Notes under the pieces: model-generated
The model's database searches: none
What the model saw: the letters and a program-made list of their open reading frames with translations, nothing else
Told to the model about the DNA's origin: nothing
Position numbers and translations under genes: made by a program
Shown: positions 1 to 64,000 of the stretch, in pieces
How positions within the stretch are numbered: position 1 is the stretch's first letter
Layout: every line of letters begins with the position of its first letter
Source: Manis javanica
Lineage: Eukaryota > Chordata > Mammalia > Pholidota > Manidae
Length of the DNA stretch: 64,000 bases
Direction: 5' to 3'
NCBI RefSeq assembly: GCF_040802235.1
Contig: NC_133161.1
Span: 150,093,121-150,157,120, forward strand

Positions 1-850
1 GCTGCGTTGAAAGTGTGCGCTAGTCACTGTTGTGACTGTGTTCACAGCTCTGCTGTTCCCTGACCGGAAGCTTCAGCAAGTTGAGCGGCACTTGCGGAGA
101 GGTCTCGCTCTAAGCTCATCTCACTGTGCATCCTGTTTCTCCTGTTGCTCCTCTGCTGCTTCGTTTCCCTTCACCCTCCCGGCACATCGCTAGTGCATGG
201 AGGGAAGGAAAAGGTGATGGAGGAATGCCTTCACATGTTTTTCATTTGCATAAATTGTCCTCATTTCCCATAAACTCATTCTTTTTGTGACCATATGGGA
301 AAGAATGCAATCTGTTGGTTTCAGAACTGAAGCGGTGCGATTCACGTGAAGGTGTGCAGAACATAGTGAAGTGGGCGCCTCTGATCCCTGGTTCCTGCCG
401 GCTGTTCCTCTCTGATTCCCAAATTCCAATTCAGTAAACCAGAGAGAATATTTTATCTACTTTATCAGAGTGTTGTAAGGATTAAATGAGAGTGGAAATA
501 TGAAGTGTTTTTGAATTCTAAAGCATTATGTAAATGTCAGGATTTTCAATTAACTAGCAAGCTGCCTAGGGTTCCAAAATCATGGTAATTTTATTAACAT
601 TTACTTTTCCTGAGTGTTTCCTAGTATGTATTGATATAACTGCAAAAACAGCGGGACCCTACAGCCCAGTTTGCCAGAGCCCCTTTATAACTATCAGCCC
701 CGTGCCCTGGCGTGGTGCTGACGGTCGGTTGAGTTAGACAGTCCTTCCAGGAGCCCTGTGCCTGAGAGCTACCCTCTGAGGTGGTGCATGAAACGCCCTT
801 GGTAGCTCGATCCTGGAATGCCTTCGCACTTGTTCACTGGGGCTGTTTTT

Positions 851-1185
851 TTTATAGCTCACTTTGAATTCATTTTTTCTTTTTTCCATTCTTTTTGTGG
901 CAATGATTTTTATGCTTTAGCAATTTATTTAGCGGTGGTAAGTAGTGGTGCCATGTGCATGTAGTGGGCACTCATGTCTGAGACCCTACATCAGATGGGG
1001 CTGCAGGTCTAACCATTCTCTAGGTTTTCCTGAGGAAAGGAGGAGGTTTTAATAAGCCTATGACATGGCACCACCTGATCTTTTTAGAAATGTAAGCAGG
1101 TTAATTTCTTAAGTGTTTAAGTCCCTAAAACTGAAGTCTGTTTTCTTTATAGCTCACTTCGAGTTCATTTTTTCTTTTTTCCATT
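851..1185. repeat. Local direct repeat, two 40-bp arms (851-890 and 1146-1185)
   Basis: The two 40-bp arms share the core TATAGCTCACTT and differ at two positions. They are 295 bp apart in the ALG9 intron. The second half of each arm is a T-rich run, but the identity also covers the non-simple first half, so this looks like a small segmental duplication and not chance T-richness. Confidence 0.6.
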
Positions 1186-4100
1186 AACCCTTTGTCTGAC
1201 CCATGTGACATCCATTCAATCAGCAGATGTTTTTTGAACACCACCAGGCCCCGTGATAGCTCTTTGATATATAGTCCTGAATAGTCCACACAAACTCCCT
1301 GTCCTCTTGGACCTTACGTTATATGGGGAGGCTGGCATTAAACAAATGAGCATACAAATCCTAATATAATTACAACCTGTGTTAGGCACGTCAGAGAAGC
1401 ATAGGGTTCGGTACAGAAGTCAGCAGCGAGAGACACCTGGGGCCTTACTGTTATGTCCTGAGTGAGCTGGTTAGGCAGGTTTGGAAGTCAGAACATATGT
1501 ATAGCGTGGCTGTTATGTCCTTGTCACAGAGATAGATTATTTAAGGGGATTAAAAGAAGTATTTAGACACAGATTTTACCCTTGAGTAATTTACAACTTT
1601 TGTGTTACATGAACAAAAACAAATTGAAAATAGTATTGAGACCATAGGAGGTGCCAGGTTGTGTGCTAGAACCTCCGGCAAGGAGGGATCTGGGGCGCCT
1701 GGAGGTCCCTGAGCAGCCTTCCCGAGGGGAGTGGCGCTTGAGCCGAGGCCTGAGGGAGAAGGAGGCTCTGTGTGGTGGTTAAGTATTGAATCACTTTACT
1801 AGTTCAGGGAGGAGATCAGGGGCCCACGTGGAAGGTAGAGAGAAGCCCAGTGTACGGGGGCCCTGAGGTCAGTAACGAAAAGCTTGATTTACCCCTTGGA
1901 CTGATTTTAATTTGCTTTTAGGTAAAGTCATCTATAAGCTGTCGTTCCAAGCAGGGTGCTTTTGAAAGTAAAAGGGGCCTCTCCTGGACAATTGGAGACA
2001 CATGGTCATCCTGCTTTCTTGTGACCAGAAACCAGGGGCTTGTCCCAGAAAGCAGATGAGGAAATGGAGCATATGGGAAGAGTTTCTTTGCCCCAGAGTC
2101 CGTGTTTACCATGTGGATTGACCCATAGTCCACTGCTCACTCACGTCGCTGACGTTCCTTGGTGGTGTGGCCTAGAGTAGTTCTCAGCTGCCTGACAGGG
2201 AAGCAGCCAGGACAGTGAGGACAGGACAGGCACGTGAAAGGCTGGCGCGCTCCGAGTGTGCGTCAGGGAGACTGAGCTCCAGGGGATGCAACCTTAGTAT
2301 TATCAGGACAGTGTTGTGACTGGTACAAATTTAGGAATTTTAAATATCTCCACATATGCAAAGAGGCTTGTTTTCTGTTAAAATTGTTGGAAGATTAACA
2401 AGGCCTTTTCTGTTGGACTATCAGAGGACTCAGTAGGGCTGCACATATGTTGTTCACCCATCTGGGAGGTGCAAACAAGGCCCATCCGTTGTTTTCCTAC
2501 TAGGCTACTTCTCTGCTGTATCAGAGGACTAGAGACCCCAGATCCCATGAATCTGAGAGAGGATCCAAGCATGAGATCTTAGCCATTTTCTAGTCTTCCT
2601 TGCCTGTATATAGCTGGGCCTGTAGCTGCCGCTTCCTCTCCTTGAATTCGCCATGTCTGTGACTGGCTGATTTTGTAAAGATTATCAAACTCCCAGGATA
2701 TAGGGTCTAAGCTAGTTAATAACACTTTTTAAACTAGACACATTTGTTACTCTGTGGCCATCTCATATACTTTCTAAAATAAGAGGGTTTTTTTTTCTTT
2801 CTTTGAAGCATGATATAATTGCTACTTGTATAAAATAGCTCCACCAGCGGGTGGATGTAATGCCTGCTCTGAGATTCCCAGAGAGGGGTCCAGGGAGAGT
2901 AAACGGTGGGGCCAGAGTGCGGTGAGAACGCCGGGCTGTAGGGGCCTAGTGGGAAGTGGCTCTCCAGGGTGTAGCTTTAGAAATAGGTGGGGAGGCCCTG
3001 CCACTGTTGAACAAGCCACTCTTTCCTCCATCACAGGCCCCTTTGGCCAGGCTTGCTTTGCACTCATGTGTGTTTTGGGTCGTAAGATTTTGTTCTTCCC
3101 TGTTTTGGAGCATATTCGCCTCAGCTAACTGGATTTGCGGCTTGCCTGATTAGGGAGTTGAGGTAATTTGGGGAGATTTAAATAGGGCAGGATTTCAAAG
3201 CCCTGCACGTTTAATAATCATAGGTGACGAGGAGAGGCAAACAAGGGGTCGGAAGCTGACACTTGAGTGGGTCTGGCAGGAGGGGCCTTTTCCAGTCAGA
3301 GGACCCCTGTGACAGCCAGATGGGGACAGTGCTGGTGACGCCTGCTGCCTGTGCACCCAGCACAGGCTCCTCGGTGGCCTGAGTGCCTGGCGCTGCACGT
3401 CTATAGCTGTGAAGCCTGAGGTCTGTGGCACCTGTATCCATTTTGGTCCTATGGTTGTGTGGTTGATGGCAGCCATTGCGTCCCCAGAGCCTGACCTCAG
3501 CATTAAGCAGAGCTGTTTTTTCTGGAAGACAGTAGGGTGGCCATCGGGGAAATTACTAATGGGCAAATTAGTTGGAAGTTCTTGTTCTAGTTATTGCTGT
3601 GTAACATGGAACCCCAAATGTAGCGTATATAAGGACGGAACCACTTACTTTTTCTTTCATGGTTCTGGGGTTGGCTCAACTCCCAGGAGTTCTTCAGCTA
3701 GTGAGCGTCCTCACATGCTTGGCCATCGGAAGGTGTGTGGGACTGGAGGCATCGCAGAGGCTCATACCTGTAACCCTGGGTGTGGCTGTTGGCCAGATCT
3801 CAGCTGGGGCTGTTGGGCCAAACGCCTCCTGTGGCTTCTCCATGTGGCCTGCACTTCCTCCCAGATGGTGTCTGCCTTCCAAGAGCCAGTATCCCAAGAG
3901 CTACATCGTATTTTGTGACCAGCCTTGGGATTCACACAGGGTCACTCATGGCTTGTTCTGTTGATTGAGAGCAAGCCACTCGGACAGCCACATGCAAGGG
4001 GAGAGGAATCAGACTTTCCCTGGTGATGGGAAGAGCATCAAATAATTTATGGACATGTTTTAAAGCTATCACAGCTCTTTTGATGCCATTCTTCATCCAA

Positions 4101-5302
4101 ATTGGATAATTCTGGGAATTAAAAAAAAAAACTTGCAGAGGAGACATATGGTGCCCAAAAGCGTCCAGCAGGCCGCTTCCATCTGCAGTGTCTTGCCCAG
4201 GGGGGAAGGAGGAACGGCACCCAGGGCAGAGTCGGACGTGCTTCCGCTGGCGCTCACGTGCTGGGGGCGGCGCTAGTCCCCCCGCTAGCCGGCCGTTGAC
4301 GGGCTGTTGTCCTTTCCCAGTGTCAGCCGTGGTGGTGCCCCCAGCTCCGCGATCTAGGCCTGGAATACTAAGGGGCTGTGAGGGAGAGACGAGAGTTCGT
4401 TTGCCTCTGTAGTTTCTTATACCTTGTTTTATCAGTTTTTGGCCTTTATTTTTTTTTCTTCTCCACACAAGCCTCCTTTCCTGAGACCCCCCACCTAATA
4501 GTGAGCCCCGGCTAGATTGGGCTTCGAAACAACAGGTTGGTGTTTCGTGCATTTTTCTTCAACTGCTTCGTCATTGAGATCTGCTGATATTTTAAGAAGA
4601 ATACACCTATTTTGTTTTTCTGAGTCTCAGAGAGTACGCTTTCCATTGTTGTGAAACTCGTTCTCTAGAAAGAGACTGTGTACAGGTGTCTGTGCTCCAG
4701 GCCTGCGCTCCAGAGGCCCGGCAGCTCGGAGAGTGCGGGCAGGGCTCGGGGCGGGCACTGCTCGTGGTCTGCGCAGACCGGCCGGCTGCTGTCGGCAGGG
4801 GCCCTTGTAAGTTCATCCTCTCTAGCTCCTAGCATGTGTTAGGGTGTCAGGAAATAATAGTTATTTGATGTATTTCACATTCTTAAAACTGGATTTATGC
4901 CAGACTAAAAAGAAAAAGAATAAAAGGTGAAATAAGGATTTCTTCTGAAGGCTTCTGACGTCCTTATTTGGTAAAGTAAAGATTGTTGAGGGGCTGGTTG
5001 GTTCTATTTCCTGTCTCTTAGAGTTCTCCTTCTTAGAACCCAGGCACCACGCTTGAAGGAAATTCAAAGGCCCCGTGGAGAGAGGAGGCCTGCAGGAAGG
5101 AGGACCGAGGCGTTAGCACGGAGCTGAGCTCTTAGCCCCTGCTCAGCCACGAGCGTGTGGCCACTTTGAACATCCCAGTTGGCACTAAGGGAAACAGAAA
5201 GCCTGTCAGTCATCTCAGATCTATTATTTGAGAGAAAAAATTGTTTTGTTAGGCTGATAAAAATAAGGAAAAAAGAAAAGATTGTTAAGTTATTTTGAAG
5301 TA

Positions 5303-5656
5303 CAGTTGATCCTTGAATAATTTGGGTTTGAACTCCATAGGTCCACTTACACATGGATATTTTCCACTGAACACTGTGCAGTCCTATAAATGTATTTTCT
5401 CTTCCTTAGGATTGTCTAACAACTTTTCTTTCTCTAGCTTACTCTGTTGTAAGAATACAGTATATAATACATATCATATACAAAATGTGTGTTAATCAGC
5501 TGTTCATGTTATCAGTAAAGCTCCTGGTCAACAGTAGGCTATTAGTAGTTAAGTTTTTGGGGAGTCAGAAGTTACATGCATATCTGTGATTGCACAGGGG
5601 TGCAGGGGGAGGTCGGCACCCCTAACCCCCACCTCAACCTGTTCAAGGGTCAGCTG
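5303..5656 (+). mobile_element. MER2-like Tigger (TcMar) DNA transposon, about full length
   Basis: The element starts CAGTTGATCCTTGAA and ends with the inverted counterpart TTCAAGGGTCAGCTG, giving near-perfect terminal inverted repeats. The interior (for example 'CAACAGTAGGCTATTAGTAG') matches what I remember of the MER2 family. At about 354 bp it is close to the usual MER2 length. A TA dinucleotide precedes the left end, as expected for a Tc1/mariner element. It carries no transposase and is a fossil. The family name is from memory; element class and boundaries are read from the sequence. Confidence 0.8.
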
Positions 5657-6985
5657 GATACTCATTGTTTATTTCCTCTATGTAAAGCTTGCCAGGATCA
5701 TTATCTGATGTGGCCTCCAGTGGTACATACTATCTGTCACATAGCAGTAGCCCCCTGAGGGTCCCAAGAGCAGGGACAACACTGTCTTGAACACTGTTTA
5801 GTGTCCTCTCCACGGGAATGGTGGATGGGGTATATAGTGCCTTCAGGTGGAAGACAGACTGAAGAGCATTTCCCCGGCAACCGCGGTGAGACTGAAGGTC
5901 AGAGAATGGCCAGTTGCCTAATACCGATTCTTTCTCAGTTCCCTCATTCTGAACATTGGGTAAAGGTGACTGGTCAAGAGGTTATGGTCTGTGTCAGATG
6001 ATTGGTCAGGGCTATGCATCAGTTAAACGATTCACTTGCTCACCAGTCTTGCAATCTGTGGTTCCAGGCTGTACCTCAGCAAACTTCCAAATCATTACAT
6101 AGTTTGCATCTTTGGAAGCCGTACCAAGTGGTCAAAACTGTGAATGTATCCATCGAATATCAAGGATCTTGAACATGCCTGCTGAAAACAGTGTCATCTG
6201 GTCACAGGGGTAATGGTGATTCAGCAGATTCTGTGTGAACTGACACCTGGAGAAGTTACTTGACCTTTCTTGTTGATCTTTCCTTTGGTAATACGGGCGC
6301 CTGTGTCCCCCGCCCCCCCTGCCCCGTGTACGCTCCTCCTTTGCTCTGCTCCCCTGAAGGCATTAGGACCAGACTGTTTGGGAAAAGAGAAGGAAGAGCT
6401 TCATAATGTTTTTGGTATCTCCTTTTCCTCGTACATTGCCAGAAATGAGGGAGGTAAACTAGATACTCAAGATTTAAAAGTCACGGAATAATTATTCATT
6501 CATTCATAGGAGAGTATTTCTATGGCCCTGTTTTAAAAGCTGGAGGCATAGCAGACAAAGTCCTGTCCTGTCTAGTGGACAGCGTGGAGCTCATGTGTCT
6601 GTTTCTCTTTTTGGGAAACAGACAAAAGTCCCCTCTGCGTGACTGACACTGGAGTACTGTCACCACCCCACCCCACCCCCCACCCCGGAGCATCGGGGAG
6701 CAGTCTGCATGCTGTCTGCTGGCTTTTTTTCTTCAGTTGCTTGATGGGGGCCTGTAGGTTGACCATGGCTAAGATAAAGTCCTGAGGGAATTCTGAGATT
6801 CTCTTAAGAATGGAACACTGCTGTGAAGGGCCAGTTGTGTGCTGAAGCTTTTAGAAAGTCTGTCACTGTGAACGAAGTGCAGGAGAGTGACTGGGAGACA
6901 GACAAAGCAGAAAAGGAGGAACTAGGTTAAAAAAGAGAACTGGCAGTGAGCTTAGGCTGCAGTGACACTGGGTATTAATACTGAG

Positions 6986-7010
6986 TGGATGGATGGATGG
7001 ATGGATGGAT
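6986..7010. repeat. (GGAT)n microsatellite
   Basis: About six perfect GGAT units in the ALG9 intron, followed by an A-rich stretch. Confidence 0.9.
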
Positions 7011-8449
7011 AAAAATAAGAGAAAACCTCAGTACTAGGATGTTTTCTTTTTAAAATGAAAAATGGACCCAGCATTTCCATTGTGCTTGTTGAGCAGGCGA
7101 CATCACCGACGTCAGTCCACAAGAGCAGATTCAAATCTCCCCAGCAGAATGCTCCCGAGGCCTGATAAGCAGGGCTGGAAACTGAATCAGAAAACATTCT
7201 GAGCAGTCAGCTAATCATGCTGTTTAGGCGATTGCTTTGTCCACATCTGTTTCTTCCTCGCATTGCTGGAGTGACGTTCTCAGTTGTTCTCAGCTGGAGT
7301 GAAGCACTTCAGTTTCCATGACAGAGGCACAGATTTTTCATCTTCCTAAATTAGGCTGCGTGTGCTTCCCTCGGGCAACCCCCTGGCATTTTACATTATT
7401 ACAGACATTGTATACGAGTCTGATAGGCTATGGTTTTAATTTTGATCCAGTCTGGTCTTTGTTTCCATCTGTATGAATGTCTATACACATATGCTGTTCT
7501 AATGTTCAACTGCTTTTTCTCACAAAGGCTAAAAAAACAACTTGATTTCCCTTTTTCCAGCAACAGTAGAATATAACAATTAAAAGGCTCCAGTCATTCT
7601 TAACAAATTAAAGCTGTTGATGGCAAAGAAATTAATCTAGAGCAGCAACTATAGTGTTAGAAATGAAGAGTTCAGGCTAACTTGTTCTTTTTGGTTTAAG
7701 AAAAAATGAAATAGCAACCCTCCCAAATAGTTAAAAGAAAGTCAAAAACCAAAATTGGTCCAGTAGACCTAATGTAACAGCAAGGACTGAGTTGACTAGA
7801 AATATGTATTAACTGTATTAATGAAGCTTTTATTGTGGAGTCACTTAGAATGGAAACAACCTACGTGAGTAGCTTTAGCCTTTCTTCCCCTCACTTAGAC
7901 TTGCAGGGGTTGTGCAGGCTGATAGCTTTATGTTCTGACCTCCCCTTGTGTGAGCTGCATGGAAACAAAGAATAAATCAATGTCTTTTTGACTGAGGGAG
8001 GTGCTTCGTCCTCCTGCTCCTTTGGTTCGCAGGAGCCCTGCCTTGTCTTGTGGTTCCTCCCTGAAGCTCTTCCCTCTGTCAGAGCCCTTGAGCTGTGAGG
8101 TGAAGTGCGTCTCTGTTGGGCACAGAGCATTGCCAGCATCCCAGCTGGGAGGAATCTAGGAGGTGTGTGTGCCAAGCACGATGTCACTGGGAGCAGGTCT
8201 TGCAGCAGCCTGCCAAGGCCAGGGGTAGCCTGCCAGTACAAACGCCACGTTGACATGACATTTACAAGTTTAGAGTTTGGAAAAGGACTGGCAATGGAAT
8301 ACCCTTCAGCTGCCTCATTCAGGCTGAGTAACTGGGCCAACAGAAGTCACAGTCAAGAGGAATACTTCGTATGGAATTTGAAGCTGTCACTGCTGCTTTT
8401 TCTAGGAAGTAATGAATCCTGTTAGCCTGTTGCTGGAATGCAGGACAGA

Positions 8450-8690
8450 CCAGAGTGGCTAAGAGTATGGATTAGACCTGGGTTTGAGTGAGGCCCCTGC
8501 CCCTCAATGTGCGACCCTGAGAAAGTTACTTAATCTCTGAAGCCTCAGTTTCCCATCTGTTAAGTAGGGATAGTAATACTGTTTCCCTCGCAGGGTTATT
8601 GGACGGATTAAATAATGTCTTTAAAATTGTAAGCACTTGACCAATACTAAGTGTTCAATAGATGTGAGGTATAGCTCATGAGAAATTCAG
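8450..8690 (+). mobile_element. MIR SINE, nearly full length, plus orientation
   Basis: The segment follows the MIR pattern: a 'GGGTTTGAGT' tRNA-like B-box region, then 'GAGAAAGTTACTTAA', 'CTCAGTTTCCCATCTGT' and a 3' part with 'GTTCAATAGATG'. It is diverged, as expected for this ancient mammalian SINE. Confidence 0.8.
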
Positions 8691-9234
8691 ATTTTCATCT
8701 GTTTCTAATATTTAGTAACAAGTAGATATATCACAACCTGCCAGGAACATGTCAGTACGTGAGTTTATGTAGACTTAGGTGTTACGGGAGCACTACGCAC
8801 AAGAAGCCCGGAACACCTCTCTAGGAGAAGGAGCCAGAGTCAGGAATATTGGAGCATTTGGCGTCTCTTAACAGTTTCTTAGATGCAGAAACCATTTGGG
8901 TGTTAAGAATTGATTTCAGTCATAGCAGCCCTCTGCTTGGCCTGGGACTTCTCTGTGGTGTATTTGAATGCACACAAAGACCTAGAACTCTTCCTAGAGA
9001 TGTGCTGTGATTGTCAGGGAGTCTGTCTTTGTGATGTGGGTAACCGGCACTTGGTCTTGGTTAAACCTTTTTTGATCGAGTAGCTAAATAACAGATTTTT
9101 CTGTGCTGTTTATATAAAATAGGATCCTCATTATGGCACTCAGTTGGCTTCCTCTAATCACTCCTTATACCATTAGGAAATTCTGTCAAATGACAAAATT
9201 CTAGCTTGTCTTGTTTATTCCCCTTGTTTTTCAG

Positions 9235-9358
9235 ATCTTCAAAACTGCTGCGGGCATTCTACGTCCCCTTCCTGTCAGATCAGTATACAGTGTATGCAAA
9301 CTACACCATCCTCAAACCCCGGAAACCAAAGCAAGTCAGGAAGAAAGGTGGAGGTTAG
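9235..9358 (+). CDS. ALG9: ALG9, terminal coding exon (last 40 residues)
   Basis: ALG9 is the ER-membrane alpha-1,2-mannosyltransferase that transfers mannose from dolichyl-phosphate-mannose to the growing lipid-linked oligosaccharide of N-glycosylation. This exon begins after TTTTTCAG at 9234 with the last base of a split Arg codon. It reads SSKLLRAFYVPFLSDQYTVY, continues through a short ANYTILKPRKPKQ stretch and ends RKKGGG at TAG (9356-9358). This matches the human C-terminus closely, including the basic, glycine-ending tail. The frame is open with no lesion and the acceptor is intact, so ALG9 looks functional here. Only the extreme C-terminus is in the window; the catalytic and membrane parts are upstream. 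The gene lies head-to-tail with PPP2R1B, about 12.8 kb downstream. Confidence 0.93.
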
Positions 9359-9445
9359 CATCATGCCGGTGGCCCTGAAGGACAACCATCCTGTTAACTA
9401 GGGACTCCACCAATGGGACTCCCAGGCTTCACGTGTGGCATTTGT

Positions 9446-9451
9446 AATAAA
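9446..9451 (+). terminator. ALG9: ALG9 poly(A) signal AATAAA
   Basis: A canonical AATAAA lies 88 nt after the ALG9 stop codon. Cleavage about 15-25 nt downstream would give a very short 3' UTR of roughly 110 nt. Longer alternative 3' ends cannot be excluded. Confidence 0.75.
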
Positions 9452-10334
9452 GGCTGTCCGACTCAAACACTGGCATCTGGGGTGCTTTGACCTGGTCTAA
9501 CTCACTTCCTGCCTGTGTCTCTGTTCTGCATGTAAACTTTTTGCAGCTAGGCCGAAGAAGGCCCTACAGTCCAGGTAGATACCCTTGTTCTGGTCAGTTG
9601 TCTAGTCGACCGGAGAAGAGCAGAACCAGCTTACAAGAAGAACGGAAAATGCTGAACTGGGCGCTGTGTTGAGCTGCTGTCCATACTCAGGCTGGCGTCT
9701 GAGGACCGGCAAGCCTCTCTTTGCACATATGTGCTTCTCCTCCAAAGCTTTTGGGCAGCTCCTTGCAGACCCCACAGTGCAGATGGTAGTGCGAGGATGA
9801 GCACAGCGTAGCTGCCAACTGCGAGTCCCTTTCACCTCCAGCAAGGCTGAGGTTCCCTAAAGCTCTCCCAGGACTAGGACGGTCCTGGAGGTGCCTCAGG
9901 AAAAAGGCAGCCATCTGAGGGACTGTGACCTGATTTCATTATATAAGATGTCTCTTGTTTCCTTTACAACAAACTGTGATTATGTGGCATTTTTGTTTGT
10001 TTTAAGTGTTAGCATGCTATTTCTTGAATTGACGACCCATGTAAAAGTATCAACAGGCCAGACCACAGCTATACAGGAGAAAGTTAATGCTGTCAGTTGG
10101 TAGATTTGGATGATATTGGCATTTTTTAGTGATGTATTCTGAAGCTATTTCTGAGGAGATTAAGAATTTCCCTTTTTTTACAGCCCTAGTGAAAAAGACA
10201 AGTATATGTTTATAGCACCTGTTTTTGAGTCTGTCTGTTGCAAAGCCGATCCTGCATGGGGCACTAGTCAGATGGGCAGTGGTGAGGACCTAGCAAGCTT
10301 TGTAAGTATATACTGTTAGTTTACCTTTGTGTAT

Positions 10335-10530
10335 AGTGTTTCATAGTTTGCAAAGACTTTGACATTATCTCTTTTGATTCTCACCATCACAGCATTAGGT
10401 AGACAAAGCAAGTAGTTTTGTCCCCATTTTACAGATGAAGAAACTGAGACTACGGGGAGGTGAAGTGGGCTGCCCGAGGTCACATGCCAGTAAGTGGCAG
10501 AGCAGGCCTAGAACCTAGGCTGTCTAACCT
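10335..10530 (-). mobile_element. MIR SINE, minus orientation
   Basis: Shows the reverse-complement MIR landmarks in order: 'CCCCATTTTACAGATGAAGAAACTGAG', then 'GAGGTCACATGCCAGTAAGTGG', then 'CTAGAACCTAGGCTGTCT'. Confidence 0.8.
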
Positions 10531-13500
10531 CCCATCTGGTGCTTTCCCAGACATCCTCTCGATGGGAAAGCATCACTTGGAAGGGTGGTGACGTTGGCCA
10601 GAGACCTGATTGGTAATGTGCCTTTCCATTTTAAGGAAGAATGTTATCTGTGTGTCTGCGTGTCAGAGCCCCCAGCCTGCCTGTTGGTTAGGCCGTCTCA
10701 GCGGCGCTCCGCGATGCTGCCCAGCCTGCAGCAGGGAGGGGGCGCTCACGCTGGGAAGTCATTCTCCTGTCAGCCATGCAGGGTCCCGTTGTCAGTCTCA
10801 GGTCACAGTATACTGGCCTCATCCCCTTAGGGTACTTGTGTCTGTTATCTGCAAATAGGATGAGTCTGCTTTTCAAAGTTTTCATCTTTCATTTTTCAAA
10901 GAGAAGGGCTTTTCAGTAGGAACTGATCCCAAGAGAGGAGTAACGCCATAAGGGAAGAGATGTTTCCTTATGGAAGCCTCCTCGGTGATCCCCTCTAGTG
11001 GGATGTCTTCAGCGGGACTGAAGCACCGGGAGGCAACGGATCAGCATAGGGCGGCGACTGGAGGGTGAAGACAGACAGCTCCCGTTTGCTGCTTTGAAGA
11101 CTGCAGGCATTCAATTCTCAAAACTTGATCACTATTTTCCGAGGCAGATACTGGCCTGTGTAGTCTGACTACAGGTCAGAGGATGCTCAGTGAAATGCCC
11201 TTCAGGAATGACATACAGTCCTTCACAGTGGCTAAGGCTTCTACTTTTTGCAGAGGTTAGAGTCTAGCAGTAGGGATCTGTGATGAGTGGCCTTTTTCTA
11301 ATGAGTGATATGATGCCAGTTTATTTTGTCATCTTGCATGTTTAAACAAAAAGCTTTTTGACGAAGAACTTACTGTAACAGCACAAAAAGGTCATGGCTG
11401 GTCCGCAGTTCCTTGGGAATGACCGTTCCTGCCACTTCTAAAACCTGGTTCTCGTTTCCTCTGCTCTCTGTCTATCTTTAGTGGGAGCGCAGTAAATTTC
11501 ATATACAGTGCCAGATGCTATAGGTAAGGGATATAAAAGTGAATGCTTTTTGTTGTGAAGCTGGTTTTCATGTGATACTATATAAACACAGTTAAAAATC
11601 TTCATCTGAGCAACACAGGGAATTTTAGCTTTCTCTGGAAGAGTTTCAAAATTCCTGGTCAGAGTAGCACGTCTTCTCCAGAGAACGGGTGTCCAGCATG
11701 AGCCGACCGCTCTGCTCACTGTAAGGATAAAGTAAGGCACTTGTTTCTCCATAGATGGTTGAGTATTAAGAAAGAAGGACTACAGATGATTGGTAATAAG
11801 CTTTGATTATGGCTGACGAAGGGAGTGTGTGTAATGGGTGATGCCCGAGCTCTGATCTATAGATCTTGAGCAGCCCTATCCAGACACCAGATCTTAATGA
11901 CACCGAGTCCCATTCCTTGCCAGACTGCGTAGCTGGCATCCATTAACCAAAGGTCACTGGCTACCTGCTAGGTGTCATCTCTTAGGAAAGAAGACTGGTC
12001 ATTTTAATCCCTTAGGATCATCACAGAAAATTGAAGCACATACTATTACTGAATTCAAGTTTAGAAACAGATTCTTTGTTTTCAATCAAGGTGGGTCTTG
12101 ATCCCAACCATGTGTTTATGTGGGTCATTTTTCCTAGGTTGGGGTTCTGGGAAAGAACCTTGAAAACCCGTGTGATCGCAGAGCATCAGGTCTGGAGCAA
12201 CCATCTGGGCAAAGCACTGACTGGAGACCCTTTGCTGTGTCTTGTGTCTCATGAGATTTATTGAAAAAAGAATTCACTGTGATCTTGCTGTCTTCTATCC
12301 AATGTCAGACAGCTTTGCCTTTAATTTAGTTAACTTTCCTTTCTCTGAAGAGGGAAAAGAGGCCCAATTCATTCTTTGCCTCCACAAGAATATTAAAGCT
12401 CATATGTCAGTTCAGCCTTAGGCTCCTGCATTCAGTGCCTGGGCGAACGGGTTGGCAGACGTGTGCTCAGTGTTAAATTCTTTCCAACAGAAAGATCAGA
12501 CTTCCATATGGCATTGTGGAGTCTCAGGGCCTTTCTGGTGTTTCGGTCTAAACGGACATCGCCTTCTGTGTCTCCAGCGCACATAGCCACGTGATCGGCG
12601 CCTCACGTGAGATCGGGAGGCAGTGTGGTGTGTTGGAGCAATTGCATTGTCCAATTCTTCTGCGTTTTTGATCTGTGCACACTATTTCACATGCCCTTCT
12701 TTCCATTACATGTTTGTATTTTCTGTAAAAGAAAAAGTTAAATAAATCTTGGCAGTTTGATTTTCCTTTCCGTAAGGTGGTATTTTCTCTTGCTGTTCTG
12801 GCTTTTAAATCTGTGGTGGACATGGGAAGCTGAAGGAGCCAACTCCTTCCGACCCTTGCCTTTCAGTGGGCAGACCCGCCTTCTGCAGGCCAAGTAGCCC
12901 AGAGTTTATTCCGAAAACTCCAGGACGAAGCCTTTGGGAAGCCCCCTGACCTTGAGTTTTGTCACAGTAGGAATTACTGTAGGAATCACTCAGTATGTCA
13001 ATGTTGTGCCTACAAGAGAGTTTCTCGGTTAGTCTTAACGGTTTTGCATCAAGAATCTCTGGACTGTGAGAGTTTTAGTACTTACAAGAGTGCAAATGTG
13101 GTAACATCTGACATTTCAGTGACTTCCCTCTTTGTCAGGAGTTGTCCAGAGCAGTAAAGCTCTACTGTGAATAAATGCCTGACATCATTCCTATACCTTG
13201 CACCTTTAGTAGCCCTCTGGTTTTATACCATCAGTTTTCACCCAGAATACCCACGAAATTTGGTTTATTTCTCCCAATTTGTCTTAGAGAAGGTTGCTTT
13301 ATTGATATAATTACAGGAAGGAGATGTCCTCAGTCTCAGTTCATTTCTCTTCCCCTGTCCAGGTCATCCCCTCTATTTGTTGCTCTTTTAGAGCCAGCTT
13401 GAGTCTCCCTCCTCTCCAGACTTCACGCCCCTGTGATCGCTTCCTTTCTTGAGCCCCTAGTGTCTTTATTAGTGGCATAGAACCTTACCATGTAACCCTT

Positions 13501-14238
13501 ATAAACCTGTCTCTCAGAAACACTGTTGGTACGTCTAGGGGCAAAGACCTGCCGCCCCTCTGGGTACGCCTTGTGCTCGGCAGCAGTCCCTGAACACTGG
13601 GTACTGCTCGAGTTTGCTGACAGTGACGAGGGCAGAGGGGAAGGGCCCTCCCGCTGACACACAGCTGCTGCTTTCAGTTTGATGTCCTCACAGGGCAGTT
13701 TGGAAGACAGAAATGTGTACTTTAGGAATTCACAGGCTTCCACTCACAGCAGAGCACCTTCTGAAGACAGAGATTGGGCACCTTTGTTGAGCATTTACAT
13801 TATACTTGATTTTGGAAGGTCAGACTTAATGCAGGGACTGTCTGATTTGGGGCAGAACCTCTCCTGCCCGTGTGCTGGATCCCACCGGCTACCTGCCCTG
13901 CCGGAAATGCAATCTGATGGCAAGATGTCCTGGCAGTGGGTCACACAAATTCTGTGATTCAAGGACTGATACAACTGAAAGTACTTCTGGCCCCTCAGCT
14001 GTGAAGTTCAATATAGACATTGAAACAAACTAACCAACAGATTTGATAAATGAAAAGTAAATTCAGAGAAGAAATGAATTACAAAATTGTAGTGACAAAT
14101 CAGAAAATCCTATTGTAGCTTTTTAGAATAAATAGCTGGTGATTAACAATTGGGGTAAGTAATATTTTACCTGAGTATGCGCATTAAAAAAAAATGATTT
14201 GGGTGAATCTTTACATAAACTATTTAAAGGTGATAAAG

Positions 14239-14262
14239 TTTTTTTTTTTTTTTTTTTTTTTT
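14239..14262. repeat. Poly(T) run, 24 bp
   Basis: Uninterrupted T24 in intergenic DNA. It could be the remnant poly(A) tail of a minus-strand retroposon, but the sequence to its right does not resemble an element I recognise. Confidence 0.85.
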
Positions 14263-15149
14263 GCTTCTAGTTTCTGGGCTGCTGGTTCTGCCTTTATGTG
14301 GCTGGAGATAAAAGTATGAACAATTGACTTGGTGGTCCTAACAGCTAAAAGATTGTGTGAGTTAAAACAAGGGTTTTGGGGGGCCTACACCATGGATTCC
14401 AGCTATTTTCTTCCTTACAAGGTTCTCTTTGACCTTCATTCGCCTCGGAGCCAGTATTTGACAGCTGGTACCACTGGCCTGTAATTTGCCATTTTCCCTC
14501 AAATCCCAAGTTGCCAAGCGAGAAGGATGGTCTGCTTGCTGGCTGCCTCAGCAGCACCACGCTGCGTGCTGGAGGGCATGGTGACTTACAGAGCCGGGGT
14601 GCTCAGCCACCCCGTGAGGGAATCACGTGGCACCCTTTACACAATTGCCTTGATTGGCTTGACACCTGCCCCTTTCTCCCCAGGAAGTCTGAGTGAGGGA
14701 CCCAAGATGAGTGTAGGCATCAATGTTTTTAAAAACTACTTAGTGGTTTTTTCCCAATGTCCCCTGCTGCTGCTGGTAGAGACTGGAAGGCAAGCGGTCA
14801 CATCAAAGAGCAGAGATAACTAAGTAGGCCAGAAGTCCGGTGTCCTTTCCCAGTCACAGCCCCAGGCTGCCCAGGCCTCCGGCCCTCCCTGGACCCTTTT
14901 CTCTACTTCTTGTGGCCTCTCAACCCTTATCTACCTGCCTGCCGTGTTCTCTGGGTCCTGCTTTCTGGGAAGCGGTGCGTGCACAGTGCGCTGAGGCACA
15001 CTAATGGATGTTAATAATTTACTATACTTCTCTTCCCATTGATCCTCCTGTTTCAGTACATTTGAATGATAACGTCTGAAAAAAAGAAGTGGTGGCTTTT
15101 CGGCGATTTCAGGCCCACTCGAGTGCCCACTTACCCATCTGGTGGGAGA

Positions 15150-15430
15150 GTTTGAGGGGCTTCCAGGTCAAGCCCCGCTGGCCAGCGCCGGCGGCCTCCC
15201 CGGGCAGGGGCCCCTGGCTGTCCGAGGGGAACGTGGTGGGGCGCCCCGCCCGGGAGGCTAGTTGGGGGGCCCGCCTTGAGCGCCAAGCCGGGTCCGAGCG
15301 GGACCAGCCCCGGGGCGGCCCCTTGGCCCCTGCGGCCACGCCCCGCGAACCGGGGGCAAAGGTCGGGCGCGTCCTGGGGAGGCGGCCCGGCGTGGTCACC
15401 GCGCATCTTGCATGCAGGGACGGTCTCGCC
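15150..15430. promoter_or_regulatory. Isolated CpG island with no gene attached
   Basis: About 280 bp of very GC-rich, CpG-dense sequence surrounded by ordinary AT-rich intergenic DNA, about 5.8 kb past the ALG9 poly(A) signal and 6.8 kb before PPP2R1B. Both strands stay open in several frames, which reflects base composition and not coding. It may be a promoter for an uncharacterised non-coding transcript, an enhancer-type orphan island or a relic. CpG density was judged by eye. Confidence 0.5.
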
Positions 15431-16649
15431 TCTTCCTTGTCCCTCTTGACGACGTGTCTCCGAGTCTCCCTGGCGCTTCCCATGACGTGGCTCCATTTTT
15501 TCCTGCCAGTGAAGTTCCGCAGACAGGGAGGCAGGTTTTGCAGCGCTGCGTTTATGAAAGGGTCTTAGGAGTATTCTAGGCTCAGGCCTCCCTCCCCTCC
15601 TTGGGACTTTTTCTGTAAGTCTTTCCACAGCCTCTGATCACTGGAGATACTCTAAAAAATAGCACGAAGTTTACATTTGTCGCCATGCTCTTTTGGCTTT
15701 GTTTTTGTTTTGCCGCTAGCGTCGCCGTTGCTGTTTGTGCAAACCGAGGGCGGCCCCCTGGCCTGCGGGACCGCGGAGGGGGCAGCCTGCCCTCGCCAAG
15801 GATTCCCGAACTCCTTTCCCTCCGGGAATCTGAATTCCAGTGTAAATTGAAATGTCCGAGTTGTATTTATTTCTTCAGAGTCTGTTTCCACACATTGCTG
15901 TAACTGCAAGAATGTTCTGGAGAAAACTATGCCCACAGTTCATGGGGGACAGGCCGTCTGTCACAGCAGCGCCGCCCTGGCCCGTAAATGACCCATCAAC
16001 TCCTGCGGTTAACTTCAGTTTAACACAACCTTGACGCTGTTCACAGGTAAAGAAAGATCTGTGTTTCATTGTGAGAGGAAATCAGCTTCTTTTAGGCGCA
16101 ATTGCCAGCCATTTGCCCATTTTCAAAGTTCCAAACATGGGGAAACCACATCATAGTACAGTCTTAACTTCGCTTCTGCTAATTTATCAATAGCGAAGGT
16201 GCCCCAAAGGATATATGAGTGTCCAGGGCCCTCCCCTCCACCGGGGGCCGACGACCCACGTCCCACGTCCCACGGCACAGCAGCCCAAGGGAAGGTGACA
16301 GCATGTAGCAGGGACTGAGCCCCCGTCAGGCAGAGCGAGAGCCTTAGAATATCTTCGCTCCTCACGAATGGGTCATGGGGTGAAAAGCAAACATTTGAAG
16401 AAGGAAGTAGAATTTGCATTTGAAAAGTGTGAGGTGCCCACATAGGCAGCTTCAGGCCTTGAGGGACAGACAAGGTCAGCCCTTTGCTGCAGAAGGAGAG
16501 CCCCACCCCTAAGTGTGTAACACCGGATAGACACTCCATTGAACTCAATCTTAGAACTCTATGGGGAATGCATTTGTTCTGTGTTGTTTTGTTTCCTTAC
16601 ACCCTCTGGATGGTCAGAATTTGTTTTATGGAGAAATAATATGAATTAT

Positions 16650-16850
16650 AGCTAATAACATTTATTAACTATTCACTACCTGGCAAATTGCTTTTTCTTC
16701 ACAACGCTTACTATAACATATGAGGTCGATGATTCTCACTGTCCTCTGTTTGAAGACAAGTGTGCTGACACTCAGATATTAAATGTCTTGTCCAAGGTCA
16801 CTGAGGTAGCAGACCTGGGATTCAACCCAAGCAGTCTGTCTGACTGCAGA
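16650..16850 (-). mobile_element. MIR SINE, minus orientation
   Basis: Landmarks include 'AACATTTATTAACTATTCACTA' reading into 'GTCCAAGGTCACTGAGGTAG' and 'GGGATTCAACCCAAGCAGTCTG', the usual reverse-complement MIR order. Confidence 0.75.
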
Positions 16851-17879
16851 ACCTCTCTCTTAACCAGAACTTTATACTCCCTACTTTGTGACTTCTTTGA
16901 AGTCCACAGTCCTTGATCTCCTTTTTTAGACACTATTGAGCTATCTGGAATGATTAGATAGGTAGACAGAACAGGATCTAGTCAACCTTGTCTCACTGTT
17001 TTTACCTCTACTTACTTGGCCTCTTGTAACCACAGCCTAGAGGTTGTCCTAGTTCAGTAAGAGTGTGCAGACAACACATTCACTCTTTCAGGGGCTCTTC
17101 AAGAACATGGGCCCCCTAGCTGATTTTAAAAATACAGCTAGATCAGAAAGGGATCTATATCCTAGAACTGAGTGGAAATTCCAGTTTCTAATTACAGTCC
17201 CATCTGAATTCTTGCTGAGATATGAGAGCCATGTGCAGGGGGTCTTGGCACTGCTTCTTTCTTACTCCTTTGACCTTTCTCCTAGCAGTTCTGCTGGGCA
17301 AATCAGAAAAGGGAGTGGGAAAGAGTACCATCTTCAGTGGATACCACCGAGAAAATCTTTCAGGGGATCAGGAATATTGTAAGTACTTCCTGCCCTTGCT
17401 AAATCAAACCTCTGTTTCGTTGGAATCCTGGCACAGTTGCCTGGGTGCTGAAAGCTACTACTCAGGCCGGCTGGGCGTAGCGCAAGGCATGGTGATAAGG
17501 GTTTACAAAGATAAGGGAGACAAAGGAGACCTGGATGCCACCGTTGGGCACAGTAGGGCTATTATACACATCTGTGGATGCCCTGGAAAGGCCAGACAGG
17601 CAGAGTCAGAGTCCAGTCCACAGTGTGATAACCAAGGTTGGTTTGAATGCGTAATAACTCCCATGGTTCAGAATTCAAAAAGCCTAAATGCACTGTGGTA
17701 TCCTGGATTGGGTCTTGAAGAAGGAAAAAGCAGAAAAATGGGTAAAATTCAAGTGATCTGCAGTTAATAGTAAGTGTAAGATAAATTTTAGCTGAAATAA
17801 GCAGGCGAAGAGAGGCAACAAAGGGCCGGGCAGTTTATGTGAGCGCCTCTCCCGGGTGATGTTCCGCCGTCTGGGTGTC

Positions 17880-17960
17880 ACAGGCTGGGGAGGTCACACC
17901 TGGTCAGGGAGGCGGGGCTTATAAGGGGCTAGGAGGGGGAGGAGCGGGCAGGCTATCCCA
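17880..17960 (+). promoter_or_regulatory. Possible core promoter: GC box followed by TATA-like motif
   Basis: 'GAGGCGGGGC' is followed directly by 'TTATAAGGGG' and then G-rich sequence. A GC box beside a TATA-like element can be a core promoter, for instance an LTR remnant. No exon or reading frame downstream supports a gene, so this is weak. Confidence 0.2.
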
Positions 17961-18499
17961 GGGGGCGTGGAGAGGTATGATCGGCTACAGGTGACATAAT
18001 AGACAACTAGAAACTTTTTTTCCTTCCAAGAGGGAGGAGGCTGACATCCGGGTCTCAGTTAGCATCAGAAGGATGGAATTCAGGAAGAGCTGTCCCCTTT
18101 CCGTATAAGGCATGGACCTTGGGGTCTGGCCTGTTCTCCCCCTATGGCATCTCTCTGTTCTGTTTGCATGTCCTTGTTTTTCCTTCCTCCAGGCTAACAG
18201 TAAGGACAAATAAAAGGACAAATGGATATGACAGACACTGAAAAAAATCTCACTTCCGTTCCATTCCCCAGGTACCCAGTTACCTTCCCATAATCGACCG
18301 GTGTGATTAATTAGTCATGAGTGTCCCTCTGCAAGCATCTGTGTGCGCATTCTGTTCTTCACAGATGTTAAGAAGGTACATACACTGTTCTGGCATTTGC
18401 TTTGTTTTTACTCTTAATACTGTCTGTTTAGGGGCAATCTTATTTCCGAACATTTTCAGTGTAAATTACACCTCACAATTTCAGTAGCACTGTGTACCT

Positions 18500-18930
18500 T
18501 GCTTTCTCACTAACACTTAAAGGGTTTTTCTTGAGCTGTTTCTGGCAAGATAGCCAGGGATCTGTTCAAACAATGTTGGAGCCTATGATAGGACTCAAAG
18601 GCCTGAGACTTTTGAGAAAGGTCACTGTGGGTAAGATTGTAACATTTCCAGAATCTTGCCTGGCTTTGGTACATCTGCATATCAACAGGGTTCAGAGGTG
18701 GAAAGAAGTATGGCTTTAGTGCATTTGCATATTTCCTCAGGGGTGGAGAGGTCATATCCATATCAATGGGTAATTACCTGGGCAACGGAGGGCTTATCTG
18801 TACCTGAGAGGTCGGGGGAGAAGTGGTTTTGCTGCTGCTGGAGCAGGAGAGAGAGATGGCCTGGACTGCAGTTTGATAAGCAATAAACGGATTTTAAACT
18901 TTTATTTCTCCCTTTGACTGATTTTGGTTT
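18500..18930 (+). mobile_element. Probable solo LTR fragment of an endogenous retrovirus
   Basis: The stretch contains two diverged tandem copies of a roughly 50-bp unit ('TGGCTTTGGTACATCTGCATAT' and 'TGGCTTTAGTGCATTTGCATAT', about 18659-18740). It ends in an AATAAA within 'GCAATAAACGGATTTTAAAC', followed by a T-rich/CTCCC end. Internal tandem units plus a terminal poly(A) signal are typical of retroviral LTRs. No gag, pol or env sequence is present, I could not fix the ends or a target duplication, and I do not name a family. Confidence 0.35.
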
Positions 18931-19169
18931 TTAGAGGTGTTATGTGCCAAGATTTCCTTTCCTTGAACTAACAGGTATCGTGCCTTTTTGATTTCCAGGT
19001 TTGTTGTAACTTAAATCTACCTGTGTTTACAGGAAATATTAATTCTGACTGCTATTCTTGGGGAGTTAGGAGCCTGCACACCTTGAACACATGTCTCCAG
19101 TTTTTCTGTTTGAATGTCTGGCTTGGGCACCAGAGTCAGTGAGCCCTTGGTAATCAGTAACATAGATTC

Positions 19170-19290
19170 TAACATTTGTATTGTGCTTTCCATTTATGAG
19201 GTACTTCATTTACATCATAGATCTTGTTCCTCACAACAACCCCAAGAGAGAAGTAAGGTAAGATTTGCCCCTATTTTCCTGATGAGAACT
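19170..19290 (-). mobile_element. MIR fragment, minus orientation
   Basis: Contains the reverse MIR core 'CTTCATTTACATCATAGATCTTGTTCCTCACAACAACCCCAAG' in degraded form and then 'CCCCTATTTTCCTGATGAG'. Only the central part of the element is present. Confidence 0.55.
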
Positions 19291-19429
19291 TTCTGAAAGC
19301 CTTGAGTTAAGTCTTCTGACTTGAGGTCATGCTGTCCTTTCATCCTTTCACACTGGTCTGCTCTGTTGCCAAAGCTCAGATGATCTGGAATGTTCTCTTA
19401 GCTGCCTCTACTTCCTCAGTGGGTGATAA

Positions 19430-19650
19430 CTATTAATAGCTGACATTGGAGGGCTTACTCTTGTCAAGCACTAACATAAGCACTGTATATGAATTTTTTA
19501 ATTTTAAGAACCATGTGAGCTAGGCTTTACAGCTGTACAGGTACAGAAACCAAGATTCAGAGAAGATAATTTATTTGTCTAAAGTCGCCCAACTCGTATT
19601 GTTAGAGCTGGGGTGTCAATCTCCGACTCCCAGACTTCCAGTGTGTGCTG
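19430..19650 (-). mobile_element. MIR SINE, minus orientation
   Basis: Reads 'TAATAGCTGACATTGGAGGG', 'GCACTGTATATGAATTT', 'ACAGGTACAGAAACCAAGATTC' and a terminal 'CCGACTCCCAGACTTCCAGTG', consistent with a diverged reverse MIR. Confidence 0.65.
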
Positions 19651-21019
19651 TGTGTGCTGCCCTGAGTCAGAGCCTAGTGTCCTGTTTCTTTGATTTGCTC
19701 TTCCCAAGAATTCAAACAAAGGTTTGCTCTGGAAATCCAAATCGTTTTTGTACATGGTGATAAGCTGCGGTGTGGAGGTGGGGGGGGATGAAGCAAGGAG
19801 CGGTGACAGTCTCTGATCGTGAGTCTCACAGCTTTTTCTGGTTCTTTACGTGATTCTAGTTAAAGGCTCTTTCCCTTTGTTAGGTATGCCGCACCGTAAA
19901 AATGGATTAAGATATTGCCACAAAGCAGAGGAGAGAAAGGTGAAAATATTGAGATGAAGTTGAGGGGAGAATATTCAAGTCCCACAGAATAAGGGCATTG
20001 TATAGATATAAAATTGAAACATCACTAATGCGGTGGTGATAATTACTACTTTGAAGTGAATTAAGTACAGACCTAGGAGACAGTTGACCAGGGTCATCCT
20101 GCTAATGAAGATAGTTAGAATTTGCTTGCCTGTGCCTCAGGCTTTCTGAGCACGAACTGGGTCATCTGCCAGTTCTGCCAATTCATTCCCGACAGCCTTT
20201 TCAATGGGACGACACTCCGGGTCAGCCCTGGGAGACCTGTCTACGTACAGGTCTCCCTCCTGCATGTGGACGGCCCCTCCCTGTAGGATGACTCGAGCCG
20301 AGCAGCCTTGGACCGAGCACTTATTTGTAAAGCCCTGGATGGAGAGGAAGAGGCAAGCTTGGTCAATATGAGGCAAGACATGAAAGAACGTTACAGTGAC
20401 GTCACTCAGACTTCCTCAGGACTGACCCTTTTCTGGTGTGACACGAGCTGTTTCAGGCACAAGAGACCACACCTGCCAGTTCTGCTTCCTACTCTGTCCT
20501 CTGACAGCAGCTGGCAAGTCAGATCCTGTTTTCCCTCCACCACTGAATGAGTGAACTGTGTCTGGGTGTCGGAACTCAGTGCCTTTGTGCTACGAATGTC
20601 ACCTTGTTCCCTGAGGGTCGCTTTAACCCCTGGCCTAACCTCGCTGTTGCCCCCGGCACTCCCTGGTTTTCCTGGTGGGCGCAGAGCCTGGAGAGGAGAC
20701 CAGAGGGAGCCGTAGAGAGGACCCTGTGACTGCTCAGTGCCTCAGTTGTGTATGGGCAGCATCAGCCAATTTCCAGGAACGCAGCACAAGAGGGGTCGTT
20801 TTAATCTGGCAAAACACAGCCGTTAAGGTCAGAACTGCTCCCCGAAAGCAGGTGCAGCTGACATTCGCTTTTTCAGGGCGGAGGTGGCCTCCAGAGGCTC
20901 TTCAGACTCTCCCTGAGCAGATGTTTTTGTTGACACGGAAATTACTTTTCCCCGATGAACTTTTAACTTCTCTAAGTCAATGACTTTGCTGTCATAAAAT
21001 GCACTGTCCCATTTTCAGG

Positions 21020-21110
21020 GGGCTCTGAGTAGATCTGGGTGGTCAGGAACCTGCATTTTTAGCAAACAATTTAGGTGACTCCGATATTCAGTGGACCACA
21101 GACCTGAAAA
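21020..21110. mobile_element. MER5A-like hAT-Charlie fragment
   Basis: 'CTGAGTAGATCTGGGTGGTC', 'CCTGCATTTTTAGCAAACAA' and 'TTAGGTGACTCCGATATTCAG' followed by 'GGACCACAG' follow the middle to end of the MER5A non-autonomous transposon as I remember it. Confidence 0.5.
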
Positions 21111-21949
21111 GACTGCTTGGATTTTGTTCCAGTTTCAATTCAGCCCAGTTTTTGAAAGTCTTTCTGCTGCAGTCTGTTTCAATCATTTTCTTCATTGAAG
21201 GATTCATTAGCATCTCCATGTTTACTGCCTGTTTGATTCTCACGTGATCACAGTAACTACAGAGGGAACCTGAGATGGCTTAGCTCCGTTTCACTGTGGA
21301 GGAGGGTGCGGGAGGTGAGACCGGGCCGAGGGAGAGGCAGGTCACAGCGAGTCAGAGACCGGCGGGAATTGAAATCCAGGGTTGAAGACCCTCAAACCAG
21401 GCTATTTCTTGGGCTCTGTTTTTTCCAGCCTGTGATTCCATGCTTGATCATAGTGCTCCTTAGGTGTCTACTGCACGGCGCTTGGGTAAGCAAAGCATAG
21501 TTGAGTTTTAAACAATAGCGTCGATCAGTGTGCTAATTTTTGTTGAGCATATTGAGGCTTGTGTAAGCTACTGCCCAGGTGATGATACGTAACTGACTTA
21601 ATGTGCTGCTGTCTGCACTTGCTTCCCTCATGATTTCTGAAGACTTTTTCCATAAAATAAAAGGGTTTGGCCTTCATTTCGTGTGTGAAAACACCTTCAT
21701 CATTTAAAATCCGGCTCTACTTTTCTCGTTATCCTGGAAGATGAGCAGCCTGAAACGCGCTTGCAGGTGTAGATACTGAAATTGTGTAGCAATACCAGTT
21801 ATGAAGTGATCAAATAACGCAGAATACACTTATGCAATTTTAACAAATATGAGAATGAAAACAGAACGAAGGCCCTAGACGATACATCCGTAGGCCTAGT
21901 TTGAGAGGACCCTTCAGGTCCGTCGGCCCCCAGACGTTCAGCCCCGTGG

Positions 21950-22562
21950 AAGGCCGGGTACCCCACGTGCAAGGCAAAGTCTCCCAACCGCGTTTGTTCA
22001 CGATCTCGCGCTTCACAGTCAGACGCGCAGAAATTGCACTTCAGAGCCCGTGATCGGCACGCGTGGGCGGCGGGGACGGCCTCCGCCACCCGGGGACCCC
22101 GAGCGGCCCCGCGCCGCGCGCAGCCTGTCCGCGCAGCTCGCGCCGGGCGGGCGCCGGGGTCTCGGGCGCAGCCGACGCCTTTGCGGCTCGCGGGTCGCGG
22201 GGCGGCGGCCGGAGGCGGGAGAAGATGGCGGGCGCGGCGGGGCCCGGGGCCGGGGAGGCGACTCCCCCCTGGGCCCGATCGTGCTGCTACTCGACGGGCT
22301 CTGCGACGGGGACGCGCGGGGTCCGGGTCCGGGGGAGCCGGGCGGGGAGCCGCAGCCTGAGGGCGAGGGGGGCCTGCGGGCGGCGCCCCCGGGGGTCCCC
22401 GGCCGGCGGCGCGGAAGGGCTTCCCCGACCCCCAGCGGCGCCGCCGCCCGTTCTCCCCGCGCTCGTCCGAAGCCCCGTCCCAGCGGTGCTCAGAGGTTGT
22501 CACGGGCGCCCTGCCGCTGGGCGTGGAGAGGACGCGGGGCGAGCCGCTGCCGTTCCTTACAG
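21950..22562 (+). promoter_or_regulatory. PPP2R1B: CpG island and former promoter of PPP2R1B
   Basis: Dense CpG from about 21.95 kb to the end of exon 1 at 22562, with no TATA box, as expected for a housekeeping PP2A subunit. The island still looks CpG-rich by eye although the coding exons are disabled. Transcription of the pseudogene may therefore persist. The sequence does not show where transcription starts. Confidence 0.65.
22225..22562 (+). pseudogene. PPP2R1B: PPP2R1B exon 1 (expanded and frameshifted)
   Basis: ATG at 22225 starts MAGAAGPGAGEA, like the family N-terminus MAGAS. The next conserved stretch, GGDSPLGPIVLLLDGLCDGD (family: DSLYPIAVLIDELRNED), lies in another frame. After extra GC-rich sequence, LPLGVERTRGEPLPFLT (family: LALGVERTRSELLPFLT) resumes in yet another frame. 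The exon is 338 nt, against about 205 nt expected from human, so roughly 130 nt are extra. It ends ACA-G before the donor GTTGTG. HEAT repeat 1 is destroyed. The ATG is judged by homology only. Confidence 0.75.
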
Positions 22563-22989
22563 GTTGTGAATTTTTCCGCTTAAAAAAGGTACGGGAAACA
22601 AAAGCAAAAACCAAACGAGAAAGGCCCAGGCGTTCCCACTTTTCCAGCGGCGTTCAGAACTTTGGCTGCTTTTTCGAACCCGTTACGCACCGTTTTAACT
22701 ACCGAACTGAGCCTGATGCTTTCTGAGCAAGAGAAACAGGACTGCGTTGTCCTGTCGTGGCCAGACGCAGTCGGACATTCCCTGTTTAGCTAAGTAGCTG
22801 AAGGGAAGTGACTGGTAAGGGATCGGGGGTTTCTGATTGATTCTGTAAAGCAGAGCCCGGAAGACTTGACCTTTGAGAAGGAACAAGCGCTGTTACAGGG
22901 CGCAGGGCGGTCTGGAAACGGGCTCCGGGTTTTGTGCGTGTTCAGCTCCGGCCGCCCTGGTTGTGAGTGCGTCTGGTTGTCATTTCCAG

Positions 22990-23087
22990 ATACAATTTAT
23001 GATGAAGATGACGTTCTGTAGCTCTCCCTGAGCAGTTGGGGAATGTCACCTGCCTGGTGGGAGGTCCTGACTGCCCACTGTTTGCTG
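22990..23087 (+). pseudogene. PPP2R1B: PPP2R1B exon 2 (stop codon, two small deletions)
   Basis: The acceptor TTTCCAG and donor GTGAGT are intact. The frame opens DTIYDEDDVL as in the family and hits TAG at 23019-23021, caused by loss of one base in the Leu-Ala codons. A second loss of two bases near 23072 (in the family DFAHCLL segment) restores the original phase. The exon is therefore exactly 3 nt short but out of frame for about 50 nt between the two lesions. Confidence 0.85.
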
Positions 23088-23543
23088 GTGAGTATATTTT
23101 GCCCACTCCCTTCAAAACTTTTGCAGTATAAGGGATAGTGGTGCACTAGGCACTCTACATTTTTTATGCAGGTCTTTTTATGGACAGTCACAGTGTAAGC
23201 TATGGAGAGAATAAATAATGTATGCATTTTGGACTCCATGAACCCTTTCTTATTCTCACTATGAATATAAGAATTCCTTTTCTTTTCTGCCTGTGTAAAC
23301 TCATTTGTTAGTTGAGAGGTTAGGAGAAAAAGAATTTGGTTGTTTATATTGGTGTTTTTCCCCCCTGAAATTGGAACTCTTACTTCTTACTTAGCAATAT
23401 CATGACTTTGGAAATGTTCATTAGCTTGTTTTTGATTGTGAGCATAACTTGTGCTCTGACTGTGAATTTGATGAGTTCAGTTCAATTTAGTTGGCTTCTG
23501 TTCATATCCTGTTCTATCAGGCACTGAAGTTACAGTTGATGTT

Positions 23544-24113
23544 AAAAAAGAACAGTGTGACATATAAATCAAGTATAAAAATCAAACAAATATTCATATT
23601 TGAACTGATTGTTTATAGTTCATAATGCATGATCAAAACTGAAAGTTTCTGTGATGACTGCCCTTGTACTGTTCACCATGTAACTTATTTGCTATGTAAG
23701 AATTTGTTCTCCATGTAAGAACTTGTTCGTTGTGCTTCAGAAGATTGGAGACTGACGAGAATTAGGCTTGGGGTGGATTAATGATTGTGCATTGAGCATT
23801 GACTTCCCTATACAGAATTTTATTGTTAACAAACATTTGATCAATAAATATGAGAGATGCCCTCTCAAAAAAAAAAAAAAAGTACAGACTTCCAATTGTA
23901 AAATAAATAAGTAACCGGGATATAATGTATAGCATAAGGAATATAGTCAAAATATCCGTAACAACTTTGTATGGTGATAGCAGGTAGCTAGAATTATCAT
24001 GTATATAAATGTTGAATCACTGTGTTGTACACCTGAAACTAATGTAATACTGTGTGTCAACTACCCTTCAATAAAAAATAATTATCTACAAAAAAAAAAA
24101 AAAGAACAGCGTG
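23544..24113 (+). mobile_element. Chimeric retroposon: repeat X with poly(A) fused to a truncated L1 3' end
   Basis: 23561-23880 is repeat X, ending AATAAATATGAGAGATGCCC and a poly(A) run. 23881-24103 is an L1 3' end ('TGTTGTACACCTGAAACTAA', then 'CTTCAATAAAAAA' and poly(A)). The same sequence flanks the pair: AAGAACAGTGTGA ends at 23560 and AAGAACAGCGTGA ends at 24113, one mismatch in 13. One duplication around both parts suggests a single integration, as produced when L1 reverse transcriptase jumps from L1 RNA to another polyadenylated RNA. Insertion of X into an older L1 is the alternative. It sits in intron 2 of the PPP2R1B relic. Confidence 0.65.
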
Positions 24114-24267
24114 AGTGGAATGAGATCTTTGTCTTCAGGGGTGTCAACGAATAATCACTATGTGGTGTTAGGTGGAAAAATAGAAGCACAGATGAGTTAC
24201 CCGAGTAATAGGAAAAGGATTAACCAGGGTGATCAGGGAAAACCTTCAGAGATAATGTCTGAACGAG

Positions 24268-24475
24268 GTTTTCTTTTTTAAATTTTTTATTAAGGTATGA
24301 TTGATACACACTCTTATGAAGGTTTCACATGAAAAAACAATATGGTTACTACATATAACCACATTATCAAGTCCCCACCCACACCCCAATGCAGTCACTG
24401 TCCATCAGTGCAGTGAGATGCCAGAGATCCACTATGTCCCTTCTCTGTGACACACTTGAACTAGGTTTTGAAGGA
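24268..24475 (-). mobile_element. LINE/L1-like 3'-end retroposon, minus orientation
   Basis: Read on the minus strand, the stretch runs from 'GTGTCACAGAGAAGGGACAT' to 'TATCAATCATACCTTAATAA' and an A-rich end, so it has a poly(A) signal and tail at 24268-24290. I recognise it as a common mammalian retroposon 3' region of L1 type but do not assign the subfamily. Confidence 0.5.
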
Positions 24476-24559
24476 TGACTAGGAATTCCACATACTTTAG
24501 GGTTTAAATACTGTCTGTATGAAGCTGACTACTGTGATTTCTTTCACCTCTGGCCTTTC

Positions 24560-25440
24560 TGTGCAACTCCATGTATAGATACAGAAAGACAAATATAAAT
24601 ATCTGTTTGTCTCTCTCCATATATCTGCCTACAATTTTTCTACTTGGATATCAGACATGCATTTCAAATTTAGCACACCTAAAACAGAATTCCATTTTCT
24701 CTCCCAAAAGCACCTCATTTAGTTGTCCCATCTTAGTGGCATCACCATCTACCTGGTTGTCAGTCAAAACTAGAAGGCGCCACTGAATCCTCTACCCCGC
24801 AGCTCGCAGTGACTGCAGGTTCTACTCCAGATGAGTCCACTGCCCTCCGTCCCTCCTGCTACCATCTCTCTGTGGTCTCTCCAGGCCCCATGCTCTTTCC
24901 TGTAGATGACTGCAGCAGCTTCCGGACTGGTCGCCTACCGCTCTGGCCCCCACCCCTCCCTGTAGTTCACTCTTCACCCGGCAGAGGGACGGATCATTTC
25001 CTGCCATGGCTTCTGGAAAAATGCAAAGTCCTGCCTCACCTTGTTTGTATCTAACAGAACCTGACCTGGGAGTTTCTTCCATGCCGTGTTCCCTCTTGAT
25101 GAACTCATTATGTTCACAGTGGTCTTTTTTTGTTTGAATAAACCAAATTTATTGCTGCTTTAAGACTGTTGCACTAGGTATTCCCGCTGATAAGATGTTC
25201 TTTCGAGCTGCCGGCGGCTGCCCCTAGGCTTTTGGATGCCAACTTCAGAGCAGCTCAGAAAGGTCTTCCCTGACCCCGGGACCTGGGATTCCTCCCGGTC
25301 ATTCCTTGCCCCGTCATCCTGTTCTGTATCTTTACAGAGTGTTCATCACCATCTACTTGTTTTCTTGATGAATTTTTGTCTTCCTCCATTAGACTATAAA
25401 CTCTGCCAGAGCAAGTAACCTGTTTGCCTTGTTTCTTCTC
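24560..25440 (+). mobile_element. L2 LINE, plus orientation
   Basis: Landmarks in L2 order: 'TACTTGGATATCAGACATGC', 'CCTAAAACAGAATTCCATTTT', a central 'GACTGCAGCAGCTTCCGGAC', 'CCCTCTTGATGAAC', then the 3' part with 'AGAAAGGTCTTCCCTGACCC' and 'TTAGACTATAAACTCTGCCAG'. Diverged and interrupted, as expected for this ancient CR1-clade LINE. Confidence 0.6.
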
Positions 25441-26172
25441 CCCCCTTGGTGCTAGAGTACAATGATAATCATAGAAACAATAAATTCCAGAGGCTTGGAA
25501 TCATGCAGCAGGTTGTGCTGGAGCATAGAGTATGGGCTGGAGTAGGCCAGAGAGGCGGGGGGCGCGGGGGGCGCATAGGAAAAGGGCGCGGAGAAGCAGG
25601 TGGAGTTCAAGTCTGGCGCATGTCTCCAGGGCTCGGCCTTACTCTGTAGCGGTGATAGCGATTATCCGAGATAGTGCCTGAGAAGCGGTCTGAGAGGCAG
25701 AGGCGGGCCACGGAAGGCCTGCCAGGGAGAGAGTTGGAGCTTTCAGAAGGGCTTCCGCAGTACCTCTTAGGACAGCTGAGTACTTCCCGCCTCTGTGTAG
25801 CAAACAGGTTTTGAAATATATTACTAGATAGACATACTTCTTTTCTTAGAGTCAATTCTGTTTACTCTCTTGGTCAGTTCTATGTGTGGGTTTTGTCCTT
25901 AACATTTGCAGGTCATGGTATCTGCTGAACCTAGCTGGATTAAATGCAGATCCGGAAAGGCTGAGGTTCAGAGAATCAGCCCTGTTTTACTTTTTTTTTG
26001 GGGGGTGTCATAATAACTTACTGAGCCTAGTTCTGGTCTGTTCTGTTTCTAAAGCTGCAAGCAAAGGTTCCTGACATCTTTGTACTCTTCACCCAGTTCC
26101 CTCTGAAACTCCTGCCTTGTGACTGGCTCATGAAAAGATTTTGGATGTATTCTAAAAAAGTGATTTTGTATC

Positions 26173-26455
26173 GCTGCATAGCTTTTACATCCAGTGATTC
26201 AGCTTACAATATTAACTCAGCCTTTCATAGGTTGGATAAATTGCAGGTCCACACAAGGGTAGATAATGGTTGCTTACACCTCCACAAATGGTAGAATAAT
26301 ACTCCAAAGGCTGTGGACTCAGCGGCCTGATGAGATGTCATTCTGTAATTACGGTGTCCAAGGTTGCTCATGTTTTTGCACTTACTGTTGAGCAATGATC
26401 CTGTCTGAATTTGGCTGCATAGCTTTTACATCCAGTGATCAGCTCACAATATTAA
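26173..26455. repeat. Local direct repeat, arms 26173-26215 and 26414-26455
   Basis: Two copies of a 42-43 bp segment (starting GCTGCATAGCTTTTACATCC) differ by one base and one indel and are 198 bp apart, a little upstream of PPP2R1B exon 3. The interval is not duplicated. The high identity points to a fairly recent local event. Confidence 0.75.
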
Positions 26456-26704
26456 TACTGTGTCAGGTGTCTTTGTAGGTGCCCTGTGGGCACTGCTACC
26501 TGGGCCGTGAGATCTTGGGCACTGCAGGTCTGCCTTCAGGTTGAACACACCTAAAGTCACCACCGTGTGAGCTGAAAGTAACCGTTTGGTGCGATGTTGC
26601 CGACATTCTGCTTCCATGCAGCACCTCCCTTCAGTCACTTTAAAAGGTGATAGTCAGTATCTAACCTGATTCACTTAAGTTTTCTTTTTTTTTGGTGTAC
26701 TCAG

Positions 26705-26937
26705 CCTCCTTTGGAAAGTTTGGCGATGGTAGAAGAGACTGTGGTTCGCAAGAAGGCTGTGGCGTCCCTGAGGCGGGTCTCCCAGGAACACACTCCTGGT
26801 GCTCTGGGGGCTCATTTTGTGCCTCTGGTGAAGCACCTCGCAAGTGGGGATTGGTTTACTTCTCGCACTTCTGCATGTGGTTTGTTCAGCGTTTGCTATC
26901 CCAGGGCTTCACGTGCTGTCAAAGCCGAGATTCGACA
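26705..26937 (+). pseudogene. PPP2R1B: PPP2R1B exon 3 (open)
   Basis: Begins [20 protein letters not shown] and continues through [36 protein letters not shown] and [14 protein letters not shown] without a lesion, covering HEAT repeats 2-4 of the scaffold. It ends CGACA before the donor GTAAGA; exon 4 supplies the G of the split Gln codon. Splice sites look functional. Substitutions such as D-to-K at VVRDK and A-to-G at VALEA suggest loosened constraint. Confidence 0.85.
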
Positions 26938-27196
26938 GTAAGATATGGTGGTTTTTTTTGGTTATTCGGGGTTACTGGGAAGTCATAGCTGACCGTTGAC
27001 GCAGCACCCTGTCACCAGTGAGTGGCTGATGCTGTGGTGGGTCGGTGATGTCACAGTCTGGCTGGCTGTGCTCGTGGTTTTCTCCGTCACGTCTGTGAGT
27101 AGACGCCTGATCACTGAGGTTCATGAGGGAGAATCTGTATGTGTGTGCTTGGGCGCAAGTGTGTGTTGGGAGTGTTTAACCATTGTTTTTCGACAG

Positions 27197-27226
27197 GAAA
27201 TAGTTCCATTGTTTCATTTGCTCCAG
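27197..27226 (+). repeat. Degraded partial copy of PPP2R1B exon 4, just upstream of exon 4
   Basis: GAAATAGTTCCATTGTT (27197-27213) matches the exon 4 sequence GAAATTGTTCCACTGTT (27329-27345) at all but two of 17 positions. In frame it reads EIVPLFH, against EIVPLFT in the exon. It abuts the exon 4 acceptor. The shortness of the match limits certainty. Confidence 0.45.
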
Positions 27227-27370
27227 GTACTTCCATTCCTTGTGCTCAGATGACACACTAGTGGTGTGATGTGCTGCTGCTTCCAAATTGGGCGAATTCG
27301 CAAAAGTTTTAGAAATAGTGTGAAAAGTGAAATTGTTCCACTGTTCACTAATCTAGCTTCAGATGAACAG
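27227..27370 (+). pseudogene. PPP2R1B: PPP2R1B exon 4 (stop codon and 4-nt deletion)
   Basis: After CTCCAG the exon reads QYFHSLCSDDTLVV, then TGA at 27267-27269, then [15 protein letters not shown]. The family has [20 protein letters not shown]: Pro became Leu, the first Arg became a stop and the second Arg became Cys, the last two by CpG transitions. Four bases are missing at about 27315 where the family has Leu-Asp, shifting the frame before SEIVPLFTNLASDEQ. The donor GTAAGG is intact. Confidence 0.88.
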
Positions 27371-27802
27371 GTAAGGTAACTCCAAGTATTTAAGGAGCAT
27401 AGATGTGCTCTTGTTCTCCCAACATTATAAGAATTTGTTGAGGGTGGTTCGGTTCTATTGTTAGGATCCTTTTTGCAAAATTAATACTTAATTCTGGCCT
27501 GGATAAAGTTTAGTCTGACCCCTCTTGGTGTCCGTTAATTTTTTTCTTAACCAGACCATGATTTTTCTCTTACATTAGTAGCTGTTACAGGAGTGGGGAG
27601 TCAAAGGAAGTGGGAGCTGTGATCAGAAAGGGGCACCGAGGCTGCGTCTAGGGGTGCATGGCTTTGGGGACTGTGGGCTGGACTGTCATATGGCAGAGTA
27701 ATGTTTCCTGGAATTTTTGACTTCTCAGAAGAACAAGCATAGCTGTGTTAGGAATGCTCTTTGACCCTCTGCATCCTTTATGTGAGTGTATAGGATGACT
27801 TC

Positions 27803-28079
27803 ACATAATAGCAATTTTTTTTTTTTGAGAGGGCATCTCTCATATTTATTGATCAAATGGTTGTTGACAACAATAAAATTCTGTATAGGGGGGTCAATGC
27901 TCAATGTACAATCATTAATCCATCTCAAGTCTAATTCTCGTCAGTCTCCAATCTTCTGAAGCATAACGAACAAGTTCTTACATGGTGAACGAATTCTTAC
28001 ATAGTGAATAAATTCTTACATGGTGAACAGTACAAGGGCAGTCATCACAGAAACTTTCGGTTTACATAATAGCAATTTT
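27803..28079 (-). mobile_element. Repeat X retroposon, copy B, minus orientation, with target-site duplication
   Basis: A 16-bp duplication ACATAATAGCAATTTT occurs at 27803-27818 and 28064-28079. The 245-bp insert between, read on the minus strand, starts AAACCGAAAGTTTCTG, carries about three tandem units of 'ACCATGTAAGAA(C/T)TTGTTC', and ends AATAAATATGAGAGATGCCC plus poly(A). It is 5' truncated relative to the copy at 23561. The flanking duplication, A-tail and poly(A) signal show L1-mediated retroposition. Confidence 0.85.
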
Positions 28080-28109
28080 AAGTCCAAGGATCTAGGTCAT
28101 CATGTTATA

Positions 28110-28340
28110 GAAATAACAATAACCATAGCCAGCTAAAGAAAGCACTTAACTGTTCTCAGCCTATTCTAAGTGGTTTTATGTATATGAAGTAATTTGGTTC
28201 TCACAACAACCCCATGGGCTAGATACCCCATTTGGCATGGCAGGAAACACAGAAAATTGGAGTAACTTGCTCCAGGTTGCATAGTTAGTGTGGCAGAGTT
28301 GGGACTCAGATGCAGGCAGTGTGGCTCCAGAGTTCACAGC
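28110..28340 (-). mobile_element. MIR SINE, minus orientation
   Basis: 'AGCACTTAACTGTTCTCAGC', 'GTTCTCACAACAACCCCATG', 'CTCCAGGTTGCATAGTTAG' and 'GGGACTCAGATGCAGGCAG' follow the reverse MIR order. Confidence 0.75.
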
Positions 28341-28814
28341 ATCCACTGCTGGGCCCTGCTGCCTCTCTGGGTGGTGCTTCTGGGGGAGCAGCCCCCAGAG
28401 TCTGGACTCCAGAAGAAGAGACCTTTGGGTTTTTAAGTTGCCTAGTGTCCGCCCTGGAATCACTTCACGTGTATAGGGACCAAGAGCACCAGATAAATAC
28501 TGACGAGTCTCATGTTCACGTTCTCAATCTAAAGATGGTAAATTCTATTTTCAAAATAGTTTTTACAATTTATCAGAATAGCAGACAGAAAACAGCACAA
28601 AACATACAACTTCATGAAGTCTTATAAGGTAATGACATCTTGTAACCATTATCTCTGAAAGGAGACAGCTGTGAAGGCCATGGCCTCAGAGGCCCACCGT
28701 GGCCCCCTCCCAGACACCCCGACCCATTTCCCCTTGCTCTGCGCCTCCTCAAGGCTGACACTGTGTCTTGATTCCTTGACGGCCACCTTCTTACTTAGTT
28801 TGCATTATGGTCAC

Positions 28815-29045
28815 TCAGACATAGTTTAAAACGGTGCTATTCAACAAAAAGGGTTAGCTACCTGTTTTAAGTTTTCTAGTAAACACATTTTAAAAAGTTT
28901 AAGACAGGTGAAATTAATTTTAATAATATATCTTATTTAATCCATTATATCCAAGATGATCATCACCTGAATATGTGACACTCGTTCACATTTCAAGTAC
29001 TCAGAAGCCACATGGGGATAGCGGTCACCACACTGGACAGTACAG
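28815..29045. mobile_element. hAT-Charlie-type non-autonomous DNA transposon
   Basis: 'GGTGCTATTCAACAAAAAGG' at the left and 'CACACTGGACAGTACAG' at the right are the decayed terminal inverted repeats. The interior has 'TTTTCTAGTAAACACATTTT', 'CAGGTGAAATTAATTTTAAT' and 'TTTCAAGTACTCAGAAGCCA'. The pattern matches a widespread mammalian hAT family with 'GTCCAATAGAAATATAATG' ends; I am not sure of its name. Confidence 0.55.
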
Positions 29046-29499
29046 ATTTAGAATCTTCATTTGGAGTTTTGTTGATTATGTTCCCGATGGTATAACTTAC
29101 CTTTTCTTTTGTCCCCAGTATTTCCTGAAAATCGGTAGTTGAATCTAGAGTGTGCGGTTTGCACACTTTCTGTGGAGGGCCCATATTTTGAGCTTGGTGG
29201 GCCAGATGGTTTGTTTTGTAGCTCGTCACCTTTGCTGTGGCAGCACAGAGGCTCTGTAACCCATGACCGAGGGTGTGGTGGTCCGGGGAGGCTGTGCTCA
29301 TTTGGGTTTGGCCAATCTAGAGGCCCAGTGAGATTTGGGTTTGATGTGTTTGGGGTGTTAAGACAGACCACTTGACAGGTGGGGTTGCACTTTTTAATAA
29401 GAGGCATGAGATGTCTAGTTGTGACATATTAGAAAAAATACTAAGTGCTTAGTTGTAAAATCTGTTTATGTACATTGCCTCCGACCACTAGATAGAATT

Positions 29500-30260
29500 G
29501 CTTCTCCTGGCTTCTTCATTCATTGAAAAAACACTTACCAGGCACCTACTGCATGTCAGGGACTGTTCTAGTGCTGACATGTTAAAAAAGGCATACAAGG
29601 GCCATGGTCATGGGGTTTACATTTTAACGAAGGAACACATACTAAACAGATGAAGAAGCAAAATAGAATAAATGCTACGAAGAAATGAAGTGTGGTGACA
29701 TACAAGGGAGTGATTTACCAGGCATTCCTCTAGACAAGGACTCTAAGGAGGTGATGCAAACTGAGATGTGAAGGGGAAATTGCCACATGGTTTCTTGGAG
29801 TGTCAGAGCTCCAAGAAAAGAGAACTCCAGGAAGAGACGACACCGAGGTTGGAGCACAGTTGATTGTGTGGCACCGTGGTAGGAGGTGAGGCTGGGGAAG
29901 ATAGACAGGAACCAGATCACAGGGGCCTTTAAGCTAAAGTTAAGACTTCGGATTTTCTTTCCTAGGTGCAGTGAAAATATGCTGAGGCTTTAAGCAGAGG
30001 CATGACTTGATGTAATTTACATCTTAAAAAGAGCATTATGGTTCTTGGTGGAAACTGAATTGTAAGGGGTGAGGGTGAGAGTAGAAACAGGAAGACCAGT
30101 TAGGAGATCTTTGTTTTTCTAGGCAAGATACAGTGACGATCTAGGGTGGCATAGGGAAGATGGCAAGATTCCGTGGAGCTAGGTTTGGATGTAGTCAGGA
30201 GAACCATGATTGGACTGGGTGAGGGGAAGAGAAATCAGTCAGATCTTGATTTTTAGTGTG
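29500..30260 (-). mobile_element. Ancient LINE-like repeat, minus orientation (tentative)
   Basis: Begins 'TTCATTCATTGAAAAAACAC' and 'CAGGCACCTACTGCATGTCA', the reverse of an L2-type 3' end. It continues through 'GAGGTGATGCAAACTGAGATG' and 'GAGCATTATGGTTCTTGGTG', phrases I associate with one old interspersed repeat. Too diverged to assign by eye. Confidence 0.35.
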
Positions 30261-31185
30261 AGCCACAACTGGTGGGTGGTAGCGGCATTGCTGAGATGGA
30301 AGAGATTCTGGGAGGAGGAGCAGTTACAGGGAAGAAGATGAGTTGGGAAAAGAAGTCATTGATTAATTCAACAAATATTTATTGGCACATATACCCATAG
30401 ATGATAGCAGTACCTTGATTTAGTAATGTTTTTGGAATCCAGAGATGTCCGTATCGCCACTACCAGGAGCCTAGTTTGGCCTTTTTTAGCCTGTTCACTT
30501 GGAGGATAGGGGAGTGAGTGTCTTGGGACGTGGAGTAAGTTTCTGTTCATCTACAGTTTTTCAAATTTGTAATATTTTGGAAAGTTGGAGTTACTGTTAA
30601 CATACACATAATGTAAATACATATGTAATACACATTTAAAATGTAGTAGTATACAAACACTTGCACTGTTAAAATTTTTCCTAGGTGCTCATATATTTAT
30701 GAATTTTTAGTTTCTACTTAAAATTCCCAGATCTATAATCTCAATTCCAGTTTCTCATTAATTTGTCTATTTGTATATTTCTACTTGCTCCGAGGATTTA
30801 ACAGTATTATACTGACACCTGTCAGTGTACCTTTGGAAAGCTGAGGTCATTAATCCCTTACTTTTCTAATTGTTTCTGCTGCATTTTTCTTGCTTTGGCT
30901 GTCTCAAGTTATTCTGTCCTTGACCCTCAGTGTTCAAATTCAACAGGCTTTATAATTATTATCATTATTATTATTGTTTGGTTTTTCTGTGTATTTCTTT
31001 CCAAGTCATCATCTCATGCCTAAGCCCCTACTGTTGCTGCCCCAAATGGAATGTTTTGATTCCCTTAACTTAATCTCTTTCTGTGTTCTTATCTTTTATA
31101 TACAACTTGTATAACTGCATTTTTCATTTTTCTCTATCAACAATTTATGTGAACACTTTGAACACATCATTAAAACGTTCTCCTT

Positions 31186-31396
31186 TTTTCACTTAATCTT
31201 TTTTTTTTTTGAGAGGGCATCTCTCATATTTATTGATCAAATGGTTGTTAACAACAATAAAATTCTGTATAAGGGACTCAAGGCACAATCATTAATCAAC
31301 CCCAAGCCTAATTCTCAACAGTCTCCAATCTTCTGAAGCATAACGAACAAGTTCTTACATGGTGAACAAATTCTTACATAGTTTTCACTTAATCTT
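31186..31396 (-). mobile_element. Repeat X retroposon, copy C, minus orientation, with target-site duplication
   Basis: TTTTCACTTAATCTT occurs at 31186-31200 and 31382-31396. The 181-bp insert on the minus strand is the 3' portion of repeat X, ending with the same AATAAATATGAGAGATGCCC and poly(A), and is more 5'-truncated than the other copies. It lies 241 bp upstream of PPP2R1B exon 5. The perfect duplication indicates a young insertion. Confidence 0.85.
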
Positions 31397-31636
31397 TACC
31401 ATTTGCCATTTTATTTTCTGTAATAAAAACTGTGTGTGCCAGCCAAGGTAATTCACTTAGAACTGTCGTTTTTACCGTTATGGCTCTGATATACCATTCA
31501 GCTATTTCGAAGCATAAGACGTGAAGTGACGGAAGCGTGGTTTTGTGTTTTCCTCGTTGTAATGAAACCCATGGCTCCACCCAGTGCCACACACAGTACC
31601 TGGTGGCTGGTGCTGACAGCAGGTTTGCGCCCTCAG

Positions 31637-31792
31637 GACTCAGTGCGCCTCCTGGCCGTGGAAGCGTGGGTCAGCATCGCCCTGTTGCTGTCTCAGAGGG
31701 ACCTTGTGGCATTGGCGATGCCTGCTCTTCGACAGGCCGCAGAAGATAAATCTTGGCGAGTTTGCTATATGGAAGCTGACAAATTTTCAGAT
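31637..31792 (+). pseudogene. PPP2R1B: PPP2R1B exon 5 (open)
   Basis: Fifty-two codons, the same number as in human, running from [20 protein letters not shown] through the [20 protein letters not shown] segment to SD, with acceptor CCTCAG and donor GTAAAA. The SWR tripeptide, important for B-subunit contact in the paralogue PPP2R1A, is kept. R-to-C and V-to-E changes just after it fall in a normally invariant segment. Confidence 0.85.
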
Positions 31793-31999
31793 GTAAAATT
31801 ATTGTACTGATGTTTTTTAAGTACTCGATTAAAAAAAAAAACAAGAAAAACCCCATAGATTTGCTGTTGTACCAAAAGTTTCCGAATTAATTCTCAATTG
31901 GAAGTGCTTGTAGCAAAAATACATACTTGAAGATTACACTAATTCGTGTTAATTACCTTGTTAATTAACCTGTTAAAACTTGTACACGTTCTTTTACAG

Positions 32000-32097
32000 C
32001 TCCAGAAAGCTGTAGGTCCTAAAATCACCCTAAGTGACCTCATCCCTTAAAGACTGTGAAGCTGAAGTCCGAGCAGCTGCCACCCACAAAATGAAAG
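32000..32097 (+). pseudogene. PPP2R1B: PPP2R1B exon 6 (17-nt deletion)
   Basis: Reads LQKAVGPKITLSDLIP and then TAA at 32048-32050. The family continues AFQNLLKDCEAEV; the sequence coding AFQNLL is missing except for one base (17 nt lost). After the deletion KDCEAEVRAAATHKMK resumes in another frame. Acceptor TTACAG is good; the donor GTTAAG is weaker than usual. Confidence 0.88.
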
Positions 32098-32479
32098 GTT
32101 AAGGATGTATTGCTCATTTTGGTGAAATTTTTTTTGCTGTTGAATTTTAGGTTTTCTGGAATATCTTTTCAAACAAATAGAGATGATTGCAATGTGTAGA
32201 GATGTCACAACATACAAAGCTACTCCCTTTCTAATTAAAACAAAATAGCCATTTAATCTTGTTTCTGTAAAGAAAAAGAAAAAGCCTTTTCAGTTTGTAT
32301 TGGTGTGGTGCGCACGGCATGTGGGTTGATAGAAGGTGTGTTTAGAATAGGAGCTCTTTTTCCCCTGGAAGCTTCCTTGTGTAAACATATGACTTGACTT
32401 AACTTGGAACTGTTGCTAAACCCTGCTCCTTGTAAATGGTTCTATGTAAGCATTTTTTTTTCCTATTTGTGCTTTTTAG

Positions 32480-32550
32480 AACTTTGCGCGAACTTGCCCA
32501 CTGATGGTAGAGAGACCATAATTTTGATTCAGATTCTCCCCTACATTAAG
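32480..32550 (+). pseudogene. PPP2R1B: PPP2R1B exon 7 (open)
   Basis: Reads ELCANLPTDGRETIILIQIL then PYIK, against ELGENLPIEDRETIIMNQIL in the family; same length, TTTTTAG acceptor and GTGAAC donor. No lesion, but there are several unusual replacements in HEAT-repeat loops. Confidence 0.83.
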
Positions 32551-32877
32551 GTGAACCTAACTTTACTTTTTGTTTTACTCTGCCCTACCTGAAATTTTTT
32601 TGTTTTACCTTAATGCTCTTTGAGTTTAAGGTGGACAAGGTATGAATAGGACAGCTATGTTAATGTGGGACATTCTTATTTACCACTTATTAGTGCTTTG
32701 TGATTGTGAAATGCTTTTTGCCACATAGGTTTACATTATTTAATAGATGGTCTGAGGAAATGTGATCAGCTAATCAACACTGAAACAATGCTGTCTTTTT
32801 AAATTCCTTGGGAGCTGGGATGGAGATTTCTGTGGTCTTACAAAAATGAAAAGCTTTTCATTTTTATTTTACTTTAG

Positions 32878-33012
32878 GAATTAGTATCTGATACAAATGA
32901 ACATGTAAAATCAGCTCTAGCTTCTGTAAGTATGGGGTTGTCTACCGTCTTGGGCAGAGAGAATACCACTGAACATCTTCTACCTCTTATTTTAGCTCAG
33001 TTAAAGGATGAG
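32878..33012 (+). pseudogene. PPP2R1B: PPP2R1B exon 8 (open)
   Basis: Forty-five codons as in human, [20 protein letters not shown] followed by [20 protein letters not shown] and QLKDE. Both splice sites are intact (TTTAG, GTGAGT). One of the best conserved exons. Confidence 0.87.
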
Positions 33013-33339
33013 GTGAGTTTGGCTATAAATTCTATTGCCTTTGATAGTTGGTACCTTGGTTTAGTTTGGATTTGGGGTTTCACTAGAACAGAACCCAAAA
33101 GTAGGATAAAGGGATTAAAAAAAAGTAACTTATTTTGAACTACAGACAATCCCTGTGTTTGGATGTGGGGTTACAAGTTCCTCAGAAAATGGGCACAAGT
33201 TGCCACTGGTGCAGACCTAAAAATGTCTGTCCAACCTCTGCCTGATCCTGCTGATACACAGTAGTTTGTTCTCTTTAAAGCAAGTGTATCTTTGTTTTAT
33301 AAGTTTCTTTCATTTAAATTTAAATTATAATGGTATCAA

Positions 33340-33590
33340 AATGATAATGCTGGTTAGCATTTATTGAGTAGTACTATGTGCCAGACATGATCATAAATGC
33401 TTTGCATGTACTATTACATATAACCGTCACAACAGTCTGGTGAGGTAGGGCTTCTTATCCTCATTTTACAGGTGGGGAAGCTGAGGCACGGAGGGGTAAA
33501 ATACGTCACCCAAAGTCTCAGCAATGGCAGATTTGAGATTTGAATGCGTGTGATTTGATTCCAGAGCCTATGCTCTTTGCCATCCTATAG
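33340..33590 (-). mobile_element. MIR SINE, minus orientation, near full length
   Basis: 'TTAGCATTTATTGAGTAGTA', 'TATGTGCCAGACATGATCAT', 'CTCATTTTACAGGTGGGGAA' and 'GAGATTTGAATGCGTGTGAT' show the complete reverse MIR order. Confidence 0.85.
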
Positions 33591-33820
33591 ACTTTTCATT
33601 GAGAGTTCTGGTAAAGATGAGTTTGATTTGTATGCTTTGAGTTGTTTGTGTCCTCAGTGTGAAGTATTTATTTCAAGGCTATACTTTCTTTCACCCGAGT
33701 CAATACTTACTTCTCAATTTAAAAATTTTTCAGGTGTTTTTACCTGATCATGACAGTAGGAGAACATGGGCAGATGACTTGAATTTCATGTGTGTTCTTT
33801 TGGAACTTGTGTGCTTGCAG

Positions 33821-33994
33821 TGTCCTGAAGTCCGCTTGAATATCATCTCCAATCTGGAGTATGTAAACGAAGTGACTGGAATTCGTCAGCTCTCTCAATC
33901 TCTCCTTCCTGCCATCGTGGAGCTGGCTGAAGACGCCAAGTGGAAGGTCCGGCTGGCCACCATTGAGTGTATGCCGCTGCTGGCGGGTCAGCTG
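33821..33994 (+). pseudogene. PPP2R1B: PPP2R1B exon 9 (open)
   Basis: Fifty-eight codons as in human: [58 protein letters not shown]. Acceptor GCTTGCAG and donor GTGGGT. No disabling change; this covers central HEAT repeats near the B- and C-subunit transition of the scaffold. Confidence 0.88.
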
Positions 33995-35424
33995 GTGGGT
34001 GCAGGACCTGCGAAGGAAGGGGTAGCTTCAGGTAGCACAGCAGCCTCGCCGTGTCCGGGGGGAGGCCCGGAGTGTGTGGATGTGTATGTTCAGACGCATG
34101 AAAGTGATCTCTCTGAGCTGCCTGTAGAGTAGCTTTTACTTGTATTAGTGCATTAACTTCTAAGAAAAAGATATTATGGGAACACATGTCACCTCATTGC
34201 CACCTAAAAGCAAGGCCAGGTAAGGATATTATGTTTCCTGGTATATGTGACATAGTTTGTGATATTTAACGGCTTTGTAGCTTAAGGAATATTTAATCGA
34301 GAAGAAAAGGGAGTATGGTTTTGAGATAAGTCAGCTTTAATTTTTGCTCAGGGCAGCTTCCCTTTCTTGCCTGTATTCTAGGTAAAAATGTCCCTGGTTT
34401 CCAGTTTTCCTTTGTTCTGCCTAAAGACGTCGAGGAATCACTATGCAGAAAAGGAGTATTGAGGTTTTGAATGCTAGTTTTTTGGCCGAAGTCCGCATTA
34501 TCATATTATCTGTTACTGTTTAAGTATCATGATTAGTTGTGCTCTTAACTGAAAACTATGTAAATGAAAATTTCAGTGCTGGGTTTTACAGCCACATAAG
34601 TGCCCTGGACAGGCCCAAGTCTGACAGACCCTAACCCTGTCGGTGCGACCTGTGGCGGTGTGTTGCCCCTCTGTCAGCATCTGGTTGGGGACGTGGACAT
34701 GTGATCTCTTTAAGCACAGGGAATGTGCTCAGCATTTTATTTCCATTGCCAACCCTAATAGGCCTAAATTAGTGAGGCCCTTAACATTTTTTGAGCATCG
34801 AGTAAATGAATACCTTGGTATTGCTGAGAGAACTCATGCCAGTCAGCTCCCAGCCAACATCCTGCGGTTTACGTACCCTCTCCCAGCCCCACTTCTGTCC
34901 TTCCAGAGCACAGCATACAGGTTTTTTTCTTGGCCCACTGAATTTGTAATGCTAAATTTGGAATATTTTGTTAATGAAATCCATCTTACACATACCTGTT
35001 TTATAAAATTTGAAGTGTCCTACTCAAGACAGATGCGAAAGAGATCAGGAAAGGCTTAGGCAGAGTCACCTTGTCACCCTTTTTTCCCTCTGTCACTGCT
35101 GAGGGTTATTTCCTGTTCTTTGCTGGTGACTGTCATGGGTCACCTCTGCAGAGTGGAAAGCTGTGTTCAAGATGGAAGTAACTGTCTAAAAGGGAGGGTG
35201 AGTCTCAGGATCTTGTCCTCTTAGACCTGGGAAGTTGGTGAAAGTCGGTGGCTCTGCCGAGCAGCGTGGAGGCAAGGCGGGTGGGGGCTGTGACCGATTC
35301 GCACCTGTGTGGCAGGGGTGACACGCATCAGTCACAAACATTTTGTTAACACAACTTCAATGTCTTGTTAGTATCGTGTATTTTATCCTTTCTTTAATCT
35401 GTAAAGATTTTTATAACAGGTATT

Positions 35425-35490
35425 TATAAAATTCTTTCAAAAACTTATAAAAAACTTTATGGATGGCTTGGCTGTGAACCACGGTGAAGA
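35425..35490 (+). repeat. Degraded echo of PPP2R1B exon 10
   Basis: CTTTATGGATGGCTTGGCT followed by GTGAACCACGGTGAAG (35455-35490) aligns with exon 10 CTTTGTGTATGGCCTGGCTT followed by GTGGACCATGGTAAG (36211-36249), with about five mismatches and two single-base indels. The match includes the exon 10 donor region. To the left, 'ATAACAGG' could be the relic acceptor and 'AATTCTTTC' parallels AATTTTTTG of the exon. It looks like a decayed tandem duplicate of exon 10 about 750 bp upstream. Confidence 0.45.
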
Positions 35491-36182
35491 AATGTAATTA
35501 CCACCACACAAAAATCAGGAAATAAAAGTTAAAAACATATATCACAGCATTTACCTGCATGGTGCGAAATCCCCCAGTGACAGGTCTGCAGGAGCATGTC
35601 CCCACCCTGTGACAGGAGGGGCAGAGCTGGGACCGCCAGGACGGCTGCCCCTGTGTCCTGAGACCCCGTGACCCTGTGCTGGGGCTCCTTCCCCTGAGGT
35701 CTTGTGCCTGCTTTCTCCTGGCATCCCAAAAAGATTGTCTTTAATTGGGGCTGTCTCTGTGTCTTGATGTCAGTTTCTTTCTTCTTAAGGGTTTATTGTG
35801 GTACTAAAGAGAGAAAAAATTTGAGAATTGTTAATATTATTGACAGGTAATTTTCTGATATTTCATTTTTACAAATATGTAGAGATTGCTTGGCAGATTG
35901 TCCACAGGTACCATATCTGGCCCCTAGCGGCCACCCTGTTCCCTTCCATCTAGCAGGGCCTGGGCTGCCTCACTTACACTTTTGTTCATGATTTCTACCT
36001 AGTAGGGTAGATCTGCAGTTTATGAATCAAATGCTGTAGCACTCCTTTTCTGGCTGGTTCATGGATTCAGTGAATTTGGATACAGGTTTTCAGCTTTCAG
36101 ATCACTTTGGTGCGATACAGAGAGGCCATTGTGATTCCCAGACTTTGGCAATATGTACTAATGGGATCTTCTCTGCCCATAG

Positions 36183-36243
36183 GGTGTGGAATTTTTTGAT
36201 GAGAAGCTGAACTCTTTGTGTATGGCCTGGCTTGTGGACCATG
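36183..36243 (+). pseudogene. PPP2R1B: PPP2R1B exon 10 (open)
   Basis: Reads GVEFFDEKLNSLCMAWLVDH, identical to the family over this stretch as I remember it, plus the first base of the next Val codon. Acceptor CCATAG and donor GTAAGT are strong. Confidence 0.88.
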
Positions 36244-39200
36244 GTAAGTAAGTAAGTTAAAAACAAGTTATCATGGAAGGCCTGTGTTTCTGCATGTACC
36301 CCTTTTTGTCATTTATTTCCTTTTTAGAAGGGAACACTAATCTGATCACATACTTGCCAGAAATATACGGTGATGAAGAAGGGCTTTGTGTAAAGTCTGG
36401 GTAGCTTCCTCTGAGCACAAGTGTGACATTTCTAGTTACCACCAATTTCTTCCTATCTTAAATTTTACTTTCTCCATTAAACGATATCTTTGTCCTATTA
36501 CGCATTCTGCTACATTATTTTCAGACTGTCTTTTTTTATAAATACACTCTTTTCTTACCCCAAACCCTTCTGTTGGACCGTCCACCATTGGTGTCTTTGG
36601 CCGTCATAAACCGGGCTGCACAGGGACTGGAATGGGAGGAGAGGCCTGGGGGAGAACAGGCTGCTTTCCTTCTTTGGCACCACGGAGGGGAGGCACAGAG
36701 TGGTGCAGGAAAGGAGTCCAGGAAAGAGAGACGTCAGCTACGACTTGGGACCAGGGCCAATTTCTGGTGTTGGTGAAACATGGCCAGTACCCTGGCTACT
36801 GAAGCTTGGTGCTGAGAGAGGGCAAAGCGCAAGCTCAGGGCAGGGTCAGATGGGACAGCATTTAGGACGTAGGTTTTCACAGTTTATCTTCTCTTTGCCT
36901 TTAAAATATAATTAACTTCAACAGTCACAGAATCCTTGTCTTCCAGTGCCACAAACCGTTACCACTGCAAACTGGTACTGCTGCTTACCAAAATATACAA
37001 GACAGTTGTTTTCCATAAAACCACTTTACCTGTTAACTTGTCAGCATTTGACTTTCTGACAAGGTCTCAGGTCCAAGGTCTGCTCTTGTCTGCCATGCAC
37101 CAATGGGTGGGAGGGGCGCCCTCTGTGCCTGTGCTGTCCAGTGCCAGTCCCCGTGTCCAGACCCGGCAGCTCAGTGTGGTCAGGCCTGTTCAGATGAGGC
37201 CCTGGGAGCTTAGCTCATGTTGTCCTGTGTGAGCTGTTCTCTAATCTGGTGGATATGATAGGCACCCTGATTAATGTCTGTAGTACCTTATGTACTTTAT
37301 GCATTGAGTGTATCCGTTCATCTGCAGGTGCTTATACCTGGGTATTCGTGAGGATTGGGACTGTTTACGTTTGCATGTACGTGCAGGTGGATTTGTTAAG
37401 GGCTTATTTGGATCATATGGGAAATCATAGGGTTAAGAGAGTGTGAAGAGGAGGGGTGTGAAAAAATATGCAAATCTTATATAAAAGCATATGTATATAT
37501 GTAGATAATTTCAGTGTTTCAAACTGGACTGTGAAGACTTATTTTCTTGCCTTCTAAAGTTACCTTTTTATACTTACTTTTTCTTTTTAAATGAAACTTA
37601 AGTTTGGCAATGCATAGGGAAGAAATTCGATTCTATGTAGAAAAAAAGTGTTTCTATTATTTCTGATACATATTCAGTATTAGTTGGAATGACATGTCCC
37701 AGTAGGTCACTTTATGCTTTCTTTGAAAGCTGGCATTTTAGGTTTATTTTGAAGAACTTTTAAAGCCCCAATTTTCCGCAAAGAACCAAACTCCCGACAC
37801 CCTTCCTGTGTAGGGTCGTCTCTGTAAGTCGCTCATTCCTTCCGCTTGTCTCCGGGTTTTTTCTTTTTTCTTGCAGTTTGGAGCGAGAGAGACCCCTGTG
37901 CTCTCAGTGACACGGGCTCATTTCTCTGAGCCGATGAGTTTCCAGCCCTGAACTTGCTCTGCGCTCAGTCACGTTTTGTATTGTTTTGCCTTGTCCGTAG
38001 CAGCTGTGTACTGATCACTGACGAGTTATATGTTTGACACCTTTTTTCCTTGTCATTAAAGTGCTAAAAGAATGTCGTAAACATCCAGAGGTATAAGGAA
38101 GAACGTTATCACTCATCTCTCTTGCCATAGTTGAGTGGACAGTACTGAGCAGGAGGAATTTAGAAGGAAATTAATTTTTTGTGGGAGAAGGAGAATGTCG
38201 GAGTCAGCACACGAAGGTGTCAGCCACTCGGAGCCCTCGCTGAGGGGGGCGCGGGGCCGGGCGGCGGGGTGGGCGCGTGGCGGGCACGGCCCAGTGCCGC
38301 CAAGGTCTGAGCCGAGGCTGAGCACCTGCCCAGGGCTGGAACCCTGGCAGCGAGACCCTGCCGGTGGCATTCGGGTGGGAGAAGCTCGGATTAAAGCACA
38401 GAATTAGAGAAGGCGCATGCTCTCACTGTACCTTAGGGAGAGGCGGGGTGAGGCTGGTGCCCAAAACAAGGACTGTGACTGTGATGGGAAGGAGTTTGCA
38501 TTGACGGGAGAGGCAGTGACCTGGGCTCCTTGGAGGGCTGCTGGGTGTGACCGACAGTTCGCCTCTTCCGTGGACGTCGGTCAGGTTGCACGTCGGTGCT
38601 GACTTACGCGGTTCCTGGCTGTGCTGTCTTCCCTGTGCTCGTCAATGGCATTGCCTACAAGCATCCGCAGACTAGCAGAGCTGGGCGCTTCCTGTCTGGA
38701 GGCCTTGTGCAGTCGCCCAGGGTCAGGGCAGTGTCTTGGATGGCTTTTCTTGCCCATCCTGTCCCCAGGAGGTTTGGGCTGCCTGGGGGGGGGAGCACAG
38801 TGAGGGCCCGTATCCACCCCCAGGGCTGTCTGTGGTCTAGCTTGCATCTTGAGCATCCTGGGCCTGCAGGGCGCAGGAGCCCCAGGCCAGCCTTGTTCAG
38901 GGTCCCACAGAGCAACTCTTTGTTGCGGACACAGTAGTAGCTCAGGCCTTTATTGCCTACGTTTATGACGTCTTTGACACATGGTGTCACTAGGTGTTAA
39001 AGCAGGCACACTACTCACAGAAGATGTTTCACATGTCCCACTATCACATTTCAAGGAAAAAGAGGCAAATTGTTCTGAAGTTTTTATTGGCTGTCGTGTG
39101 GACGACCACAGTAACCTTTGCACGACCTTCACTGTCCGTCTCCACAGCTCTTCTTGCTGTGGCTGTAGGAACCTTGCTAACCCCCCTATTGGTCACTGGG

Positions 39201-39798
39201 CCACAGCTCTGCTTTCAAAAACCTGTCATTGTTTTCCTTACGAAGTCTAGATTTAGCTCTCAGGATGGTCTGTGTTGTGGGTCCACCCTAACTGCCCAAC
39301 CTCATAGTCTCACATTTCAGTTTTTCTCTTTGTACCCGGGTTAAATTTTTTTGCCCTTTCCAGGGATTCCTTTTCTCTCTATGCACACAAATCCCCAAAT
39401 CCTCCCAGCCCACTGAAGGCCTCTCTTTCCTGACCCCCATTCTCTTCGCGCAGGCCGCACTGCAGTTTCATCCCCCTTAGTGATGGCCGTGTGCCGTGCT
39501 GTGCGGCTGGCTGGAGATCTTTGAGGGGAAGCACCTTATTACTCTCTGTAACATGGAGCACTTAGGAAGCATTCAGCATCTGTCCTTTAATTAGTGACGC
39601 CCATAATGAGCCCAGTACCTCCTTCTCCTTGGACATGTATGTTGTAAAACTATGGTAAGACCAGATCAGTGTGTCATTAGCCACAGCCGAGCACGTTTGC
39701 CCTCGCAGTGTGCCTGAGCTTGGGGAGTTTGTTCCTGGGGTGATGCTGTGAATGAACCAGGTCACCTCACCTGACGGTGTGTTCTTCCTCTCCTGTAG
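36244..39798 (+). other. PPP2R1B: PPP2R1B intron 10
   Basis: About 3.5 kb between exons 10 and 11. I see no exon of a known gene. It contains a small GC-rich patch at about 38.22-38.34 kb and otherwise ordinary intronic sequence. The open frames here have no recognisable protein family. Confidence 0.6.
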
Positions 39799-39953
39799 TG
39801 TGTGCTGCCCGTGAAGCTGCCACCAGCACCCTCACGAAGCTAGTGCAGAAGTTTGGTGCCAAGTGGGCCCAAAATACCATCATTCCCAAGGTGTTAGTAA
39901 TGGCAAATGATCCCAATTACTTGCATAGAATGACCACTTTATTCTGCATTAAT
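39799..39953 (+). pseudogene. PPP2R1B: PPP2R1B exon 11 (splice donor lost)
   Basis: Reads [40 protein letters not shown] and [12 protein letters not shown], matching the C-terminal HEAT repeats that hold the catalytic subunit. The coding frame is open, but the expected donor GTAAGT is CTAAGT (C at 39954), which the spliceosome should not use. Read-through gives stop codon TAG shortly after, at about 39966. Confidence 0.87.
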
Positions 39954-40310
39954 CTAAGTATTGCATAGCTATTACTGCTAAGCCAGGTACTAAAGCAGTT
40001 ACTCGGGACTGTATCTTTGTGCGCATTGCCTTCTGTTTGGAATCTGTTTATTACATTGGTTAATTTGGACAGGAGAGAAAATGTCAGGTCTCCAATTCTT
40101 GTTAAAATCTACAGTAGTGAGTGGTGGGTTGTGGATTCTTCTAGTTACGGGGTTATTTGAATTCTTCCTTGTTTCCCTCATTTAGATGCCTAAAATAGAG
40201 ACATTTTCCTGTTGGTTGGTTATTTTCTTATTAAATAGTAGTTTGTCTCTTTAGAGTCTGGAGTTACGTCTGGAAGTGTTGTGAGTATGCCATCTTACTC
40301 CTCCTTCTAG

Positions 40311-40453
40311 CCGCTGTCTGAAGCCTGCGGTCAGGAAGTGACCACCAAGCAGATGCTGCCCATCGTGTTGAAAATGGCAGGAGACCAAGTAGCGAATGTC
40401 CGTTTCAACGTGGCCGAATCTCTTCAGAGAATCGGACTGATTCTAGATGCCAA
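40311..40453 (+). pseudogene. PPP2R1B: PPP2R1B exon 12 (open)
   Basis: Reads [40 protein letters not shown] and IGLILDA, then AA of the split Asn codon before donor GTGAGA. Acceptor CTTCTAG is good. Differences from the family are few, such as K-to-E at VAKSLQ. Confidence 0.87.
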
Positions 40454-40818
40454 GTGAGAGTTCAGTATTATTCTTGTTTAAGAAGTAGATAAAAATTTTT
40501 ACCATGTAGTGGGGAGTAAGCTAAAACTAAGTTCAGTGATTTTCACTTTACCGAAAGTGTGGGTTTATTTAAAGAAAATAACCATTTTTGAGGGTTTTTC
40601 AGTCTGACTTTTACATTTAAGCTCTGTACGTGTAGATCATCGTCTGCAGCGAATTCTGCTGAGAGCTCGAGAAATCACGTAGTGCTTGTCGAGTGTGCAT
40701 TGCAGACATTTTGTAGTTTTTATTCTAAGCTGCGATCATCGCCGTGGAGCATGTGTCGTACTGCAGGGCACTTCTCTGGCTGGCAGCGTGCCGCTCACAC
40801 GCTGCTGTTGGGCCTTGG

Positions 40819-40910
40819 TGCTTTGCAGGAGGACGATGAGCCGGAGCTACAGAAGCTAGGCCAGGATGAAGACGTGGAGGTCAGGTTCTTCGCGCAGGAA
40901 GCCGTCGGTG
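40819..40910 (+). pseudogene. PPP2R1B: PPP2R1B exon 13 (splice acceptor lost)
   Basis: The exon 12 phase requires this exon to start with T completing Asn, followed by ALQEDDEPELQKLGQDEDVE and VRFFAQEAVG (family: ALQGEVKPVLQKLGQDED, then FAQEAIS). The two bases before the required start are GG and not AG, so the acceptor appears destroyed. A cryptic AG at 40827-40828 would shift the frame into an early stop. The donor is a weak GTGTGC. Confidence 0.78.
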
Positions 40911-43772
40911 GTGTGCCCTTCCGCTTGCTGCCGTCAGCCTCCTCTCTGGTCCACAGGGTCGCGTGTGGGTTCCGTGGGCAGGACGGTGACTCGGGGCACA
41001 AGGCTGCCGAGCTCCCTGATCGCTTGGGCCCCTCTGTGTCGTGCATGCTTGGCCCAGTTCCATGTCTAGGGCTGGGGAGGAATATGATTCCTACGGGTTT
41101 TTTTTTTTGGATTTTAATCGGTCGTTAAAGTTTTAACCTTTGGTTATCCTGGCAGAGTAAAGAGTTGGGCTGTAGTGAAAAGTCCATGGTCTTAGGCTTT
41201 TGGATCCTTGTTGTCATGCTTAAGATGCACATGGACCTTCTGTGCCACTAACAATTTTGTTTGGCATTTTTCTAGTGCTGCGTTGACATAATGACAACAG
41301 GAGGGGAAAGACTTTACTAAATTCTTACTGCAGATTTCTAGGCAGTGTTTTCTTAAACTGGGTGGAGAAAAAAATGGAAAACCTTCAAGACCTCATTCAA
41401 GCAAATGGCAAGAAATCAAAATCCCGTGACTTGATTCTTTCTAACAATGAAACGGGATTGTTTTTACACGTCTTCCTTGTTGGGGTGACTCCATTCACAC
41501 CATTCTTATGGTTCGTGACCGATTCCAGGCACGTGGTGCGGTCATTCCCTGACTCCCTCCTGATGGCTTATCCAGCGTCTCCCGGGCCCCTGGTCCTCGC
41601 TGTTGTTTGGCCCTGGCCTCTTAATATTCCTGAGCAAACGTGAATGGACCACGCGAGGTGTGGAGTGATTCTCTTAACGTTCGCACATATCTGCCTTTCC
41701 CTCACTCCAAAGTTACATGGACGTGATTTAGAACACCTTACTTTATAAACCATTAGGGACACACATTGAGACGTGACTGTAATGAAAGCTACATTTTCCT
41801 GGGTAATGACGGTCTGCGTTAGGGTCTCACATGAAAAGGGAATGTGGAAGCTCAGGGTTCACATATTGGTTGTTTGGGTTTTATTTGCTTGGTTGTGACT
41901 GTAATCATGCCATTCAGAAACCTGAAGAACAGACACATGATATGGTGGTCCGCCCGGGGGCCCTGTGCACCGATCTCCCCGTCCCCAGACTGTGGTCCAG
42001 GGCAGACCCCGGTGTGGGTCAGGAGGCTCCATGGGGCCCTGTCCTTTTGGGTGGCATTGTTTCTGGCTTCCCCTATAGGGGATCCCATTGTTGCCTCAGA
42101 GAACTTGCTCTTTGGCTCATATCTTGGTGGTTTTCTCCATGGATTGATTTTCCTGTCCTGATGTCTCTAGAGTGTAAGTTCCAGGAGCTCTGCAAGGGAA
42201 GGAAGGTCTGTCCATCTTGTCTCTGCTGTATTCTGGCACCTCCGTCCAGTGGCTTTCTGAGAGCTGTCCTCTGGCGCGCTGTGTCAGCAAGTCATCAAAG
42301 GAACCAGACTGCATCTCATTCTCCCTTTGACACAATGGAAGGATTTTACTGCTTTTAAGAAACAAGCCTCCTGTGGCCCTTCTACAGCCCCCGTCTTGGG
42401 CAGCAGTTCTGTTTGCTTTGGTCCTGTGGCCTGGAGTGTGCATTGCAGGAGTTTTTCATGCTGGGCAGTTGATGTCAGTTGTACGGTCGCTTAGGAAAGT
42501 GAACTGGAGACATACATACAGCCTTATGTCAATAAAAATGTCTTGTCACCTTAGTGCTTTCTTCCACAATGTTTTGGGGGTTTACCCCTCTTGAGTTACA
42601 GGCTTTGTATGTAGGTGTGTTGTCTCTATACAACCAGGTCTCGTTTCTCTGTCTGCTGCTGAGCAGACACGAACGTGAACAAGCGCCCTGTTCCTGAAGA
42701 ATAATAGGTTAACGTGTGGTGTCTGATGAGACCTTGTTGAGGAAACAGCCCTCATCTCATGGAAACAGCATGTGAGGCCCTGGGTCTTTGCTGGACAACT
42801 TGGCCTGGCTCAGCAGTGACGCAGCCTGACCTTCGCACTGTCCTTTCCAAGCATCCTGCGTGACCTGCAGAGACCTCCCGGGGGGACGGTCACATCACCC
42901 CCTACCCAGCTGCTAAGCTGCCGCCATGCTTTCTTGTTGCTCTTCTGTTTGTTAATCGCTGTGTTGCCAGGGCGTCTCCTGTGGAAATCCAGTCGGCTCC
43001 GTCTGCCTGGGGGGGCGAGGCAGGCGAGGCGGCGAGACAAGTCGGGTGTCCCCTCCCCTGTGGCCTTTACCTGCGTTTCTCTGACGCTCCCTCTTCCTCC
43101 CGACGCTCCGACCTTAACGCCTCCTGTTTCCTCACTGCTCAGATACAGCCCTGCGGGGGGAGAACTGTCGCTCTCCGTCAACAGATGCAGCGGGCGCGGT
43201 CTGATGTGGCCTGTGATCTCCCGTATTCTCGTTTCCATCCACTTCTTCGCTCCTCTTTCCTGTTGCGTCACGTCTCCAGTCCTTTTTTGTGCCTAGAATG
43301 GTCTCCTCTTCCCCACAGGCCTCCGGGGTCCTGCTGTTCCCAGAAGTTACACAATGTTCAGCTGAGATGGAAATCTGCAGGATGAAGAGTTTAAGTACTC
43401 ATTGGGTAGAAAAGCCAAGTCACTTCTTTCTCCAGAGCTGTTCTCTTAAACTGATACCATCATTTCTGGAAGGAGCCGGGTCTTTTCTGTCTGGCTGGGG
43501 CTCTGTAGGCTGTCAGTGACCAAGATGTGGGGCAGCACCCAGCAGGTACCCAGTGGCCCAACGGGTGGCAGTTTCCACGGCTTTTGAGGGAATGTCACCT
43601 TATGTCAGGTCCCTGGGTGACCAGCGTTCTCTGCACAGGGACCCACGTGGTCGTGGGTGCCCGGGCCTCCCCGTGGCAGCATGGAAGCCATGGAGGGCAT
43701 CCTGGCTGGGCACCGGGGGGCCTGGGGGCCAGCCCTGCCACAGCCTGGTGACAGCACCCTGTCTGTCTCTAG
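40911..43772 (+). other. PPP2R1B: PPP2R1B intron 13
   Basis: About 2.9 kb between exon 13 and the long-isoform exon 14. In other mammals the short isoform ends in this general region; I could not identify that terminal exon. GC-rich in its last kilobase. No gene seen on the other strand. Confidence 0.55.
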
Positions 43773-43894
43773 CCGTGGCCCAAAGGTTGAGGAAGCTAGA
43801 TTTTCCTGGGAAGGACACTGATGAGCTCAGTGCCCCTGGGGCTGACAAGAACCACTTTCTGTGACCCAAAGGTCCTGGTGAGGGCACTGGCAAG
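43773..43894 (+). pseudogene. PPP2R1B: PPP2R1B exon 14, long-isoform exon (stop codon)
   Basis: After CTCTAG the exon reads AVAQRLRKLDFPGKDTDELS and APGADKNHFL, resembling the long-isoform tail of human PPP2R1B (VVAQRLRKLEFPVKD...). It then hits TGA at 43862-43864, where the human frame continues into a Pro/Gly-rich stretch. The remaining codons PKGPGEGTGK are still readable up to the donor GTAAGT, so only the stop interrupts the exon. Confidence 0.75.
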
Positions 43895-46800
43895 GTAAGT
43901 GCCCCCAACACCCCAGGCCAGGTCCTCCTCCAGGCCAGGTGGCTGTGCCAGGGCGCAGCAGAAAAGCCTGCCTCCAGCCTCCTGAGCAGGCAGCCGGCTG
44001 TGAGGCCCAGAGGGTCCCTAAAGCCTGTCGCTCTGTGCCTTGTGCTCCACTCTGGGAATGCTTTCCAGGGCAGGTTGGGCTTCCCAGAGCTCTGACTCCA
44101 GGGACTGAGGTCCCCTCCTGTCCCCTCGGCCCCCATCAACAGCAATGCCTGTGCAGAGGACAGGGTGGCGTGGAGGAATTGCTTACAGAAACAGGCTATT
44201 TCCACTCGCTTCACAGAATAGAGTCTGTATTGGCAACAGTGACTCTCAGGTAATAATTTCCATTCAAGGAAAAAGCCATTGTGTCCAGTTCACAGACAAT
44301 AGTCTGAACCTTTGACAAGCACCATTTGATGCTGCCCTGGGAAAGGTGTGCAGGGCTAAGCTCAGCCGTGTAGGTGCCAGTCACTGTGCAGGCGCTGCTC
44401 TCCGGAGGCAATCTGTGGCTTACAGGCACATTTGGGACGGTGGAAGAGGTGCCGGCTGCCATGCGCTGGGGTCAGGCTCCTTCGGGTTTCTTTGGAGGCT
44501 CTGGCATTCTCTCCTGCTTACGCCATCGGATTGCTTGGTGACTACTGTAACAGGAAAAACTTTACCTTCTAAATGTCCATGGCTTTCCCTCCACGTTACG
44601 TGGACTGAGGCCACGAGAGCTTCCTGCCACCCCAGCCCTGAGGTACAGTCTCTGGTTGAGGATGTCTCCTCTCCTGCATGCGCTCCTACCAGGGCCTGAG
44701 CTGCCAGGCGTCTGGTTCAGGCAGCTCTGGGCTATCCCTGCAGTGGCCACCCCACAGGAGGAGGCTGGGGTGACAGTGCCACTCAGCCAGCCCCTGGGCC
44801 CCAGTGGACTCCTCAGGTGGTTAGCTCTCAGCACCCTGGCATCTGCTTCACCAAACATGGCCTTAAGGAGGACACCTTGGCTGGAGGAGCAGGAATAATA
44901 TTTACGTGATTTTAGGCCCAACCCACAGGCCTCCCTGGGAAGGAGTGACGTTTTCCTACAAACTCAAGGTTGACTGGCTATGCCATTAAATGCGTGGTAT
45001 GCCTCTGAGCTGGTTGAGGCGACCTGTCCGTCCAGCAGCCGCACGGTGGCCCTGAGCTGTGCCAGGTAGCCTGAGCCTCAGCAGCTGTGTGCAGGAGGGT
45101 CAGCACTGGGCAGAAGGTCTCAGTCCTCACCACCCGCTGGCAGAGGGGCTGGTGGCTCCGCCTCTCAGGCAGTGTTGAGCCAATCCCAGCCCTGCCGCGT
45201 CTGCGGGGGTGGGGTCGTGTCCTGCAGCCGAGGCCTCTGAGGCTGCAGATCATTTACCCAGGAGGTCCCCTGCCTTTGTTTTACCTAAGAGCTGAGGGCG
45301 AGATGGGAAGGGAAGTGGCTGCTGCCAGGCAGAGCCCTGAGTGCCAGGGGCCAGCAGCCAAGCAAGCGATCCAGGAGGTCTTCCAACTGGCTCACCAGAA
45401 GTTGTTCTTAACCCCTCACTAGCTGCTCATCAGCCTGATGGTTTGGCGCATGCCCGGGGCTGCGGAGAACCCTGGAGCTGCCTCAGCGCTCCACCAGCCT
45501 CGGGCCCGGGAGCCGCCTGACCTCCCAGCGCTGGGGCCTGCCACCTGGTCCAGAACAGCCGCGGGGGTGACAGCGGTTCTGCTTAGTGAAGGGAGTCTGC
45601 CCGGCCTTCGGGTGAGGGCTGTGGAGCCTGCAGTCTGTGCTGTGGGTGTCACACGTGCTCCCCACGCACGACCTGCCACCCGGCCAGCCGAGCCACTCCT
45701 TCCTGGCCTTTGGGACAGGCGGACCCCCGCCTAGCCAGCCGGGTGGACCACCCTCCCAGCACCCTTGGGTTGCCTGGTGACAGAGCTGCCCATGCGCCTG
45801 ACAGGCAAGGGTTAACAGAGGGTTTGTTTATTGAATCACAAAGTAGCTGTCACATGATTGTAATGAAAACAGCATTTCCTCAGGACAGTGATGTCAGCTC
45901 TGTTACTGCAGGAAGGAGCCGCTGCAGGGGACATTCAGTCTCCAGGCACAACCCCGGTTTGGAGACTAAAATCCGGTGAAGCACCCACAATACTAGTGCA
46001 GGCCCCACGTTCCGAATCCACCCCCCACCCCCCCACCATTCTGTGCCCAGTCCTGTCCTGCAGAGACACTGGCCACCCGCCCGGAGTCCTGCCGGGCCTC
46101 ACCCCTTGCTCCTCTACCTGGTCCTACTTCTGGTTTTCCGGGTTTCCCTCACTTTCTCTGAGCCAGAGTCGTTCGGGCCCCTGGGTCTCTGGCCTCTGCT
46201 TCTGGCATGGGTCTCTGGAGTGAGTGGTGTGTGGAAGTCTCCCAGAATGAATGCATTGCAGTCTATTTCCCCCTTTAGTTCTGTTAGTATTTGTTTCCCA
46301 TATGCTGGTGCTCCTGTGTTGGGTGCATATATCTTTAGAATAGTTATATCCTCTTGTTGGACTGAGCCCTTTATCATTATGTAGTGTCCTTCTTTATCTC
46401 TTGTTACTTTCTTTGTTTTGAAGTCTATTTTGTCTGATACTAGTACTGCAACACCTGCTTTTCTCTCCCTGTTGTTTGCATGGAATATCATTTTCCATCC
46501 CTTGACTTGTAGTCTGTGCTTGTCTTTGGGTTTGAGGTGAGTCTCTTGTAAGCAGCATAGAGATGGGTCTTGCTTTTTTATCCATTCTATTACTCTGTGT
46601 CTTTTGATTGGTGCATTCAGTCCATTTACATTTAGGGTGACGATTGAAAGATATGTATTTATTGTCTGGCATGGGTCTCCCCTCCGTGTTCTAAGCCAGC
46701 ACTTGCTGGGGGGCAAGCCGCACGAGGTGGGGGCCGCTCTGCAGCTTGGAGCCGGCTTCCTGGGGCAGAAGGGGCCGCTTGTCCTGGCCTGGTCCCTCCT

Positions 46801-49800
46801 GAGAGTGGGTTGGAGGCCTGAGTGCTGCCCAGGGGTCTCCAGGGCAGTCCTGAGGAGCTTGGCTGGGGATGCCTGCAGGCTGAGAGCCCCTCAAGGGCCA
46901 ACCTCAGGGCAGGAGGCATTGTTGTCTTGAACCCAGGAAGCCTATGGGAGGCCCAAGTCCAGTCTGACAGGACTGACCCCTCGGGGATCAGAGCCCAGGG
47001 GCATCAGCAGTGGGTGGCTGCAGGCCACTGGAGCAGTGTTCCCAGCTCTGGCCTCTTGGCTCCTCCACTGCGGAGGCTTGGGGGCTGAGCAACCACCGCA
47101 GAGAAGGACCCCCAGGCCCTCCGACCCTTCCGCACCTCGGAGCTTGGCCTAAATGTTGGAGATGGATGAAAAAGGCCTCCTTCTGGGTGGGACATGGATT
47201 CTCACAGATGTTCTTGTCTGTGGTATCCAGGGCTGGTGCTGCCCAGAACTTACCACTGGAAATGAAATCCTTGGCAACATTCTTTTTTCTTAACTTGGAG
47301 CAGGTGCTCAGAACACAGCAACCACCCTTAAATCTGTGGGGAAACTTCCCAGACATATAACAGAATTTTTCATGTCTGTAGTTGGGACAGTTGAGTTAAA
47401 TGGAAGACAGGACTATGACAAACCAGCAAGGGGAGTTGGCAGTCTCCTGGGGCCTTTCTCGTGAGGTCAGTGTTACGCCAGGCTGCATTTGAACCTCACA
47501 TAGACCTGGGAGTTAAGTCAGCCAGTCTGTGTCCCCAGGTTGCCATCGGGGACAAGCTTTTGCAGTGATTTGCCCAGGTTAGTGGCTGGGTGGGCGTGGT
47601 ACCAGGGGCTGCCTCCTGAGCATCCTGGCAGAAGGCAGGCGGGGGGGAAGAAGCTGTTCCCCCAGCCTTGTTCCTGATCAGGCCCTGCTTGCCTGGCCTT
47701 TCAAACATGGGGCCTCCTCCAATAGCCGGCCTGCCCTTTGGTCCTGTTTGCTGGCACAGGAACCTCGCTAAACATTTGTGCTTCTCTAGGGAGGGAGTTG
47801 TGGTGGGTCCCAGACTACAGAGCTGGCTGGGGCTGTGAACTCAGGGTCCTTCTAGGGGAGGCCTTGGGGGATTTTCCTCAGTTCATTTGCAGGCCACTGC
47901 CCAACTAGGGGGGCTGGCCCCAGCCTGGTAATAGACTTATCCCTGAGGGTGAGGCCTCTTTGGGCATCTCAGGCCCTGCCACTCCCTCCTTGTATTTGAG
48001 GAGTGCGGAGAGAGATCAAGTCAGAACCCTTGAGGCCTGCCTGACAAGGGAGGTGAGTGAGTCTCTCTTTGAGAGGCCAAATCCCCATTTCTCTGGGCTT
48101 TCTGAGCTTTCTGCTCTACCAGCTCCTGGAGGCTCAGCAGCAGGGGCATCTGCTTCCCACGGTGCTGTGTTCTCTCGCTCCCCACCCCGTCTGTGCTCTG
48201 CCTGGGCTGCAGACCTTTCTGCCAGCTCAGACTGGCTTGGAGCCCGCCGTGCGAAGTCCCTTCAAGGCTTATACAAAGGGAGGTATCGATGCTGCCCAGG
48301 TGGACTGGTCCAGACGAATTGGCTGCACTGGTGGGCTGGGAAGTCTGCTCCAGGAAGGCTGGAGTGTCATTGGCTGGAGACCAGCTCCCTGTGCTGCCTG
48401 ACCCGGCTTCTGGGTTTTGCCTCTGGGTTTCTGGGCATAGTTTCATGTTCAGTAGAGGCCCACATGCCAGTGATGGCTGGTGTTTGAGTTGAGGGTCCAA
48501 CTCCTCCACATCAAGACTCACATCTGCCTCTCAAGGGACATTACAAAGAATGAGCCATGTGCAATAGTCCCTCCCTCCAGAGCTGCTCTGCCTTATCATT
48601 TGTTTGAAGCGGCAGTAGTCGCTGGGCTGGAGAGGGACAGAGCCATGCTCTCTTCAGCCCCCAGGACAGAGTCGCTGTCTGTGCGCGTGACATTTTTGTT
48701 GTAGCTGCAACTACGTGGCACTCAGGTTTAGTGCATGAAGCCCAGAACTTCCTCCCACAGTGTTCTGGGGCTGCAGGCCGAGCAAGGGGCCCGCTCACCT
48801 GGGCCTGCCTGGGGAGGGATTGGAACACACTCAGCAGGAGGGTTCCCACAAGAACTGGAACTCCGAAGCACATGCAGTGTGGGTGGAGGCACAAGTGGTC
48901 TTCATAAATCAGGGCTTAGAAGCCCTTTGAGCCCCATGACTGGGCCTTGGTGCGGGGGTCCAGGAACCAACTCCTCCCTGAAGTGATCTGTACAAAGTTG
49001 TATGTCTCTGTATGTTTCCTGGGAAGAAGACCAGCTTTTAGCAGCAGGTCAAAGGGATCTGTGAAGCCTCCGAGAGCAGGTGGGTAGAAAGGAGCAGATG
49101 GCCCCACACAGGACCTGTGCCCCTGCCCGGCCTGGGCGGGGCCCTGACTCGTGATGGAGGTGGGCTCTGCCAGCAGACCGCAGACACTGGGGCCATCTCC
49201 CTGGCCCCACTCTCCCCCTCCCCACTGTGCTGAGCCTCTGGCTCACAGTCAGCAGAACCGAAGGACGTTCTGGAGAACGTGGAGGCCAGCAGCCTGACTG
49301 GCTGCTGAAGTCCTGGCCAAGTTCTGCTTACAGGTCCATTATTTTTGCCTATACCCTTGAACACTGGTTGTTTTGGCAACACAAAGTAGACAAAACGGAG
49401 AAATTGGCGGGAAAGGGGAAAGTCTGCAGAACATTGTGACTGAAATTGAGTGCTTTCCTTTAAAAACAGCAGTAGAAACTCAGGGTTACTGAGTTCTTGG
49501 GTAGCCCAACAGGGGGAACAGGGGTCTCCGGTTAGGACTGAGAGCCTGTGGGTGGTACAGGCAGAGGGCAAGTCCGCAGGGAGGGCTCTGTCCTCTCGCA
49601 CCCCTCCCAGCCCCACCGCTGCGGCCAGTAAAGGAGCCGTTAGTGCGGGATGCTCTCTGTGTCTGTTACATAGCATGGCTCAGTAGGAATGGTTTGAGTG
49701 AAACCAAATCTCTGTTGAACTTGCTGCCAGGAAGTAGGATTTAAAACTGCCCTTTCCCTCAGGTCTGGCTAACAGGTCGGAGTGGCTGACGGGTGAGGGT

Positions 49801-52800
49801 AGAGTCCCCAGTGCCTCCACAGATGGAGCCTTCTGGCTCCCAGGGGTACTGCACTCGTGCCTGTTGCTGTGAGGGGGTCTGCTGTCCGCGCGGGGGTGGA
49901 GGCCTTTGCAGGCCCTGGGAAAGGTGTGCCACAGTGGGTGGGCCGTGTGTCACTGGTCCACCTGATGCCCTGCAGCTGGCTTGTCCTCAGGGAGCCCCCT
50001 GAACCTGCCTCCCTCCTCCTTCTGCTGCCCAACCAGCTCAAAAATCCAGGAGCACCGGGCAGCACGTAGCCCAGCCTTGTTCACATGCAGGCTGCGGTCA
50101 GCAGTGCCTGTCAGCTGTCTGGCAGCTCACGTGTACTCGGGTGACTTCAGAGCAAGGTATTACTTACCCAGCTGACGTCAGAGAACATATGACCCGCTGT
50201 CCTTGCCTGCGGCCTGAAGTGAGCACTGGGGCTCAGGGCACTTGGCCACCTAACGTACTTTAAAAATCCCACCCGAAGCCTGTTGAGGTGCAGGCCCTAC
50301 CTCACCCACCTGACATACTTATCACCCCGGCTCATAGAAAAGTTGTTTTTATTTTAATTCAAGAGGGTTGGAAACATAGAAAACAGTACATTTTCTCTCC
50401 AGAAGCTTACCCCCACTTAAATTGCCGTTTGATACAAAGATCATTTATTAAACTGCATGTAGGCAATTTTCAAACATTGAGTGACAGGTTACATTTTGAT
50501 TTTTTCACATTGGAGCTATTATGATTTGCACGCAAAATACCAAAGCTATTGAGCTCACCATTTTTTTCTTAGTAATTAAATAACACATAGGAAAAATAAC
50601 TACGGTCAGATCAACCTTATCAAAAGTGACTCTTAAACAAACCAAACATCCAGGAAGACCACCCTTCTCCCTTTAGAAATAAGCAATCTTGCCTTTTCTG
50701 CAAAGTGCTAGTATCTCTTGTCACTTTTATTTCTGAAGTCCCCCAAAAGAGGCAAGCCTTTACTCTCTGCTTCTGTTCCTTCAGAGGGTGGAGGCAGATT
50801 TATTTTACCATTAGCAGTGGGAAGGTGTCGCCACTTGAGTTTCCGTGATGGAGCAAACCCTAAGCTGATACTCATCACTGCCAGCGGCAAGTCCTGGTCA
50901 TCGGCACTTGCTGATGGAATGTCATTCCATCTGGGGTCATATTTTTCCAGGATGTTACTTTGTAATTTTATTTTTAAAGCTCCCCTACCTACCCACTTTA
51001 CCAAAGATGAAGCACATTACTTCTTTAACCCTGAACATGTCTCATCAGCCCTTCTACTCGATGGGCCTCAACTACCCAGAGGCACCCAGCCCCTCCTCAG
51101 GACCAGGCCAAGTTTGTGATTCTTCCCAAGCAGCCCTTGGTGTTGAGCTGTCAGCCTGTGGTGGTGGCCAAAGCTGTGCATTTGGCCCCTTGGTGATGTA
51201 GGAAGTGTGTGTCCTACTGTGAACTTCTGTAGAAAATTACTTCATAAATTGGGGAAACTAGACATTTTTGGTGCTAACCTAAACTTCTGTAGTTAACTGG
51301 ACACTGGAAAGATGGCTACTTGTGGGTCTGTGTCTCCCTTGGCCTCGCTTGTGCAGGGCCACCTGGACTCCATCTATCACTTGGAAGGCACCTCTCCCCA
51401 AAGCCAGGCAGCTGTCAAGTGGAGAATGAGGCTGTGGGGACAGTATCACATTCACCCAGTGCTTAACCCAGATGGGGACTTTGTCTATGTAGCTGCTTGC
51501 TCATGAGAAGGGTCGCCTGCTGAGGGAAAGTGTGCAGTGAGGCCCAGCAGCACGAAGCCACGCCAAGGCCTGGGAGCTGAGGGCCGTGCCTGCCTGGCTC
51601 CGTCAGAGTACTATTGTGAGGGTTAGAAAAAAAGAGCATCCTTGTGAGGTGTGTGCCTGTGAACACAGTTAACTGCTGCCCCCCCGCACCCCCCCAGACA
51701 GGAACCATGTGGAGGCTGTCAGTCTGCAGAGGCAGGTGCCCAGCTCCACCACACATGGACACAGGAAGACGGTATGACGAGGGTGTCTGTGGCTGTGTGT
51801 TCCCTGGAATCAACCCGGCTACCTTAATGGGGAAAATGTGGCCACACGGGGGGGCACTGCGAGACCAGACTCCGGGGCCCCTAAAAGCTTCGCAAGGCTG
51901 GCCTTGTTCTTCCTGCCATCTAGGTCTGTGGGCCCAGAGTGTGCTTCTAACGTCGCTCCCCTGGGGCCACATGGGCTGAATTTGTCAGAAGGGACACCAA
52001 CACTTTAAAAAACGTGCTTTGGTCTGGTTTAGAGACAGAGGCAAATACTGATCTGTCTTTCCACACATCATTCTGAAGATAAGTTGTGTAAAAAATTTCC
52101 AGAAGCAACGAAATGATCAAAGACCCCTACCTAGACAGTGACTCTAACTTACCACCTGTTCTCCAGTTTTTACCTTTGATGTCTAGGCACAAAAGAGACA
52201 GAGCAGCTCAGGTGGCTTCCGAGGAGGCAGTAGAGGTTGCCCGGTCTAGGGGTACATATGCGGCCCCTGTCAGCCCCGGCACAGGGACTGCACACTGTTC
52301 TCTGGCACCAGTGTTGGCAGATGACACTACGTGTCGTCTCTAGAGGAGGAGGAATGTGCAAGCCTTACCTGCAGCCTGGATATTCGCTGAGCCACTGGGA
52401 AGCTGAGATGTGACCATTGATAGGGGTTTTTGAATGTCATACAGAGCTGAAAACTCCAACTCCAACACAGAACCTCACATTTAAGTACCTGGGGCTTGAC
52501 TAGAGATCAGAGGACCTCCAAAGGAAGCCACTCGCTGCCTCGTGTCTGCGTCTGCCTGCCCCAGCCCGCCCTAACCATGAGCTGACGTTTTTCACCCAGT
52601 CACTGAGCCACACCCTTCTTCCAGCTCTAAGCATCAGGTGGGGTTCCTTCCTGAGCCCCGTGGTTTAGGCACTGACTGTGGGAGGGAGAGGCTGGGGCCC
52701 TAGGTCCCTTCTGCAGAGGCCCTGTGCTAGGTGGAGGGTGGTGCTCCCGTGGGTGCTCCCCCTGCCCCAGCACTGCGGGACTCTGAGGTGCAGGCTGGCT

Positions 52801-53129
52801 TTGGGCCCACCAGTTAGGACACAGCTGAAGTACAGGTGCTTCTTTATTTCTGAGGAAGAAAGGGACTCAGACTTCCTCCTCCTTTTGGGAAAGCAAGGGA
52901 AGAAACGTGCCAGAGCAAAGGTCTCGGTTCTGCTTGGTGGGCCCACTGTGTCCCATGAAGTGGCTGAAGGGAAGGTGGTGGAGGTGCAGAGAACCACCAA
53001 GGTGGCAAGAGGGCCGTGTAGGCCTGGGAGGGGCTGAAGGGGCAGCTGGGGGCTCAGTGCAGCTCCCTGGGAACTTAGGGATGGGCCAACCACCCCTGCT
53101 GCTGTTGACTCACTCCATTTGCTTTACAG
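43895..53129 (+). other. PPP2R1B: PPP2R1B intron 14
   Basis: About 9.2 kb between exon 14 and the terminal exon. Moderately GC-rich up to about 50.2 kb, where many unsupported overlapping frames occur on both strands; AT-richer after that, where the probable SIK2 3' UTR lies on the minus strand. It contains the L1 ORF2 fragment at 46.2-46.7 kb. No independent gene is supported. Confidence 0.6.
46201..46679 (-). mobile_element. L1 ORF2 endonuclease-domain fragment with target-site duplication and no poly(A)
   Basis: On the minus strand 46664-46216 encodes the start of L1 ORF2: TLNVNGLNAPIKRHR, SLCCLQETHLKPKDKHRL, VAVLVSDKIDFKTKK and ILGDFHTPLTPET, all in one open frame. It keeps the Asn of LNVNGLN and the Glu of QETHL, but the active-site GDFN is GDFH. 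It is flanked by a perfect 15-bp repeat, TCTGGCATGGGTCTC, at 46201-46215 and 46665-46679. Neither L1 end is present and there is no poly(A) tail at the 3' side. This is an internal L1 piece, not a working element. The intact frame and perfect duplication suggest a recent insertion. Confidence 0.85.
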
Positions 53130-53222
53130 GGGCCAGCATATCAGTTGCATGCAAATTCTAGAGACACATTCGCACAGCTGGAAATTGCAGAATTAGTGCA
53201 TTTTTCCCAAAGCAGAGACTAA
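53130..53222 (+). pseudogene. PPP2R1B: PPP2R1B terminal exon of the long isoform
   Basis: After TTTACAG the exon reads GPAYQLHANSRDTFAQLEIA and ELVHFSQSRD, ending at TAA 53220-53222. This resembles the human long-isoform end (GPVYQLRGDTRDTLAQLGIA, ELVHFSQSTD). It lies inside the probable 3' UTR of SIK2 on the opposite strand. The exon is intact, but every upstream lesion prevents its frame from being reached. Confidence 0.78.
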
Positions 53223-53250
53223 TGTCCCTGGATTAAAAAAGAATGTAAAA

Positions 53251-53256
53251 AATAAA
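53251..53256 (+). terminator. PPP2R1B: PPP2R1B poly(A) signal AATAAA
   Basis: Canonical AATAAA 28 nt after the terminal-exon TAA. Predicted cleavage is near 53275. It is still intact in the otherwise decayed gene. Confidence 0.65.
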
Positions 53257-55752
53257 GTAACACACATATTGCACTTCTTGCTGAATGAAATTTTTACCTC
53301 ACGTTCATCTCACCAAAGTAGGAGCCTGGTTTACAGGATAGGAAAGCTAACGATCACTCTACAGTAGTGCACACACTGCTGTAGGAAACAGACTGGAAAG
53401 AGGACATGATTTCAGAGCAGCCTCCCATGGGCAGAGCAATGAGCAGACAGGGCTGGGGATCAGCGACTGGCCACACAGCCTCCTCCCACCTGCTTACATT
53501 CAATAAACAGTTAAGGGTTTACCGATTTCTGTTGGAGACGAGTGAGGAAAGCAAAAAGGAGCCCGCTGGGCGCATTTCTAAACGCCCAGCCAATCACCCC
53601 GTGAGTGCCCACCCGCTAGTTAGGGTTCCTGGCAGACACGGCCCCTCCAAGTGCATCCAACGTCTGCCTCTCTGCCCTCTCATGCTGTCCCTCCCCTGTT
53701 GGCCTTAACATTCCCTCCACAGCTCCAAGGCTTCCTGGGCACAGTGGCTCGTGGCCTTGTGGTGGGGGCAGGTGTTTGTGCCAGCCTGCAACTGGGCCAC
53801 TCCTGGCACCCTGAAATGAGTGGCCCCCATTTTCAATCTGGAAAGCATTTTAATAAATATTACAGCACTTCTCTAGTATATTTTGGGAAAACATACTGCA
53901 GTCTAAGCAAATCAATCCATTTTATAACTGACTTATTTTGCAAAGACTCAGATCAGATCAGAGATCTTAATGAGAGGATCTCTTAAATGTCTATTTCGCG
54001 AACCATCAGTCTTGCGCAGGAGGAGGAATAAATGCATAGACAGAACATAATTCATTCTTCCTGGGTTTCACGAGCACAATTAGATCACACGACAGTCCTG
54101 TGTGCTACCCCTTCTTGCTGACACCCCGTATCCGGACCCAGGCAGAGGGCCTCTGCGAAGGCTTTGGTGCCAACTGGAGCCCACAGCTGGGGCTGCTTGG
54201 TGCCGATGCCAGCAGGGCTGGGCTTGGCTGGGCAGGACCGCACTCCGACCTTCCACGCTGTCCTCAACTGCCTGAACACTTACTATGAAGAGGAAGGCAA
54301 CATAAAGGTGTTTTCTAGATGCAGCATCAGTGTATTATTATCTCTGTCCTTTGTGCTTTATGCATTCACCAGCTGAAAGGCCAAGCCGTTCTAAAGGACA
54401 GCAGGTAGAGTTTTTAACTAATACTGAATTTGTAACACTCGGACGTTACTGTGCAAACAACTGATCACTCATCACTTCTAGGTATACTGTTAATTAGCTG
54501 TGGCATCTGTTTTTTACTCTGATGAATGAATTGTAAGGTTTAAGTTTTACTAGTAATATAACGTGTTTGGCAGATGATCTGCTTGAATGGTTAACACATC
54601 TGTGGTTTCTGAATATTGCTGAAATACTTGAACATTTCATTACAAGTCAAGACTTTAAGGAAATTAACAATGTGATTCCCACATGGTGGAAAACAAACTC
54701 TGAAGTGACTTTGGATTTAGCATCAACATAAATGGAAAACTTGGTTTCTACAGGAAAGAAAAGAATTAGCACGATCTGGGGGTGAAGGCACAGCACTACA
54801 GCCCACACGGGAGATGAAAGTCACTCTTCTTTGTCCTTAAAATTTCCAAGCCCTATAGGAAACTGTCCAGATACACAAAGTGCAGTAAACTACTAGCAAC
54901 GTAAAGGTGTAAAGTCAAAGTAGTTATTACATTTTAAGAGACGCGAGGCCCTCTAAAGACCAGCCGCCCCAACCCGGAAGTCCCCACAGAATGTGCGGGA
55001 GGTGCTCGCCTCCCCCACCAGGGCTGGTGCTCCTGAGGGTTCTCGGGTTCTGCCCCAGCCCCCAAGGTTGGGGGCCTCTTGGTTCTACAGGCGACATCGT
55101 TGGAGCACTGAGTGCACGGACTCTGAATCCAGGGAGCCTTCCGAAGAAGAAGGCATGTTGCCCGCTCCCAGAGCCGTGGCTGCCTGCTGTTACTTCATGG
55201 CTCCTGAAACAAATTCCGTGCTCCACTTTCCTTGGGTGGTCACGGGGACAACTTGCACCAGCAGCTTAGAACTTAGGATTCAACGACAGAGAACAACTTT
55301 ATTTCCTGTGTATCTGATTTCACTGTGAATTCTTGACTGACTGTTTGGCTTCCATGAAAAATATATTGCCTTTTTTTTGCCCATACATACTGCACACATT
55401 TTTTTTCCCTGCTTCCAACAAGGTTTTCCTCAGTAATGAGCTGGTGCAGTTCTGCAGAAAACTCGGTCTGGATGTCTTTTTGGCAGAACTTTCATCCGTG
55501 TCTTGCTCCCCCTGACCTAAGGGCGTGAGCTTCAGCCTACTACTACATCCCAGCACCTGCCACAGAGAACTGGTGGGACAGAGGCAGGAGGAATCGGCAT
55601 CCACCTGGCCAGGCCCTGATTCCATTTGGGCGACTTCATTTTTCTCCTCTAGGGAGAGGGCAGGAAAATAAGCTTTACATTTAAAAGGCTGGAATAAAAA
55701 TAGGAATACACACTCTTCCTTCACTTGACCCACCTCACTTCCTGTGCTCAGG

Positions 55753-56350
55753 TTAATTGACCAGGACGTAGCCACTGTGCTGTGGGTCCACAGCCTCCAG
55801 CATTTCACAATCAAAGAGTCCCGGAAACTCAGAGAGGGCTAGGGGGTCGTAGCTGGAGGGGGCCTCCTGCAGTCCTGAGCCCCTGGGAGTGTCCGGCACA
55901 GCTACGCCACTCTGCTGGGCCCCATCCATGTGGTACTGACAGGGAGCCGGATAGTCTGGCTCAGAGGAGGCGGCATCTGGCAGCGCACAAGTCTGATAGG
56001 AGAACTGCGGGGCTGTGAGAGCAGCCGCCGACTGTGGCGGTGGCTGTGACCGCAAGGGCAGTGGAGGAGGAGCCCGGGGGCCTGGCGAGGAGGGCAGCGG
56101 CTGCAGCCGCATCTCCTGGTAAGGGCTGAGGAAGGGGCTGCACTGCATCTGCTCCGATGGGGGCTCCAGGACGGGGCCGAGGGGCTGGGTCAGGCTGAAT
56201 GGTGGGGGCCGCGGTGCTGCTGGTGGCTCCTGGCGAGGGAGGGGCAGCTGCTGGCTCGGCTGTGGGTACGGGCCCTCTGCTATCTGCATCTGATTGAAAT
56301 ACGCCTGCAGCTGATTCTGCTTCTGCAGGAAGAGTCGTTTCTGTTGGAGT
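55753..56350 (-). CDS. SIK2: SIK2, terminal coding exon (C-terminal 199 residues)
   Basis: SIK2 is an AMPK-related serine/threonine kinase that phosphorylates CRTC co-activators and class IIa HDACs and acts in gluconeogenic, adipocyte and mitotic control. This exon starts after an AG at 56352-56351 with the last base of a split Arg codon. It reads [20 protein letters not shown], then [20 protein letters not shown], a Pro/Gln-rich tract, and ends [37 protein letters not shown] at TAA (55755-55753). The ending is nearly identical to human. The Pro/Gln tract is shorter than I remember in human, where long Q and P runs occur. Open throughout; the kinase domain is upstream of the window. Confidence 0.94.
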
Positions 56351-57003
56351 CTGAATTGGCAACAGCGAAAGAAAGAAGTTCAGGTCTTCCTCAGTGATGA
56401 CAGTTTTAATCAGTCGCTAGCTTCAGTTCTCCCACGCTCTTTCCCATGGCAGAAAAACGTGGGGGAAGGAACCAGTTATGTCTGGTTTCTTAAAGCTAAT
56501 CTTACTTTTGTCCCTCAGTTTGGACAGAGTGCCCCCTCGGTGCGAAAGCGAACACTCCTCTGTCTTCTCTAAGACTCCTGAGCTTTCCTCCCTGTGGGGC
56601 TGGCTGCCTGCTGTGTTCTGTAGAGGCCACCCCACGGCTCTGCTGTTTGCAGGCTGGTGGCTCAGGGTGGCTCTACCTTGGCCAAGCTGCTACTGCGCGT
56701 GAGGCCTGGGGGCATGGCTGCCTGCTCTGGGGTGGAGGCGGGCGGCCTCTGCAGTGTGACCTGCTTGACCTGCAGCAGGTCACCGGTCCTGAAAGCTTAG
56801 GTCTGTTCATAACCCAGAGGGGACCCCACACCAGAGAGAAAGGAAGACAAGGCCCATATTCCATGGACCCTGAAAGAACCACATTAGCGATCATGTCTTG
56901 AAACGTGTTTTCCCAGGAGAGGCCTACGCTGGGGAGAGAGCAGTGCACCCAGCATTCTGAGGCCTTCCACAAAGAAAGTGACTTTGGCTAAAGACCCTCT
57001 CAC

Positions 57004-57095
57004 CTGTGTTCCTGCAGCCGTTGTTCAAGGCTCCGTGGAGGTTCTTTACAGTAAAGCTGACAGGTGTTCTGAGCTTTAGACAGAAGGCTGGGCTT
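57004..57095 (-). CDS. SIK2: SIK2 internal exon
   Basis: Between acceptor CTTCCAG and donor GTGAGA it reads [20 protein letters not shown] then [10 protein letters not shown] plus AG of a split Arg codon; human has EQQLQEHR at the end. The phase matches the terminal exon. Part of the glutamine- and leucine-rich C-terminal region. No lesion. Confidence 0.93.
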
Positions 57096-57774
57096 CTGGA
57101 AGAGCAGAAAAATAATACAAGCATAACACTGTGTTGTCACCCAGGATGCAGTCACCAGACTACCTGCCTGGAAGATGAAGCCACAGGTATCCTTCAGGGT
57201 CTGTGAGACTCAGGTGGAACCTGTGGCCCAAAGCACAGGTCAGCAGGCCTGGGCTGTCTCAGCTCTAACCTCCTCCAGTTTTCCATTTCTAAAAGTCCTC
57301 TAGGACCATGAGGTTCATGGAGACTAAAAACAATGAAAAAAGTGGAGCTCAGTCTTGACAGCTAAGGGTGCAATGCAGCACCTGCTGAATGAACGAATTA
57401 TTTATGGTATCTATGTTGTATCATTTTTAAGGATTTTCAGGCACCAATGTAGAAAGCCCGATATTAAAATTTTGCTGACTTCAGATTTCCATTTTAATAC
57501 TCATTGAGAGGCTCATATTAGAAGCAAAAAAAGTCAGGTTCCCTTTCCTATCACTCAGTGGGTTATTCTTTCCTGGGGCTTGAGGATAAATCCTTTTCCT
57601 TGGCTAGGACACAGACCATTCAGCTAAGTCTGAACATGTTTCTAGAAACTGCCGGTGCTGAGTTAAATAATCAAGCAGCTACCCTAAAAATCACCCAGCA
57701 AAGCAGGCCTCTGCTGCTCAGAAAGGTAGATTCTGGACGAGCAGTGAGGTGAGGCATGGAGAGAGGGTCCCCAC

Positions 57775-57885
57775 CTGGAGTCTATGCTGCAGGTACTGGG
57801 CCTCCAGACTTTGCCGCTGGGCAAGCTGAGCATGCACACTGCTGGGGAGAGCCGAGACACTTTTCTGCTGCTGGGAAACTTCCTC
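57775..57885 (-). CDS. SIK2: SIK2 internal exon
   Basis: 37 codons between TTCTCAG and GTGGGG: EEVSQQQKSVSALPSSVHAQ then LAQRQSLEAQYLQHRLQ. Human has EEVSQQQESVSTLPASVHPQ, so conservation is high. The phase is zero at both ends. Glutamine-rich and probably coiled-coil in part. No lesion. Confidence 0.94.
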
Positions 57886-58644
57886 CTGAGAAGCAAGGGG
57901 TGAAAACATTTTCAATTCTCCATGTGGGAGAGAGTTTCAATTCTTAGTTTAAGCACCTTGGCAAATCTCCAAGAGGAACTCCAACTCTGTAAGACTTAAT
58001 GCTCAAAGCTTTTTACATAGTAGGCTGAGGGTTAATCATTCTGCAGAAAGTGTATACGTGTATCTGCAGAAAACAATTACCTAGTCAGGACTGGAGCAAA
58101 GGCTTCTGATGTCACCAGGGGGCCATTACCTTCATGCTGGCATCAAACACTGCAATAACCCGAATGCACCGAGAACGGGCTGGAAGTAAATTTTACTGGA
58201 TAAATAGCAACCTGTTATGCTATGTGTTTTTAGCATAAATAACCCAGTTATAATATTTAACAAAGTGCTGTCACATCAAGAGCAGTGGCAGCGCGCCTCC
58301 CACTTGTGTGAAGTTCATTATTCTTGATCACCATGTGGGGTGGGGAGGCAAGTGCAAGGGGTCCTCTAGCAGGAAATCCATATGAAGGCTGCCCTGTGAA
58401 GCAGACACAGCTGGACAGTGTCCAGGCCTCCATGTGGCACCATTAACCTGTGGCCTGCGTGGATGGGCCTAACCTGTCAGTGGCAGCTGACAGCAACAGA
58501 GAAAGCTTCCAGGCTGTGGGCTTTCCAAAAGAACCTGTTTGCTCTAAGACTGGAGGAGGTTCTCTAAATGAAGTGCCACGTATTCAGGACAGACCCATGA
58601 CTCACACGCACAGAGCTGCAATGGAAGGGGCCCCGAGCACCCAC

Positions 58645-58808
58645 CTGAGGGCAGCTGCCAGCAAGGTCTTGGAGCTGAGAAGCAGCTGATGCCAAGGTAG
58701 GGTCTGCCTCTGATCCTATTTGTTCATATAACAACTGTACTTTGTTCAGCTCTAGGATTCCTTTGGTTCTAGCCAGATTCTGCAGATGTTGCCTAAAAGC
58801 TACAATTC
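58645..58808 (-). CDS. SIK2: SIK2 internal exon
   Basis: After TTTTAG: GA completing Gly, then [40 protein letters not shown] and [14 protein letters not shown] to donor GTGGGT. It matches human almost residue for residue in the helical [16 protein letters not shown] part. No lesion. Confidence 0.94.
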
Positions 58809-58941
58809 CTAAAAGAAAGAACAGTGGCCAGTTTAGGTCTCACTATGCCTTTCAGTGACCACAGGTGTGAAACCAACATGGCCACAAACTCCATCAAGTC
58901 CTGCAATATAGTCTCAAATGCCAGGAGAGACAGCAGCTCAC

Positions 58942-59217
58942 CTTGGGTGAGGGAAGTGTCCGAGGCCCTGCGGCCCTCTCTGAAGCTCACAGGCGACCTG
59001 TTGTGGGCCTCTCGTTTCTGAGAGCTCAAAGCCTGCATGGCTGGGTTGGCAGGTCTCAGGCTTACGAAGGGTGACGTCATGCGTGGCGATGGCTGATTTG
59101 CTAACAGGAGGTCCTTCAGGGAAGGGTTGTCCTCCAGGAAGTTCAGGTCCCTCCCCATGTCATACTCAGAGTCTACACTGTCAAGGGAGGTGTTCTCACT
59201 CATGGAGAAAATTTTCC
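58942..59217 (-). CDS. SIK2: SIK2 internal exon
   Basis: After TTAAAG: GG of a split Gly codon, then [80 protein letters not shown] and [11 protein letters not shown], ending with G before donor GTGAGC. 'GRRASDTS' is a basophilic kinase-type motif conserved in SIK proteins. The human form I remember has three or four extra residues (SVQ) after EYDMG, probably splice variation. No lesion. Confidence 0.94.
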
Positions 59218-59711
59218 CTTTAAGAGAAAAAAAAATGAATGGACGGGGTATGACCAACAGCAAATAGCATCTTTGAACATGGGATACAAAGCATAACCAA
59301 CTTGAGAGTTCAGAGCTACAACACCCTTAATCTCCAACTGGAACATATTCTAGAGCCTTTTTACATGTTCATTTAGTCAGCTTCACTTTTTTTCTTTTTT
59401 TTTTCCAGCTTCACTTTTAGTGGGGAAAGCGCTGCAGGACCTGTGACCCTAAGGTCTTTGCCACTGCAAGGGCCAGACCGAAGCATCACATGGCGCCCAG
59501 TGCACCCCGGGACCAGGGCAGCCGACTCACACCTCTCATCTGGTCTCTTGGCTGCTGAGCAGGTCTGATCCTACAGTGCGCTGAGGGTGTTCATAAAGGA
59601 ACAGACACAGGCTGCCTTCCAAGAACTGTCTGGTACCATTCCTACTTCTCAGAGACTGGAGTGTGCCTTGATGCTGTGGAGACAGAGGCCGCAGCTTACC
59701 ATGCATCATAC

Positions 59712-59940
59712 CTGAACCAGGGATCGCGACCAGCTGATCCGTCACCTCTGAGAGTGTGTGCCGCCTCTGCCCGCTGCGTGTGGACTGGAGTGCACCAAAA
59801 GCCTGGCTGGGGTCTTCCTCGGCCACTCCCTCTGTCTCCAGCCCTTCATCGATGGAGGTCTCCATCACATTGCTGGGCAACGACTGGCAGCCCTTTCTCA
59901 CCAGGACAGGAGGCACGGGGTCCAGCAGACAGCCATTTAC
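59712..59940 (-). CDS. SIK2: SIK2 internal exon containing the PKA-type RRHTLS site
   Basis: 76 codons plus one base, from [20 protein letters not shown] through [20 protein letters not shown] and [20 protein letters not shown] to [16 protein letters not shown]. Acceptor ACATTCAG, donor [14 protein letters not shown] fits the protein kinase A and 14-3-3 docking site known in SIK2 (Ser587 region in human), through which cAMP signalling inhibits the kinase. The site is fully conserved here, which supports a regulated, functional gene. The preceding exon (ending ECVDTPK in human) was not found within the window. Confidence 0.94.
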
Positions 59941-62084
59941 CTGAATGTCAGGGTGAGAGGGTGTGTGAGGGAGACTATTAGTCGCTGCACTGCTGAGATG
60001 CTAGAAAAACACACAAACGAAAAAAGTGTCAAGGCCTGTGGCTAAAACAAAGCAAAATATACACATTTATCACTAATGACAACACGCAGGTTAGATGTTA
60101 AGGCAAGTGAGCTGCAGCTCTGGGGACAGATGCCCATGGCGACCTAGCCTGGCACTGTGTCCAGGTTCCCCTCAGCCTCTCTGCAGTGGTTTCCAGGTGA
60201 ACAGGGCCATAGTAGCTTGAGGCCAACCAGTTTTTTTTTTTTTTAAATAAGGGAAACAAAGAGGGGAAGATGAGATTTAACAAAACAAACTGGCTCACAG
60301 CTTTGAAAGGCGTAGCCGCCAGCATTCTTGTGACCTCCAACCACAAAACGTACTGGGAGGTTCTGGATGTACTTTTATGCTCCTAAATTAGCATAATGGT
60401 ACCTGTCCATTTGATTTAGCCTTTAATTGGTTCTGTGTGCCTAGTGAATGGAAAAAAGAATTCTTTAAAGACAGGCTGGTACCACAAAGGGGACTGAAGA
60501 AAGAACGCACACAGCCGACAGCCCAAGCCTTTCATTATAGGATAACTAATACCTCACAGACCCCGAATCCCAGCAGAGGCTAGTGAGCACCGTGCACAAA
60601 TTCCCTCTCCAGCAGTGCACACAATGGCTTGTTGTTCTACCCCACAGGGGCTCACAGCTCCCCAGCGAGAGCGCTGCCTTCCTTTGCAGTTGCCAAGCAG
60701 ACCACTTACTGGCAGGCGGAAACAGCAGCCGGGGGAGCTGTGGTTGCAGGTTCTTCTGGCTGGTAAAAGTCCCAATGAGGAAGCAATTATTTACCTCATC
60801 ACCCAAACTATTCCCCCATGGGATTGTTGGGTTTTCTCCTGTGAAAAGCTGCTCAGGAATGGCTGGTCATAAGCGCTGAGCTCTGCACAGTGCTTCACCT
60901 GGAATACACTGGGTAGAGCTATTGTTGCCCCTGGGAGCAAAACTCGTGTTGTGAGAGGTGACGTGGGACATCACTGGGCTGTGCCAGACACAGGGAACTT
61001 ATGGTGTCTCTTATGGTAAATGGTAACCACTCTGAAGGTGCTGCGAGGCCCTTTATTTGAGAAGAAGATGTGGGTGACTCAGATCTTTGTTTGCTTGGGG
61101 AAGGGGGTAGTTATTGCATGAAAACTGTTCTGGGGCTGTAGACATTACTAGGGGACATTACTAGGTGGCTGATGCATCCAGGGATTTAAACTGGCAAGTG
61201 GTCACTTAAAAGGGAGAGTGGAAATGCTTTCTTCCTAGATGAACACCAGTCTTCCCCATGGCAGCGGAAACCAAAAGCTCTGAAATCTGGCCAGCAACTC
61301 TGACAGTCCCCTTGGCCCGGCCCCTCCCTGGGGAGGGTTCCCATGTGACCACACTCCAGTTTTCTTGTAGGAAAGAATCGCTGTTTGGGAACTTTTATTC
61401 ATACCTCTAGGTTCCTTAACTGTCCATTAACACAATTTCTAAGACTAGCAAGAGATGATTTAGAAATGGATAAAGAATAGAGTGCTATTCAGTAAACATC
61501 TGAACACCTTCACACTTACAGCTTATGTCAGCTTATTTTCAGGTATTTCTTGCCTGGTTGTAATTATAGCCTTACAACCAGGTTCTTTTTTCCTAACAGA
61601 GAAAAGTCGCCTTTTTTTTGGAGTACTCATAAACCTTGCAGTCCCTCTAAACTCACAACATTTTCTTAAATTGTCTGCTTATAAATTAACTACTTTATCC
61701 AGACTATAAGAAGAATTAAAACCTTTCACTTAAAAATGCTTGCAGAATTCAGTTTCATCTTGGGACAGGTAGGAAACAGTGATCTGGTTTTTCAGATGCT
61801 GCCTGGTGACCAATCAGAATGCACTGTGGGCCAGTGCTGCTGTGGATTACAGGCCTTCAGAATACAACCTCAGTGAGATTCACACCAAATACATTTTTTT
61901 TGTCTTAAAGTTCAGCTGATCAAAGACCTCATATGCGACAGGTGTAAACGTGTAAGACTTAAACTCTCAGAAAGTCTACCAGCAACTGGCGACACCCTAA
62001 GCCTGCCACAGATACGAAATTCTGGCACAGGAGACTGGGAGACTGACGTGGACAGCATAAATTCACATACTGGAGCCCTAACTG

Positions 62085-62405
62085 CAGTGTGGCTGTGTTC
62101 AGACCTGGGACAACTAAGGAAGTGTAGTTAAAAGAGGGTAAAGGGGTGGGGCCCTGAGCCAGCAGGATTTGTGTCCTTACAAGAAGAGATGCTGGGAAGC
62201 ATGCCTCCTCCCCACCAGAGCAGAGGGGACCAGCCCGGGGAGAGCGTACTGAGAAGGTGGCCCTCTAAAAAGCTAGGAAGAGAGTCAAACTGGTCAGAAA
62301 CCCTCATCCTGAACTTGAGCCTCCAGACCTGTGAGAAAGTGTTTCTGCTGTTTAAGCCTCTAGCTTGTGGTGCCTGGTTATGGCAGCTAAGCAGACTAAG
62401 AGAGC
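62085..62405 (+). mobile_element. ERVL-MaLR (MLT1-like) solo LTR
   Basis: Order of landmarks: 'TTTGTGTCCTTACAAGAAGA', 'AGAAGGTGGCCCTCTAAAAAG', 'TTGAGCCTCCAGACCTGTGA', 'TTTCTGCTGTTTAAGCCTCT' and 'GGTTATGGCAGCTAAGCAGA'. These follow the 3' half of the MLT1-type LTRs as I remember them. Very diverged, no coding sequence. Confidence 0.55.
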
Positions 62406-62539
62406 CGAGCCATGTACAACGGCAGCCAGTGAGCCTGCGGGCCTGGCATGTGCCTCATTTAATTTGTACCCCAAGTGCCTGGCTGTTTGGCATATATATA
62501 TTGAGAAGGTGCCGCTCAAATGTTAGTTTCATCTTTTAT

Positions 62540-62640
62540 TATAAGCAAGTTGCTTAACTTCTATAAGGCTCAATTCTTTTCACTTGTAAAATGGGAATGA
62601 AGTTATTTGAGAGGATTAACTAAAATAGTGAATCTTATTA
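62540..62640 (+). mobile_element. MIR fragment, plus orientation
   Basis: 'AAGTTGCTTAACTTCTATAAGG', 'CTCAATTCTTTTCACTTGTA' and 'AAATGGGAATGAAG' match the central MIR region. Confidence 0.55.
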
Positions 62641-63639
62641 TTATTATTTCTTGACCAAAGAGAATCCTTTATAACAACAAAAATTTTTAAAGCATGAGAA
62701 TAAAACTATTTTCTTTTAAAGCATTTTTACAATTTTTCACCAAAATAAATGAATAACCAGGTGAGGAAGGAAAAAACTGGGGAACCCAAGTTCCAGAAAT
62801 AGATTCAAAGGTAATAATCAGAGGTATAGTCAAAGATTTAGGCACAAGGATATTCACCTGAAGCACATAAAGGATGCAAAAAAAATTAAAGTACCTGATG
62901 TCCAAAAATAGGAGAGGAGGTAAATAAGGGAACACCTAATACAACATATTGACAGTTGTTAAATATAACTCCTACCTTTGAGGAAGATTTCATGATATGG
63001 GAAAAACCTCATATTATATTATGCAAAAAAGCAAGGTACAAAATTACATTTAATAGAATATAGTTTTGTCTTAACAATTCTACATAACTGAGCTACCCTA
63101 TACTCATTCACCCACCCACCAATCCATCTATAACCCACTGTAAGGAAACATCCCAAAACACGCTTATCTTTGGGTAGTGGGATTATGGCTAAGTTAAATT
63201 TGTCTTTCTCTCTCTCTGAATTTTCCATGTGTGATTCTGACTGGTTTGATTTTTTTAAATTATCAATTAAAAAAATCAAACTCAAATAAAAGGACAATTT
63301 CTCCCCTTTATAAATAAAGCCTTAGAGTTAACACCAGTATGAGTTTTGATGTATATCATTTTCAGACCATCTCTTACATGTACAACCTTTATAATAAAGA
63401 TATAAAAAACGTGAACAGAAACGGGACACCTCTACTACACTTGCATTTTCACAGTTTAGCCTCACAGTTCCCTGCTGATAAATAGTTACAAAGGTGTTAA
63501 CGTGGGACATCCTTTTATTATAATCTCTAATAAAATGATAAAAGAGACTGAGATGTATGTGTGTATACAATTCATTATTCCCATATCTGAAGATAACAAA
63601 AACACTAATTTGAATAGGTACCTGCACCCCCAGGTTCAC

Positions 63640-64000
63640 TGCATTATTCACACCAGCCATGACATGGAAACAGCCTAAGCAACTGTCAATGACTGAGTGG
63701 ATAAAGATGTGGTACATGTAGCCAGTGGAATATTACTCAGCTAAAAAAAACCCCCAAGGAAATCCTACCATTTGTGACAACATGGATGGCCCTTGCAGGC
63801 ATTATGCTAACTGAAACAGTTCAGAAAGAGAAAGACAAAGACTGTATGATCGCTTCGTCATATGGAATCTAGAAACAAAAAGACTCTCAGAAAAAGAGAT
63901 CAGACTTGGGGTTACCCGAGGTAGGGGGTCAGGGAGGAGGAATTGGAGGAAGGTGGCCAAGGCACAAACGTCCAGTTGTAAGATGAGCAGTAGAATGTGC
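63640..64000 (+). mobile_element. L1 3' region, plus orientation, cut by the window end
   Basis: 'GACATGGAAACAGCCTAAGC', 'GTGGATAAAGATGTGGTACA', 'GGAATATTACTCAGCTAAAA', 'ACAACATGGATGGCCC' and 'TATGCTAACTGAAACAGTTC' are the hallmark sequence of old mammalian L1 3' ends. The element continues beyond 64000. No working ORF2 is present. Confidence 0.88.

Follow-up and report, generated by a model that had tools for sequence, protein, structure and literature searches.

PPP2R1B, which encodes the A-beta scaffold of PP2A, is a strongly conserved gene and a tumour-suppressor candidate. According to PMC12579511 and PMC12557939, relaying Du et al. 2021, the mouse Ppp2r1b knockout is azoospermic and a human R194Q allele causes dominant sterility; A-beta is described as needed at pachytene of male meiosis in both mouse and man. 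As far as these reports go, sterility would be predicted without A-beta, and to that extent they count against reading the locus described below as a loss. In pangolins, gene decay has been described elsewhere in the genome: CGAS and STING1 decayed in place in Manis javanica, as single genes between conserved neighbours and by stops and frame shifts, with some lesions common to three pangolin species (PMC7291609); tooth and taste pseudogenes match lost organs or senses (PMC12906968); and testis-expressed and embryo-related NLRP genes have been lost (PMC8560141).

The PPP2R1B locus of M. javanica, as it stands in one assembly (2.56 Gb) of one individual, resembles each of these systems in part. 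As in the mouse knockout and the human R194Q allele, A-beta would be absent, a pangolin stop even falling on the same codon, R194; unlike those sterile cases, the pangolin lineage plainly reproduces. Decay in place by stops and frame shifts is common to this locus and to CGAS and STING1, but those are innate-immune genes whereas PPP2R1B encodes a housekeeping phosphatase subunit. The tooth and taste pseudogenes belong to the same lineage, show the same kinds of lesion and include ENAM as a dated yardstick, yet no lost organ explains PPP2R1B. A link to reproduction, within the same order, is shared with the NLRP losses, although NLRPs vary among other mammals too (PMC8560141), whereas all 18 of the database PPP2R1B proteins compared are 94.5-97.7% identical to human, bearing out an earlier sequence-only reading of this DNA in its premise that mammals normally keep the gene. 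Literature searches found no paper joining PPP2R1B and pangolin, and among the listed matches to PPP2R1B with pseudogene none concerned, by title, evolutionary loss.

The window, that is, the whole stretch of DNA analysed, covers 64 kb (C6:150093121-150157120). Judged from sequence comparison, PPP2R1B is very probably a unitary pseudogene in this animal, decayed in place and neither moved nor copied; indels, a stop and splice-site changes would have broken it at its original position. A complete A-beta can no longer be encoded here. By tblastn against the window the locus is flanked by the last ALG9 exon on one side and SIK2 on the other, the position of the ortholog, ALG9 and SIK2 being the neighbours of human PPP2R1B. 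Both had been called intact, which applies to the last ALG9 exon and the 3' exons of SIK2 alone, because just these parts were seen in the window. Exons 1-14 were recognised in order on the + strand (22225-40910), together with two alternative C-terminal exons (Table 1), and the limits of exons 1-14 agree with those of PPP2R1A in the same genome, as the exon structure of an A-scaffold gene should. The reading frame is broken by six indels and, at R194, by the single substitution stop of the main frame, with a further stop in an alternative exon; splicing is damaged as well, exon 12 having lost its donor and exon 14 its acceptor, and the donor of exon 1 is displaced, as judged against the PPP2R1A donor of the same genome. 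A candidate lesion at the exon 4 donor was rejected: the junction divides a codon, as it does in PPP2R1A, and the donor is normal. A pattern search did not pick up canonical exon 15, a tiny exon, which means little, because the same kind of pattern also gave no match to PPP2R1A exon 15 in the 1.5 kb past exon 14 of that gene.

Table 1. Features of the PPP2R1B locus and its neighbours (window coordinates)
Feature	Position	Strand	Observation
ALG9 last coding exon, upstream neighbour	9233..9355	+	open, no stop; tblastn with human ALG9, 90% identity across 41 codons
CpG island over former promoter and exons 1-2	21901..22620	+	GC 0.74, CpG o/e 1.07, 105 CpG
Exon 1 remnant	22225..22319	+	ATG retained; reading frame lost ahead of codon 18 (ATG start to codon 18 = 32 nt); donor GT shifted one base
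Exon 2 remnant	22473..22562	+	1-nt deletion near 22506; both splice dinucleotides present
Exon 3 remnant	22990..23087	+	1-nt deletion near 23019, giving TAG in old frame; 2-nt deletion near 23072
Exon 4	26705..26937	+	open frame; splice dinucleotides intact
Exon 5 remnant	27227..27370	+	TGA at 27267-27269 replaces R194; 4-nt deletion near 27315
Exon 6	31637..31792	+	open frame; 10/54 codons changed; single place in genome
Exon 7 remnant	32000..32097	+	17-nt deletion near 32048
Exon 8	32480..32550	+	open frame
Exon 9	32878..33012	+	open frame
Exon 10	33821..33994	+	open frame
Exon 11	36183..36243	+	20/20 codons as in human
Exon 12	39799..39953	+	open frame; donor CT, not GT, at 39954-39955
Exon 13	40311..40453	+	open frame; splice dinucleotides present
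Exon 14 remnant	40819..40910	+	acceptor GG, not AG, at 40817-40818; 11/31 codons changed
Alternative C-terminal exon	43773..43894	+	in-frame TGA at 43862-43864; tblastn with P0012/P0013 isoform C-termini
Second alternative C-terminal exon, fragment	52194..52244	+	71% identity over 17 residues, E 0.002; tblastn with isoform C-termini
SIK2 3' coding exons, tail-to-tail neighbour	55756..59943	-	490 codons, no stops

The core observation of the sequence-only reading is confirmed: the order, phase, identity and lesions of the exons were reproduced. Its interpretation, a unitary pseudogene, is supported. It counted fifteen exons where 14 canonical and two alternative ones are recognised here, and its numbering is mostly one too low: the 17-nt deletion placed in exon 6 lies in exon 7, the frameshifts lie in exons 1, 2, 3 and 5, and the lost donor and acceptor given to exons 11 and 13 belong to exons 12 and 14. 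The stops attributed to exons 2, 4 and 14 are the TAG of exon 3, the TGA of exon 5 and the TGA of the first alternative exon; only the second is a main-frame substitution stop, the TAG being a product of the frameshift. The proposed locus end at 53275 was not reproduced, the last recognised piece ending at 52244.

Divergence at the level of codons accompanies the lesions. Among 568 readable codons 97 (17%) differ from the mammalian A-beta consensus, 80 of them at the 522 near-invariant sites; the consensus was built from 18 mammalian PPP2R1B proteins chosen from 120 listed matches, several of them isoforms without an exon, and the identity counts skip local stretches below 50% identity and exclude codons 1-17 and 597-601. 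Because the 18 relatives keep so close an identity to human, this divergence exceeds chance. Of the 69 sites that separate human A-alpha from the A-beta consensus, 46 retain the A-beta residue, as expected of the ortholog, and near-invariant sites have changed less (15%) than variable ones (37%), as expected if the branch was partly still constrained. No near-identical protein appeared among the 120 listed database matches to the conceptual translation, the best reaching 84%. That the species has a working PPP2R1B, hidden here by assembly or sequencing errors or by one animal's rare null allele, would fit the examination of a single assembly but is very improbable: the codon divergence lies far past error or polymorphism, the adjoining SIK2 exons are free of stops, and the published M. 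javanica assembly is credited with a base quality of QV 55 (PMC11825179). Sequencing error as such is ruled out by lesions that are many and of different kinds, combined with 17% amino-acid divergence.

The sequence-only reading had named a second, intact PPP2R1B in the same genome as evidence against itself. Two protein searches of the whole 2.56 Gb assembly brought up none, the only A-scaffold gene found besides this locus being PPP2R1A on C17. The latter has 14 exons with normal splice dinucleotides and matches human at 574 of the 575 codons checked, a check that omits the last exon (5 codons) and nine further codons, mostly at junctions. No retrocopy of PPP2R1A or PPP2R1B was found in the assembled sequence by these searches; such copies should have been visible, because a parallel search with PPP2CA revealed one intronless copy on C2, spanning all 309 residues, and a second on C7, split into two adjoining pieces. 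It is scarcely credible that what decayed here is a duplicate or a processed copy, with the true gene elsewhere, since its introns and neighbours are those of PPP2R1B and a DNA search with exon 6 hits one genomic place only. Several independent lesions, no intact copy in the assembled sequence and an intact gene in relatives are together what a unitary pseudogene should show.

The age of the decay appears to run to tens of millions of years. Amino-acid change gives a rough 29-55 My, taking neutral rates of 1.5-2.2e-9, and lesion density relative to ENAM gives an equally rough 54 My (21-127), the ENAM lesion count being made against an approximate human ENAM sequence. Pangolin ENAM loss itself has been dated to 72.8 Mya (PMC12906968), and enamelin in the present genome is full of stops and frame changes. 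If the loss goes back some 30-55 My, it is predicted to be common to the Asian species and perhaps to every pangolin.

The direction of the changes is unusual. Class changes run 56 GC-ward against 18 AT-ward, a share that 0 of 100 unbiased simulations reach, and minimal changes likewise show an excess of AT>GC (66) over GC>AT (21), whereas the ENAM control shows 91 GC-ward against 121 AT-ward (Fisher P about 1e-6 against PPP2R1B). The bias peaks in exons 1, 2 and 14 (24 against 2), exons 1-2 being the least securely aligned, and exons 3-13 alone give 32 against 16. A decay so GC-directed was probably shaped by GC-biased gene conversion, the region being GC-rich, and such conversion may have contributed to fixing the damage. 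A GC bias also eases the shortage of substitution stops, the main frame showing one against about four expected under unbiased decay at the same amino-acid change (P(<=1)=0.10, 60 simulations).

The CpG island has not decayed, and the old PPP2R1B promoter may still be in use. Its CpG ratio, and the lack of any frame lesion in exons 8-12 (199 codons), would suit a truncated product or non-coding transcript that is still functional, which we consider unlikely: codons have changed as often in exons 8-12 as in exons 3-7 and 13 (25/199 against 38/288, Fisher P 0.89), so that residual constraint on them was rejected, and the exon 12 donor is lost. The A scaffold consists of HEAT repeats, with C-subunit binding at the far end, and a fragment would miss the first repeats as well as the binding end.

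If PPP2R1B is indeed a unitary pseudogene, every scaffold-needing PP2A trimer, those of meiotic spermatocytes included, would be built on A-alpha. Spermatocytes, in which A-alpha is scarce in human and mouse, would then have to express it. A fuller account, tentative and somewhat doubtful as a whole, would place the loss of A-beta ahead of the radiation of pangolins, have GC-biased gene conversion drive or speed up the decay, and have male meiosis rewired to A-alpha. Were it true, the requirement for A-beta would reflect where the gene is expressed rather than what the protein can do, pangolin A-alpha being almost letter for letter human. A mammal without PPP2R1B is a natural knockout and raises a testable question, whether A-beta is irreplaceable in spermatocytes or merely the copy switched on there, with a bearing on the interpretation of PPP2R1B variants in infertile men and cancer families.

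The C6 scaffold ends about 170 kb past the window, its last 2 kb appearing by eye L1-like without telomere repeats; any subtelomeric position is no more than putative. No excess of SINE B-boxes was seen, and such scarcity of SINEs, like the broken enamelin, fits M. javanica, whose SINE content is given as 0.96% (PMC11825179).

PPP2R1B, the gene for the PP2A scaffold A-beta, is very probably a true unitary pseudogene in Manis javanica, its exons still lying in order on the plus strand, where they were located by tblastn with human A-alpha and A-beta proteins that match PDB 2ie3_A and 9mf5_A letter for letter. Lesions were called by frame-aware alignment, with the raw sequence and the exon boundaries of PPP2R1A, the A-alpha paralog in the same genome, serving as checks. 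Exons 4, 6, 8-11 and 13 keep an open frame, and their splice dinucleotides are normal. The lesions listed by the sequence-only reading stand in substance, though its exon numbers are about one off and one of its stops belongs to an alternative C-terminal exon.

Features of the PPP2R1B locus (window positions) and lesions by exon
Feature	Position	Strand or place	Observation
ALG9 last exon	9233-9355	upstream of PPP2R1B	
CpG island	21901-22620	over old PPP2R1B start	about 720 bases
PPP2R1B exons	22225-40910	+	
Exon 1	ATG at 22225		frame-breaking length change ahead of codon 18; donor displaced
Exon 2			1-nt deletion
Exon 3			1-nt and 2-nt deletions
Exon 5			TGA at codon R194; 4-nt deletion
Exon 7			17-nt deletion
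Exon 12			donor CT
Exon 14			acceptor GG
Alternative C-terminal exon	43773-43894		TGA; exon also present in isoforms such as that of elephant seal
SIK2	55756-59943	opposite strand, downstream of PPP2R1B	

Sequencing or assembly error is not, on the sequence evidence, the source of the lesions and codon changes. In PPP2R1B, 568 codons between 18 and 596 are readable, and 97 of them depart from the consensus of the human protein and 18 database proteins chosen among 120 matches listed, as do 80 of 522 near-invariant sites, the 18 proteins themselves being 94.5-97.7% identical to human. For PPP2R1A on contig C17 the check covered 575 codons, of which 574 are as in human, in 14 exons whose junctions carry GT/AG; its five-codon exon 15 was not located. 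SIK2 has no stop in 490 codons. No near-identical entry to the conceptual translation was found in the protein database, the best among 120 matches listed reaching 84% identity.

The call of a unitary pseudogene made from sequence is supported, with lesions in place, divergence and no other A-beta copy found in the assembly (2,559,957,944 bases, 63 contigs), of which the window is G000:C6:150093121-150157120. At E <= 1, two whole-genome protein searches gave 22 and 23 matches, all at 4.715-4.748 Mb of C17 or in the window, so that neither an intact PPP2R1B elsewhere nor any further A-scaffold copy was found, and exon 6 DNA has a single place in the genome. A control search with PPP2CA recovered multi-exon loci on C12 and C14, an intronless copy on C2 with the full 309 residues and another on C7 as two adjoining pieces; an A-scaffold retrocopy should therefore have been seen by the same method. 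These intronless PPP2CA/PPP2CB copies lie at G000:C2:104694575-104695477 (94% identity over 309 residues, one TGA and one TAA listed) and G000:C7:93386646-93387505. A second exon-2-like stretch lies near PPP2R1A exon 2 (positions 2250-2330 of L018, the PPP2R1A-region stretch on C17) and shares 81% identity with exon 2 of the human gene across 27 residues. In human, KLK5 and KLK15 lie near PPP2R1A. Both are described on M. javanica chromosome 17 (PMC12906968), which fits with PPP2R1A on C17.

In kind the loss resembles many published pangolin gene losses, but that of this gene is unexpected, and no earlier report of it turned up in searches of open-licence PubMed Central papers. A 2025 review (PMC12579511) describes Ppp2r1b-null mice as azoospermic with arrest at pachytene, without visible effect on development or female fertility, PPP2R1A as weak or absent in spermatocytes, and a human R194Q allele of PPP2R1B as segregating with dominant male infertility. 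The sole main-frame substitution stop in the pangolin falls in the same codon, which is probably coincidence, since R194 is presumably a mutable CpG codon. A lineage lacking A-beta would have to scaffold meiotic PP2A some other way, most simply by PPP2R1A expressed in spermatocytes; a gene required mainly in male germ cells could be lost once its paralog is expressed there.

The loss likely predates the Manis radiation and may also predate the split of Asian from African pangolins. Change at near-invariant sites (~0.074 substitutions per site) gives 34-49 My with assumed mammalian rates, and a wider set of estimates 29-55 My. The enamelin (ENAM) pseudogene at G000:C5:117292290-117294982, with 11 frame changes and four stops in 918 aligned codons, counted against a human sequence, serves as a dated yardstick. 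Its loss has been placed at 72.8 Mya (PMC12906968), and the lesion densities (7 in 1.74 kb for PPP2R1B, 15 in 2.75 kb for ENAM; ratio 0.74) scale this to 54 My (range 21-127). The Asian/African pangolin split is dated to ~37.9 Ma and that of M. pentadactyla from other Manis to 22.6 Ma (PMC10551234).

Pseudogenes usually drift towards AT, in line with an unbiased simulation in which 36% of class changes were GC-ward. Against an ancestor proxy derived from the protein consensus, PPP2R1B shows 56 GC-ward and 18 AT-ward amino-acid class changes (minimal nucleotide changes, 66 AT>GC and 21 GC>AT), a share reached in 0 of 100 unbiased simulations, 6 of 100 with a two-fold bias and 89 of 100 with a three-fold bias. 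The effect peaks in GC-rich exons 1, 2 and 14, exons 3-13 alone giving 32 against 16. ENAM differs (91 against 121; Fisher P 9.7e-7), its changes being unpolarised because the reference is human, whereas SIK2 compared with human (36 against 21) is unlike ENAM (P 0.007) but not unlike PPP2R1B (P 0.13), so the bias, strong in PPP2R1B and mild in SIK2, unlike in ENAM, may be regional. Putative GC-biased gene conversion is the natural reading of this bias, which also helps explain the single main-frame substitution stop, as against the roughly four predicted in an unbiased decay.

The CpG island persists with GC 0.74 and CpG o/e 1.07. Had it been methylated and free of constraint over tens of millions of years, much of its CpG would be expected to be gone; it may still act as a germ-line promoter, or may be upheld by gene conversion. 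Further CpG-island-like 500-nt stretches (14901-15800, 38101-38700, 40601-41200, 42701-43500) occur both in the interval from ALG9 to PPP2R1B and within PPP2R1B itself.

No excess of tRNA-type SINE boxes was seen (7 against 13.7 expected), and SINEs are given as 0.96% of a published M. javanica assembly (PMC11825179). Two copies resembling the L1 3' end (27815-28005 and 31199-31382, 90-92% alike, 3.4 kb apart) sit within an intron of the dead gene, with a further reverse copy seen by eye near 23560-23880. The last 2 kb of scaffold C6, which carries the window and ends ~170 kb past it, are likewise L1-like and without telomere repeats.
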